From Moniliella sp. 'wahieum' (taxonomy: Eukaryota; Basidiomycota; Moniliellomycetes; Moniliellales; Moniliellaceae): a stretch of DNA of 64,000 nucleotides. Positions 1 through 64,000 of the stretch are shown here, one piece after another; positions within the stretch are counted from its first letter, which is position 1; each line of letters begins with the position of its first letter. The notes below the pieces were generated by a model. The model worked only from the letters and a program-made list of their open reading frames with translations, did no database searches and was not told the origin of the DNA. The translations under genes were made by a program, and so were the position numbers. The stretch covers positions 868,001 to 932,000 of the forward strand of contig RSEE01000002.1 of NCBI GenBank assembly GCA_003971905.1, written 5' to 3'.

Positions 1-475
1 GGGACGACAGTATCAGGCCAGGACAAAACCATCCATCCCCATGGTGGGCTACTGCAATGACAAAATCCAGAACCGTTGGCAATGTCCGGTATCGAAGTCT
101 CCGGGAATTCAACTACGAGCATAAGCGTTTGGCACACCTTCAAAATAGATCAACTTGCCCCCCCCCCTCTCTCCTTCTCGATATGGATTGCGGGCCAGCG
201 CCCCCGGGCCGGAAAGCATAGCGATAGCACCAGGAAAGGAAATGCAGATGGAACGGGCCCATAGGAGGTAGGTTCAAGTTGAAGCGTGCACTTTTCAGTA
301 TGATTTTGTCAATGATGACCTGAATATGCACTTCTACTACAACTGCTCTGCGAAGTCAATGGCGGCACACCTTCATTCCTAATACATTGGACTTTGGGAA
401 TGCGGGGTCTCCGAGCACAAACAATCTATTGGCCTCATCGCATTCCAGGGGGAGAAACAAGATAGGCGGCTGAAC
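1..475. other. Downstream flank of MET10, no gene seen
   Basis: Only short unrelated open frames are present, with no recognisable motif. The stretch lies downstream of the minus-strand sulfite reductase gene and may include its 3' untranslated region. It could also hold the edge of a neighbour cut by the window. Confidence 0.5.
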
Positions 476-3400
476 TTAGTAGACTTCCAGCACCCAGCGC
501 TCTTCTTCCTTGAGCTTTTCCAGGTGCTCTTCAGCCTGGGCACGGGTTAGACCCTTAAGTTGCTCCAAACTGGTGAGCACCGCTTCGGTAATGTCAGGCA
601 CGGGCCAGGTCCTGGGCACGACACAAGGGTGGTTAGTAGGACAATTCAAACAAGAGCGAGGGATAGGAGGGAGGCGACGTACGGTCCACAGAGGTAGAAG
701 TAACCTTTGTCCTTCTCCTCGGCCTTGATCAAAGCGTCGACAAGGGAGGCTTCCTTGATCGTTGCTCCCGAAGCAGCAATCTCGGGGGCGAGGTAAGAAG
801 ACATGATCTGGGCATCCTCGGAAATCTTGTCCTGAATGTAGATCTTGTGCTTCTGGTCGCGGGAGAAGGCAAGTCCCAGGCGGGTAAGGATGCCATCTGC
901 TTGGAACGCCTCCAGCTCTTCTCCGTAGAGGTACTCTTTGCTGCGGTAGCGCGAGCCGAAGTAGTACACCAGCGGACCAATAGGCAGACCCTGGGCTTTC
1001 TGCACCGCACGGGCTTGGAGGAAGGCGCGGAAAGGCGCGGCACCGGTACCCAATCCGGCCATGATGATCGGTTGCTCGGACTGGGGCGGGAGCTTCATGA
1101 CCGACGGACGTACCGAAACCGTGACCTTGTCCCCCGGACGAAGTTTGGAAAGGTAACGCGTGCATTGGCCATAGCGCGACGCTCCGCTCGGTGTCTTCCA
1201 ATCCACCGTGACAATCAGCAGGTGCACCGACTCGCCCACCGCAGCCTGGGCCGAGGCAATGGAGTAGTGGCGCGGCTGGATGTCCTCAATGTGAGTGAGC
1301 AGATCATTGACGGTAAAGTTGGCCAGCACCGAGGGGAACATGCGCAAGACCTCCGCGTACGTCACCGTCTCCACCTCTGCATACTTCTTAAACGTGCTGT
1401 TCCCTTCAGCAGACGCCACAAAGCGCAGCCACTTGGCCTCGTTGACGTTGGCCGCCTTGTCGGCCAAGACAGCGTAAAAGTTTTTGCCCGGGCGGCCAAA
1501 GATGTCTTTGCGTTGGAGTAGCAGCTGGAACACTGTGAGCGACTCGGCTTTGCCCCCCTCGGTCGGGATGCTGATGACCTCGTCGGGCTGGAAGCCGGTC
1601 CAGCGAATGAACTCGCGCACCTCTTCCTCGTCGTTCCAGCCGTGCACACCGAGAGCTCACCAACTTCGTAGGTAAGGTCTGTACCCTTGGTCGACATCTC
1701 CAGATGGAAGACATTACGATCATAGTCCAACGGCGTCAGGCGACGGTTCTCCGTCACCTCGATCTCCCACAGCTTCTCAGAAGCCAGGTCGGCGCGGAGG
1801 GAATCGGCCTTGAGGTCGTACGCTTCCGGGTACAGCCTTTGCCACGCGGCCGAGGCCCAAGACGCAGTCCGGGCGACAGGCTCGGCCACTGCCGCAGCAC
1901 GGTCAGCCAAACGAGCAAAAGCCAGTGTATTCCCAGTCCGTCAAGACGGAACCGACTTGCCCTCTTCCTCCTGGGCTGCGGCCAGACCAGCCGAATCGTA
2001 CGAGACGGAGGTCAGCGCATTGCCAACAAAGGAACGAGCTCCTCCACCTTGACGTCAGGCAGCTCAGCGCGAGCAGGCTGGGCCAGCGTAGCCAACGTGG
2101 TTGGTGTCGCATTAAGGTGCACCAAAGCCGCAACAGCCAGGACGGCCGAAGCCAGTTCCGCGTCCAGGGAGACTTTCTTGGCCTTGGCATTGTTCTTGGC
2201 CGCGGCCGCCTCGATCTGGGTCACCACCGAGGCAGCGTCAATGGCTACCAGCTTGAGAGACAAGGATGCAATCGAGCGTTGTACAATGGGTAACAGGCGC
2301 TCCGAAAGCACCTCCGCAGCAGGAGCGTCCCAGCCTGACGTGTCGAGCAAAACCGTACCACCCGGGGCAACCAAGGCAAGGGCATTGAGTGCCGAGGTGA
2401 GCGAACCAGCCTGGGCCAAGACCACCGTCTGGGCTTGGCCATTCTGCGCCACAGCAACAGGAAGGGTGCGCAGACCAAAGAGGAGGTCGGAACGGATAAT
2501 TCCGGACGCCTGGGGCCGTGGAAGTTGTCAAACCGCTGGAGCGCCCGGCAAGAGAGCGCCTTGGCCGCACCAACCCCCGAGCAGCGGCGTCGGCAAAGAT
2601 GCGAGCAATCAGCTGCCCAGTGTAGGATGTAGCGCTCGCTTCAGTGTCAAGAACGGTGAGCAGCTTCCCCATGGCCGTAAGGGGGCCCGCGGGGACCTGA
2701 GCAGATTTGGCCACGACCGCAGACCAAGAAGTGGGGCCTGCAACCAGGAGCTCAAGCGCGGCTGAGATGTGAGCTGCGCCAGCGTCAGCCGGAGCTGGCA
2801 GGGTAGAAACGTCGGTCTTGGTGTCAAATAAGGCGGCTTCTACGTCCGAGACAAGCACACCGTCGCCAATGTCCAAAATGGCGACTCGCTTGGTACTGGT
2901 GGGGATAGCAGCTAGGAGGGCAGCCTCGTCCAGGGACGCAAAACTCGCACAGCCAAACAGCCGTCTTGGCTTTGGTCTCGGCACCAAGACGTGTATAGGC
3001 CAACTTGGCTGCGGCAGCAACAGAAGTGTTGGGGACAACCAACACCACTTCCGGGCTGGCCGGGCCAGTGTAGGAAAACGATCCAAACTTGGCGGCGGCA
3101 AGCACATCCAAGACAGTTTTGCCTTCGGCGCCCTCTACCTTGGCCGACGGAGCCGAAGCCTGGTCGATCTCGCGGCCAGCAAAGGCACCATCAAAGATAT
3201 GGGCCACATTGCCCTCGGTAGACTTGTACGCAGCTGCCGACACGTCCGCCGCTTCGTTCTGGTCCGAGGTGTAAACCACAGTCCACTGGCCGTCACCCTC
3301 CGCCAATAGGGAGGCAGCAAGCAACGTAGAGGAGGCGTTATCAATCAATTGGACGTCGTCTTCGCCCGTGCCTGACGCGGCCTGGCCAGCGCTCGATACC

Positions 3401-4161
3401 TGAGCCACAATGCGCCCGGTGGTTTGGGCAAAGGCCAGAGCTGGGGCCATGGCGACCAATCCTTTTGCGTTGGTCAGAATAGATGCAGTAAGGCCATGGC
3501 TGGTCGACGACGCCGAGGTAGAGGCACCCGAAAGGTAGCCCAACACGGTTGTAGCCGCACCGGCACGGGTCTGGAGAGAGTAGACCTTGGGGGACTTGGA
3601 GGACTCGAGGCCCTTCTCATGGGCGGCTTCGACCCAACGGCCAAAAGCGGTTGCGTCCGAATCGTACACGAAGACAGCGTCGGAACCGTAGTAGGATTGG
3701 CGCTCGATCAGGCCAATGCCAGTGCTGCCGTTCAAGGGGCGAGACGCCCAGAGAGGAGCATGGGACCAGGGCTCCGCTGCGGCATCAACTTGTTCGGCGA
3801 GGAGCGAGGCGTGGGTGCCGTGTGTTTCGGGGGCGCCTCGGGAGCCGGGTGGGGCTGCTCAACTCCCGTGGCACCCAAGACGGTAGCATTGTCCAGGTCG
3901 GTCGACCCGAGCGACTGGGCGCTGGGGGCGGGGGCAGTGAGCTGGGCGCGAGCAGCCTGCGCTTTGGCCACCGCGGGGGGCGTGCAGGGGCAAGGGAGCG
4001 GGGCGCGCACGCTCAACAAACTCGACGGGCCCGAGGGAGGGGATGGGGGCGTGCTTGGTGAGCGTCTTCTGGGCCAGGATGACCGAGCCGACGCCAGCGG
4101 CCAGGCCGCCAGCAAAAATAGCGGCCGTCTGGGCGAAAGAGGCGGAACGCTCGGACGTCAT
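476..4161 (-). CDS. MET10: Sulfite reductase (NADPH) flavoprotein alpha subunit, frame-broken
   Basis: The flavoprotein subunit carries electrons from NADPH to the haemoprotein subunit for reduction of sulfite to sulfide in cytosolic sulfate assimilation. The C-terminal half shows the FAD/NADP reductase module: YDRNVFHLE near 1720, a GLGTGAAPFRAF nucleotide loop near 1045, YYFGSRYRSKEYLY near 950, YFYLCGP near 690, and the family's terminal ERWVLEVY before the stop. The N-terminal half (about 2000-4000) resembles the pyruvate-oxidoreductase-like region of Met10, and I see no flavodoxin domain. One intron at 612-682 (GTACGT donor, CTAAC branch, CAG acceptor) splits GP|TWP. The start at 4161 (MTSERSAS) precedes a hydrophobic stretch; an in-frame ATG at 4263 is an alternative. 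The frame breaks at least six times. Near 1645 one missing G (GAGCTC for GAGGCTC) separates two well-conserved halves. This is probably an expressed gene in error-bearing sequence, though a pseudogene is not excluded. Confidence 0.85.
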
Positions 4162-4529
4162 GGCGAGGGCCCTGAAGCTCCGAAGAGGGTGGGGGTGGGG
4201 GAGAAGAAGAGCCACCCAAGCCGGCAGTGGTGAGGCGTTGAGGCGCCCATTGGGCGAGTCCATTGTTTTTACTCTTAGCACGCCATTCTTCGTGCACTAG
4301 CTATTGTTGCCTGGGAGCAGCCCACGGCGGCCAGCACGGCGAAGCCACGCCGGATAACAAAAACTCCGTGTTCAATGTTCAATTTGCAGGATACCCCACA
4401 CGTGACATTTGACAGGCAAATTTGAAATGGGCCGGCACTCCCAGCCCTGCCAAAAGGTGCATTCGACAAGTCGGTGACATGCATGTGACCGCCACCCTGC
4501 TATAAGTACACCACGTTAATTAAGTTGCG

Positions 4530-4664
4530 GGACGCGTGACGCGTGAGCCGGGGGCGGGCGCTGCGGCTGAGGTAAGGAGGGCGGGGGCGGGGACACTGGC
4601 GCTGGGCGGGGTGGGGCTGTGACGCGTGACGCGTGAAGCGTGACGCGTGACGCGTGACGCGTAG
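4530..4664. promoter_or_regulatory. MluI-box (ACGCGT) heptad array in divergent promoter
   Basis: ACGCGT occurs at 4532, 4539, 4622, 4629, 4643, 4650 and 4657, with a one-base variant (AAGCGT) at 4636. The second cluster is six units of TGACGCG in exact 7-bp phase. ACGCGT is the known target (MCB) of the Mbp1 DNA-binding subunit of MBF, and the array ends about 195 bp before the ATG of the MBP1-like gene. Autoregulation is inferred. MET10 starts about 370 bp away on the other side. Confidence 0.7.
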
Positions 4665-4857
4665 CATGCGTCCTGTGCGCGTTCCTGCATCGCAGCCCCT
4701 TGCAGCGCAGCTCCACAGGGCGGGCAGGCGCTGCAGCCTAACGGGCTAACCGGTTAAGGCTGCTGCCCCCTCCGCCCCCCACGGCCCCCTCTGGCCACGA
4801 CCGCGGCTGCTCCGTCTGCTGTGCGCCTGCCGTGCCGTGCCGCCGGGCGTAATCCCC

Positions 4858-7586
4858 ATGGACGCTGCATCGCCCGCGTCTGCTCCGACGCCCTCGGCCG
4901 GCAGTGCGCCCACACCGTCGCCTGTGCCGCCCAGCCCCCTCCCGCCGCCCTCGATGCCTGGCCTGGCAGTTGCCCCACCCGCTGCCGCTGCCGCTGCCCC
5001 TCCACCGCCATCTCCATGCTGCCGCCTGGGGCCCGCGGTGCGCCACCCCCATCGCCCCCCCGCACGCATCTATCTGGCGACCTACTCTGGTGTGCCCGTG
5101 TACGAGCTCACCGTCCGCGGCATTGCGTGCATGCGGCGGAGAGAGGATGGCTACCTGAATGCGACCCGATCCTCAAGGTCGCTGGGTGAGCAAGACGCGG
5201 CGGACAAAGGCGCTCGACAAGGTCATCCTCACCGGCGAACACGAGAAGGTGCAGGGTGGGTACGGAAAGTACCAGGGTACATGGGTCCCGCTTCCTCGCG
5301 GCATCCAGTTGGCAGCCCAGTTCAATGTCGCTCACCTACTCAAAACGCTTTTGGAGTTCGACCCTGCCTCGGACGGCACACTCACTGTCGCCCCCAAGGG
5401 CAAGCGACCCAATCGGAATGCGCCCTCGCAACAGAGCGTGAACCGCTTGCCTGCCAACCCCCCTCCACCTCCTCTCAACAACGGATCGGCAACGGCAGTC
5501 ACCGCTGCCGCCGTCGCCGCGGCGGCCGCGGCGGCCGCACCCCATAGATTTTTCACCCTGCCGCACCAGCAACCGGGCTATCCTCCCCCTCCCCCGGCCT
5601 TTGCCCCTCCCGAAACCAGCACTGCTTCCACTGCACCAACCCAGGTTCCTCGTTTCCTCCTCTGTGCCCGCCTTCAGACCATCCAGCCAACAAGCGGCCG
5701 CGATTCGAACCATCGACTTCGCCGCCGGGTCCTGCCCCATTGAGTGCTCGTGCGGGTCTCTTGGAAGCAGCCGGGAGGGCGGTGCTTTGGACATATTGGC
5801 TGGGCTTGAACCGGTACGGGATCTCAATACGCTTGGCCCCGAAGGGGGTCTGCTTCGCGCTGCCACCTTCGCCCTCGGACAGCCCCGGGGCCACTGCGCT
5901 CCGGATGGGCAAGAGTGCCAGGATGATTCTCGGTCCCCCCGAAGCCTTGGCGCATGACCCCACTGCCCGCTTTGCCGATCGCCCTCAGGCATTCCTCTCG
6001 GGGGGCAGACGAGGCGCAGGAACGGGCTTTGAAGGATGCCTTGACAAATGTCTTTCTGGACTCCAATGCCGAAACTGACCCGAACAGCCAATTGGCTACA
6101 TATACAACGCAATTGCAAGCCCTCTTAGCTCGCATGTCGGCTGTACTGGCTCAGGCCGTGGGGCCCTCCGTCTCCGTACCGGCGGTAAGCGTGAACATTA
6201 TGATTGACGACCATGGCCATGCTCCGCTCCATTGGGCTGCAGCATTGGGCCAAGTTGGCTTGGTCAAGATGCTGGTGGCTCTGCCCCCCAGTCAAGGAGG
6301 CGCAAACGTGCAAGCGGGCAATTTTGCGGGAGAAACAGCACTTCACCGTGCTGTCCTGGTCACGAATGGGTTTGAGGCGAACGTGTTTCCTGTCATTATG
6401 AGCTTGCTGGGCGAGTCAATGGCGACACGTGACTATAAGCGCCGCTCTATTCTTCATCACATTGCCATGGTGGCTGCCTTACGGGGACGGACAGCTTCGG
6501 CACGATATTATCTCGCCTCGGTGCTTGACGTTCTCTTCCCCCAACGCCCTGGCACGACCGACCCCGACAGCCAAGCCGAGCCCGTGTTTTCCCCAGCCAA
6601 GGCGCACGAACTGCTGAACGCGCAGGATGAGGATGGCGAAACGGCACTGGGCATTGTTTCTCGAATTGGGAACGCAGGTATGATCCGAATGTTGGTCGAG
6701 TGTGGAGCTCGCCAGGATATTCCCACACCTCGGTATTCGTCCAGCCGACTGGGGAGTAGGAACTGGCTCAGATGTCGCCAACGTGGCGGTCGCGTCAGAA
6801 GGGGCGAGTGCTCCTTCCATCCCGCTGGTCAAGGACCAAGATGTGATGAACGGTCTGTTTTCTCTTCTTTTTTTTCCCTCTGAGGCCTGAGGCTAACTGC
6901 GACGTGATCCAGGTATCCATGTAGTACTCCAGGACCTCAAGACACTCCATGCCGAGGAGATGAACAGCAAAAATGCGGCATTGGCTAAGGCGCAGGCAGC
7001 GCTCCAAGTCTCTACCCGTGCTCTTTCCACTCGACGACGACAACTGGCCGAAGCACAGCAAGCCGCTAGTGAGATTGACCAAGCCAAGCATACTGTGGCC
7101 CATGTGGATCAAATTGTTTCTTCTCTTTCGGCGCCGGACCCTGACTCTTCGCTGCCGCCCGATGAGCAAGGTGAGCTGGACGCGCTGCAGGCGGATCGTA
7201 CCAAAGCCAATCAACCTTGGGATCTGTTTCTCCAGCCTCACCTTTCTTCCAGTCCGATGGAGACGGATGCGGAGGCGGACTTGGTCCGCTTGCGCTGGCT
7301 TGCTACGGCGCTGCAACAACAAGCTTTCCAGTGGATTGCCAAGTCGGAATCCATCACCTCCCAGGCGGCCGCTCATGTGGCCCAATGTCGTCGCGCGGTG
7401 GCGCGGTGCTGTAACGTGGATGAAGCGCGGGTGGAGGATATGCTAGACGATCTGGTTGTTTCGGTCGAGTCCGATGGTCCTTCGGTTGACCTGGGCCGGG
7501 TGGCTGGGTTTGTGAACTTGGCCAAACCCTTCCCCGAGCCCGCCAACGCCATCCCCAGTCAGACCACCTCGCCTGTCGGATCTTGA
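4858..7586 (+). CDS. MBP1: Mbp1/Swi4-type APSES transcription factor with ankyrin repeats, frame-broken
   Basis: This is the DNA-binding subunit of the G1/S factor MBF (nuclear). After a Pro/Ala-rich leader, an APSES (KilA-N) domain runs from about 5065 to 5330: IYLATYSGVPVYEL, then DGYLNAT, ILKVAG, TKALDK and GKYQGTWVPL. Ankyrin repeats follow at about 6190-6720 (HAPLHWAAALGQ, GETALHRAVL, DGETALGIVSRIGN), then a Glu/Ala-rich coiled coil (6955-7450). A likely intron lies at 6853-6912 (unusual GTCTGT donor, CTAAC branch, CAG acceptor). The first good ATG is 4858. The frame breaks at about 5168 and 5186, both inside the APSES domain and each explained by one missing base, and again near 5700-5950 and 6735. 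Domain order identifies the family securely; Mbp1 versus Swi4 is less certain. ACGCGT sites upstream favour Mbp1. Confidence 0.85.
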
Positions 7587-8317
7587 ACAGGCTTTGATTG
7601 GAGGTTTTGACTGGTAGAGACGTAGGGCCATTTTCTGCTCAAAAGTCACAGCACTCTATATTATGCTCATCGATCTTTGCCTGTTTTTCTCCCTGTATCG
7701 CACCTTTGTTCGGTGCCTTTCGTATTCTCACTTGTCCATCTCACCTTTGCAACTATACTGGTTGATGAAAACCAGAGACACTTTTGCTAGAGTGTGACTT
7801 GGGAGCACTCGACGATCCCATGAATCAACTGCAAAGAAGCCTTCAGACAAGACGTGAAAGCAAAGTTGTGGGCCATACTACGTCTTCAAGCAACGTCTGA
7901 AGGGGAAGAGACAGGAGAGAGAGGAGGGTGATGGAGCGAGCGTTGGGTGCGCCCTGTGAGCGGAACTCTTCCGCCCGGCTAGGCGAGCGTCGCCGATTGG
8001 CAACTGAGAGCCGTACAGGGGGATCCTAGTAGTAACATTAACCCCCCAACGATAGGCCAGAAGTTCAATCCCCCTTTTAATAAAACCCCTTTTAATAAAA
8101 CAGAGAGCTCGATGCCAAGTTCTGACCTAATAGCACGTGTAGCCCAGCCACTCGCCTCAGCACCACACATGGGTTATAAATCCACCTAACCCTACCATCG
8201 GGAACGGTGGCGAAGGTGGCGAAGGTGGACCGGTGGCTGAGGTGGCGAGCAAGCACCAAGCACCAAGCACCTGACCGGGCCGTAGGCCCGGGTGGTCCTC
8301 TAGTATCTCTATACTGC
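7587..8317. other. Intergenic, no gene seen
   Basis: This AT-richer spacer downstream of the MBP1-like gene has only short frames. It contains a tandem GGTGGCGAAGGTGGCGAAGG stretch near 8206 and no recognisable coding motif. Confidence 0.5.
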
Positions 8318-8857
8318 ATCCATATCATTGACAGAGCTTACGGCTGGGACAGGGGGAAACACTACGCCTATAAACCGACCCGTTCATCTTGCGTGTGTTG
8401 CTTGGTAGCGCCACCTCTGTGAAGGAACCAGGGGGATCGCAGGACCCTCTGGTGCCCGCCATCCGTTCCCATACCCGAGGTAGCGCGTGCAGTGGGAAGG
8501 GATGAACGTGTGGTAGACATCCGAGCGAAGAACCATTTCAATTGAAAGTCAGTAGTCAAATCCTTCCAGTGCGCATGCATCTTACCCACTGTCTTGGTGT
8601 CGTAGTACCCTCGGATCGTCAAAACCAGAGGGGAAAAACGGTTCTTGAGTGCGTCCCTGGTACTTGGCGTTCTTGTCGCATTCTGCTTGTTCAAGCAGCC
8701 GAAGCAGTTCCTTCTCCCGGCGTTCCAAAGGCGACGCAGTGCTCTCATGCACCACCCTCCGGTAAGCGCTCTGCGCCTCCTGCGATCCCGTGCCGCGCAG
8801 CGTGTGGTCCACCTCCATTCCTGATACTCCGATTGCTCCAGGCCCCATCACGCGGTA
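8318..8857 (-). repeat. Dispersed repeat copy A (retroelement-like ORF, broken)
   Basis: In reverse complement this matches the intact copy at 63466-64000 from the ATGGGGCC start to the CATTGACAGAGCTTA end. The encoded protein begins MEVDHTLRGTGSQEAQSAYR and continues REKELLRLLEQAECD, but the frame shifts near 8625, where copy F reads on. The element continues to KTVGKMHAHWKDL and FFARMSTT. It is a decayed copy; see copy F for possible origin. Confidence 0.75.
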
Positions 8858-9683
8858 GTCGGTGCGCTGTGCCCTCCACCCGCGCCTCGTCCCATCCTCT
8901 TCCTCCTTAGTATAGGTTCGTTGTGGACGTCGGTGTCGGGGATGAAGCGCAGAAGCTGGAGAATAAGCTCCCGTACTGCCTCATGCAACGCACCAACTTG
9001 GACTGAGTGCGGGTGCAAGCCATGATGTGCTCCAGCGAGGACATGACGCCGCACTTGCCCAAGCTGCGCGTGGAGCGGCACAGCGTGCGGAGCTGGAGAC
9101 CGACCTGAACCGGCTTGTCAGAGAGCCGGAGGCACGGAGCGGATGGAATGGAGGAGAGCCAAGTGTGGCTCAGCGGGTTGCTGTGCTCAACCACATGGCG
9201 ACCATCGGCATCGTCCAGCTTCTGGTGCAGCTCTTGTCATACCCCACAAAGGGAGAGGCACGTCGTCTGCCGGCCTTCCACCCGGCCTGAGCGGGTGAAG
9301 ATTGCCATCTCGGGCGGCAGTGGTTGGGAGTTCCTGAGTCTCACAAGGCCTCTGGACCACGACAATAGGGCTCTCTGGGGACCCAACAACAAAAATGAGA
9401 GTCCACGGAGAGCCCCAAAAGAAAAACGGTGTTGGTAAAGTCGGCTTGGCTGTTGGACTGTGAAAGCTGGGCATTTGGGAACGCCATATACGCGCAGCCA
9501 CAGCACTGCATGCGCGTGCCCCATGCGCGGAATATTAGAGATCAACCTGATCACCGAGCTCGGCCGGGCCTTAAGCCTTACTGGCTTCATCGACTGAAGA
9601 GAGAGAAATCGCAGCATGCCCAAGTCGGACCAAGAAGCTGCCTTTCCTATTCGCGTTTAACACGTTTCACGTCCATTCGAAAG
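8858..9683. other. Intergenic or decayed sequence, nothing identifiable
   Basis: Overlapping frames on both strands cover 9027-9620 but none shows a recognisable domain. It lies next to dispersed-repeat copy A and may include more of a decayed element. I see no shared sequence upstream of copy F to support that. Confidence 0.35.
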
Positions 9684-9707
9684 TCACTAGTCACCGGTCA
9701 CCGGTCA
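9684..9707. repeat. TCA-N4 heptad array (CTAG, CCGG)
   Basis: Reads TCA-CTAG-TCA-CCGG-TCA, then another CCGG-TCA. Two different palindromic tetramers share one 7-bp phase. Confidence 0.75.
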
Positions 9708-9742
9708 CCACAGAAGTTGTATTGTCTTACTGTCTTGATCGC

Positions 9743-9868
9743 GTCCATTTCATTGACAGAGCTTAAGGCTGGGACAGGGGGAACGCTGCGTCTAAACCTA
9801 ACCGTTCATCTTGCGGGGGCGACTTGGAAGCGCCACCAAGGTTAAGGAACCAAGGGGGTCGCCAGGAT
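9743..9868 (-). repeat. Dispersed repeat copy B (terminal about 125 bp only)
   Basis: This copy keeps only the 3'-terminal part of the family (CATTGACAGAGCTTAAGG, GGGACAGGGGGAACG, AACCGTTCATCTTGCGGG), in reverse orientation. Loss of the 5' part with the 3' end kept is what 5'-truncated insertion of a non-LTR retroelement would leave; that reading is inferred. Confidence 0.7.
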
Positions 9869-10086
9869 AGGGTTAGATGTGTTGACGTTTTTTGAGGCTC
9901 GCCAGCGCTTGCCCTGGCCCTCCGCAACCCAAAAGGGGGGAGGACAAATGTGATTGGCATGATATAATGCTGAGCGCGCTGAGGCGCTGTGCCTCAGCTC
10001 TCAGGCTGAGAGATCTGAGATCGATTCCTATTACGCAGACGGAGAGGAAAGCCGCTTTATTGGTGGGGGAATAGTCACCAATTTAA

Positions 10087-10110
10087 TGACATGTGACATG
10101 TGACATGTGA
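10087..10110. repeat. TGA-CATG heptad array
   Basis: Four TGA triplets separated by CATG in exact 7-bp phase, about 480 bp upstream of the P450 start codon. Confidence 0.75.
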
Positions 10111-10589
10111 CACCGTCTCCTTTTTCACGTGGACCATCCGTCGGGCGTTGCACTTGCACCCTCGTACTCTTGCCCTCTTGCCCTCTTGCACTCGTGCACA
10201 TTTTCTCTCCCCAACCGTTCATATAAAGACTCGGCGCTGAGCCCATCGGAGAGGATTGCTCCTCGCAAAATCGGACAGGCGCTTGCGCTGATACTGCTGC
10301 CAATTGGACATATGCATGGGCGCACGATCACGTTCACGCGCCAGTCCGATAGAACCCACCACACCAGGCTCGGCCCCCACACACTGAATCCCACCTTATT
10401 CTCCCCAAACCCGATAATTACTCAGCACAATAATTATACGTACTAGTAAACAGCCTATCTTAAACAGATAACGAGACCTGTGTAACTTAAAGGAAGAGCA
10501 CCCCCTTCCCCCTGCCTTTGCTCTGACGGTTTACCACCAACCTCCTAGAGTGCCCTTCCTCCCACGTTCCACGATCCGGCATTTGGACC

Positions 10590-12389
10590 ATGGCCATCGT
10601 ATCAACACTGGTGACTTCGAGTCCTCTAACGCTTGCCATCGGCAGCGCAGTCCTCGTCCTCGTTGTGCTCTTGGCCATGCACCCCGACCGTCCGCTTGGG
10701 GTGCGGGCTGCCCAACCAGGAATTCCAGTAGCCCAAGGCACCTACCCTCTTGTCGGTACATGGTCGCTCGTCAGCCCTGGATTGACTGGCAAACTTGACG
10801 GCATCATCCGCTACCTTCTTGATTATCAGCGCACCCTTGGGCCCGGCGGAATGCCCTTCAGTTTCTCCATCCCCCTCACGCTTGGCGGCCGCACCCTCGT
10901 GCTCAACCGGCCTGAGTACATCGAGCACATTCAAAAGACCAACTTTGAAAACTATCCCAAGGGGAAAATCCTAGGCTCAACAATGACCGACCTTTTGTCT
11001 GAACAAGGGATCTTTGTTGCCGATGGCAATGTTTGGAAACAGGTTTGTCCCCGTTTTCTTGGTTCTCCACTATGAAAAGAGCAAGCGGAAACTGACCCCA
11101 CTTCTCACTACAGCAACGTAAGCTCGCCAGCCGCATCTTTAGCGTCAACAATTTTCGCGAGCACGTGCAGACCACAGTACACCAGTCGGTTGGAGCTTGC
11201 AAGCTTTGGCGGCCGATTGTATCGAGACTGACACAGCGGTCAATCTCCCTGATCTCATGTTCCGCTTCACCCTCGACTCGTTCCTCGAGATGGCTTTTGC
11301 TGCCCCCCAAGGCTGTCTTCCTTCGGAGCACACGGGACTAAACAAAGAAGTTCCCTTTGCCACTGCCTTTGACTGGGCTCAAGTGATGGTGATGAAACGG
11401 TTCACCAATCCAATGTGGAAGTTTACGGAGCTTCTCCACGACGGGGAGAAAGATGCGAGAGGCGGTCAAACTGATGCATGGGACGTGCTACCAAATCATT
11501 GACCAGCGCTTTGAAGCCATTCGCTCAGGCAGTGCCAATCTAAGTAAAAGCAAAGGGACAGGCAAGGACTTGCTCCAGCTCTTTATCGACCAGGGGTGTG
11601 TGTGATCGGGAAATGCTCGTGAACGTTGTCTCAACTTTATCATTGCCGGACGCGACACCACGGCGCAAGCACTAGGGTGGGCGTTTTATATGTTGCACCA
11701 AAACCCGCGGGTAGTGGTCAAGTTGCGAGAGGAGGTGGCAGATGTGCTTGGTCCGCCCGAAGCGCAGCGCCCGATGGACTATGATGACCTCAAGAGTATG
11801 CCGTATACACAGGCGGTGTTTAACGAAACATTGCGGTTGTGGCCGTCGGTACCGAAGAATGTCAAGTTTGTTGTGCAGGACGACGTCATTCCTTCTCCTT
11901 CCAGGACGGGTACGGAACAGGTGCTGAGCCCGTGCAACCAGGACAGCTCCTAAAGTGCACGTCCAAAAGGGCACCACCGTCGTTTGGTCCGATTGGGTTA
12001 TGGGACGGATGCCGGAAATTTGGGGTCCAGACTGTGCCGAGTTCAAGCCAGAGCGCTTCCTTAAAGAGGATGGGTCACTGCGCACCTTCAGTCCCTTTGT
12101 CTTCCACGCATTCAATGCGGGTCCTCGTCTCTGTTTGGGACAGACTCTAGCCACCTACGAGGGGTGTTCGGTCCTGGCAGGCTTGCTTGGCAAGTTTGAG
12201 GTACGCCTCTTTGACGACGAACTCGCCGCTTCTCCACCGGACTTTGCCGAATCGCTCACTTTGCCCATCAAGAACCAATACCGGGCACAGTTTTCCCCCT
12301 TGTGTAGGGAGCGCGCTTGTTGCCAACTGTTAGACGTTCTGTACCGATGTATAATATATGTGGGACTATGTTCGCCACTGACTGCATAG
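10590..12389 (+). CDS. Cytochrome P450, CYP52/CYP63-like, frame-broken
   Basis: Haem-thiolate monooxygenase, probably endoplasmic-reticulum anchored through the hydrophobic N-terminus (about residues 10-32). The CYP52/CYP63-type fatty-acid/alkane hydroxylase assignment rests on overall resemblance only. Landmarks are the I-helix LNFIIAGRDTTAQAL (near 11650), the K-helix ETLRLWPSVP (near 11830) and the haem loop FNAGPRLCLGQ (near 12115), which contains the Cys ligand. The start at 10590 has a good context (CCATGG). One intron at 11043-11113 ends in CTACAG. The frame breaks near 11190, 11485, 11600 (twice) and 11900. All catalytic motifs are present, so the breaks may be sequence errors; a decaying gene cannot be ruled out. 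It is a single P450 with no reductase or pathway neighbours. Confidence 0.8.
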
Positions 12390-13449
12390 GCGTGCGACGA
12401 GTTGGGGTCCGCGAGAGTACTTTTTGACCAGTTTTCTCTCTCCTGGTTCGTTCCCCTGTTCGACCTGTGTTGCAACGCATGCCGCGAAACGTTCCAGTAC
12501 GATAATTTGAAGAAACCGTATAGTAGAATGGAAAACTACGCGTTTGATGCTTGGTGATGATGAAAAAGAGATGCTCTAGAGGCAAGGCGATGCGGAATAT
12601 GTGCACTTAGTAGTGTCAGATCACACCGTGCTAGGGGGCCCTTGCCCACTATAGGCCCGTATGGGCACTATGGCGTGATTCCTATCAGTTGGGAGATCCT
12701 GTGTCCACCTCTCGACTGTGCCCCCTTCCTGAGGAAGTCATATACCTCCTCTGCGTCCATAGATGTATGCAATCCATCTGCTTCCCTTCCCCCGTCTCCG
12801 TCTCCTGACAACTAGGGCGGCTCTCCTGTTGCTACTAAGGCATTATGCCCTGATACCTTCCAGTATATCGTTAGGTTGCTGAAAGAAGTGTCGCCCAAAC
12901 CGGATGAGATACCCAGTGGTGGTCCATTATTATTGAGACGCCCGCTTGCTGGGTTTAGGGAACTTTTGGTATCCAGTGGGAGAGGTTTAGCCTTTCGGCC
13001 CAAGGCAGGAGAGAAGAAAATAAGAAGATGGAAAACTGCTGCATGTGCGGCATTTCTCGATAGTGAGAAAAGGAGACACAGCAGAGGCATATCGATATCA
13101 TCACATCTTTTTTGTTCGCAATTGGGATGGTAATGAAAGGTGTGCATTCAGTTCCGTCATTCAGGTCACTGAGATAAGGCTGAGATCGACTGAAGGCAGG
13201 GACCCCGTTCGCTCTTCAGCTTCTATATTAGCGGAGGATATACTGGCATCATCTTTTGCCTGTCTATGTCAATTGATCCGTTGAACAATCACTCTATCAT
13301 AACACAAAATGGCACTGAGGGCCGTTGCTTATCTTCCGCCTTATCTCCGTACATCGAAGAGGAACTCACCTCTCATCTCCACCGGCAAGCGGAAAGCGGA
13401 CCACTAATATGGCCTTTCCCTCTTTTCAGGGGGCCAATGGGATCTCTGT
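12390..13449. other. Intergenic, no gene seen
   Basis: Short frames only. No tRNA or recognisable protein was found between the P450 and the foldback repeat. Confidence 0.45.
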
Positions 13450-13935
13450 TGTGACCGAGATTGACAGTTCTCGCTCCAATTCCGAATTCTACATCCCGTG
13501 TATCTCGCTCTTTCCTCTCCCTTGCGCTTCTGTTATCTGTCCGATGCCTCTCGTTTCCTCCCACGAATGATCTTGCCATTTCCACCGTCTCCGATAGGAC
13601 CTTTGGTGTCCCTCGACTAGCCCCGACTGTTGCTGTCATAGTTTGGCTGATCTCGCTCCCATTTCCAATTTCTCCGTCCCGAGCGTTTCCCCTTCTCTCT
13701 GTTTGTTCCGCCCATGTCCTTTGTTTTGGCTTTTCCCCACGAACGATTTCTTCATCCCTTGGCCTAGTCCCGACTCTGGTCTCCCTCGCCTTAGCCCCGA
13801 TTGTGACATATTATCATTCGTGGGGAGAAGCAAAAGCAAAGGGTATGGCGGGAAGTGAAAGAAACAGGGAAAGAGCGTGACGCTCGGGACGACGAAATTG
13901 GAAATGGGAGCGAGATCAGCCAAACTATATATGAC
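13450..13935. repeat. Diverged triple repeat with foldback (inverted) arrangement
   Basis: Three diverged copies of a 130-180 bp unit lie side by side. Copies at about 13450-13635 and 13636-13800 are direct. The third, about 13805-13935, is inverted, so both strands read TTTGGCTGATCTCGCTCCCA and both encode MADLAPISNF followed by a pyrimidine-rich stretch and a CCCCACGAA-type motif. The last two copies could fold into a long imperfect hairpin. I see no convincing gene in it. Confidence 0.7.
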
Positions 13936-15403
13936 AGTTACAGTCTGGTGAATACAGCTGTCTTATCGGAATACGGCCCCATCCTTCATCTCGCACAATG
14001 GTCAATTCGGGGTCATATCTATATCTGTTGCCGGTGCATGGACAGCCGCCCTATCGCGTGTGCTCCACCCACACGGGTGCAATGGACAAGTGCACCACCG
14101 TGCCTCGGGGCGACAAAAAGGTAGCGGGGAAAGCACTCAGGCGCGAGTGAGGCGTGGAAGAGAGCAAAGAGAGAGGAGCGAGATTCCAACTTACTTTTTT
14201 TGCTGGTCTTGTTATCTAGCCAGCTCACGTTGGTGCTATTAGTGATACGATCGGATCCCGGAACAAGCGAAAAGGAGATGATGAGCAAGAAGTCATATGA
14301 TTGATAGGGATTCATTGCTGTGGTGAGCGAAAGAAGAAGGTATTAGCGAAGAGAGTTGGAGGTTGGAGGCAGTGTCAGAAGAGATGATGACGCGTGACGA
14401 GGTCATTTCACAGCCGAGGCTCAGTCCTATTAGGAGAGGTGCTTCAAGCTTCAAGCTACACGCTTCAGGTGCCACGGACTTCCGCTTGTAAGTGCTAGTA
14501 GCTCTGGGTGGAAGCGGCGGAACCCGTAGTCTGGCTGTCATGCTCTCAGTTCTAATACCCAGCACTATGGTATCTCAAGGCACTCGCACGAGCCGCTTGT
14601 ACCGAGTGACTATTAGTGACTTACTGATAGTGATGCATGATGGATGAAGGTCTTTGTCCAATCCACAGAGGGGCCTAAGCCCTAAGCCTTAAATGGCCCA
14701 ATGGCCTATAGGGGACCATGGCGTATCCCTTCAATCTGAAGGCAAGTGCGAACCGTGCGCATATCTCGATATGGGGATTGCAACGTAGGATCCCTCCCTG
14801 CGTTGAATATATGGTTACCGGTTACCGGTTACCCGTGAGCCAGTGTGCGGCTGTGGCGCTTGCTCTGTATGTCTCAGATACGAGTAATAGCAAACCACTG
14901 CTTGTCCATATTCAACGCATTAACCGGTAACGGACAGCGCTGTAGTGATTATAACGATTGTGGCGCAGATAAGATAAGCCCTTGGGAGGTTGCTCTGGCC
15001 CCGTGCTGCTCGCAGGGTGCATCAGGGGCAGCGCTGTGGACAGTTCCCCTCTGCCCAAACGTCGCCAGGCTGCTTACGAGGACCCTCGCCTAACCCATGG
15101 CGTAATGCTCGCATATCTGACATCATTGCATTCTCTCCAGGTAGCCGGCTATATTTCGCACGCGATGGTCCGCAGCCGCACGCGTGACGCGTGAGGCGCG
15201 AGAGGAGGTAGCAGCCCTCTATTCTGCAAGACCATGCGACATTATCAGTCGGATATCTGCCCGCCGGTACCTGGTTTTTCGCATTATCTTCTTGCCACCC
15301 TCCCCCTCCCCCTTGCCTTGAAAACTGCGGAGACCAAGGTGCGATAATATGTCCTTGACGCCACACCTGCCTCCTGCTCCTCCTTCCAACCATCACCGCC
15401 ACC
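13936..15403. other. Intergenic / permease promoter region with heptad arrays
   Basis: No gene was recognised. Heptad arrays lie at 14444-14457 (TCA-AGCT), 14815-14838 (TTA-CCGG) and 15181-15194 (CGCG-TGA twice). The last is about 210 bp upstream of the permease ATG. Confidence 0.5.
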
Positions 15404-17324
15404 ATGTCGAGGTTCTTCCACCGTGCTAAGGCTTCCACACCGACGTCAGAACCCTCGTTGCCCGAAGACGGATACGTCCCCACCACCTTCTACGATCCTC
15501 GCGCCGCCCATGACACAACTGCGACGGACGAAAAGGCCGAATTGGATGACAAAGGATACGGGGAGAAAGTGGATGTCAAGGTGAGCACGTTGGACCGATT
15601 TGCAGGCAAAGTTCGGACCTACGGCGATGTTTCCGGTGTGGATCCCGAATTGGCCAATAAGCTCTTTGACCAGGATCAGGTCCGCGAAGCATTTACCTCC
15701 CGCCAGCTTGCCATGATCGCCTTGGCTGGTATGTCTCTAACCCTAACCCTGTATCATGGCCCAAAAAGATGCTGACGGACTTTGACAGGCTCCATCGGTA
15801 CCGGTGTCTTCCTTGGTGTTGGAAAGGCCTTGGCCAATGCTGGACCTCTGTCACTTTTCCTGGGATACTTGATCGTGGGAGTGTTTGCTTGTTCGATGCT
15901 CTTCTGTCAAGCCGAAGTAAGTTTTCGTCTCCTGTCTTGTGTATACTAGTATACAAAACCCCTGACACTGGTCACAGCTTTCCACTTTGGCGCCAGTGAG
16001 CGGCTACTACGTCCGCCACAGTGGTATGTTTGTATCTCAGGGATTGGCGTTTGCAAGTGGCTGGGCCATGTTGTACGGCAATTTTGTCAGTCTTCCGGCT
16101 GAGTTTACGGCAGCAGCGACTCTGGTTCAATACTGGAACGACAACATCTCCCCTGCTGTGTTTATTACCATCTTTGGCGTTGTTCTCCTTGCAACCAGCT
16201 TGACATTTACTCGTTTGTACAGCGAGACAGAGTACGGGTTTTCCATCCTCAAGCTCACAACAGCAATTGGCCTCGTCATCTTTTGCATCTGTATTGACCT
16301 TGGAGCCGGCCCCCACGGCCACATGACAGGGTTTCAGTATTGGCGCAATCCCGGCCCGATGGCAGAATATCTGCTGAAGGGTGCCAGGGGTCGCTGGTTC
16401 GGCTTCTGGTACACGCTCACAAACGCTGCGTACAGCTACCAAGGGATTGAGACGATCTGCGCCGCAGCTGCTGAAACGCGCAACCCACGCCAGGCGTTGC
16501 CTCGCGCAGCCAAGCGTGTGTTTATCCGGGTGGGCGGGATTTACGTTTTGCTTGTGTTTTGTGTCGGGCTTGTTGTTCCCTACAATGATACTCGTCTCCT
16601 GAACTCGTCCGGTACCGCCTCTGCATCACCCTACGTTGTTGCCGCCTCCAATGCAGGCGTCAAAGTGTTACCCTCGATCATCAACGCAGTTTGTATCACA
16701 TCTGCGTACAGCTCTGGTGCGGCAGGTACGCTCGCTGCGTCCCGCTCAGCAATGGCCCTAGCCAACATGGGCTTTGCTCCCAAGGCGTTTCTCAAGACCC
16801 ACAGGTGGGGTGTTCCTTGGGTTGCGGTGCTCGTTGTCATCTGGGTTCCCATTGGGATATACTGTGGTGAGTTCGAGTGCGACGCAGGTATTTGGATACT
16901 TGCAGAGTGTGGTCTCTTCGCTGGCCTTGTACCAATGGCTGTCACATGCCTCATTTTTCTGCGTGTGTACTACGCTATGCGGAAACAGGGCATCCCGCGG
17001 TCCTCGCTGCCGTGGCAGAGCTGGTTTCAGCCGTACCTGGCCTGGATTGGATTGCTTGGCTCTTCTTTCTGTCTTTTGACGGGGGGGTTCGAGTTTTTTG
17101 TTACAGGCAACCAGGAGGCCCAGACATTCATCTCGGCCTATTGCTGCCCGATTGCCAATGTGCTTCTCCTGTTGGGATACAAGTTCGTCACAAAAACACC
17201 TCTGTGGATCCCACTCAGTGAGGTCCCCATCCAGCCTTGGATCACTCAGTACCGCCAGAACCCTGAACCTGTCGAGACACCGCCCACAGGTTGGATTCGT
17301 CTCGTGAGTTGGATCTGGTTTTGA
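15404..17324 (+). CDS. Amino-acid permease (AAT/Gap1-like, APC superfamily)
   Basis: Plasma-membrane amino-acid/proton symporter. Coding exons are 15404-15728, 15789-15916 and 15978-17324. The introns (60 and 61 nt) have GTATGT and GTAAGT donors and CAG acceptors, and splicing restores ALAGSIGTGVFLG, the family's first-helix signature. About 12 hydrophobic segments follow, with STLAPVSGYYVRHSG and SYQGIETICAAAAETRNPR as typical YAT/AAT-family landmarks. The start has a strong context (GCCACCATGTCG). An N-terminal hydrophilic tail of about 100 residues with several lysines is where such permeases are usually ubiquitinated. This large gene has no frame break, unlike most neighbours. Substrate specificity cannot be read from sequence. 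Confidence 0.93.
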
Positions 17325-17907
17325 TGATACCCTTTTCCCCTTTGATAAAGGATCATGGCCACTATGGCCAACATGATTCTGCCCTTCGACATTTTCTTTC
17401 TGAATGATGAATACGCACGTTCTACCACATCCGGTCTAATGGGTCCAAACCCTTTGTAAACACAGATAAAGATAAGCAGGCTCCACTGGCAAGCACGGAG
17501 GCATCCTGTTGATGCTGGCCTCCGTTCTGGGAGGGTTGCCATTCTCCCTTTGCAGCTCAAGCCATTACAGTTAGCTACGCCCATGCTCGAAGAACTCATG
17601 AGCCACCACTTCGTTTCTGAGTGGGTTTATTCCCATTGCTACACATGATTTGCCTTGCCACTAGCTCTGCTGTAGAGGGTCATGGTCGTGCCTGGAAATC
17701 TATGGCAGTGCCCATATGGGATGGAAACACGCCTGTCTTCCCGGGCGGGCCCTGTACGTCTCCACCGCTTCAGAACCGAGGAGGGTCTTACACACCAGCA
17801 ACTCGTCAGGACCGCCGTTGGCTGGTAAGACGCATAAAACCCACTTAACCCCCACATCCTCAGTCGGCTATCATGGCCTGACCCGAACCCACGCCTTGAA
17901 TCATATC
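17325..17907. other. Intergenic, no gene seen
   Basis: Tail-to-tail spacer between the permease (+) and the basic hypothetical gene (-). No recognisable feature. Confidence 0.5.
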
Positions 17908-18698
17908 CTAATTACTAGTTGCTACGTCTGTGGTGGGTTGTGCTTCTTGGTCATCGGCAGGGGAGCTGCGGCGGCAACAGCAGCAGCCCGGCCGGGGGCC
18001 CCGGCTGGGACTCAGACGTAGGCGGCTCCTGCGCACCCTCTTGCGATTGTTCTTGGGCAGGGAAGCGGGGGCTGCCTCCTGGGGAGTGTTCACTGTCCCA
18101 TTCGGCACGGGCTCTGCACTTGGTTGTGGCACGGGCGGGGGCGGGTCCGACCCCATGACGGGGGGGGTCGGGGACACTGGGCTGGGGCACGGGGGCCGGA
18201 CGGGCCCACTCGGGCGTAGGGGCACGAATAATGTTGGTGCCCGGAATGCGGGCGCACTGGAGCTGGGGAGGTGTGCGCAGGCTGCGGTGCGAAGGGAGCA
18301 AACGCCTTCTCCAAGCGCTGCATGCGCACGCGATGGGCCTCGGCTTCCTGCTGGGTCTTGTGGCGCATGCCGTGGGCATGGGCCTGGATGGCTTTGCGGT
18401 TGAATAGGGCGTAGGGGCTGGGCGCGGCCGGAGATCGCCGACCCGGCGTGCATCAAGCACGAGCGCCAACAGGTCATGCGTCCGCCGGAACCGCATGCCG
18501 GCCACCTCGCGCGGCGTGTGGCGATCCAGCTCGTCGAGCGACAGCTCGGTGTGGCTGTCGTCCATGGCAAGGCCGAGGCCCATGTGCCTCGGCCTGCTCG
18601 GGGGGCTGCACGGGCGCCTCTTGGCGGCGCGGCTGTTGGGTCCGGCGGGGGCGGCGACGGGCGGCGCGCAGGCCAGGCGATTGCGTGTCGGGCATCAC
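17908..18698 (-). CDS. Hypothetical basic, Pro/Arg-rich protein, frame-broken
   Basis: I do not recognise this gene. On the minus strand, frames link MPDTQSPGLRAARRRPRRTQ (start near 18698), DSHTELSLDELDRHTP, REVAGMRFRRTHDLLALVLD, AKAIQAHAHGMRHKTQQ and a Pro-rich centre to a basic tail (KNNRKRVRRSRLRLSPS). The core 'HTPREVAGMRFRRTHDLLALVLDA' region looks conserved and helical, and a MRHKTQQEAEAHRVRMQRLE helix follows; the remainder is low complexity. The basic C-terminus would suit a nuclear protein. At least two frame shifts (about 18565 and 18390) are needed to join the parts, so the exact product is uncertain. Confidence 0.45.
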
Positions 18699-18997
18699 GT
18701 GGGCGGGGGGCAGTGGTGGTGCAGGTCGAATTAATGGACGCGTCGAGAATGGGCGGGCGTGGCTGAGGTTGAATTTGATTTGATTTTGATTTTCGATTTT
18801 GGGCGGATGACCTAATCCAGTCCATGCGCGCGCTCGTTTGAACGTTGCAATTTGCCCCTCCTAGCTCCATGGCCCAATTCAGCCGAAGCGCCTCAGGCCG
18901 TTGCGCGGGGACGGTGGCCAGCGTGGGGGCAGTGTAGGGCAGCACATGTGGCGCAACAGGAAATGCACTACGTTTCCATCCTTCGCTTCGTCTTTGA

Positions 18998-19780
<783 letters not shown>

Positions 19781-20629
19781 TTAGGTCGCATCATCGGCCA
19801 GTACTTCAGCCCCCGGTCGGGTAGTCTCTCATGCCCACAATATCTATCACGGTCCCATTGTGACGGAGGTCATCATCAGCGTACACAGCATGAAGAGAGG
19901 GTAATGTAGTACTTGCTAGCCCGATCATTTTTCTTGATCCGTCAAAAGCGCATGCCTACCAAACACAGCTGTTACGTTCGTCATCGACAACCAATGAACC
20001 GGTACTTAAACACTAAACACTAACCCCCGTCTCCGCTTTCCTCACCTATCGCACGAGCAAACAGGGACTTCACCATTAGATCGACTATGCTTTTGTTTTT
20101 GTTCTACATATCATCTTGGAATTACGATGCTGTGTTACATGTTATAGTAGGACCGACAGCTTTGACCGTTGAGACGGTTGGCGTTGATTGATGTGTGGGT
20201 AACCGTATTCGATAATCGGTGTAACCGGGTATTGGGGTCGTGTAAACGCCCTCATACATAAGATGTGGTATGTGCAGTGGTGCTGAACGAGTGGAAGGTG
20301 TGAGATGTGAGAGGTCACCGGGGGTTATGCATGACATGTCGATGAACCTTGAAGCTTGAAGCTTGAAGGTGTGTGGTGTTGACTGGGTTGAACGTTCAGT
20401 TGAACGTTGACTAGTTGCTAGTGACTAGCGACATGCCGACTCCACTTGCCGAAAGAAGCTGTCTACATGACTAGTGACTGCCAGTCGGTAAATTCAAATT
20501 GAATCCCGAATCATTGATTGAACGGCCGGTGGTGCACACGACCGGTTATAAGTGTGGAAGACGAACGGAAGTGAGGGAGGGATGGTTGTTCTATTCCAAG
20601 AAGAAGCTTCTCGACACAGGAAGGATACA
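19781..20629. other. Intergenic with TGA-AGCT heptads
   Basis: No gene. The array at 20343-20366 reads TGA-ACCT-TGA-AGCT-TGA, then AGCT-TGA. At 20390-20412 AACGTT occurs twice in a looser arrangement. Confidence 0.6.
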
Positions 20630-20672
20630 CTAGCGTTCCCCCTGTCCCAGCCTTAAGCTCTGTCAATGATAT
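20630..20672 (+). repeat. Dispersed repeat copy C (terminal about 43 bp)
   Basis: Contains CGTTCCCCCTGTCCCAGCC followed by TTAAGCTCTGTCAATGA, the extreme 3' end of the repeat family seen intact at 63466-64000. Only the tail is kept. Confidence 0.7.
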
Positions 20673-20751
20673 GAATTCGAGGGGAGAGTCGGACAGGAAG
20701 GAGTGATTACGAAATGGTGGCATGCCGGCGTATTTGCAATCACGCCAACAA

Positions 20752-21281
20752 TAAGGCCCAAGGCCTAAGGCCTAAGGACCGGTAAGGTGATGGAGCGGGT
20801 GATTGAAAGTGAACATTGAATTCCGATGCGTTGGAGCGCTGAAGGCACAGCCCGGCACTGCGTGGTGGTGCGGGCGATGGCCGTTCGATGATCAGCGATC
20901 GATGAAGGTGCCGTCGGCATCCTTGCTGAGTGCATGACTGCCGCCGGGAGCTGCAGGCATGAAAGCGTGCTACGTCGATCTGTGTTCCAGCCAACACAGT
21001 CCCCGCGCTAATTTGCCGCAAGCGACTGGCGTTTGGCCGTGTGGTCTGTAGCCCGCACAGCGGCAGAGAGGACCGTCTTGGCGGAAGGGCTGTGGGCCGG
21101 GGTCACTCGCCCTGTGCGATGCTGCTCAGTCGCCGGTTGTCAGTCTGTGGCCTGGTGCTGGTCTGTCGCGGCTGCTGGCTCAAGGCCTGAGGCTGAGCGC
21201 TCAGGCTGAGCGCTGAGCCTCAGCCTCAGCGCTGGACCTGAAAATCGTAGATTGTCCATCATCGATCATCGATCATCGATC
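20752..21281. repeat. Promoter-side heptad arrays (GGCC, GCGC, TCGA)
   Basis: 20752-20779 is a TAA/CAA-GGCC array. 21181-21236 is a dense palindromic block built from TGAGCGCT and GAGCCTCAG words. 21259-21279 is TCA-TCGA repeated three times. All precede the TM-protein gene at 21625. No coding sequence was recognised here. Confidence 0.6.
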
Positions 21282-21478
21282 CCCCCCTCGATCACATGTC
21301 GAGGGAATTGCAATACGCTGGAGGCAATCGCAGTACACTGGAGAGAAGCGCAGCGCGCTGTACTGGCCGTTTGCCTGTATGCGTGTCCTCAGTTGCATCG
21401 AGGGCGGCAGTGTGAGCCCGCGTACAGGGCAGCTTCAACTACCGTCTGCAGATCACTTCAGCTTCAAGAACACCTTCT

Positions 21479-21600
21479 TCTCCTTCAAGCTTCACCACCA
21501 CCTTTTCCTTTCTTCTTTCTTCTTTCTTTCTTTCTTTTTGTTTTCTTTTCTTTCTCCCAGCCTCCTCCCCCCTTCCCCCCCCCCCCCTCTCCACACCCAC
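21479..21600 (+). promoter_or_regulatory. Pyrimidine-rich tract before the TM-protein gene
   Basis: An almost pure C/T run (TTCTTTCTTCTTTC-type, then a run of C) ends about 25 bp before the ATG at 21625. Such CT tracts are common in fungal core promoters and 5' leaders near transcription starts. Confidence 0.5.
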
Positions 21601-21624
21601 CACGCTCTTTACCATGCCTGGCCC

Positions 21625-22747
21625 ATGCGCACCACCGCCGACCGCCAGGAGGAGCTGCTAAAAAACCTCAATCTTTACTCTTCCAGCTCCGAGTCTTCCA
21701 TCACTTCTAAAGACGCATTCGTGGAGCCTACGCCTTTGCCTGGGGCACGCCAGGCGAGTCATCCTGCGCTCCAGGCCGCCCGGAGTGCAGCCACCCAGCC
21801 CAGGCGGGCTGTTAGTGGGGCAGGAGGATGCGTGCCCGGGGGGTGGCTATGCCGTCGGCTGCCGTTGGACGGGCTGGGGTGGTGTCTCCTTCGGCTTACG
21901 CCCAGCAATTTCAGCCCAGCCCTCAGCATGAGATGGGCCATGGGTTGCCTGCCCAGGCACAGGCACCGGCGCAACGGCCTGCTCGTAAGCCCTCCTTCTC
22001 CGGCGCAGCTTGCACGCTTTCTCCTCTCGCCACCATGCGCAGCCGAGTCAAGGTTCGCTCCAGTCGTATATGGGTGCTAGCAATATGCAGCGTAAACCCT
22101 CGACGTTGCGCAGGACCATGGCTCGCCTTGTAGGCCAGCCCATCACTCCTGGGCTGGTCCGCATCGCTCCGGGCATGGGCGACAGTCCCAATCTCAGCAC
22201 TGAGAAGCAATTTCGTCAAGCTCAAGCCGGAGAAGCCTTCTGGGGATTCAACGGGGACGGGGCTGAATGGGACGTGCAAGGATCTGGTGCTGCTTTTTGG
22301 AAACGATTTTCCTTGGCGCAACATCATGCCCAGGACAAGTCCGATCCACTTACGGAACAGAGTGAGAAGTACGTGCGTTCTCACCAAAACGCCATTCGTA
22401 CCATGCGCATTTGCATTTTCGTCGTTATCTTCCTGATTGTTGGTCTGGCTGTGGGCTTGGGGGTTGGCATCCCCCTTTCCCACCATTCGAACTCCACCTC
22501 CCCGAAAGGTTCCGATGGGAATGAGACCAGCAAACGTTCGCTTCTGCCTGCCGTCGGCACTGGGGCCGAGGCAGCAGCCCTGTGGGAACGTACGGACCAC
22601 ATCTGGCTTCCGACCGATGGTCATATTCAAGACTCAGAGCTGCATCCAAAATCTCCCAAGCTCGTCTTTGGTCGCGCCCAGTCTCATCTCCGTACCCGCG
22701 GCCACAAGAATCGCCGGGGAGCCACCGTGGGAAATGGGCGTCAATAA
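21625..22747 (+). CDS. Single-pass membrane protein, unknown function, frame-broken
   Basis: Not recognised as a named family. The N-terminal about 250 residues are hydrophilic and Ser/Gln/Pro-rich, beginning MRTTADRQEELLKNLNLYSS; they later include KPSTLRRTMARLVGQPITPG and EAFWGFNGDGAEWDVQG. One strong TM helix (ICIFVVIFLIVGLAVGLGVG, near 22410-22470) follows, then a roughly 90-residue tail starting PLSHHSNSTSPKG. The topology suggests a type II or tail-type membrane protein. Frames change near 21825 and 22010. The ATG at 21625 sits just after a CT-rich tract. A diverged partial copy of the TM/tail segment lies downstream at 22803. Confidence 0.6.
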
Positions 22748-22802
22748 GAGCCCTGTTGCACCTGCTTGCTTCATCGACGTATTAAGTTCAGTCTGTTAAT
22801 CC

Positions 22803-22963
22803 GGTCGGACTTGTTTTGGGCTTTTGGGGGGTAGGCATTCTCCTTTCGCACCATATGAATCCTACTTCACCAAAAGGTCCCGGTATAGCAGTTCGACGAC
22901 CCACACCCTCCCTTTTGGCTTCTCTCCCGGTTGCCCAGTCGACGGTTCCGCGTCTGGGGTAGA
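22803..22963 (+). pseudogene. Diverged partial duplicate of the preceding TM-protein tail
   Basis: Reading from about 22809, the sequence encodes GLVLGFWGVGILLSHHMNPT then SPKGPG, aligning with GLAVGLGVGIPLSHHSNSTS then PKGSDG of the gene just upstream. Nucleotide identity extends over about 80 bp. No ATG or upstream domain accompanies it, so it is a gene fragment or remnant of a tandem duplication. It ends at a TAG at 22961-22963. Confidence 0.6.
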
Positions 22964-24244
22964 ACCCTCGTTTCACATGTCATCGATTATCCCTCTACGT
23001 GTCTGATCTGCGTTTTTTCACCATTTCACCCACTGTATCCACTTCTTGTCTAGCTCCCTCCATCATGCATCTGCCCTATCCTTTACACATGCCATTGGCC
23101 ACGGTTGAGGTGAATATGTCAAATCCTGACAGTTCTTCAGAATTATGATGGTGCCTTGTAAGACCGGAGGAACCCAAGGGATTGGGTGAAGAACCTCTGG
23201 AAATGTAGAGCAATGCAATCGCGATGGTGGTGGTTCAGGTCTAAGCCTTGTGCCACACCTAGAGACAGGGGTTCAGACAAGCCTGAGTATACACGTGGAG
23301 GCTTCGGAGGACAAATCAGGGGTGAAGGGTGATGAGGCGCCTTGGCCTAAGTACGGGACCACGGGTCCCAACATGCCTGTCAGGAAGACAATGATTTTCC
23401 GACGAAGGGGGGCAATTCCCTTTTTCTGACGATCAACATTCGACAGAAAGACAGAGGAGAGCGAATTAAACTGAATTTATCTAGCAACTGACTAGTAGAC
23501 AGTAGGCACAAAGAAGCGTCGCGCCTATCAGGGTCGCCCATTCGGCATGCTCCTCTGCTTTCTCAGTAGCAAGTGTCGAGATCTGCATCTGATCGATCTA
23601 ATCCGAGTCTACATGACTCAACACTTCAGCATTTTCCACGGCGCCTCAACGCCATCAACGGAAGCAGTCAATTACGAACGAGAGGAAGGATCATTCGTTG
23701 GCGGGACTAAGATCCAAGAGGTGAGGCATGCTGGACAGGAGACAGGGCACTCACAAGAGTCGTCTCCAAGTAGCCTCGAGACCAGTGGTGGCCTCAACGT
23801 CTCAACCCTCTGCCTGTCAAGCGGCTTGGAGGTGGTGATATCGCTAGGGCCCAAAATTTCAATGTTCCCTTGGCGGCTGCACAATAAAACTCAGTCGACG
23901 GGGTTACTCTTGGAAGAGCGTGACGGGTGACGTCACGTACCCTGACGGGTGCGCCGGCAGAGGCCGGCTGGGCTCCACGTGGACGGGCATGGGTGAGGGT
24001 TATGCGGGCTGCACCGATCGAAGCCAGCGGCTGCTCGTCGCCGCAGCGAGCAGCCAGCCGCCGTCTGTCCGGCCAGCTCCGCACTGCTCCGCCTCAGCAA
24101 GCATCCAGCCTCGCCTCCTCCGCTCTGGCTTTCATGGCCCCGGCGCCTCCTCCACCCCGCCACGTGGCTGTGTCTGCTCTCACGTCTGCGTCTGCGCCCG
24201 TGTCCGAGGTGCTGCATCAGCGCTTCGCCTCCTTGCCCAGCACC
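22964..24244. other. Intergenic / OPT promoter region, no gene seen
   Basis: Short frames only. A frame upstream of the OPT ATG (from about 23999) stays open in frame but is GC-rich and low in complexity, so I treat it as leader. Confidence 0.45.
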
Positions 24245-27088
24245 ATGGCCAGCCGGTCCGGCCAGAAATCCCCCCTCCCGCCCGGCAAGCGTCCCGGCAG
24301 CGCCAGTAATGACGTGTACCAAGACGAATACGCGTATGCTGTCGACGCCGACGATCTCGACGACGCCGATAACGATGATCTCACCGAGCCGTCCGACGCG
24401 ATTCAGCTCCAGCACCTCCTCCCCAGCGGGTCCCGCCCGCATGACGTGGATCTCGAGCAGCCCGGCGTCACAATCGACGAAGATGATGAGGACGACCCGA
24501 TGCGCCTAATTGCACAAGCTGTGCCCGAGACGGACGACCCGAGTCTTCCTGCACTTACGTCGAGTGATGTTGATTGGCACGGCTTTCTGCATCACCGGCG
24601 CCGCCGTTAGCCAGGTACGTTCTTCCCTCCCTCAGCCAGCTCAGTCTTGGATACGAATTACAGGTCTTGCTTGATATATGATAGCTCTTCTTTTATCGCA
24701 GTAACTCGTTCGTTTTTCTCTTGCTCTTATGCGTCGACCTAGTCCTGACCCCCTGTCCGGCCCTCCCCCGTTCCACAGCCTTCTTTTTCACCTTACTTTG
24801 TCATCCTCGCTTCCCTGCCCTTGGCCAGTGGATGGCTCGCGCTCTGCCCCGCCTCAGTATCCATGTACCCTTCTTGGGCTCGTTTGAGCTCAATCCGGGT
24901 CCATTCAATGTCAAGTTCGTCTCCCTGTGCCTACACCGAGCTGCCTCTTATATGGGCTTTTGCCGACTGACCTTTGCATTTTGACCTTGTTGATGGAACA
25001 GAGAACATCTGCTGATCGCCGTCTTGGCCTCATCAGGGGCATCATCGGCATACGCATCCGACATCATCAACATCCAAGATATCTTCTTCCACCAAAAACT
25101 TTCCAACACAGCCGCCTCGATCCTCATAACAACCCAGACTCGGGCTTTGGCTTCGCCGGCATGGTCCACGACATTCTTGTCCGGCCTGTCGCGATGATCT
25201 ACCCTGGAAATCTAGTCACCTGCTCCTTTTTTACACCCTGCACGGCGACCGCCATGGGTGGCTTACTCAAGCCCGCCTGCGTGTGTTCAATGCTGTGTTT
25301 ATCGCCATCTTTGTCTACCAGTTCCTTCCTTCACTGTTGGCACCGACTCTGTCCAGCATCGCTCTCCTCTGTCTTTTCAACAATAGGAGCAGCACACTTC
25401 GCGTTTTGTCTAGCGGGTACAAAGGTTTCGGTTTCCTCGACTTGAGCTTTGACTGGAACGCCATTGGCGACAGTGGACCACTCTTCACACCTTGGGTGCG
25501 TTCTCCATTCTAGCTTGCCTTTCTTCTGACCGTATCTCTTGATCTGTGCTGTCCCTAATTCAATCTTCTTCTTGCACAGTGGGGTATGTGTACTCCCCCT
25601 TCTGTCTCTCTTGATTGAACTTACTTACCTCTGTTTTCTTGCAGCCAATGTCAACTTTTTCGTGGGAATCGCAGGCATGATGTATATCGCCCCCCTTCTG
25701 TACTTCAGCAATTTTTGGGATGCAAAATCGTTTCCCTCGGCTATTGGTTCGCAGCTGTACAATGCGTCGTACCTACCCTTTGACGTGGAAAGTGTTCTTG
25801 TGCCGCACGACAAAACCTTGGACCGGGCTGCCTGGGAGCAGAAACGGCCGTTGCTTTTAACACCCTTTTTCGCCATGACCTACGGTTTGAGCTTTGCTGT
25901 GCTAACCTCGATGCTCACCACGTCGCCCTCTGGCATTGGGACGATATTCGCCGTGCTATTTTCTACCCTCCGACAGAGGATGTGCACAACCGGCTGATGC
26001 GCGCATACGATGATGTGCCCCATTCGTGGTACATGTGGACGTTGGGCGCTTCTTTGACCGCTCAATTTGGCTGATTTGGACCCACCCTGAACTGCAGTTG
26101 CCCTCTGGGGCTTGTTTCTTGCCATCGCAATTGGTGCCATCTTCGTCGTACCCGTGGGAGTGCTCAAGGCGGTGAGCAATACCGGGATTGGGCTAAACGT
26201 GATTACCGAGTTTGTTGCGGGCTACGTCTTACCTGGTAAGCCAATCGCCAATGTGCTCATCAAGTGCTACGGCTACATGAGCATGTCCCAGGCGCAGGAC
26301 CTTCTTGCCGACCTCAAGCTGGCGCATTACATGAAGGTTCCACCCAAAGGTACGTTTTCCTATACCGCTTACCTCCCATGCACCCACCCTGACTTAGGAC
26401 TGGGATCGTTCAGTATGGCCATTGTTCAGTTGTGGGGCACGGTGGTTGGGTGTGTGGTAAACTTGATCGTGTTGCGGATTGTCCTTTCACCCTCGAACAC
26501 CTACCGTCAATTCCTTGACGGTACCGAGGAGGACCCGACAGGCCAGTGGACCGGCCGCAAACTCCACATTTTTTATAGTGCCTCGATCATCTGGGGAGTG
26601 GTGGGCCCTGCCGAGTTTTTCGCTGGAAAATACCACATCTTGTACTGGGGCTTCCTCTTGGGGGCTGTGCTGCCTTTGATCCCTTGGGTGCTCCACAAGC
26701 GCTACGGAACCCAGTGGCTCAAACACATCGCCTTCCCCATCCTCATTCATGGCGCGGGTACGCCGCCCCAAGTGCCCACAAATGTACGTCCAGCCCTTGT
26801 TGGTGTGTGTGTGATCCTCCTACTGACTGACCTTCCCCCCTATCATGTCTTGTTCAGATTATCACGACGGGGTTCATTGTCGCTTGGTTGTCGCAACAAT
26901 GGGCCCGCAAGCGGCACCCGCAATGGTTTGAGCGGTACAACTATGTCCTCAGTGCTGCTCTGGATGCCGGCGCGAGCATCAATGCGTTAGCCTGCTTCCT
27001 GCTGACAATCAGTGTCCTCAAGGTCATCTCCGTTCCCCACTGGTTCCTCAATCCGGTCCGGGACAGCGAGCACTGTTCCCCTTCCTAG
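24245..27088 (+). CDS. Oligopeptide transporter (OPT family), frame-broken
   Basis: Proton-coupled oligopeptide uptake across the plasma membrane. A hydrophilic acidic N-terminus (MASRSGQKSPLPPGKRPG) leads to PSLPALT and RVMLIGTAFCITGAAVSQ. The hallmark SFELNPGPFNVKEHLL is split by an intron (AA|GTTCGT...CAG|A GAA). Further landmarks are FAGMVHDILVRP, TPWWANVNFFVG, GYVLPGKPIANVLIKCYGYM, AHYMKVPPK and LNPVRDSEHC at the end. At least six introns are implied, including a 4-nt exon at 25580-25583. The start at 24245 has a CACCATGG context. Frame breaks occur near 24560, 25140, 25230 and 25930. Motif order is complete, so the gene is likely functional and the breaks may be sequence errors. Confidence 0.9.
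25580..25583 (+). other. Predicted 4-nt microexon in the OPT gene
   Basis: The exon ending at 25495 reads CTC TTC ACA CCT TGG, followed by a GTGCGT donor. A CACAG acceptor ends at 25579, then TGGG, then a GTATGT donor at 25584. The next acceptor ends at 25644, followed by CC AAT GTC. Splicing through TGGG gives TPW-W-A-NVNF, the conserved OPT TPWWA motif; skipping it shifts the frame. Confidence 0.65.
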
Positions 27089-27568
27089 CCCTGCCCTCTA
27101 AAAATCCACACCTCCCTCCCTCCCCTCCCCTCCCCTCGCTCTTCGTCTAGTACCACACGCAGAATTGATGCAGCAAGTAGGAGAGGTAGGAATGACGATG
27201 ACCCCCCAGGTATTGGCATCGTTGCCTCCGCTTGGTTCGATGCTCACGTGCAACATCCCGCGTGTTGGGGGTCGTGTGCGAAGGCGCAGCCCCGCCCCGC
27301 CGCTCCACAGTCCACGCAGTCCGATGTGTGCCGGGAGCAGCAGCGCTGGAATTGCAAAGTTGAAACGCCACAGCCGTTGCTTGAAGCTTGGACGTTCGGC
27401 GGGAACGATCGATGATCGATGATCGGTGGTGGCATTCCGCCCCATGCATTTCCGCCTCGAGGCCCCCGTTTCCCCACACCGCCAAGGCAGCCGGGAAACC
27501 CCATTTACCCTGTCTGCAGCGTGAATCGCCGCTCTGCCGCAACCAAGCTCCATCCATCGGCGCCCGCT
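27089..27568. other. Intergenic with TCGA-TGA heptads
   Basis: Spacer between the OPT gene and PEX2. A heptad array at 27406-27426 reads TCGA-TGA-TCGA-TGA, about 145 bp before the PEX2 ATG. No separate gene was recognised. Confidence 0.55.
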
Positions 27569-28896
27569 ATGCATCGACCCCCCCCCCAGTGCTGCCACAT
27601 CGCCTCTTGAGCCGTTCTGGGCTGCCTCCGCCAGAGAGGCTGCTCCTGATGTGCGCTCCATCCACCGTGCCCTGCGCCAGGGCGAGGTGAATGCACCCGC
27701 CCTGCGGATAGCCCGTGTTGGCCAACTTGACGCGGAGCTGCTCGACGACGAGCTGCAAACCATGCTCCTCGCTCCCCTCCGCTCCGCTCTCGACACGTTG
27801 CGATCAGGACTCGCGGTGGCATGGCAGCCTGAACTGCTGCTTGTTCTCCGTCTTGCCCTCTGTCGCCTTGCCATATGGGCCCCGCGTGCTGCTACTTATG
27901 GGGCCTCAATGCAAAATCTGCGTTATCGCAATGAGCGTGCTCATGGCGCTTCCTTTCGGGTGCAGCTGTTGACGCTCCCTTAAGTCTAGTGCAGAAGGCT
28001 GCCTACCCGCTCATTACTGCTATCCTTCCCTACCTCCACTCCCGCCTTGCCGCTGCTGCTGCTGCTGCCACCGAGCGTGACGTCTATCCCTCCAGCAATG
28101 CCCTTTCTCTTTCCCGGCTCGCTCGGCTCATAGAGCAGCTCAGTGACACGGCGAGGCGTCTGCTAGTCGTGGGCTCTTTTCTCAACCTTTCGGCATTCCT
28201 TGTCAATGGGAAATACCGCTCTCTTGCGGACCGCGTGCTGGGCATCCGCCTTGTGTACGCCAACCGGTCCGCGGCCCGGAACGTATCGTTTGAATTTCTC
28301 AATCGACAATTGGTTTGGCAGGCCCTCACAGAGTTTCTTGTCTTTCTGCTTCCTCTCCTGCGCGCCAAAAGGATCATCAAGCGCGTCCGTCACCTTGTCC
28401 GAACCCAGACAGCCCGAGTCAAGCAGATTATGGGCGCTGGTGGGCCGGCGGCCGAGGAAACACAAGATGTACCCCCAGCTCAAGGCCTGGACTGTCACCT
28501 CTGCCCATTGTGTTGGGTACGGGCGGGAGGCCCGGCTCTGCAATCGCACCAGGAAGCAAGTGAGCATACTCGACCCAACTTTCACTTAAGCGACGGCCTT
28601 TCTGCCAACCCGCTTGACCCCTCGACATTTGCCAGGGCGGCGGTGGCGGATGTGGATGAGCCCGAGGAGGGAAGCGGAGAGGTCCTGGCCACCCTGGTCT
28701 CGCCCAAGTCGAAGCCGAATCGGTTATCTCCCTCCCAGCACAAGCAGTGCCGTGTGGATGTGCATACGATTATTACTGTCTTGCCTCCGCCTTGCTGGCA
28801 GAGGAAACGGCGGACCAGGCTGCGGCGGACCCGGGCGAAGCACCCTGGACGTGCCTCCGCTGTGGCCATGGCGTTTCGGGCGTTGCGCGTGGCTGA
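27569..28896 (+). CDS. PEX2: Peroxisomal RING-finger peroxin Pex2, frame-broken
   Basis: A membrane RING E3 ligase of the peroxisomal matrix-protein import complex (with Pex10 and Pex12), recycling Pex5. RVGQLDAELLDDEL near 27710 and the membrane region FLVNGKYRSLADRVLGIRLV (about 28195) and FEFLNRQLVWQALTEFLVFL (about 28290) match Pex2. The C-terminal zinc region shows CHLCPLCW (28493), then CGCAYDYYCLAS and CLRCGHG near the stop. The ATG at 27569 is followed by a run of 10 C (27578-27587); one C fewer joins MHRPPP to SAATSPLEPFWAAS and the rest. Other breaks lie near 27945 and 28755. Low-complexity insertions separate the RING cysteines. The family assignment is good; the exact protein is uncertain. 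Confidence 0.8.
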
Positions 28897-28908
28897 ACTC
28901 TTGAGGAT

Positions 28909-29133
28909 GTGGATCGATACGGGCTTGTCGGAACCGGGTTTGCTGGCTTCGTCTACCTTGAGCCACCACTGGCAGATGGCAAATGGCCAGTGATCATTCG
29001 TACCGAGAAGTGCCGTCGTTTCTTTCACGCAACTCACTATTTTGGGCTCGAGCGTTTCCCGCGTACTGCGCTCTTCACGATCCTGGACCCATCCCTCCTC
29101 AAGGACCCAAGTGTGAAATGGGGCCTGGAGTGA
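28909..29133 (+). other. Coherent orphan reading frame after PEX2
   Basis: An open frame without an ATG (first codon GTG) encodes FAGFVYLEPPLADGKWPVII and FHATHYFGLERFPRTALFTI, then ends in VKWGLE. The composition looks protein-like, unlike the shadow frames nearby, but I recognise no family. It may be a gene fragment or an exon of a small gene whose start is lost. Confidence 0.3.
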
Positions 29134-30711
<1,578 letters not shown>

Positions 30712-31545
30712 ACGGCGGCCTGCCTCACGCGCAAGGCCCACCCCTCAGCCGACTGCCGTCCATTCCTCCCTCGCGCATGCTCTCGCCTTCATTGAGGTGG
30801 GTGCAAGCGTAAGAGTAGCGCGCGCGGGGGTGGATTAGCCCTATGGTGAACGTGGTTGTGCTTGCGGTGAAACCACTTTTTTGTCCTTCTTGCCTCATAG
30901 ATCATCGACGCCATAGCCTGCAGTTCAAACCGCACATCTTGGCATCGACTCTTGGCGGTTATTCATCGGTGACACATGCTCAAAGGTGCCAACTGAGCCT
31001 GTGTACAAGACGGTGGAGAGGATGACACAGAGGAAACGGCAGTAGCGAGGCGGCGCCCAAGGATGCGAAGGGGGGAGGGGGCTGGCAATGAAGTGGAGCT
31101 ATAGAGATCTGAAAGGCGGCTTGCTACCATGATGCATGATGCATGATGTAACAGGTGATCATGATGATCGATGATCAATGACGTGGGTAGGGCATCCGGG
31201 GTCGTGTTGTCGCGTGATATATGATGGGTGATCGATGGCCCATACTGCGTACTGGGTACTCATCGAGGCTGTGTCAGATTGTCGGATACGGTGAGCGCTG
31301 AGCCACTGAGAGGCTGAGCTCAGCTGAGCCCGAGGCACTGCGGCTGAGCGGCTGAGCAGGAAACCAGTGAGTGGTGGGTGACGGTGGGTGACTGGGCGGT
31401 GTCGGCCCACGGCGCCTGTCTAACCGGGCGGGTCAGCATGGCAGCCGCCGGGCGGAAGGCGGAGGAATTTTCTTGGGCCGCTGGGACCACCCCCTCACAG
31501 CGCCAGTGTGCCGGCACGTGCTGGTGGCGGCCCGAAATTTATCGA
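30712..31545. other. Intergenic / MDJ1 promoter region with heptads
   Basis: Heptads at 31130-31146 (TGA-TGCA-TGA-TGCA-TGA) and 31165-31181 (TGA-TCGA-TGA-TCAA-TGA), plus TGAGCGCTGAG words near 31290. No gene was recognised. Confidence 0.6.
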
Positions 31546-33199
31546 ATGTCCTTTCGCTCCGCCTCGGCAGCAATCAATCGCACCGCTTCCTTGTTACCCG
31601 CCGCCGCTCTCCCTTTGCTCCTTCTTCCACCCGCTGGACCAGGCATGCTGCCCACCACTGCTCTCTCTGCCCCTGCCAGCGCCCTCGCCGTGCACGCCCA
31701 CCTCGCTGCACCAGCGCCGCTGCGGCGGCGGGCACCCGCACCCGCACCTATGCCCACACCACCTTCCCTCTGCGCCCTCGCCTCGCCCGCCCCATTGCCT
31801 CCCCCGCACGCGCCAGCGCTTGGGCGCCCGCCCGCATGGGCGCCCGCACCTTCACCTCCTCGTCCCGCGCCTCCGCTTCTGCAGCGAAGGATCTGTACGC
31901 TCTCCTCGGTGTCAAGAAGGGCGCCTCGGCCAAGGAGATCAAGTCCGCATACTATGGCCTAGCCAAGAAGCTTCACCCCGACACCAACCCGGATGCAAAG
32001 GCCAAGGATCAGTTTATGCAGATCCAGGAAGCGTACGATGTACGTCTTTTTTATCTCTCAATCTTCGTGCCTCTGCCCATGCGGGTCCACTGACAGAACG
32101 ACCAACATTTGCCTTCTACCCAGGTCCTCTCTGACGAGAAAAAACGCTCCATGTACGACCAATACGGCACCACTGATGGATCAGCCGGCTTCCAGGATAT
32201 GGGAGGCATGGGTGGGGCTGGTGCTGGTGGCTTTGGCGGCTTTGGCGGTTTCCAGAACATGGGCGGGATGGGGGGTGCCGAGTCGATCTTTGACCACCTG
32301 TTTGGCAACTTTGGTGCAGGGGGTCGTTCCCGGCGGCCAAGGTCCATGAAGTGCCGGGTGACGACATTGATGCCCGCATAACATTGTCGTTTGAGGAAGC
32401 GGCGCGTGGGACCACCAAAAAGGTTTCGGTCAGTGCACTAAGTGAGTGCGGGACCTGCCATGGCTCTGGTTTGAAGGAGGGGGCGAAGAAAACGACATGC
32501 AAGGAGTGCAATGGCTCGGGATCCAAGACCTTTGTCCTCAACGGATTCCAGATGGCGACTACCTGCCCGGCCTGTCATGGGTCTGGCGAAAGTCACGACC
32601 CCAAGGATAACTGTACCTCCTGCTCTGGTTTGGGACGAGTGCGCAAGACACTCACCGAAGAAGTCAAAGTTCCTGCCGGTGTTGACGATGGCGTCAAGAT
32701 CCGTCTCGACGGCCTGGGTCATGCCCCGCTGGAAGGCAAGGGCCCAAGGGGGAATTTGTACGTCCGCATTGGGGTGCAGCCGAGCAAAACATGGCGCCGA
32801 CAAGGCAGCAATTTGCTGTACAACGCTCAGATCCCCTTTTACACTGCTATGTTGGGTGGTCGGGTTAAGATCCCGACCTTGGATGGAACGGTGGACCTTC
32901 GTGTTCCGCCAGGCACTCAGCCATCGGACCAACTGCTCATTGAGGGCCGAGGCATTCCTGTGCTGAACCCATACGCCACCCCGACATCAAAGGTGCGCAA
33001 GGGCGACCTGCTTGTTCAGTTCAACGTCCGGATGCCTCGGGCACTCACATCGAAGCAAAAGGAGATCCTCCAGGCCTTTGCCGACGATTACGAGGGCAAG
33101 ACGCCATCACCCAGTAAGGACGAAGGGAAGGCACAGAGTAAGGATCAGCACGACGATGCGCCTTCGGCACCTGATTCGCCCGACACGGCTCGGTTGTAA
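31546..33199 (+). CDS. MDJ1: Mitochondrial DnaJ (Hsp40) chaperone Mdj1
   Basis: Co-chaperone of matrix Hsp70. An N-terminal mitochondrial presequence begins [19 protein letters not shown]. The J domain ([20 protein letters not shown] and [12 protein letters not shown], with the HPD triad near 31980) is split by an intron at 32040-32123. A Gly/Phe region (32200-32320), four CXXCXGXG zinc repeats (CGTCHGSG-like at 32450; [24 protein letters not shown]) and the C-terminal substrate-binding region ([17 protein letters not shown]) follow in the normal type I order. Frame breaks lie within the presequence (31620-31760) and near 32337 ([15 protein letters not shown]). The C-terminal tail is Lys/Ser/Asp-rich. 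Mitochondrial location is inferred from the presequence. Confidence 0.9.
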
Positions 33200-35352
33200 A
33201 GCAGGGGGTGGGGGGCTGCTGCGCGACCCCTTCCCCCTTTTCCCCTGCTTGCATTCTGGAGCACTTTGGTCATGATAGGACCTGCTTCGTAACCAAGAGC
33301 CACTTGGCTCCCCATTTCTTCCAAAACGCGCACACGTTCTGGAGCCCCGATGCTTGGGGCTCTCCATATCTCTGTACATCACAACTCTTATCGCGAAACT
33401 ATAATCAATTGGAGCTGTCCTGCATGGAGGAATAGAGACCTTTTTGCTACAGATCGTAAGCCTTTTGTGTTGGGGCGATGCCCACGTCCTCTCTATTGCC
33501 CTCCATCAGGATTTTGTGATATTCGGTTTGCCCTCAAGGGGCGGCGGTGACAATCAGCACGTCTGCAAGAAACAAGGTGCGCAAGTGAAATAGGCTGTAG
33601 TAGGCATGTGGAGTCTTAGGGGGCTAAAGGGGGAGGAAAACGGCTGCCCTCTGCGGCGGGAGCGGGTCGGGTACGGGTAAAAGTAACCCACAGAGACTAT
33701 AGGGTCCCCCCTTTTAAGATGTGTGTATGTGTGCACGTGGGTTAGGGAATTGTGACACAGCCGAATACCCTTCCGTTAGCCCCGGAAAAACCCTTCGGTC
33801 TCGCTGTGCATAGCTATTCAAGGTATACCATTCCTCAGAGCAAGAAGGGAAAGGTATGTGAGAGGTGAGATGGCATTGTATGTTACGCGTATGGGGCGCA
33901 CCGCCTATCTCCGCACGCTGAACCCCGCATGTCTTAGACATCTCAGCCCAACACGCGGCAGTCCTGTTAGACTAGCGAGAGAGAGCCAGTCGACACCTTA
34001 TCCATGCTGGGGATATTATCGATCATCCGCGGCCCGCCATGGTCGCATGGAACCCATCAACAAGGTACCGAGTGTGCTAACCCTGAGGAACAGAGTAACT
34101 TCGGAGATCCTCGACCCCTTCAACTGGTCTGAGATCTGACGACCTACGTATGCGGCTCCTATCTCGCAGGGTCTGAGCTGCGGCCTTGGCACGCAGCCAC
34201 CCTAAATGGAGGGTCTCTCCTTCGCCTCTACACCCGCTCGGTTCAACCAGGATCTGAAGTAGGACCTAACGTGCGAGACACCGACGATTGGCCTGTCCAA
34301 GAGTTTATTATACCCTTAAAGTACAGGGGGGGTCCCACCTCGGGACTCCCCCCCATGACATGCATGACAGGTGACATTGTATAGGGCCGAGAGCAAAAAG
34401 CTGCATGTGGTAGGAATCTATACATCAGGGATAAACAATAGATTTTGGCGCTGAGAAAACCCTGTGTGACTCTGCCTGTCTCTTAACAGATATGCATTCG
34501 TCTTGGGGACAACTCAGGCCCCCATATATCTGGGATCCAAATCGATCTGGAAGGGGACAGATTGTGTAGTTATGCATGGCAAGGCTGCGTAGTACCGGCT
34601 TGGGCGGCTGGCAGTAGCGTGTCTGAAGCCTTCGGGTTCAGGGACGGAGAGGAGGCAGCGGAGGTTTCACGCTGCTGGCCTAGGGCCTGACTGAGACCGG
34701 GGCGGCGCGGCTGTAGGCGGGATCACACGCGGCTGAACTGGGCTGGACTTGGGCTGGGGAAACTGAGAGCTGAAGACGGGAGCTAGAGGAGCAACTAAAA
34801 GGAGGAGTTGCCTGTACTGCATTGATCAATTGGCGAGGGAGTAGGGGGGAAACGCCAATGGACCGTGGGGGCAAGCCACGGATCATTGCTAACAGACAAG
34901 GACAAAAAGGGAAACAAGGCAACGGAGGAAGAGCGGAGAACAGGGGAAACCAGGGAAGACACAGGGAAGACAGCTGCTGCGCGGATGACAGCCTAGAAAG
35001 GTAAGGTAAACAGGCATGGGGCGACTGATGTCGTAAAGGGGGTTGCCACAAGCGCAACACAGAGAAGTCAGATAAACAAAAGCACGGGGCGACTAGCGTC
35101 GCAAGGGCGATGAAAACGGGGGGAACCACGAAACTGGGGTTCTCAATCCACTGGGGCGAAAGGCGACTACTGTTGCTCGGATACGTAGACTGATAATCGC
35201 GCTGGCGGTTGAGCTAGCCGCGATGGAGAACAACTGAATTGAATCTGAGGGCGCGCTCTGTTATTGGGAAGAGGGGGGCCCTCAGCGCGCCTCAGCGCGC
35301 CTCAGCTGAGATCAGATCGGATCGAATCTGACTCACTAACCAACCTGGAAGG
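33200..35352. other. Long gene-poor stretch, nothing identifiable
   Basis: No convincing coding region. 33840-35170 has the look of repeated or mobile sequence: GGGGCGACT words recur near 35016, 35086 and 35154, each with a GTCG-type partner. No reverse transcriptase or transposase motif was found. Confidence 0.4.
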
Positions 35353-35405
35353 GATTAGGAAGGCGAAGGGCGTTAGGAAGGCGAATGGCGTTAGGAAGGG
35401 GCGCG
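35353..35405 (+). repeat. 18-bp tandem repeat, about three units
   Basis: TTAGGAAGGCGAANGGCG is repeated twice and then starts a third, shortened unit. It encodes a KGVRKANGVRKG-like pattern in one frame, but no gene is evident. Confidence 0.6.
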
Positions 35406-36522
35406 TATATAAACTCCGTCGGGCTTGCCATAGACCGTCTTCGCCCGTGACAATATCCGCCCTCTGTCACGGTCCTCATAGCTATTCGGGTAAATCTTTT
35501 CACTGCTCTTGTCGCTGATCCTGTTTCCCTTTCCCCTATTAATACCAGTGCATCCTTGCTTCCCTTGGTACTTTTAGTCTCACTCGTATATCGCCCGACC
35601 CTTACATGTTACACCCACCCCCCTAAAATGAAACAGATGATCACCGTGCCGTGACCACACCACAGTGCCTTCAGTGCCCATCTGCACATTATATGCCACG
35701 CCGCCCCGGTCACCGGTCATCGGTCACCGCTTAACAACACATCTCGGAGGTTCCGATGGTTTCCAGCATCCTACTGGCCTTGAAAAAGCATCTTGAAGGG
35801 GGGGGATAGACGAAGCCACCCCTGCCTCCCCTAATAGCTCTGATGCAATATACCAGCTTCTCTACCTTTTTGCCTATACTGCTAGTTATAGGACCGTGAC
35901 TCTTTGGTTTTCTTTGTCACGCGGCACGTACGAACCCGTATAGCAACCCGCATAATGGTGTACTTTTGGTGCAGCCTATATGCCCTGGCACTCTAATGTA
36001 TAGGAAAGCATATGTTACCCCTGCTTAAACGCCCCCTTTAGATAATAATGTGGATAGCTACAAATGGCAGAGATTAGGTGCGATCACTCAATCATTAAGC
36101 CGGGAGCAAATTCAAGCTGATGAGAAGGCCCGAGAACTCTGAAGCTTGAGGATAACTCCCCCTTTTGATGTCTCAAGGAAGAACGAAGAAGCATCATTGA
36201 ATCCTATTGAACCCTTCGCTGCGGTCACATGATGCATGATACCACACCAACACCTTTTCATCAGGTATAGACAACTTGCGCCAATGGATGAAAAGGGGAA
36301 ACCCCTGGAAGAAGGGGACAAGAATCGAATGCTGATGTGAATGTGCAATTGTATATATAAAAAGAGGAGGTACACATGGATCATTGAAGATACCCATATC
36401 GCCCCTTTGTTGTGTGCACTCTCGCAGTGTATAGTTCTGCGCCATCAACAACGCCGACACAAGAAACATTGTGCCCATCCTTCCTCTTCATCTCCATCTG
36501 CGATTCAGCCGTTGAGCAAAAC
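35406..36522. other. Gene-poor stretch with one CCGG heptad array
   Basis: A TCA-CCGG-TCA-TCGG-TCA array lies at 35710-35726. The rest is AT-richer with no recognisable gene. Confidence 0.5.
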
Positions 36523-37058
36523 ATGGTTAGTTTCGCTCCATCCTTTTTCCCTGCTGTTGGTTTCTGATCTTGCACGTCATCTGTTGCAAGGCAGAGTCTG
36601 TTCTCTCCTCTTGAGCCTTTCTCTCCAGAAACCAAGAAGAACGAATACTGACACTCAGTTTGCTGTCTTGGTTTATTCGCAGAGTCTGACTTGGTACTTT
36701 GACTACCCTCGTCCACCTCATACTCCCACGCCCGAGCCCCTTCTTCGCCCTCTTGGATCTGGCCTCGCACCTCTAGCGCATCGCAGTCATACACGGTCTT
36801 TACAGGCTATGTGTGCAATGACCGCAGCAGCGCATCCCCAGCATGGTCAAGGCACGCTTAAGTGGGGCGTTGTCAATCTACTCTGATGGAAACGTTGAAG
36901 TGCATGAAGAGCATCGCAAGGTTCCCACCACCAGCTTTACCCTCTCGCCCAGTTCAACCGCAGAGCAAAGCGCCGAGCAGGAATTGCGCTACCTAATGCG
37001 GAAAGACCCAGATCAAGTGATCGAGCTCGTTCGAATGCTAGCCAGTAGGGCGGCATAA
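36523..37058 (+). CDS. Small hypothetical protein with a one-codon first exon
   Basis: Not a known family. A plausible model has ATG (36523-36525), an intron at 36526-36682 (GTTAGT donor, CGCAG acceptor), then SLTWYFDYPRPPHTPTPEPL and a Pro/Gly-rich stretch, followed by SIYSDGNVEVHEEHRKVPTT and a helical end (EQELRYLMRKDPDQVIELVR). One frame change near 36870 is needed to join the parts. A shorter protein from ATG 36843 is the alternative. Confidence 0.35.
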
Positions 37059-37321
37059 ACCCTCTCTGCTATGCAGCGGATCTGTTTTGTTATGAGAGTG
37101 GAGGGTGTGTCTCGCGCACCTCATACTACCCTCAAATTGAGTTGGTATCTGTACATCTTTTCGCGACATGGTCGAATACCGCTTGATTGCGCCCCCAGGC
37201 CCCTTCGATTCTTTTTCTCTTCCTTTTAGTCAACTTTGGGGATCCTTTACCTCGAATGCATTTCATCTTAGCGAATTTGGTCCAGAATTGCTCCGCTTGG
37301 CATAAACCTCTATACTGTAAC

Positions 37322-37800
37322 CACATCGTTGAAAGAGCTTCAGGCTAACGCAGCCCCTAAACCGACCCGTTCATCCGGCGTGTGTTGCTCGTTAGCGCCA
37401 ACCCCGTTTAAGGAAATAGGGGAAACGCCAGGAGATCAGGACCCTCTGGTGCCCGCCTTCCATTCCGATACCCGAGGAAGCGCGTATGGATACTGATCAA
37501 AACGTGGTGTAGACATCCGAGCGACGGTGAACCATCTCCATTGGGACTCAGTAGTCAATTACTTCCAGTTCCCAAGCATCTTGCTCTCTGTCTTGGTGGC
37601 ATAGTACTCTCGCGTCGTCAAAACCAAGGGGGAAAATGGTTCTTGGCTGCGTCCCTGTTGGTACTTGACGTTCTTGTCGCATTCTGCTCCAGCAGCCGAA
37701 ACAGCTCCTTCTCCCGCTGTTCCAAAGGTGTCGCGGTGCCCTCATGTACCACCTTCCGGTACGGGCATGCGCCTCCTGCACATTGTCCGTTCTGGCCTGC
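37322..37800 (-). repeat. Dispersed repeat copy D (decayed)
   Basis: In reverse complement this aligns with the 63466-64000 copy over most of its length: the ends (AGAGCTTCAGGC for AGAGCTTAAGGC), the centre (CCCTTGGTTTTGACGACGCG) and the 5' coding part. Many substitutions and indels have destroyed the frame. Confidence 0.7.
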
Positions 37801-38599
37801 ATTGGGTCTTGACTCGTCTCGCGCTAGAGGTCTGTACTCTGTTCTCCTCGCACCTTGCGACGCGCGGGGCAGAGGTTACCTTTTCCTCGTTGTTTTTCTG
37901 CGTTTCCCAGAAGAAAGGCAAGAATTGAGGATGCGGTGGTAAAAAACCTGGTGCACACCAACCAGCCAACCGACCGCTTCGAGCGAAGCGTACGTGTCTG
38001 GGCGTCTGCTCTATCCCCACATTGCATCAACTGCTGTAACAGTCGGCAATCTGCAACCTAAATATATCCCCCATGGTCATCGATCCGGGATCAGTGGTCG
38101 GCATAGCTCCGGCCGAGACGGTCTGGGGGCGCACTGCTCGCCCAAACGGGCAGGGGCCCGTCGGCCTGGCGGCGATAAGGCGCCGGGGGACGGGGATACT
38201 GGGCAGGTGCGCCGCCTGGGGCTCGGCGCACGGGACCCATGGGGCACGGCGTCTGTGTGGGGAACAGAGCGCGCAGCCTGGGGCGCAGTGCGTCAGCGTA
38301 TCGGCTATCGGAGTGGCAGGGCGGCAGTCTGGGTGTGCTGCTGTGCCTGGCGATGGCGACGCAGCACCCGCTATAGCACACCACATGCATCCCAGGCCAC
38401 CGCCAGCCCCAGGCACATTCTGGCACAGCGCCACTGTGCCCCTGCTGGTGCCCAGCCCGCAAGTGACGGCCAAAGCATGCGGTTTGGCTCGATTTCCCTC
38501 CCACTGGTCCGTCCCAGGTGACGCTTCTCCTTACTCTCTTCTCCCCTCCATCCCAGCGCCTCCATCTGCCTTCTCTCCACCGCTCCCCCCTTCCCGCCA
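37801..38599. other. GC-rich spacer upstream of a hypothetical gene
   Basis: Overlapping GC-rich frames on both strands. None has a recognisable motif, so I do not call a gene here. Confidence 0.4.
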
Positions 38600-39664
38600 T
38601 GAGCGCACCCTCGACAAACTCGCCGCCAAGCTGCCTGTGCCCAAGAGCCACGTAGTGCACCCGCTCAAGCAGCCCGACGAGCTCTATCAGGCGCCCTACT
38701 TCTTTCGCCACAATGGCGAGGCCACTGCTTGGTCCACCACCAACAGTCCGTGCCGTTGCCGCATGCTCAAGAACAGCGATGGCGACCGCGTTGCATTCGA
38801 GGTACGCCGTTGCTTCCCTTCCTAGACTCTCCCTTGTTCTTGCTCTTGCTCCTTTGCTCTTGCAGCGGCCCCCACCATTTTCCCATTGAATTCTTGCTGT
38901 ACTCACCACCCCACCGAATGCTCTGTTTTTGTGGTCGCACCAACCAGCTGGAGCTGCGTGAGGAATGTGTCGATGTGGTAATGGACAACGATCTGCAAGT
39001 TATCATCAACCCATTGCACATCAATGAGCGCACGGGGGTGCCTACCGAGACGTTCACGTCCGACATGCGGTACAAGTACGTGCCGCAGCAGATGCTTGCC
39101 AAGGTAACCGTGCCCGTTGTGATTGATTTGAGCAACGAGGAGATGCGCGATGTCGTCTGCTCCTCCATCACGGTGAGCGTGACGATGCGACGGGAAGATG
39201 GGGTGTACGCTAAGGACGTATCGCGTTTTGTATGGTACTTTGGTCAGGCTGCGTCTCAAGGTCCTCGTCTTTCCATTTGCCCCTCCACATCCAACAACAA
39301 CGCCGCGACGAACGGAAAGACTTGCGTGCTCGTGGGTTGCCCCCCGACTACGCATCGACGATTGGCAGTCGCGACCTGGATCGAGGTGAGGCGGGCAACA
39401 AAGGACTAGGCAAGCGGATGCTCAAGGTGACCAAGAAGTGTTTTCTGCCCACCGGGCGCTGGCATTCCGATCCACTATGCTCCGGAACCGTTTGAGAACG
39501 AAGAGCAAGCACAATCGCTTTCGCAGTACATGTCCACTGGCCGCACCGTGCCTCGGCCCATTTCCCTCTCAGACTCGTACGCTGCGCCGTCGTTCAGCGA
39601 ATACAACCCCATTCGCACCGATACCAAGTTCAGGGGGGTGACCACCGAGTCTGGGTACATATGA
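38600..39664 (+). CDS. Conserved-looking hypothetical protein, frame-broken
   Basis: I do not recognise the family. The best chain of frames starts near ATG 38600 and runs PVPKSHVVHPLKQPDELYQA and PYFFRHNGEATAWSTT to AFE, with a GTACGC donor at 38802 and a TTGCAG acceptor near 38865. It continues HHFPIEFLLYSPP, LELREECVDVVMDNDLQVII, VPVVIDLSNEEMRDVV and VTMRREDGVYAKDVSRFVWY. After further frame changes it ends YAPEPFENEEQAQSLSQYMS, then SEYNPIRTDTKF and a stop at 39662-39664. Alternating beta-like and charged segments suggest a folded soluble protein. Exon edges after 39250 are uncertain. Confidence 0.5.
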
Positions 39665-40906
39665 TATGAGCGCACACCAGGATCGATCCCGCTCTCGCTC
39701 TCCGCCCCGCATTACACTCAACGCTCACTCCTCAGTATCAAGTCTTTGCAACAACAGACAGAGGCAAAGTAGGCCCGGGTATCACCATGTTATGTTTGTC
39801 TTGCCCATTTTCGGTTTTTTTCTTTCACAAAGCATCATGTGCATCATGTCCTCATTGCAATCACTGTGCCCTCTGGCTGCGGGGGAAAAGGCGCAATAGA
39901 GAGCAGTTGATATATATATTGGCCAGATTTTATCTTTTTGTCGTTTTTACCTTCCGCACCAAGGCACTCTCGAAGGGCGGTGAAGCCGGTGAAGCTTGAA
40001 GCCAAGTCGAAGATCCAGATCTGCCTTGGCCTACACACATCTCCCCTCCACATTCCCCCCTTAATCCCCCCCCTTAGTTTGATGGTTAGCCTAGAGTGCC
40101 CACGCGCAGTATAGGCGCCCATTACGGTCGGCCAAGGCATCATGAGGGATGGATGGCGTTGTAGGGGGAGGGGGGGATATATCTGCTCGACACGTGTGGG
40201 TGCGAAGGAGGGGATCATGGAATTAGTAAAGCGCAGGAAACAACAGTCAACAAACATTATGTGCATCACATGCTCCCTAGGACAAACGGCTGTACATCCA
40301 GCATTATTGCAGGCAATATAAGTGTAATTAGATTGAAGGGATACGTTATGAGCCTCCAGGGCACAAGCAAAGCTAGATTCATCTTCTACGTTCCGTGCGG
40401 CGCACCTGGCTGACCTGGACGGTAACAGATGAATCAAGAGACGAGGATGGGACGGAAGACCATTGGTCTTTAGGATCCGACCTGACCCGACCCGACGCGG
40501 GCACTGACATTCGGCTGCGCGGTGCGCCTGCAAAAATCTAAGAGGGTAGGGCAAATTCGAGCCAGATAAGAAGTAGTATAGTCCAGGGAGTAAAGTAGGA
40601 AAGAGGCCAACAGCAAAACAAGATAAGGAGCGGGGGGGGTGTACAGGAAGAACCTTCAATTAAGGCGTGGGAGCGAGTGTGGGGGGCTAGGTAAGACAAG
40701 CGGACGAGACTGCATCCACGGGGAAGAAAACGTGGATCATCGCGAACATCTCAGAGTTGATGGGAAAACTGGAAACAATCACCAATCACCAATCACCATT
40801 GGTATCCGGACCGCGCTTGGGCGTCCGCACGAGCTTGACGCACCGCGTCGCGTGATCCAGAGGGAAGGAGCGTGTTGGGAAGGGTGCGTGTACGTGTACC
40901 ATCCGC
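39665..40906. other. Intergenic, no gene seen
   Basis: 3' flank of the hypothetical gene and of the GH79 gene (tail to tail). Only short frames, with a TGAAGCTTGAAGCC word at 39988. Confidence 0.5.
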
Positions 40907-43900
40907 TCAAGTTGGATGGATTGGTTGGGATGATGAAGGATACTGGCCGTAGCCCGTAGGTCCCTGGGCCGCCGAGCCGGTAGCGTACTGCGGAGCTGAG
41001 GGTGGCGGGCGTGGGCCCAAGGGGGCTCGGGGGTGCGAGGGAGGTGCTGCCCGAGCTTGGGCCGGCCTGCATAGGCGTACCATGGATTGTCCCTCCTTTC
41101 CGAGGGGGAAGGTAGCGCTGGTGGCATTGCCGAGGCAGGCTGTGCAGCTGGACGGGGCGTAGTGCTGGTGGTACCATTGGTTGTACGCTTGGCGCTCCGC
41201 CTGGGAACTTCACCGTCTGTCTCGGTTGCCCTTGGTTGGATGCAGCACACGAGAGGCCGACTGAGCACGTGGCCGATCCCTTGCCCGAGCAGCTTGGTGC
41301 GCCGCCCCAGTGCTGCGCCCGTGAGCCTTGTGGGTACCTCTGGCTGGGAGGGGGGGCAGGTAGCTCTGTGCCAGGGAAAGGCTCTGCCCTCCAGGCTGGG
41401 ATCGAGAGCGAGGCCGCGTAGCGGGAAGGGACAGGGGGTTGCGTTCTTGGTTCAGCATGCCCACGTCGTTGCGCGCTTGGATGACCATAGACTTGCCAGT
41501 CTGGCCTGACATCAGTTAATTCGGCTTCGCGTGGGCGTCCGCGACGTGGGAGGGGCGACGCGCCCCACCCGGTGGTGCTGTTGTCTGTGGCGGACTCGTG
41601 TCCAGAGCCGTCCGTCAAGGCCAAGGCGCCAATTGCACCCGCGGCATCCGAAGGTGCCAAACTGTCAGGGCGAGCGCCAGCCCAGCTGTCTTGCTGGTTG
41701 GGGGTCAAGGAGGGTGCGACTGGCACTGCGCGCATCGTTGAAGCGGGTTGTTGGGTGGCCCGCCCAGGCTGATTCTGCCCTCCAGTTTGAGGGGACTGGG
41801 TGTGGGTTGGAATCGGGGCGTTCGCATAGATGGCTGGGCACGCGGGTTGGGTGGTTGGGTTGGCCGAGGCAGGGCTGTTCCTGGGATGGCTGAGAATAAT
41901 AGGACCCATACCCGGGGGCGTAGGGGACATACGCGTATTGGTTTTGACCAGTGCCTCGGAAAGCTGTTCCGCCCAGCTCGGCTAAGGCAAGGTTGCGGGT
42001 CGTGCCATCAGCAAAGGTATCGGTAGAGATGTCGCGGGTATGGCGAGCACCCACGTCGTATCCGTAAACATACCCAGTGGGATCCACCTGTTTGCTTTCC
42101 CCCTCCATAAAGCCCTCCTTATTATCGCCCATCGTACTGATGGTGGTCGAGGACACTTTCTTGCTGTGAGCCACCGCGTACTCGTATCCGCCGCAGCCGC
42201 ACTCGAACCGCGTTGGAGCCCATGCGATGAGGGCCCATGCGGGTACCTGCGCGATCGGCCATGGCGTACTCGTCGTCTTGCATAAGGTGTGTGCTGCTTG
42301 GAGTGATGCGGTTATTGCCATAGGACTTGCCCACCCCAAACTCTGAACCTAAGGCAGGGGCGTACTGTCATACCGTCCCATGCGGCCGCTAACAGCGTCG
42401 TCTTGGCCCGTTCTTCTTACGGATGCAAGCCACAGCAATGGCCGCGGCGATGATCGCAGCCAAGGCGCCCTCCGCCCGCAGCAGCCGCAATGATGATGAT
42501 CTTTTTGGAGACGAAGAGTGGACGATACGTGACCAGTGAACCCACCGGGAAGACCCGGTGGGTGTTGGAAGCCGACGAACCATTGGCGGAACACAGACTT
42601 TTGGAACCATCGTCGGCCCCCAAAACGACGTTGAGATTGGCACCATGGCCGAGCTGTCAGGAACGGTGACAACAACGTGCCATCTGGTCCAACAGTAGCA
42701 GTCTGCTGTTTCTTGCTAGCGTCGGTTTGATTGATCTGGTGGGGTGCGCCCGTCCCCTTCGATTCAAAGTCCAGGCCGTTCCAGGTAGTGTTTTGGGTTG
42801 CGGTGATGATGCCGCCTCTAGTGCCGAGAGAAAAACGTTTTCCCTTTGAGGTTCGGTACGGAGACTGAATGAGGCACCGGGTGGAGCCTGGCGCTTGCCA
42901 GAGGGAAATGCCGTGCTTGTTGGCGCTTCTGAGGAGGGGGCGAATCAACATTGGCACCACAGGGTTGGCATTGAAGAGAACGATGCTTTGAAGCTTGTTT
43001 TGGCGGTACACTGCGTACGCAGCCAAACGGTTGTTGTAGTTGCCGGGAACATTGTTGAGGTCAACAGTGGCAATGTTTGTATTGCAACCTGTCCCAAGAA
43101 TCTGGCTCATAGCTGCAAAGGCATATAGCTCGACCGCACATGAGGGCCAGTTGTTCCTTGCATATTGGGCTGCCAAGGGGCGGCATAGGAATTGTCTGTC
43201 ATGTGCATTTGCACGCTCGATACTCCCACGGTTGAAGCATACAAGAAAAGTTGAACGTCCAAAGCGAGTTGGCTGTCAAACGCAAATACATCGATCCAAT
43301 CAGTATTCTTTTCGTTTTCACGCCTTCCCGGAACAAAGAGGCGGCATAAGCGGGGGGTGAAAGCGTACCAAACGTATCACTGATGCCCTTGATGCCTGTA
43401 GGTCCACCGAACCCATCTCTCGGATATAATACGGCTTGCCAGTTTGGTTGGCTGTTGCGCTTGGCTGCTCCACTCTGAAAATTGCTGGGCCGTGGCCGGG
43501 AGGTTAAGCACCTGTCGATGGTCAGTTGGGAGTTCGAGACGCCGACGTAAACTTGTTCGATACACACAGGGGTCAGTTTCGTCCTTTGGAATCGCACAAG
43601 AGAAGGGGCGCAACTCACAATAGTAGTCGTGTTGAGACCAGCCCTTGAGGTATTGACCATTGGACGAAGCGACGGCTGTGCTCATCAAGTTGGAGATGCG
43701 ATACGGATGGCCGTTTTTGGTGGCCGTTGTCGCGTGCTGGCCGCCTCAAACATGTCTTGCGCAGCTTTCGAGGCTTGATCACTTGCTGGTACACAGCATC
43801 GGCTTTGGCGAGCCACTCATTACCGTAGTCGTCCACAGTCCATGAGGAAGGACGGTACTGATTGACCAAGTACAGGTCGGGCTCGTTTCCAATCTCAAGC

Positions 43901-44458
43901 GAATTGATGGTGACCTTTTTGATGGAAGAAAAAAAAGGTGGTCTGGTCAATCACCCTCGAGATTGAGTCGTTGGCATTGTAGGCGAGGTTGAGGCCAAAT
44001 GTAATCGGGTGCCCTTGGGGAAGTTGTCCATGGCTTGGTAGTAAGCCGGGCCATAGGTCCAACTATCTGTTTGGGAACCCTTTTTACCTGGGCCTTGCGC
44101 GTTGGGGTTGTTCTCGATACCAAGAGACTTGTTGGATGGGTCGTAGAGCATGTTGTCGCCGCTGTTGCCTCCGACTCGAATATGGGGGGCGCACCCATGT
44201 AGGTGGCAATGTTGCCTAGAAGCTGGTTGGTGAGCGGGTTGGGAGCATCGGCGGCAGTAAAGGCGAGGAGGTTGCTGGGCTCGATGCCAACGCCCATGAA
44301 GGTGGCGTCGATGACGGGGGAGACACCCTTGGCCATGCCGTTGATGGTCGCTGGTGGGGTGAGCGTTACTTGTTGGGCTGCCACGGGCGCCGGGCCCAGA
44401 GACAGAGAAAGGAGGGTGGCGGCCAGCGTTGCAGCAGCGGCAGCGGCATGCTGACCAT
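40907..44458 (-). CDS. Membrane-anchored GH79-type glycosidase with long cytoplasmic tail, frame-broken
   Basis: The N-terminus (MVSMPLPLLQ, then ATLLSLSLGPAPVAAQ) is a signal peptide. The catalytic region matches fungal GH79 (beta-glucuronidase/heparanase-like): NGMAKGVSPVIDATFMGVGI, IRVGGNSGDN (44180), ITFGLNLAYNAND and NSLEIGNEPDLYLVNQYRPS (43890), where the Glu of NEP is the expected acid/base. The C-terminal part includes YAFAAMSQILGTGC and AYAVYRQNKLQSIVLFNANP. A TM helix (IIIIAAAAGGG plus ALAAIIAAAIAVACIRKKN, about 42420-42510) follows a Ser/Thr region. Roughly 500 further residues are Pro/Gln/Tyr-rich, ending QYATGSAAQGPTGYGQYPSS before the stop at 40907-40909. An intron is likely near 43550-43620. 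Many frame breaks are present. Cell-surface display with a cytoplasmic tail is inferred. Confidence 0.75.
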
Positions 44459-45536
44459 GATGGCGAGATGAACCGCGGCCGCAGATACACGGGGCTGGAC
44501 GCGGGGGAGAGAGAAGAAGGGGGAGGAGAAGGAGAAGGATCGGGTGGAAGAGGAGGTGGTGGGGGCCGGTGGGGAGCGGGGCGACGGAGGCGGCGGTGCG
44601 GGGAGGCTGCATGCTGGTGCTCGCGGGCGGTCTGCCGCAGCTGGACGGATGGAGCGCATGGAGCGCAGGCAGCTCGCTCGCTGTTCTGATGGCTCGCTCC
44701 CAGCCAGGCTCCACTTTTGAGCCTGCTCGCTCCCGCACACGCCCCCACGCACGCGCTGGTGCCAGGCGGATGCTCCGCTGGATGGATGCCCATCATCCAT
44801 CATCGACATCATCCATCATCCATCCCACACACGACAGGGTCTCGCAACATCCTCCCTCCCCACGGCCACTGCCCTCCGCCCCGCCCCGCCCGCCCTCCCA
44901 CGTCGCTGGCCAGGGCCCACCAGTCAACATGCAACGAAGCCACTCAGCCACTGTACTCAGGCTTGGCTCAGCGGACAGCCCCAGACTCAGCCACTGGAAG
45001 CTTGATCCCCATCGGTCCCCCCATCCCGCTCGTATTGGCTTGCCACGCGCTAATGAGACCAGCTCCCCGCAGATCCAGCTCCAGCGCCCAGCAGGCTCCA
45101 ACTCCAGCGCCAAGCACCACCCTCCACTGAATATTGAATCGCGGCCTGCACAAAGCACGTGCGGCCCACCCATCCCATCTACGTCCCTGCCGGTCTTTCG
45201 CCAGGCACTGCCTGAGCTCACGTGTTTGTACAGACAGACATGCACTTCGTTCGTACTACGAAGCCAGAAGGCGTTTTGGCGCAGTTTTGCCAATACAGAA
45301 GACCAACCTCAATCTCGATCTCACCAGCCACCCTCGTCGATCACCGATCATCGTACATCATGCATCAAAGTTGAGCGTGCATCCACCGTCAGCAACGTTG
45401 AGTTCTACGGCAACAGCGTGGCTGCCCCCCCCCCGCCTCGCCTCAACATTCAAGCTTCAAGCTTCCAGTTCCAACCTGTTCCAACGCTGAACGCTGAATC
45501 CCAAGCTCCGCTGCTCCTCGCATCTCACCCATCACA
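44459..45536. other. GH79 promoter and spacer; long frame judged non-coding
   Basis: CATCATC-type heptads (TCA-TCCA-TCA-TCGA and TCA-TCCA twice) lie at 44793-44825, about 340 bp upstream of the GH79 start. TCA-AGCT-TCA-AGCT is at 45450-45463. A long plus-strand frame covers the region but is compositionally biased. Confidence 0.45.
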
Positions 45537-46780
45537 TCACAGCTCCACCTCACCCAGGAACATGGTCATATCCGTCGAGCTGGACAGCAAGATGGGCTCC
45601 GCAGGGTGGAATGCGACGGCGGTGCAGGTACCTCTGTGGCCAGGGAGTTTGTACAGTGTCTTTCCGCTCTCTACGTCCCAGATTGTGGACGTCCGATCCG
45701 CTCCGCCACAGCTGATCTTGGTGTTGTCGGCGCTCCAGGCAATACGGATCAGCAGACCCTCAAATCCAGCAGGAGCGCCTTCGAGCGTGCGGACCAGTCG
45801 GGGGGACCCCACGTGACCCGCTGCAGGTTCTGGGACAAAAGGACGCACATCCCAGATCCGCACCGTCGAATCGAGCGAATACGTGGCAAGGAAGGAGCCG
45901 TTGGGACTGAGGGAGGAAGAGAGGATGGTGTCGGTATGGCCTTGCAGATTGAAACTGATGAGCTTGCGACTCAGATCGTAGGCGTGCACTTCGTTGTCTA
46001 CGCCCGAAACATAGACTTGCATTCCATCGTTCGAAAACTCGACCGAGGTAACCGGGTAGCCAACACGAATGCGTTCCAATGGCCATCGCTCCCCCTCGGG
46101 ATCCCACACAAGCACCCACCCATCGTTGCCCCCCGACACAAGCAGTTCCCGGTCCAGCCCTCGGGTGCACGCCACACAATTGACCACGTCCTTGTGCGAG
46201 CGCAGACGGCGCACCTTCTCCCCCGTCGCCCCGTTCCACACAATGATTGTTGAGTCGGCAGAGGCACTGTAGAGACGGGGTTGTAACCTTGGCGCCGTAG
46301 GCGACCAACACAGGCAGTGACCGCCTTCTTGTGGCCTTGCAAACGACCAATATTGCGATTTTCGCCAAACGTCTCCCATAGTGCTAATGGTAGGCGTGGT
46401 TAGTGGCTGTCTTTTCCGCAAATGAAGGGAGGGATGAATGGCTCACAGATGAAGTGATCCCCGCCAGCGGCAGCAATGAATTGGCCATCGGGAGAAAATT
46501 TGCAATCAAGAATTCGGCCTGAGGAGAAAAGAGGTTAGTACAATACCTACAAAACCAGTATGGCCCCAAATCGCAACATACTGAATGGCCTCCGTGAGGG
46601 ACACAATAGGTGCCTGCAGATGGCTCAGCCGCTTGACCGTGTGGACAGGGCCCTTAGCCTTGCCACCCTGGGCGGTGGTGAGCGCCATCTGCTTGGAGGC
46701 AGGTGCATCCTCGGGGTCGTCATCGACGCGAGCGCGCTTGACAAGCGCCGAGCAGGGTACGCGCCGGCCAGGGTGGACAT
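45537..46780 (-). CDS. U5 snRNP 40-kDa WD-repeat protein (Cwf17/SNRNP40-like)
   Basis: WD40 component of the spliceosomal U5 snRNP/Prp19-associated complex (nuclear). Seven WD units can be traced: LQAPIVSL near 46610, GRILDCKFSPDGQFIAAAGG (46480), GRLQGHKKAVTAC (46340), LYSASADSTIIVWNGATGEK (46250), LVSGGNDGWVLVWDPEGE (46130), VYVSGVDNEVHAYDL (46010), STVRIWDVRPFVPE (45850) and LYKLPGHRGTCTAVAFHPAE (45620). VRIWDVRPF and the GEVEL end are typical of this subfamily. Introns lie near 46515-46583 and 46385-46445. The start at 46780 (MSTLAGAYPARRL) is probable; a frame change near 46735 leads to KRARVDDDPEDAPASK, a likely nuclear signal. Confidence 0.85.
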
Positions 46781-47000
46781 AGCGATGGTGGTGTGGTGGT
46801 GGGGGGGGGGGGCGTAGATGGTTGAGAGATTGAAATGCAAGCCCGAATCTGGTTCCGCTTCCGGCCGGGGATGTTATTCCGCCCAGCGCGGAAGGGATGT
46901 GTGATGGGTTGCACCGAGCGGGGAGCGTTAGTAATCCCAGCCCTGCTGGTGGGGGACCGCCTCGTTCTGTCGACCACCAGCCACTGCACGACGACCAAGC

Positions 47001-47411
47001 ATGCCTGTTCCCTGGGACGCTCTCCTGCCTGCGGCATCATCCTTGCCTTCTATGGTTCTGGGGCCAGGCCCAGTACCAGGAGCCCGGTTTGCCAACGAAG
47101 GCAAGGTATGTGTTGTCTCCCCTGCACCATCATGCGCCATCTAACTTGTAACCGTTTTCCCTCTTGCAGAACCCGCGCATCAAGCATGACAAGTGGATCG
47201 ACATCATGATGAGTCGAGACCGGAGCCTGACAAACACATATCGAGGTCAACGGGTACGTTCATGACTGCGACTCCGCGTCCCCGCTCCCACCCTCCCTCT
47301 GTCGTTGCCGACGGACAACACTAACCCCTGTGACTCTTTGCAGACAGACCCCGAGGCCCCGCCAGAGTTCATGCCGTCGACTCACAGTCGACGCTCTGGC
47401 GCATGCAGTAA
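47001..47411 (+). CDS. NADH:ubiquinone oxidoreductase subunit NDUFA1 (MWFE/NI9M-like)
   Basis: Small one-TM accessory subunit of mitochondrial complex I. The start MPVPWDALLP matches the family, then a TM segment (CGIILAFYGS in the adjacent frame), FANEGK, an intron (47106-47169), NPRIKHDKWIDIMMSRDRSL and TNTYRGQR, an intron (47254-47343), TDPEAPPEF, and a short end (HAVDSQSTLWRMQ) with TAA at 47409-47411. Frame changes in the TM segment and near 47370 are needed. The non-shifted frame would run on to 47595, which would be far too long for this family of about 80-90 residues. Confidence 0.75.
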
Positions 47412-47433
47412 GCAATTCATTGTACCCGTTGTC

Positions 47434-47721
47434 CTAATCTTCAAGATTCATCTTGAACGTTTGGCCAGCCTGGCGCTCAACAAAGCCCTTTCCAGGAATG
47501 GTGCCAAACAGCAATTGCGTTGCTTCGTTGCAGTCGGGGTTTGGGCCCGTCGCCTTAGATGGGGCTGGAATGTCATCCAGACCATGAGATGCTAGCCTTG
47601 CAACTGCCTTAGTATACACGTTGGCCGGAATGTAGGTGCTGAAGAGTATGAGAGACTGGCAGTTATATAGTGAGGCGTGAGGGCCAATAGCGGAGAAACC
47701 ATTCGCGGCAGATACGGTCAA
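47434..47721 (-). other. Protein-like orphan frame without ATG
   Basis: The minus-strand frame encodes LTVSAANGFSAIGPHASLYN, LFSTYIPANVYTKAVARLAS and TQLLFGTIPGKGFVERQAGQ, then ends KMNLED. It reads like real protein and is closed upstream by a stop near 47742 with no ATG. It may be the last exon or a fragment of a gene whose 5' part lies at 47720-47940 in another frame. I recognise no family. Confidence 0.35.
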
Positions 47722-47949
47722 GGCAATGCCTCTGGATCTATGGCCAACTCATGGGTGTATGGTCAATGAACCTAGTGTCCTGATGGTGTAGAGGTCCGTC
47801 ATGGAAGGTTACAGTTTGGGTACTATGTACGTTGACACGAGCGGTGAGTAAAAAAAGGGGGGAAGGTAAGGAGCTAAGCCATCTGAAGTGGGCAGGGGAA
47901 GTGTGGACAAGAGATAAAAGGATCTTGCCGCAAGCGCAAGCTTAAGCAG

Positions 47950-48517
47950 TCAAGAGCTGTAGCCCGCGTACACCGTAGTGCCATCAAAGCGAACTGGCCG
48001 AGTGTAGAAATGACGAAGCCGTGGTAGCGGCCAGCGGGCTTGCCAGTGCTATACCCAAGTGTGTAGGCCACGCGACCACAATCCACAAAGGCAGCAGCAG
48101 CCGCGATACGTGGGTGAACCAGGCCCGAGATGATGGTCGTGGCCAAGACAGAAGGGTACTGGACGAAGAAGCGTGTCAGTTACAATACAATGAAGGATGA
48201 TCATTCCCCGGTAGGATAAGGACGAGGACATACGTTTTCGAGCGTGTTCTGGTGCTACATGTTCAGGTAGAACAGGAGGAGGTTAGTAAACAGAAGAGGT
48301 GTCCACAGAGACGGATACGTACAGCACGTTGGGTGCAATTGAAGATGTTAGCCTTGGGATCGGCCTCAGCCACGCTCTCTCGGCCATGGTGTAGGGGTAG
48401 GGCACGGCAGCCTTGGGGCTTTTCCGACGAGGGTGCATTGCCAAAAAGTCAACACGGAGGAGGCAGCGACGGCGATGGCGACGAAATAGTCTTGGGGAGA
48501 GAAACAGCGAGTGACAT
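47950..48517 (-). CDS. MAPEG-family microsomal glutathione S-transferase (MGST3-like)
   Basis: Four-TM ER-membrane enzyme conjugating glutathione or reducing lipid peroxides. The start MSLAVSL at 48517 is followed by QDYFVAIAVAASSVLTFWQC, a KAAVPYPYTMAERA segment, KANIFNCTQRA, then HQNTLENYPSVLATTIISGL, the family signature. HPRIAAAAAFVDCGRVAYTL and GYSTGKPAGRYHG follow, with TTVYAGYSS and TGA at 47950-47952. Introns are at 48255-48322 and 48159-48233 and enclose a 21-nt exon. Frame changes near 48430-48380 and 47975 are needed. The active-site region (FNCxQRAHQNxLE) is complete. Confidence 0.85.
48234..48254 (-). other. 21-nt microexon in the MAPEG gene
   Basis: Bounded by TGTAG| upstream and |GTATGT downstream, this phase-0 exon encodes HQNTLEN, exactly the conserved MAPEG heptapeptide between FNCTQRA and YPSVLA. 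Both flanking introns (68 and 75 nt) have standard ends. Confidence 0.85.
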
Positions 48518-50536
48518 GGTGGAGAGGGGCGGTGGTGGTAGAAGTTGTGGGGGCAGCTAAGAGGCGAGATCTGCATTCCTTCGGCAGTCATCGGCTGATG
48601 TGTTTATTTGCGGGTGATGACGTGGAGCAGGCAGGGTGACCGGTGACCGGTGACCGCCATCGTAGCACTGTGGCTCCCTGGATTATCCTCGGCGCATGCG
48701 CCTTCCCGTGGACTCCGGTGCTACCGACCGAAACCACTTCCACTCGAGCCTTCGTCTCCCTCTGTGCGCGCGACCAACTCTCCCTACTAGTGTTACAGGT
48801 TATACGCGGGCCTCCGCTTTCGTCCGCCCCCCAAATGCAGCGGAAGCGTAGTCACTAGTCACTATCAGGCCGATCGGACCGGAACGGTCTGGTTATGTCC
48901 GGCGTGGCCAAAGCGGCCACCAACGTCCCTATACGCATCTTTGAGTAGCTTTCCCAAAGGATCCATTGGCGTCTCCGCCTCCCTTTCTTCAGTCCTGTTG
49001 GGCCACCGGGCGGCTCGTGCTTGGGCCCAAGCCCCTTCAGTCCCCCTCAGGCCTAGGAATTCCTGTTGTATTGTCTCTCTCATGTTTGTCTTTGTTCCGC
49101 AGCTTAGCCCCTGGTGACAATTCCCTGCTTGATGTTCCTCTGTAGTAGGTGTTGCTGGTTGGCTTAGACCACCACTACCACAAGTGCGATTGCATCTAGC
49201 TCCACAGTTTGATGCAGGAAAAGATGACGAGGTGGAGAATTGACCAAGTCCAAAACATCTCCAAGCTGGCTAAACAGCAGTGTGCACTCTGTGGGTAACC
49301 CAGCCCCCCTCACTTCGCTTATCAGCACAGCGCAAGACAGAGCCGTCCGGTGTGCTGAAGCGAACTCACATCTCATAATCCTCACCCTCGGCCGGTCGTC
49401 GGTGGTGGAAGCACTCCTCAAGCGGCAGCCAAACACCGCACTTTTCCCTTCTGGTGCTGGAAGCGCCCCGGGCATATGGGGCCACAGCACGGCGGCCAAC
49501 CTATAGCCAAGGCGGGGATCGATACGCTGCTCATACCGGATGCCAGTTTGTATACGCGTAGATGGGCAAGATGACCAAGGCTCAGTCGGTGGGCACTTTA
49601 TGTTTTAGCCAGTGGCGCCAAGGGGATCGAGGCGGGTGGAGAGGTGGTAGCTACGGCAGCCATTGCAAGATACACTCCACCCCCTTCATCATTGTAGCGG
49701 ACACGTACAAGGTCTGTCCCAACTGGGACCACTTCCCCACCAAGACGGCGCATTCCCCATACTGCAGCCCTACCTTTCTGCCGCGCTCGAAGAGCAGCTT
49801 GGTCCCCGGCCGCCACACCATTGGGTTGGTCACGCCGCCCTGCCATCTCACCTTTTGCTTTTTGTCCTTAGTCTGTTGCTCTCGTACGCCAGGGGTAGCA
49901 GAGTAACTGTGCCTTGTCCTTTCCTTCTCTCTTTCTCTCTCGCTCACTCCGGAGAGTAGGGGGAAAGGGGAAACCTCACAATGCACTCCAATGGCAAATG
50001 CAATCTTGTGAATCAACAGCTGGAGGAGTGCACGAGAGACCAGAGATGGGTTCCGCGACGTCCATCACATCTCTGCGAGGTGAGCCGGAGGCGGAGGTAC
50101 AGCGTATCAATGTCATGCCCCCCGCCCGTCTTAACTCGGCGCCTACGACGAGAGGAGCTGAGGCAGCAGCACTTGGGCTGAGTCCGTGGGTCGGTGGGTG
50201 GGCGCGGTACAATACTGAGGTACTTTGGCCTGGGAGCGGGCAAGCGACAGCAGGGTGCACTAAGGCTGGGAGCACAACGAGCTCGATGGATGGGACAAGT
50301 GTTGAGGAGGAACAACAATAGGACCCGTGGGCCCTCAACAAGGATATGCTTATTGAAACAACGTAACGGGGAGGCAGGATGGGGAGGAGGAGGATATGGA
50401 CAACAAGTGTGGAACCGAACAAAACAATACAAAACAACAACGTCTGTGGTGAGGTATATAGATAGTAGACGACGGAGGAAGCGGCCGAGGTGAGGGCGTA
50501 GAGCGACCCACAGCCGTAGGTGAGGGGAGGCAAAGG
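48518..50536. other. Gene-poor stretch; frames of uncertain meaning
   Basis: TGA-CCGG-TGA-CCGG-TGA lies at 48637-48653, about 120 bp upstream of the MAPEG start. 48860-50030 has several frames on both strands (for example a minus-strand one with GTDLVRVRYNDEGGGVYLAM near 49700) that could belong to a broken gene. I cannot assemble one. Confidence 0.35.
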
Positions 50537-50853
50537 TTAAAGCAAGGAAGGCAAGGAAGATCGCCGTGCGTTCCAGCAGGTGGAGCAGTAAGCTGCGAAT
50601 TCATTCGGACGGCGGTAGGCCAACTGGCAAAACACGTCGCACTGCGAACATTGCATGTTCTTGATTCGATTGCTTGACCTGTGCGATCAAGGAGAAGAAG
50701 CATTGGGTTAGCTGGGTGTGGGGCGCGTACAGGTGCGCATGGCGGAGGGGGGGCGTACCATCCGATGTAAGGGCCGGTGCAGGTGCGGGGGGTGCATGTC
50801 AGGGTGGCGCGCAGGAGGGAGGTGGCGACGGGCGAGTGGGGCGGGGCGAGCAT
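50537..50853 (-). CDS. Small cysteine-rich protein, two exons, unknown function
   Basis: Exon 1 (from ATG 50853) encodes MLAPPHSPVATSLLRATLTC and TPRTCTGPYIGW. An intron at 50679-50758 (GTACGC donor, CTAAC branch, CACAG acceptor) joins in phase to SSNRIKNMQCSQCDVFCQLA, YRRPNEFAAYCSTCWNARRS and a TAA at 50537-50539. The product of about 78 residues has Cys pairs CxxC-x3-C and CxxC, as in a zinc-binding fold. Splicing joins two otherwise separate frames smoothly. The true start may lie further upstream. I do not recognise the family. Confidence 0.45.
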
Positions 50854-52312
50854 AATGCTGCTAGGGGGCGATGTGATTGAGGATGAAGATGAGGCGGAAG
50901 AGGCCAAAGCGGGGAGAAGAGGAGGAGGGGGAAGCGGTGAGGCCCATCCGGGGGGATGGAGTGGTGGAGCTGGAAGCAGGGAGGGTTGTCATGCTGGTGG
51001 TATGGGGGAGGAGGAGAGGCGCAATGGGCGGAGGAGACGGAGCGAGAAGAGGAGGCGAGGGAGCGAAAAGAGGAGGTTACCGTGTGGGCATCTACACTGA
51101 AAAGAATGGGCTATATATGTGGAGGATATAGGACGCGTCGGTGGGGAGCATCATCAGCGCTACTAAGTAGTACTAATTTTGAGAAGTGGGTGCATTGTGT
51201 GCGGCGCATCAACATGCTGTCTGTTTGTGGGTGGACAAGAAAAGGGGAAATAAGGGATCTGGTTCAGGGGTTGATGCTTTTGATAGAATGGCCCAGAGGA
51301 CTGTAGGAGCAGAGCGCTTGTCAGATCCAGACGACGAAAGAGAGGCACGACCGGATGACACAGCCGAACGGGCTATGGAATCCTCCACAACAAAGCTGAT
51401 GCTACGTTACATCGATGTGCGCTGTGTTTATTTACCGTCTTACACAACCAGAGGCCCACACAGCCGGGGGGCGCAGCACAAGCCGGACAGAGCCCCCCTT
51501 TTTTACGATTCACAATAAGAGAGCGGGTCTGGACACCAAGAGGGTCCGCCGCACATCAGGCACACGTTTGTAGATGTGGTCCCGCTTTCCCAGGCAAAAC
51601 AAGAGCTAATGTGGGCCGTAGCATCCGCTGGACGGAAGTGATGGCTTGGGCTCCTGGTATCACTGCTATGGGCCAGGGATTCTGTCTCTCTCCCCTCGGT
51701 TGATCAACATCCCGGCAACGTCCACACAGCGCATGTTGCCCTTTTTTGGCATACTCTGTGATAATTCAATCCTTTGGACTGTCGTCGCGCTGCGGATGGA
51801 CAGCTACGTGAGCCGGCCTGTGCGTCTACGGGGCGGGTGTGGGGTGTGTTGCGCGCAAAACGAAAAGGGGGCAAAGGGGCAAGAGGGGGGCAGCGCGAAT
51901 GACAAAACAAGAAAGGAGCAAGGGCGGCGGGGGGCGGAACAGAGAGAGGCACGGGAGGAGCGTCACCGGTTCCTCACCGGCCCCTTTCCGTGGGTTATCA
52001 ATTGGATATTGATATACTGATAGGAAGGGAATACGACATGGGAAACGTTCAATAAACTCCGCAGTGGGTACTGAGCTTTGCTGTATGTCCGCAGCCAAGT
52101 GCCTCTCGAGCTCACCGAAAGACAGAGTTGGTCTCCAACTCTGTACCCTGTGCCCCCCGTTCATCGATCATCGCGCAGCAACTAGCAGCTGCAGATGTGG
52201 TCGGATGTCACATGCATGTCATCGACAGGTTGGAGAGACACGTTGGATGAGATTGATGAGAAGGGTGTGTGACATGCGGTCGTGGTCAAAAGCTTGTGCG
52301 CTCTTCCATCCA
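50854..52312. other. Intergenic, no gene seen
   Basis: Purine-rich low-complexity sequence (50850-51100), then spacer without recognisable coding motifs. Confidence 0.45.
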
Positions 52313-52336
52313 TGATGCATGATCGATGATCGATGA
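52313..52336. repeat. Mixed heptad array (TGCA, TCGA)
   Basis: Reads TGA-TGCA-TGA-TCGA-TGA, then TCGA-TGA. Two tetramers share one 7-bp phase. Confidence 0.8.
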
Positions 52337-52365
52337 TCCCCATATTCTCAACGAGCCGACCGTGG

Positions 52366-52455
52366 AGGAGGATGGATCACACGCTGCGCGACTTGGGAAC
52401 TCACGAAGCGCAAGCCGCGTACCGGAAGGTGCAATGGTACATGAGAGCATCGCGA
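52366..52455 (+). repeat. Dispersed repeat copy E (internal fragment)
   Basis: GGATGGATCACACGCTGCGC and CGCAAGCCGCGTACCGGAAG correspond to the MEVDHTLRDTG...AQSAYRRV coding part of copy F. The rest of the element is missing. The fragment lies directly after a heptad array. Confidence 0.65.
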
Positions 52456-52502
52456 CGTGTTAATAATATCACACGGCACGCGTCACGTGTCACACGATTC
52501 AA

Positions 52503-52532
52503 TGATGCATGTCACATGTCACATGTCACATG
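52503..52532. repeat. Heptad array (TGCA, then TCA-CATG)
   Basis: TGA-TGCA is followed by TCA-CATG repeated three times, ending about 165 bp upstream of the metallopeptidase ATG. Confidence 0.75.
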
Positions 52533-52696
52533 CTCACACGCCTACCCTGACACGGGCCACGGCCACACCCAACACAAGATCGCACGGCAAGTCACCCGGC
52601 CATGTACTTACATACATAACATGAGCATCTTGAACGACCTGAACGGCGAAGGACTCGTGTTCTTCCCTCGCCGTTCGACCTTCAACTCTAGGCAAC

Positions 52697-55190
52697 ATGT
52701 TTGGCTCCAAGAACGCAGCGCCGCAGATTGTGGTGCAGAATGTGGCGAACGGGAAACAGTATACCAGCGTGTGCTGATTCTTCAAGGTGTAGTAGAGAAC
52801 TATACTGCCCCGCGGGGCACGCTTCTGGTCGCCGCTGCCGACGGCAAATACGATCCACTTGTCTGGCAAATCAATCATGGGCACTTCAAGGCGATTGTTC
52901 CCCTCTCTCCCGGCACGAATGAACTGGCTCTTCAGTTGTTCAACGGAGAGTACACCCACGCTTCCCAGATTCTGCACTATGACGGCCGGGCGTGGCAGCA
53001 GCACGAGCGAAGCCTTACCCAGCTGCCCTTCAGCATTTGGTACCAGCGCGACCGTGGAACTCCACCGCTTCATCTCGCAATACTCGTCGCCAAGGACAGT
53101 CCTTCCCTCCGGGCCCCGGATGAGGCTCCAACGTCATCTCATTCAGGCTTGTTGAGCCAGTTGGGACGCAAGATCGCTAGCCACACCAACGCCGGGACAC
53201 CCCCACGCGCCTTGGTAGATGCACCACCGGGAGAACAGGCACACCATCTGCGCTCAATGAACGAAGTTAAGCGCCGCTTTGCTCTGCAGGCATACCTGTG
53301 GCAGGCGTTCCAAGGGGAGCAGATGCACCGTCAGGGCCTGGGCCGGCGCACGTTTGCCCTTGATGACAATGATGGCGACGATCAACCCAAGATGGGTCAC
53401 CGGCAGCGTGAGGTGAGTGAGTACCCCACCGTGCACGTGCTTGTCTCCGACCATTCGGTGGCCGAGTTCCTCGACCCCGACAATGCTCAGCAGAACCCCA
53501 ATGCCAAGAATGATGGGGCAATGCACACTTCGCCTACGAAGCCCTTTCTTCGCCTCAGTGCCCCCAGGCCATTAGGCAGGCCACCAAAGGGCCGATCGCA
53601 GTTCTGGTGCTTGACACGCACTGGGATCCTTCTATTCCCCTTCTCCGTGGTCACGCGGCAGTCGGGTCCGCCGACCCGGGGGGTTTATCGTTTGGCGTAA
53701 TGGGGAGTCACTGGATCTGGGCCGCACCACATGGGCTTGATGAGCTAACGGAAGCGATGCAAAGTCACGAACGGACGGACGAGCGGTTTTGTGTTAATGA
53801 TGTAGGCGAATGTGGGTACGCATTCGAGACGCTCAACATTGGTTCGGGCGCGTTTGTGCACGAAGTGGGCCATGCATTCAATAACCCCCATTGGCCGGGG
53901 GGAATCATGCTTCGTGGGTACGTTGAGTGGAACAGGGCGTTTATGACCTGTGAGGGTGCCCGCACCCAGCGGCACGCCCCAGGCGAAGAGAACGTGAACC
54001 CCATTACCCCAGCGAACGACAGTGGCATGAATTACCTCCACCGACTGCAGGCGGTGAGGGGACGCTGGCATCCATCCCAAGCACTTCCCACGGACCCGCC
54101 TCTTCCCTTTTACAACTCCAATGCCGGGCCCGAAGCTTACCGCCTCTGGTGCTCTGCCGAACCCACGTATGAAGCTGGGGTCAACGGTTTGGAGGTCAAT
54201 GCTCCCTGTGGAGTTGGCGCGATCGAGATCTATACCAAGCCCCAAGGCGAGGGGGGGGACGGTGACTTGACCACGCATATCGAATTTACAGGGCTGCAGG
54301 GGGGCCATGCCCCTCCGTCGTCCTTGTTGCTCGATCCCAAGTGGATGTCATCGCTGGTGGGATACGACGTGCTTGATCCCTCGGCGCGCACGGTGAGGAT
54401 CAACGTTGTGGCCTGCAACCTGCGGCAGACGACAGTAGAGAATTATCGCACACAAGCTTTTGCAGTGCCCATTAATCTGGCCGACGTTCCCTTTGGACTT
54501 GCCAAGGGCTCCTTCTCAGGCCAAATGGCTGGCCCAGAGTGTCTGCATGTCTTTAAAAACAGCTACTCGGCTGTTCATATGACTGCGTTCATTGTACGCG
54601 CAGGCGCCTATATGGATGGACTGGAGGTCGAATACTCGGATGGCACGCGTTGGAGCGAGCTTTCAGGCGGTGGAGGCACAGCCTACCGGTTTGAAGTCCA
54701 TCCGGGTGAGTACCTCGCTGCCATCAATGTGCGGAGTGGAGCATGGATCGATGCTCTCCAGCTGGAACTAACAAGTGGGCGCAAGAGCGACTGGTACGGG
54801 GGAGGTGGAGGCGGGGAACGCACGCTTTCTTTTGCCGGCAAAGAGGTGGCAGGGCTTACGGGTCCACCAACGGGTGGCTATATAGTTTGGGGCTGCTACG
54901 TCGCATCTAGCGCACACATACTCCGTGTAGAAGCTCCCTTGGTCTCTTGTACACTTTTTACAATGACACGCGCATCCCCCTCTTTCTCTTTTAGCATGTG
55001 CTGGGCAAACAATGACTTCACCCGGCCACGAGACGGTTCAGTCCGACCAAACGTTCCTCAAACAAGGGAAGCCGCAATACTCCCATATGTGGGTTGCTAC
55101 ACCTCCCGTATTTTTTCCACCTGCACCAGACGAGATGGCGTGGTTGCTGTCGACCCTCGGACCGTGCCACGTCCACCCGTATACCATTAA
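52697..55190 (+). CDS. Zincin metallopeptidase with C-terminal jacalin-like lectin domain (YIL108W-like)
   Basis: Putative metalloendopeptidase family found across fungi. The start MFGSKNAAPQIVVQNVANGK leads, after a frame change near 52775, to LILQGVVENYTAPRGTLLVA and KAIVPLSPGTNELALQLFNG. The zinc motif HEVGHAFNNPHWPGGIM (near 53862) follows MGSHWIWAAPHGLDEL. The C-terminal jacalin-like region (about 54500-54900) shows VHMTAFIVRAGAYMDGLEVE and YLAAINVRSGAWIDALQLEL. A second frame break lies near 53600. The last about 80 residues to the stop at 55190 look like read-through rather than protein, so the true end is probably near 54900-54930, perhaps after another lost base. No signal peptide is seen, so cytosolic location is likely. 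Confidence 0.82.
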
Positions 55191-55502
55191 ATGTGCCAGC
55201 CACGTGCATCTCGGTCTGAGCCAACGCGTTGGTCCTGACGATGGTTATTGTGACAGTATAGGTGCAGGTCAAGTGGTTGATCGACCGACTAAAGCATTAC
55301 CTGTTGTCGATAACAGTCACATATCCCCTCCTATCCCTCTGTTTCTTCAGCGGCAATGCATGTTTTCTGAAAGTTAGCCTTTGCTGGCGCGATCCACATT
55401 GTTGCTGAGCCCGGAGCCCTGACATGCCCTTGGTGTATGACGAATGAAAGAACACGTCCATCCCATGATGATCAAGCTTGAAAGGCACAATGATAAGGGG
55501 TT
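55191..55502. other. Tail-to-tail spacer, no gene seen
   Basis: Between the metallopeptidase (+) and IST3 (-). No recognisable motif. Confidence 0.5.
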
Positions 55503-56373
55503 TCAGTTATCACCGACGCGCCTCTGTGGACCGGCGCGGAGAACGCGAGCGGGACCTGTCCTGGTTCGGGGCTCATCACGGTAGGAACCTGGGCGTTCTT
55601 CTCGTGGCCGATGGGAATGCCGGCGATCAGGCTCACGATCGTGCCGGCTGTGATGCTCAGAGCGGCTGCGATGATGATCTTTGTTGTCCGTGCGGTCGTC
55701 GCGAGGGGAGCGGGGGCGATCATGTCTTGATTCACGATGCGAATGGGAGCGGGTGTGGGAGTGGGAATGGGAGTGGGATGAGCCATGCCGTTCCCTCCGG
55801 CTTGCTCTTTCTTCACGAATTTTAGCTCGCTCCGCTTTTCGAATCCTCTTTTTCCTTGCGCTGTTCCTCTCCATCCGAGAGGTTGTCCTTGAACATCAGG
55901 AGGGGGTCTTTAAGGTCCTTTCGGGTTCAGGGATCGTGCTTGGCCCCGGCGACAAAAGCCGAGGAGCAGCGTTCAAGCTTTGTTCCTCCGCATCGTGCAG
56001 CTTTCCATCCTTCCCACGCGTTTTGGGCTGTTTGTACCCCTTGACGTGGTCCACTCGCAGCGTGCGACCAAGGACAACGGCTCCATTGAGGTTATCAACG
56101 GCGAGGATGGTGGACCGCTGATCCTCGTACATCAAAAAGCCGAACCCGCGGCGTTCTCCCTTTTCCTTGTCTCGCGGGAGATTAATGTCTAGCACCTCTC
56201 CGAACTGGGAAAAGATGGTAATCACGTCTCCCTCGGTCAACTGCTTGGGTAGACCACCGAGGAAAATGTACGCGCTGTCCTTGTAGTCTTCGTGCCAGCT
56301 CCCCCGCCCCCCCGCAACAGCAAGTTCAAGTTCGCGCTCGTTGAGCTTTTGGACCGCACGCACGTTGCTGCAT
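55503..56373 (-). CDS. IST3: RRM protein Ist3/Snu17/RBMX2 (RES complex)
   Basis: Subunit of the RES pre-mRNA retention and splicing complex. VRAVQKLNERELELAVAGG and WHEDYKDSAYIFLGGLPKQL precede a single RRM with RNP2 (AYIFLGGL) and RNP1 (RRGFGFLMYED); DQRSTILAVDNLNGAVVLGR and TLRVDHVKGYKQPKTR complete the family signature. The C-terminal tail is Arg/Ser/His/Asp-rich (RRERHGSSHSHSHSHTRSHS), longer than in yeast Ist3 but usual in other fungi and animals. The start at 56373 requires one base fewer after ATG to read MSNVRAVQKL. Another frame change lies near 55880-55930. Family assignment is strong. Confidence 0.9.
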
Positions 56374-56633
56374 GTCGAAGTTAATAGACGACAATACTCA
56401 AGGGAGCGTGACTCACTTCATCAGGGTGTGTAAAGTGGTGGAGAGGAAGCTACTCGATGGGTGCGTTTTCTGGAGATGGCGAGAGTTTAAATTAACACCT
56501 GTGTTGCGGAACCGCAATTCCGCCCTCACGATTGCCGCCACATCCATTCGTAACTTGACCCCACCTCTACTCCATTCGCTTTGGGTTCGCTGCCAGTAGG
56601 GCTGCGAGGCAAGTGCCCTTCTTCCATCGCAAC

Positions 56634-57092
56634 ATGAACGACCCAGCATCAACCCTGCAAGGCACATCCTCTGCATTGGAGCAGTGGCGCGAATCTCTGG
56701 CGTTGAGGCATGAGAGTGCTCTGCCCAACTGGGGGGATGAAGAAGGAGACGGAGTTGGGGATCGTGCCTCCGCATCGAGCGGCTATCTGTCGGGAGGGGA
56801 GGAAGTTTGGCTGAGCGAAGCGGAGGATTCGGACTTCGAATACGACTCGGATGAGGAGGAAAGACTTCTCCAGGAAGAATGGGAAGCGTCTGTACGACAA
56901 TTTAAGACGATCGTCCAGGTTGTGCTTCTGCCTTACCTGGGCAAATTCTATGGCCGACGATTTGGATACTATGGTATGTTCTACCCGAGCTTGTGTGTGA
57001 ATACTACGTGCTGGTGATGCTGATCCATGGCTTCACGAAAAGTGTTTACTAGGTGGCAGCTGTATGGTTTCACCCCTCCTTTTGGGGATTGA
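56634..57092 (+). CDS. Mim2-like mitochondrial outer-membrane import protein
   Basis: An acidic N-terminal half (EEVWLSEAEDSDFEYDSDEE) is followed by EEWEASVRQFKTIVQVVLLP and YLGKFYGRRFGYYG, a TM segment then GRRF, resembling fungal Mim2, which inserts alpha-helical outer-membrane proteins together with Mim1. Intron at 56974-57052 (GTATGT donor, ACTAG acceptor). The exon after it reads WQLYGFTPPFGD and stops at 57092 if the frame shifts by one base; the strict frame gives GGSCMVSP and runs on. The product of about 125 residues fits the family. The family match rests on length, acidity and the GK-x2-GRRF-Y pattern. Confidence 0.55.
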
Positions 57093-57700
57093 GAGGGTAC
57101 TTCCCCACCAACTCATGGGTGCCATCGAGTTTGCTGGCCCTGTTCGAGGGTTAAGTCTCCTCTTTGCATTGCTTCGTCACTTCATCATATTCAAACCCAA
57201 TCTAGCGTGTCCTAGCAGTCTTTCCCGCCCTGGTGGTACTTTCTTCCAGATCGCGGGACCTCTCGTACTGTTTGTTTGTCCCCTGTAATCCGGCACTTGA
57301 CGGAACCCTGCATGAAGCGAAGATCTCTGTATTAGGCCTTATGCGGGATACCACCTGCGTATGGGTTGGTGAGGGTGAGACCAAGTGGGGTGCCTTGGAC
57401 AAGCAACAGGACGACCCCCGTCCCCACCGAAGGACGAAAGGGATGTTCGGCTGAGGTTGGTGTGGTGGTGCTTCGTTGCCAGCTCCAGACGGGTGTAATT
57501 TCATTTCTCCGGGGCTTGTCAGTCACATCACGGTGAAATCACTCAACACGCGACGCTCGTTGGCGCAGAACTGAAATTACAAAAGTCAGCTGAGAAAGAC
57601 CAACAACATTGAACGATCGATCAGCCCCAAGTACGATGAAGTTCTATCCTGCACATATCCTACGTCCCACCAGTCTCCGACCTAACGCTCAACAGTCGTC
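57093..57700. other. Intergenic, no gene seen
   Basis: Short frames only between the MIM2-like gene and the Ser/Pro-rich gene. Confidence 0.45.
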
Positions 57701-59014
57701 ATGTCTGCTCGACCTCGTCGCTCACCAAGCCGTATTCCTCGATCACCACTCTCGGAGAATGAGAGTGTGTCGTTCGACAGTCTCTTGCCCCATCGCCTCA
57801 CCCCACGCTCCAAAGCCAATTCCCAGTCTTCGCCATCTTCCGTCAATATGCGCGAGAGCGGCGGGGGCACAGTCGGCTTGGATCGACGGTCATCCCCGGA
57901 CGGCAACGATCATAGGCATCGCCGCTCCCCCAGTCCGTTTACACGGGTACTCAGAGAACTCTTCCCGGAGTACCGCCCCGAAAAATCGTCATCACCGCCG
58001 ATTGGGTGCTCCTCACCCTCACATTCTCCATCGGTTTCTCCCAGTGAAAAGTCCCTGGGCTCGCAACACCTGCCTCGAACACCCACCTTCCGCACCTTTG
58101 CTTACCTGCCTCTAGCAAACCAGCCCTCCTCATGTCCCTCTAAACTCACGTCAACAACTCTCTGCTCTTCTCAAGATCGGAGCCCCATTCCTGGCTCATG
58201 GCCCCGTACTCCGCCAGAAGAGGAATTGGATCCCACAAGGGAACCCTCGCCTCGGGTCAGCCCTCAGGAAGTTCAAACATTGCCAAGGAGAAGGCGAAAT
58301 TCCAATTCGAAAGCCTTGGGCCCCGTTGCCGCTCATGTGGTTGCTGAGACTGAAGTTCGCCTAGCGCGTGCACGATACCTGCCGTACCCGAAAAGGAAGA
58401 GCGTGTCAAATGGACAGTTCCAGCGGCGTAGCAACCCCCAAAACAGATGGCAAGTCGCATCCTCACCAAGCAGAAGGGATACTTAATGTTGTCTCGCCCC
58501 AACGAAGACCTACGCGAGAAGGCATTTCCTATTCAGGCACGGGTCAAAGCGCCTTCCAAGAACGGGCGCGGTACAACCGCACAGGAGCCGACGCCCCCAT
58601 TGGTCACGATTTGAGCCCGGGACGCAGGGAGATTGGGAGGCGGCGGGATGCCCTATGGAACCATACTCCCAAATGTACAGATGGGGCACGTCCAACTCGC
58701 CTGTATGGGCCCAACACACCCAACCCTCCACTTCCCCTGGGTACAAGAACCCCCCTCGCCCCGTCCCCCATCGGGCGGAACATTGGTCATCGACTTATTT
58801 CCCCCTTCTTCTCTTGGCCACCCGCCCAAGTCAACACCCCGACATGAGACCCGACCTTCAAACGCTCAAGAGGATATATGGACAACTGCACGGAGGGATG
58901 TATGGGCAGCCCGTGTGCGAGCACGGACAGGAGCTGAGCTCAGGCGCTACTGAAGAACCATTTGTCATGTTCATGTCCTACTCCTACTGCTATGCTGCAC
59001 TTGCCCCCACATGA
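57701..59014 (+). CDS. Ser/Pro/Arg-rich hypothetical protein, frame-broken
   Basis: Not recognised. From ATG 57701 the protein begins MSARPRRSPSRIPRSPLSEN and is rich in SP and RSP motifs (RRSPSPFTRVLRELFPEYRP; SPSHSPSVSPSEKSLGS), as in disordered substrates of proline-directed kinases. The first frame ends at 58486. A change near 58460 continues into QRRPTREGISYSGTGQSAFQ, then a Tyr/Gln/Pro-rich end (YSQMYRWGTSNSPVWAQHTQ; IYGQLHGGMYGQPVCEHGQE), with stops at 58953 or 59014 depending on frame. Probably an intrinsically disordered regulatory protein. No domain was found. Confidence 0.5.
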
Positions 59015-59353
59015 CCGAACAAGTGTCAATGCAAACCAGGGTAGTTTTTTTAAGCAAATACTCGGCGAACCGACAGATCATCCTCAACAGGCGCTAGGGC
59101 CGCACGCTTTTCCTTACGCTGTTACAGGGCTGATATAGCTGCGGTTACGCGTGTTACGCGTTACCACGTTACCAGTTACCCTTGGCCGTTGGCTAGGTTC
59201 TGAGCCCAATTAAGACGGAAAGGTGCTACATGTTCTCGGGTACTTTAACGCCCTGCGCGGGAATCGTCATGATCAGAAAGAGCACCTTTCACAAGTACAG
59301 AACCGCAGACAATAAATGAGCGCAATACAACGAAAGGCGAAAGGGAACGTTTG
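59015..59353. other. Intergenic with loose TTA-CGCG repeats
   Basis: 59144-59172 contains GTTACGCG twice followed by GTTACCA-type words, a looser relative of the heptad arrays. No gene. Confidence 0.5.
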
Positions 59354-62300
59354 TCACCACAAACGAGCGCCCGAAGCGGGATAGAGAGCTAGTGTGGGGT
59401 GTGGGGAGCACAGGGCTAGGAAGGGTATCAAGACTTTTTCCCAACGAGCAACGACGGTCACCTGAAGTAAATATTGGCTTGAAGCTGATCGAGTAGAATC
59501 GACTAGGGTGCGCGGGACAGCCAGCGCATCGCCTGAGGGAGCGGAGGCGCCGGCAGTTGGGTTGGAGGCAAGGGGAACCAAGCTCGTGTCTGAGAGGAGC
59601 GCGGCAGAGGATCCAGACAGACCAGGTTGCTTGGGGGTGGAGCCAAGCAGGGCTTGGTCGGCCTGTGCTTCGAGCAATTTAGTGTACTTGTCCTGCCACA
59701 AAACACGATTATGCTCTTCTTCCTGTACACGGGAGCGGAAACTGGCCAACTGGGCCTGTAAGGCATTCAGTTCCTCCAGGAGACCAGAAACTTGGCTCTC
59801 CATTGCCTCTTTGACCGTTTGGGCCTCCGTCCGGGCTTGCTCCGCTTCCTTCTGCGCCTGGAGAAGTTCGGAAGACAGTTGGGTCGTGGGAGCCCGTTGC
59901 GCTTGCCTATGCAATTCGCTCAGCTCCATTTCGAGGTCTTTCACCCTCATCGAGAGCGCAGCAGGGTCCATTCCCAACGTTACTGTCCTCAGCCCGGCAC
60001 GGGAAGGAGTGGTGGGACGTGCAGGAGTCGTAGGGCGGGAAGGCGTGACAGGTCTCCGCCCTTTCCGACGGGAGGAGGACATGGGGCCTTTGCTTGCTGA
60101 GGATAAAGTCTGAGCGCGACGGCGGGGCATGCCCATGCCCAGCCCCTCGGCGGAAGGAGTGGTGGTCGGAAGCCCGCCATTAAGAGAATGGGGAGAGGCC
60201 ATTGGGGCGGAAGGAAGCGAATAGAGCTTGTCATGGGAGAAGCCAGGGAGAGAGGAAGAAACCCCTGGCCACGGTTGGGGCGAACCCGCACCCGAAGATG
60301 GGGAGGCTGAAATGGACGCCGATGGGAGAGGATGAGTCCAGCTCTTTTGGACAATCGCTTCAATTTTGTTCAAGGCTGTGTGGATTTCAGCGATGGAACT
60401 TGAACGGCGTGGAGCACTGGCATGCAACATCGAGCAATAGGCTTGCCAATGCTCCTGTAGAGCCTTAGCAATTTCCTCGGCCTGGTGGACACGCTGAATC
60501 AAATCCATAATATGCGGCGTCACAGCCGCCCAGCGGAGTGATAGCGGGAAGTTATTGTCCCAGTTCCAATGGAGAGGCGAGTTAGACGTAGGCGAGGTTG
60601 GAGAGGTCGACATGGTTTCAAACTGGGCCGCTAGTGCAGCAAAGCGGGCATTCTTCGCCTTGGGTTCCCCAGATGAAGGCTGCGGCTTGGCAGATGACGA
60701 TCCGAGACGTGCAGACGCACAGCCCCTGGGGAAGAGTGTGCAGAAGAGCGAGTAAGCCTCCTCATCGGAACGAGTGTCGAGAGCCAAATTGGTGTCCAGT
60801 GGACTGGGCGGGTAAGATCCAGGGTCGTAGAAGGGTCAGCAGGAGGTGATGGAAGTTCTGGGTCGCCGAGGTGAGAAAGTGCCGAACGGATCAAAGCAAG
60901 TTCGGTCTGGAGGGTGGAGAGGTCCGGCAGCGCACCAACGGAGGGTGACCCGTCGACTTGAACATGCTCCATGTACAACTGCCGCGGTGAGGACGATAAG
61001 TTCAAGGGGGAGGTGCGGTGGGTCTTGTATCTCTCAACGAACCCGTACGGATCAAAGAAGGAATGTTGAGGGGTGTCTTTCGAGGTGGTAAAGCTGGTGG
61101 AATCTTGGGTGCTGGTACATCCGAGAGTACTTCCTCAGTTGCGCGTCCTTCCGTTGAAGGTTCGACATCCTCGACAGGTTTGGGGCTCAGTTGATCAGAG
61201 AGAGATTGGAGGGACCGGCTCGGCGCAAAGCATAGCCTTTGATCCGCTCCAACTCATCGAGCAAGTCGGCAAAGTGAGTTGAGAGGCGATCGACCAACTG
61301 CTCGATATCTGCGCCCGTATCCTCGTCTTTGCGCGGTAAAGCTTGCCCCATCTTGATCTGGGATAAGAGCATATCCATCTCATCCGCCCATCCACCTTGC
61401 CCAATGCCCGCGCTGCCGATTTTTCCACATCTCGCAATCCTTCTTCGGCCTGCAGCAAGCGATCAGCAAAGAGCGAAATGAGTGGCTCCCTGACCTCATC
61501 CTTCGTTTGAAGGGCAATCAACTCGTCGGATTTCTGGGACAGCTGAACTTCGGCCCTCCTCCTAGCACCCTCTGCGCAACCAATTGGGCTTGAATGGTCT
61601 CCGTCTCATGCCGTGCTTGCTGTACCTCAGCCCTCAGAGTGGCTGACTCGGCCAAAGCAGAGCCTCAACTGCAGTTTGGTCGGAAGCGTCGAGGACAAAG
61701 TCCGCTCCATATCTCTCCTGTCGGCCAATGCATGCTCCAGATCACCCCGGGCCGACTGGGCTCTTTCTGTGCTTGGGTGGCCGCTAAGCGGGCGCCTTCG
61801 AGCTTCCGTTCGAAGCGGTCAGCCATTGCGCGCTTGCTCCATTTCTTGCTGCGCGATACTGAGATCCCTACGGGCATCCGTGCCTGTTTGAGCCACGTCT
61901 CGTTCTTGCACCACACCGCGTACTGGGCTTGAGCTTCAGCCTGAACCGTTCGTGTTGCTTCAGCCAGTTGGGAAATCTTAGGCGCCAGAGAACGTTCCTG
62001 CTGGGCTAAGCGGGAGGCAAGCTGTTCCTGGTGCGTAGAGCGAAGATCAGCCAGTTCAGTGGAGTGCTGCGTTTGGATTTGGCTCAATCCATCCCGGACT
62101 CGCGCCAGTTGAGTCTGTGCCTCATCACGTTCCCTCTGGGCTGCAAGAAGAAGTGCCGAATCGGAGCCGGGACGCCGCAGTGCCTGGTCCCTCTGAGCTG
62201 GGGTAAGAATTGTGGGCAGCCAAAGCGGAAATGTGATGCTGCAGTACATCTGAACGCAACCTTGATGCCTCCTCTGTAGCCTCCAGCAGCTGGGACGTCA

Positions 62301-62733
62301 ATCGCGACGTGGACGCAGAAGAGGTATCGTCGCTAGCTGCATCCGCACTCGGTGGAAAGGTACCATGCAGAGTATCGTACGCGTTGCGTAGGGCCGACTC
62401 CAATCGATGGCGCTGTTGCAGGTGCTTGACTCGCCTCTCGGTGCGGACGAGCGCGACCTGCGTGTCGGTCAGTTGCTCCGGGGGGAGCAAGCCGCCATGG
62501 ATCGCTGGCCGCAGCTTGTCCGCCATCAGCGCCTCCGGGGGAGGCGCATGCGGGCCCAGCAGCACCTCCATCAACGCACTCTCGGATACGTTGGGGGTGG
62601 CGCTGCGCTTCGCCATGGAGGGCGTGCGAGGCGGTTGGGGGGTGAAGCCTGAGGCCGCGGCGGCTGCCTCGCCACGCTGCGTCGCGGCCAGCCTGGGCCC
62701 CACACTGCCCTCGGGCCTCCAACCCACAGGCAT
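59354..62733 (-). CDS. Coiled-coil protein with Uds1-like N-terminal domain, frame-broken
   Basis: The N-terminal part (from MPVGWRPEGS at 62733, or MAKRSATPNV at 62616) contains SALMEVLLGPHAPPPEALMA, LLPPEQLTDTQVALVRTERR and KHLQQRHRLESALRNAYDTL, resembling the 'up-regulated during septation' (Uds1) domain. About 700 residues of coiled coil follow, broken into several frames (ERDEAQTQLARVRDGLSQIQ near 62130; RLLQAEEGLRDVEKSAARAL near 61430; LVDRLSTHFADLLDELERIK near 61270). The C-terminal 477 residues are one open frame, with a Ser/Pro/Thr-rich part (SRPTTPARPTTPSRAG) and a final coiled coil (LLQAQKEAEQARTEAQTVKE). A role in septation or the cytoskeleton is suggested by the family only. The end at 59354 may follow a lost frame. 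Confidence 0.65.
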
Positions 62734-63465
62734 CACGTGATGATCCCTGGTGCATGATGCATGATGCGCCTCCTGGCTCCGCCTCCACGCTGCCGGAGGG
62801 CCGCGCACACGAGCAGTGTCCATTCCCCAGACCCTGGCAGCAACCCTACTTGTCCCTTGAGCGCGTTCGCCCCAGTACACTGACGACGGCTCACGCGCTC
62901 ACACAAGGAGGCCCCCGGTCAGTCGGCGCTGCTGGGCGCAGTTCTTCGTTTGCACGTTCGCATACTGGGCGCCCTCGGACCTCGCGGCCTCAGAGACGAG
63001 CCTCATCCCTCGCCGATCATCTTCGCCCTCATCCTGCCAAAATCGAAGCCGGTGGATTGAGCACTGGCGTGCCAATGCCGTTTACAGTCGAGATGTGGAA
63101 GAAAATTGCAGGCAGGCTTATAATACCTTAGGGTTAGTACAATATCGCAGAGCTGGCACGGTAAATGTGGGTCGCATAATACTGCCACACAATCGTTACG
63201 CCCAAAGGGAGGCGGTAAACGTGGTAAACCCGAAACATAGAATGGGCACTGAGCCTCAGCGCTCTTATTACATGCCACGTACAGAGCGTAAGCATCAGGC
63301 TGATGGCTGTGCCATGAGGCTCATGTCGCTGAGCTGAGCGCTGATGCATGAAGTTTGATGCAATGGGACAAGACACTCGGCACCTAGTATCAGGTTCTCC
63401 CGATCGTTCAACGCGTGTTCTGTTTGCTAGGGCCAAAAAGCCAAAATTATACTAGAAAGCGCGTG
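62734..63465. other. Intergenic with TGCA heptads
   Basis: 62751-62768 holds TGCA-TGA-TGCA-TGA just upstream of the Uds1-like start. 63335-63351 reads TGA-GCGC-TGA-TGCA-TGA. No gene was recognised. Confidence 0.6.
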
Positions 63466-63897
63466 ATGGGGCCCGGAGCACTCGGAGGATCAGGAATGGA
63501 GGTAGACCACACGCTGCGCGACACGGGATCGCTGGAGGCGCAGAGCGCGTACCGGAGGGTGGTGCATGAGAGCACCGCAACTCCCTTGGAACGCCGGGAG
63601 AAGGAGTTGCTTCGGCTGCTTGAACAAGCAGAATGCGACAAGAACGCTAAGTACCAGGGACGCACTCAAGAGCCGTTTTTCCCCCTGGTTTTGACGACGC
63701 GAGGATACCACGGCACCAAGACAGCGGGCAAGTTGTTTGCGCATTGGAAGGAGTTGGCTACTAAGTCTCAGTGGGAATGGTTCCTCGCTCGGATGTCAAC
63801 CACGTTCATCCATGTCCACATGCGCTTCCTAGGGTACGGGACCGGATGGCGAGAGGCGGAGGGTCCTGATATCCTGGCGATCCCCCTGGTTCCTTGA
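63466..63897 (+). CDS. ORF of the dispersed repeat, possible C-terminal part of a non-LTR reverse transcriptase
   Basis: The 143-residue frame from ATG 63466 includes GMEVDHTLRDTGSLEAQSAY, RREKELLRLLEQAECDKNAK and EPFFPLVLTTRGYHGTKTAG. The last segment, basic coil then F-F-P-L-V-x-T-x-x-G, resembles the C-terminal end of LINE-type polymerases (F-P-V-x-T-x-G-x-G), but no catalytic motif is present, so this is a guess. The other copies of this frame are broken. An alternative is a non-autonomous element with its own short ORF. Confidence 0.4.
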   Translation: MGPGALGGSGMEVDHTLRDTGSLEAQSAYRRVVHESTATPLERREKELLRLLEQAECDKNAKYQGRTQEPFFPLVLTTRGYHGTKTAGKLFAHWKELATKSQWEWFLARMSTTFIHVHMRFLGYGTGWREAEGPDILAIPLVP

Positions 63898-64000
63898 CCT
63901 TAGTGGGGCCTCCAAGTAACCCCCGCAAGATGAACGGTTAGGTTTAGACGTAGCGTTCCCCCTGTCCCAGCCTTAAGCTCTGTCAATGAAATGGACGTGG
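63466..64000 (+). repeat. Dispersed repeat copy F, most intact, runs off the window
   Basis: This is the reference copy of a family with five other copies or fragments in this window (8318-8857, 9743-9868, 20630-20672, 37322-37800, 52366-52455). It carries an open frame at 63466-63897 and a conserved tail ending TTAAGCTCTGTCAATGAAAT near 63990. Copies in both orientations, some keeping only the tail, point to a transposable element. Confidence 0.8.

Follow-up and report, generated by a model that had tools for sequence, protein, structure and literature searches.

Palindromic 7-bp-phased repeats in the genome of Moniliella sp. 'wahieum' are best read as mutation scars rather than transcription-factor sites

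The genome of Moniliella sp. 'wahieum' carries, in large excess over chance, a short unit made of a T-N-A triplet, a self-complementary tetramer and the same triplet again. The 7-bp-phased arrays of this unit are best read as mutation scars rather than as transcription-factor sites. The tetramer is copied from one flank of a 7-bp target, NNTNANN, a rule that can be read directly from the DNA; from this rule we infer a transposon. The units are probably repair scars of double-strand breaks at NNTNANN, left by a cut-and-paste element that excises via hairpin-capped ends. The window is the whole stretch of 64,000 nt that was analysed (assembly GCA_003971905.1, contig RSEE01000002.1, positions 868,001 to 932,000 of the forward strand); the comparison sample (C50) consists of 200 kb of another contig, and the two together cover 264 kb. 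The target is written xyTNAzw, with x', y', z' and w' for the complements; P nucleotides are palindromic additions.

With 12 or more matching positions required, the window has 16 period-7 tandem repeats versus 0.0 in 20 dinucleotide shuffles, which puts the 7-bp phasing of the original prediction well beyond chance; other periods from 4 to 30 yield 0 to 2 repeats each in the window at the same threshold. All 19 distinct coordinates of that prediction carry units as described, some of them with a shift of a few bases or a single imperfect unit. The window has 32 period-7 repeats whose match run is 8 or longer, of which 21 consist of T-N-A plus a palindromic tetramer and 11 do not; in another 200 kb, 70 of 96 period-7 arrays fit T-N-A plus a self-complementary tetramer, all 70 with TNA. 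Pairs of TNA triplets that share N and enclose a palindromic tetramer (same-N TNA-pal4-TNA) were observed 66 times in the window versus 1.6 expected, and 306 times versus 7.3 in the 200 kb of the other contig (10 shuffles for each). Different-N pairs show a smaller excess (7 versus 5.7 in the window, 61 versus 18.9 in the other contig); mutated scars would produce an excess of this kind. Genome-wide, the 69.5 Mb contain 317 + 349 copies of TGACATGTGACATGTGA and none of its reversed control. In two 10-kb stretches taken without selection from other contigs there are 15 and 25 scars, versus 1 and 1 in three control frames pooled, and all 16 palindromic tetramers are present in the sampled stretches. 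Two points of the original prediction need correction: the preference for TGA and TCA comes close to that of background TNA triplets in so GC-rich a genome, and arrays are outnumbered by single units, which make up 228 of 290 chains (the other 62 have at least two units, and arrays reach six).

The control frames for TNA were ANT, CNG and GNC. With a 4-bp palindrome they stay near chance, the largest value being that of same-N GNC (32 versus 21.0). Same-N TNA is at chance level with 2-bp palindromes and slightly above it with 6-bp (3 versus 0.7 and 7 versus 1.3) and 8-bp palindromes (2 versus 0.2 and 6 versus 0.8). These counts bear on replication slippage of hairpin-forming 7-bp microsatellites, a process that needs no break. 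Slippage would account for alleles that differ by two whole units and for arrays, which run to six units at most and mostly keep a single tetramer. However, ANT, CNG and GNC would form the same hairpins and lack the excess, most chains are single units, the tetramer changes in some of the longer ones, and neither the +9 class nor the left and right templating described below are products of slippage, which we hold to be an improbable source of the units. An origin in hairpin slippage or CNG-like repeats was rejected since other symmetric triplets lack a comparable excess, and the tandem growth of any unit that marks microsatellite slippage is replaced here by single templated insertions and a TNA-only excess.

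The tetramer derives from one flank: xyTNAzw becomes either xyTNA-zw w'z'-TNAzw or xyTNA-y'x' xy-TNAzw. Counted exclusively, the +7 scars comprise 78 right-templated, 77 left-templated, 26 plain 7-bp duplications and 4 + 4 variants of 1 nt. A flank dinucleotide matches on at least one side in 190 of 228 single units (chance about 1/16 per side) and on neither side in 38. A scan of 225 junction types, considered for its top 45, is led by (2,2,0,0) with 224 versus 0.6 and (0,0,2,2) with 222 versus 0.2; the two +9 types reach 31 versus 0.0 and 24 versus 0.2. For the +11 type the count is 2 versus 0.0. The ANT, CNG and GNC frames give 0 to 6 each for the two +7 and two +9 types. The next ranks, (2,1,0,1) and (1,0,1,2) (153 and 152), were set aside, as only 4 and 4 of these junctions are not also main types or plain duplications. 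The +9 class, in which xyTNAzw, 2 inverted nucleotides and a second xyTNAzw follow each other, is found at 47 distinct sites (about 0.2 expected), with an addition that fits the left copy only at 23, the right copy only at 16 and either at 8.

A fixed-length direct duplication of the target (7 bp, NNTNANN) and P nucleotides that are the inverse complement of the adjoining flank are thus both present. In a +7 scar, the 4-nt self-complementary end survives on one side (zw w'z' or y'x' xy) and is missing on the other; a +9 scar keeps both 7-bp copies plus a 2-nt palindromic addition. Among maximal 7-mers repeated with a 2-nt spacer, 24 of 52 are P-type, 17 of these being NNTNANN, and among 8- and 9-mers 0 of 12; an excess is seen for 6-mers too, where the 2-nt spacer is P-type in 25 of 70, and this counts against our preferred explanation. 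The target logo of 157 one-sided events reads T-N-A, with at most 0.081 bit at any other position. Taken together, the 7-bp NNTNANN duplication and the 2-nt P nucleotides appear to be the anatomy of a hairpin-type excision footprint. The tetramer as remnant of an element end, next to a 3-bp TNA duplication (Harbinger-like), was rejected: it follows the flank, and without a 7-bp duplication there would be no +9 class. Template switching in replication or repair synthesis, which writes a short inverted copy, would explain two inversely copied nucleotides but leaves the constant 7-bp length of the duplication, the exact 2 nt and the need for TNA unexplained; fold-back copying would moreover invert N, whereas of 440 TNA-pal4-TNA pairs 372 share N and 36 have complementary N. 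We consider it very improbable.

Both haplotypes are in the assembly, and the scars of the window can be compared with their alleles. Common to both are a TGA-CGCG scar (4531..4546), a TAA-GGCC array (20760..20777), a TGA-TCGA-TGA scar (31165..31174), a TCA-AGCT array (45449..45465), a TGA-CCGG array (48635..48656) and a TCA-CTAG scar (48849..48864); a TCA-TCGA array (21258..21281) is partly shared, a TCA-CATG array (52508..52532) is present in both and altered in the allele, and a TGA-CGCG scar (15180..15194) and a TGA-TGCA array (62751..62767) face alleles with one substitution. The TGA-CGCG array in two blocks at 4619..4662 is longer here than in the allele, the TGA-CATG array at 10087..10112 faces an allele two units shorter, and the TCA-CCGG scar with a following imperfect unit at 35708..35721 an allele that is shorter and also scarred. 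Alleles without the array are opposite TCA-AGCT (14441..14457), TTA-CCGG (14813..14833) and the mixed TGA-TGCA-TGA-TCGA array (52313..52338). The TGA-TGCA array at 31128..31148 represents a net +14 over an empty allele site in which GCA replaces TGA, and the mixed array TCA-TGCA-TCA-TGCA-TCA-ACGT-TCA (29452..29477) faces an empty site with CCA replacing TCA. Empty alleles also face the +9 scars CATCATG-TG-CATCATG (39833..39848) and CATCATC-GA-CATCATC (44798..44813) and, with 0 mismatches, the single +7 scar TC-TGA-GATC-TGA-CG (34128..34141). Further sites are TGA-AGCT (20348..20368), TGA-TCGA (27407..27425) and TCA-TGCA (29592..29611) arrays and the +9 scar GGTAAAC-GT-GGTAAAC (63214..63229).

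Overall, the two haplotypes carry the same scar in 17 cases, in 16 the other haplotype has an empty or shorter site, and 46 could not be assigned; the 16 pairs comprise 10 clean empty sites, 4 empty sites with a triplet substitution and 2 shorter arrays. Empty and filled alleles that differ by the scar are therefore present, and the scars are polymorphic as whole insertions. Three scars are marked as gains by a dispersed-repeat paralogue that matches the allele without the scar: the +7 scar at 34128, the +9 scar CATGACA-TG-CATGACA at 34354..34369, absent from allele and paralogue alike, and, opposite 33998, the allele's TTA-TCGA-TTA, which lies within a 9-bp difference. The original prediction had left two readings side by side. 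One, a repeat-generating process, is supported by one-flank templating, equal on left and right, by the use of all 16 tetramers and by the haplotype-polymorphic insertions, features that binding sites would not be expected to show. The other, factor sites of one geometry with changing palindromic cores, could draw on the absence of scars from clearly coding sequence and on the roughly ten arrays placed upstream of start codons in that prediction, but a fixed recognition core is what such arrays would have, whereas the core is a copy of the flank, takes all 16 palindromic forms and faces an empty or shorter allele in 16 cases; it is hardly credible.

Six segments with Pfam support served to train the codon bias by which coding segments were delimited, as comparative detection by third-position changes found just 4.4 kb. 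Of 409 scars, 0 lie in codon-biased segments (28.9 kb), where about 36 are expected from the share of TNA triplets. Open frames of at least 250 aa, a looser proxy in which many frames may not be genes, contain 46 of the 409 (about 95 expected). The earlier statement that arrays are missing from coding sequence consequently stands for clearly codon-biased segments. Because a +7 insertion shifts the frame, clear coding sequence is scar-free and the rest of this compact genome is intergenic, the upstream position of arrays needs no regulatory role.

Under the excision reading, an element would insert by a 7-bp staggered cut centred on TNA, creating a 7-bp target-site duplication, and would leave hairpin-capped flanks on excision. 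A host nuclease of the Artemis/Pso2 kind would open the hairpins at a point 2 nt 3' of the tip, so that either side ends in a self-complementary 3' overhang of 4 nt; end joining that keeps one overhang would yield +7, one overhang plus the 2 native nucleotides of the other side +9, and both overhangs +11. As TNA is still in the scar, it stays open to renewed attack, and repeated hits at one TNA, perhaps aided by slippage, would build 7-bp-phased arrays whose tetramer changes whenever the other flank is used. The mixed array TCA-CTAG-TCA-CCGG-TCA-CCGG-TCA (9684..9709) has the changing tetramer that successive flank-templated events predict. Since only 12 of the 62 multi-unit chains mix tetramers, slippage may have lengthened many arrays.

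Even P-nucleotide palindromes are known from V(D)J coding joints (Transib-RAG), where Artemis opens blunt hairpins about 2 nt 3' of the tip; the Moniliella scars resemble these in their even palindromes and differ in the duplication, which is 5 bp in Transib and 7 bp here. In hAT elements (maize Ac/Ds in plants, yeast and Candida), P nucleotides at the repaired junction are likewise described as arising from hairpin opening and end joining; the account of Ac/Ds excision in Candida gives short deletions and palindromic P nucleotides, attributed to hairpin resolution, with 28 different scars among 128 and scars centred on the complement of the base adjoining the element (PMC5873905). The palindromes here (zw|w'z') are even, without a central complement base, and so depart from the Ac/Ds pattern of that account (PMC5873905). 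The duplication is 7 bp versus 8 bp in classical hAT elements, the core is TNA with 2 nt added, and the 2-nt rule allows less variation than is described for Ds scars in yeast, plants and Candida. Duplications of 7 bp, as in the scars here, are reported for Kyakuja (KDZ) and for hAT7 of rust fungi, a member of the hAT superfamily, both from basidiomycetes (PMC12730594), and these two are the known candidates for the element. Kyakuja of Agaricomycetes is described with ends CA..TG and no inverted repeats (PMC12730594), and would therefore be missed by an inverted-repeat search.

The KDZ/CxC2 families PF18758 and PF18803 and the hAT domains PF05699, PF14372 and PF04937 have 0 matches in the Moniliella genome, and 0 in the control genomes as well. 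In all, nine DNA-transposon-linked Pfam families, these five included, gave 0 matches against 148 for an integrase control, a null that extends to the control genomes for eight of the nine and so does not prove absence. No element flanked by a 7-bp NNTNANN duplication was established in the 264 kb: all 13 inverted-end pairs with such a duplication come from C50, against 0 each for the window and the control frames; nearly all run from array to array, and one, a 235-bp candidate between CGTGACG copies (C50 local 111721-111969), shows scar-like sequence at its ends. The 20 pairs of 12-bp inverted repeats flanked by TNA were rejected as elements, being within the control range (ANT 10, GNC 28, CNG 30); counts of end dinucleotides of 7-mer pairs are confounded by scars. 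Haplotype insertions of at least 40 bp include none flanked by the duplication, and ten frames picked within or next to scar-dense parts of the 200 kb, when scanned against Pfam, gave one amino-acid transporter and no transposase.

The lack of matches to the nine DNA-transposon families would also fit a hairpin-making nuclease without a mobile element, such as a domesticated transposase or a RAG-like protein, that breaks NNTNANN, with end joining leaving the scars. The scar anatomy would be identical, and the very dense scars of one gene-poor stretch (a peak of 42 in one 2-kb bin) would fit. A two-sided 7-bp duplication, however, is simple by insertion, while a cut alone must join ends of two sister copies, and we regard this alternative as unlikely. 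For the preferred excision reading and this alternative alike, the enzyme may be a hairpin-forming recombinase not yet described, either in a mobile element beyond the nine Pfam families or as a domesticated protein, that cuts NNTNANN with a 7-bp stagger, forms RAG-like blunt hairpins and would over time have left palindromic heptamers by the tens of thousands; this we put forward tentatively.

Outside Moniliella, one 21-mer was found in 29 prokaryote stretches and 1 virus stretch, with no sign of the same process there: CATG, the very unit of the query, accounts for 102 of the 116 scar-like +7 units. A 14-base repeat string had no match in the literature, and among the papers listed no title or abstract opening reports genome-wide scars of this kind.

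What looked like a regulatory code becomes a mutation signature with an exact rule, and these repeats are accordingly not to be mined for promoter motifs. Hairpin opening and end joining are as a rule followed in immune cells or by means of Ds reporters; the scars offer a genome-scale in vivo record of what appears to be the same process, with a 2-nt rule and with either side used equally often. They also provide a simple sequence test for this process in other genomes and for tracing the missing enzyme. If an undescribed recombinase is indeed responsible, whole intergenic stretches would have been rewritten in places, and the genome would be a readable archive of the break geometry of the enzyme and of the hairpin-opening rule of its host.

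The period-7 arrays of the original prediction are present at each of the 19 sites inspected in the sequence. Period 7 is singled out among all tandem-repeat periods in the window, and 21 of its 32 period-7 repeats obey a rule of T-N-A followed by a palindromic tetramer. The same grammar extends beyond the data that gave rise to the prediction, namely to 70 of 96 period-7 repeats in 200 kb of another contig (C50), a sample that partly consists of the window's allele. In every rule-obeying array of both sets T and A enclose a free base, and all 16 palindromic tetramers were found in the sampled stretches. Two unselected 10-kb stretches of further contigs (C20 and C40) contain 15 and 25 such units, here called scars, versus 1 and 1 for three control frames summed. 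Several Prevotella and Streptomyces records (L037-L065) also carry short TGACATG heptamer arrays; these are probably unrelated to the fungal scars, because their units are almost solely CATG, the unit queried.

The key finding is that the tetramer is templated by the flanks. Scars adding 7 bp (+7) form from an ancestral site xyTNAzw, where xy and zw are flanking dinucleotides and primes denote complements, as either xyTNA-zw w'z'-TNAzw or xyTNA-y'x' xy-TNAzw, which constitute the common scar. The tetramer of 228 single units matches the left flank only in 82 cases, the right flank only in 75, both in 33 and neither in 38. Both +7 types ranked first among the 225 junction types of a scan over combinations of retained or added nucleotides (up to 4 nt per side). 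When events fitting a single junction type are counted, 78 are of the right type and 77 of the left type, with 4 and 4 for the variants with a 1-nt addition and 26 plain 7-bp duplications; 3 more duplications fit 1-nt variants too, 61 further events fit one main type plus a 1-nt variant, and 115 fit all types, whereby scars shared between the window and its C50 allele enter these totals twice (17 are identical in both haplotypes). A second class (+9) consists of two 7-bp copies around a 2-nt palindromic (P-type) spacer. The form xyTNAzw + w'z' + xyTNAzw occurs 31 times versus 0.0 and its mirror form 24 times versus 0.2, together comprising 47 distinct sites. The control frames ANT, CNG and GNC yield 0 to 6 for these four junction types. 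Plain 7-bp duplications likewise exceed the controls (144 versus 23-50), mostly by overlap with other types. The +11 type, with both 4-nt ends kept, is represented by 2 cases versus 0.0.

The full duplication is 7 bp, because P-type 2-nt spacers are found in maximal 7-mers (24 of 52) and are absent in 8- and 9-mers (0 of 12). They are in excess at maximal 6-mers as well (25 of 70); the 120 of 312 cases at maximal 5-mers would be the +7 class read differently. The target requirement is T-N-A alone, the remaining positions of 157 one-sided events lying at most 0.081 bit from background. The preference for TGA or TCA proposed originally is therefore essentially base composition.

Both haplotypes are present in the assembly, the window's allele being located on C50 in reverse orientation (94.6% identical over aligned bases, about 5.4% different), and gains and losses of scars are therefore directly visible. 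Of 67 TNA-tetramer-TNA clusters, 26 occur in both haplotypes, 21 in the window only and 20 in the allele only, some one-haplotype clusters differing merely by a point change. An automatic test that tolerated at most 2 mismatches across 21 bases found 16 scars facing a shorter form in the other haplotype, eight in each direction and with net differences of +7, +9, +14 or +21, and left 46 more without assignment. Inspected singly, the 16 comprise 10 clean empty sites, 4 empty sites with a triplet substitution, and 2 (window 4620 and 35710) that face only a shorter array. At 34128 and 34354 a dispersed-repeat paralogue sides with the empty allele, and the scar is therefore the new state. Opposite 33998, the allele's scar is likewise missing from both window and paralogue, though it sits within a 9-bp difference. 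The window also harbors a dispersed repeat of about 1 kb (8305-9238), with at least about 40 scored copies of 84-88% identity on many contigs. Haplotype-specific insertions of 203-228 bp at 17707, 20548 and 23152, with 5-bp duplications (AGTGT, ATAAG and TGCCT), are independent of the 7-bp scars; those at 17707 and 20548, perhaps also 23152, have solo-LTR-like TG..CA ends.

The reported absence of arrays from coding sequence holds where codon bias is clear: such segments contain none of 409 scars, with about 36 expected. Open frames that reach 250 aa or more do contain 46 of the 409, with about 95 expected. The fungal gene names assigned earlier agree with Pfam matches in ten window frames, among them amino-acid permease, Pex2/Pex12, putative metallopeptidase and ankyrin; the GH79 C-terminal domain scores under its Pfam cut-off. 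The putative metallopeptidase (PF12044; 52330-55190) extends across two overlapping frames, the second of which has a jacalin-like lectin domain.

All scar classes are accounted for by a proposed two-step process, in which insertion makes a 7-bp staggered cut and excision then leaves both flanks capped by hairpins. If the hairpin capping xyTNAzw were opened where the Artemis +2 rule places the nick, 2 nt 3' of the tip, the left flank would gain a 4-nt self-complementary 3' overhang, zww'z', and the right flank y'x'xy. Retention of a single overhang would yield +7, of an overhang together with the other side's 2 native nt +9, and of both overhangs +11. The scar retains TNA and could be hit again, now with two different flanks, giving mixed arrays such as 9684-9709; among the 62 chains that have at least two units, 12 mix tetramers. 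Slippage may add copies. The Candida Ac/Ds study (PMC5873905) ascribes P-nucleotide scars to hairpin resolution and names yeast Pso2 as Artemis-related; the scars described there differ from the even palindromes found here.

No donor element emerged. Profile searches of the genome gave 0 matches each for KDZ, CxC2, hAT dimer, hAT RNase-H, DUF659, Plavaka, 2OG-FeII_Oxy_6 (to which the fungal TET/JBP genes belong), MULE and DDE_1, weak zeros given that all but MULE were silent in control genomes too; the integrase (rve) control gave 148 matches in the assembly. A candidate element on C50 (L028:1721-1969, local 111721-111969) comprises 235 bp between two copies of CGTGACG, a 7-bp NNTNANN, and has imperfect inverted ends that are themselves scar-like. 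A gene-poor stretch of C50 (L022-L023, about 327,000-334,000) is packed with scars, 42 in one 2-kb bin, and may represent a former donor site or a region prone to breakage. Known basidiomycete DNA transposons with 7-bp duplications include Kyakuja and hAT7 (PMC12730594). The scar rule is firm, and the source of the scars is likely a transposon. The assembly comprises 69.5 Mb in 223 contigs, and scaling of the samples suggests, by extrapolation, tens of thousands of scars genome-wide; the only motif with a genome-wide count has, however, a density per Mb about 2.8 times lower than in the 264 kb of window and C50 (7 matches there).
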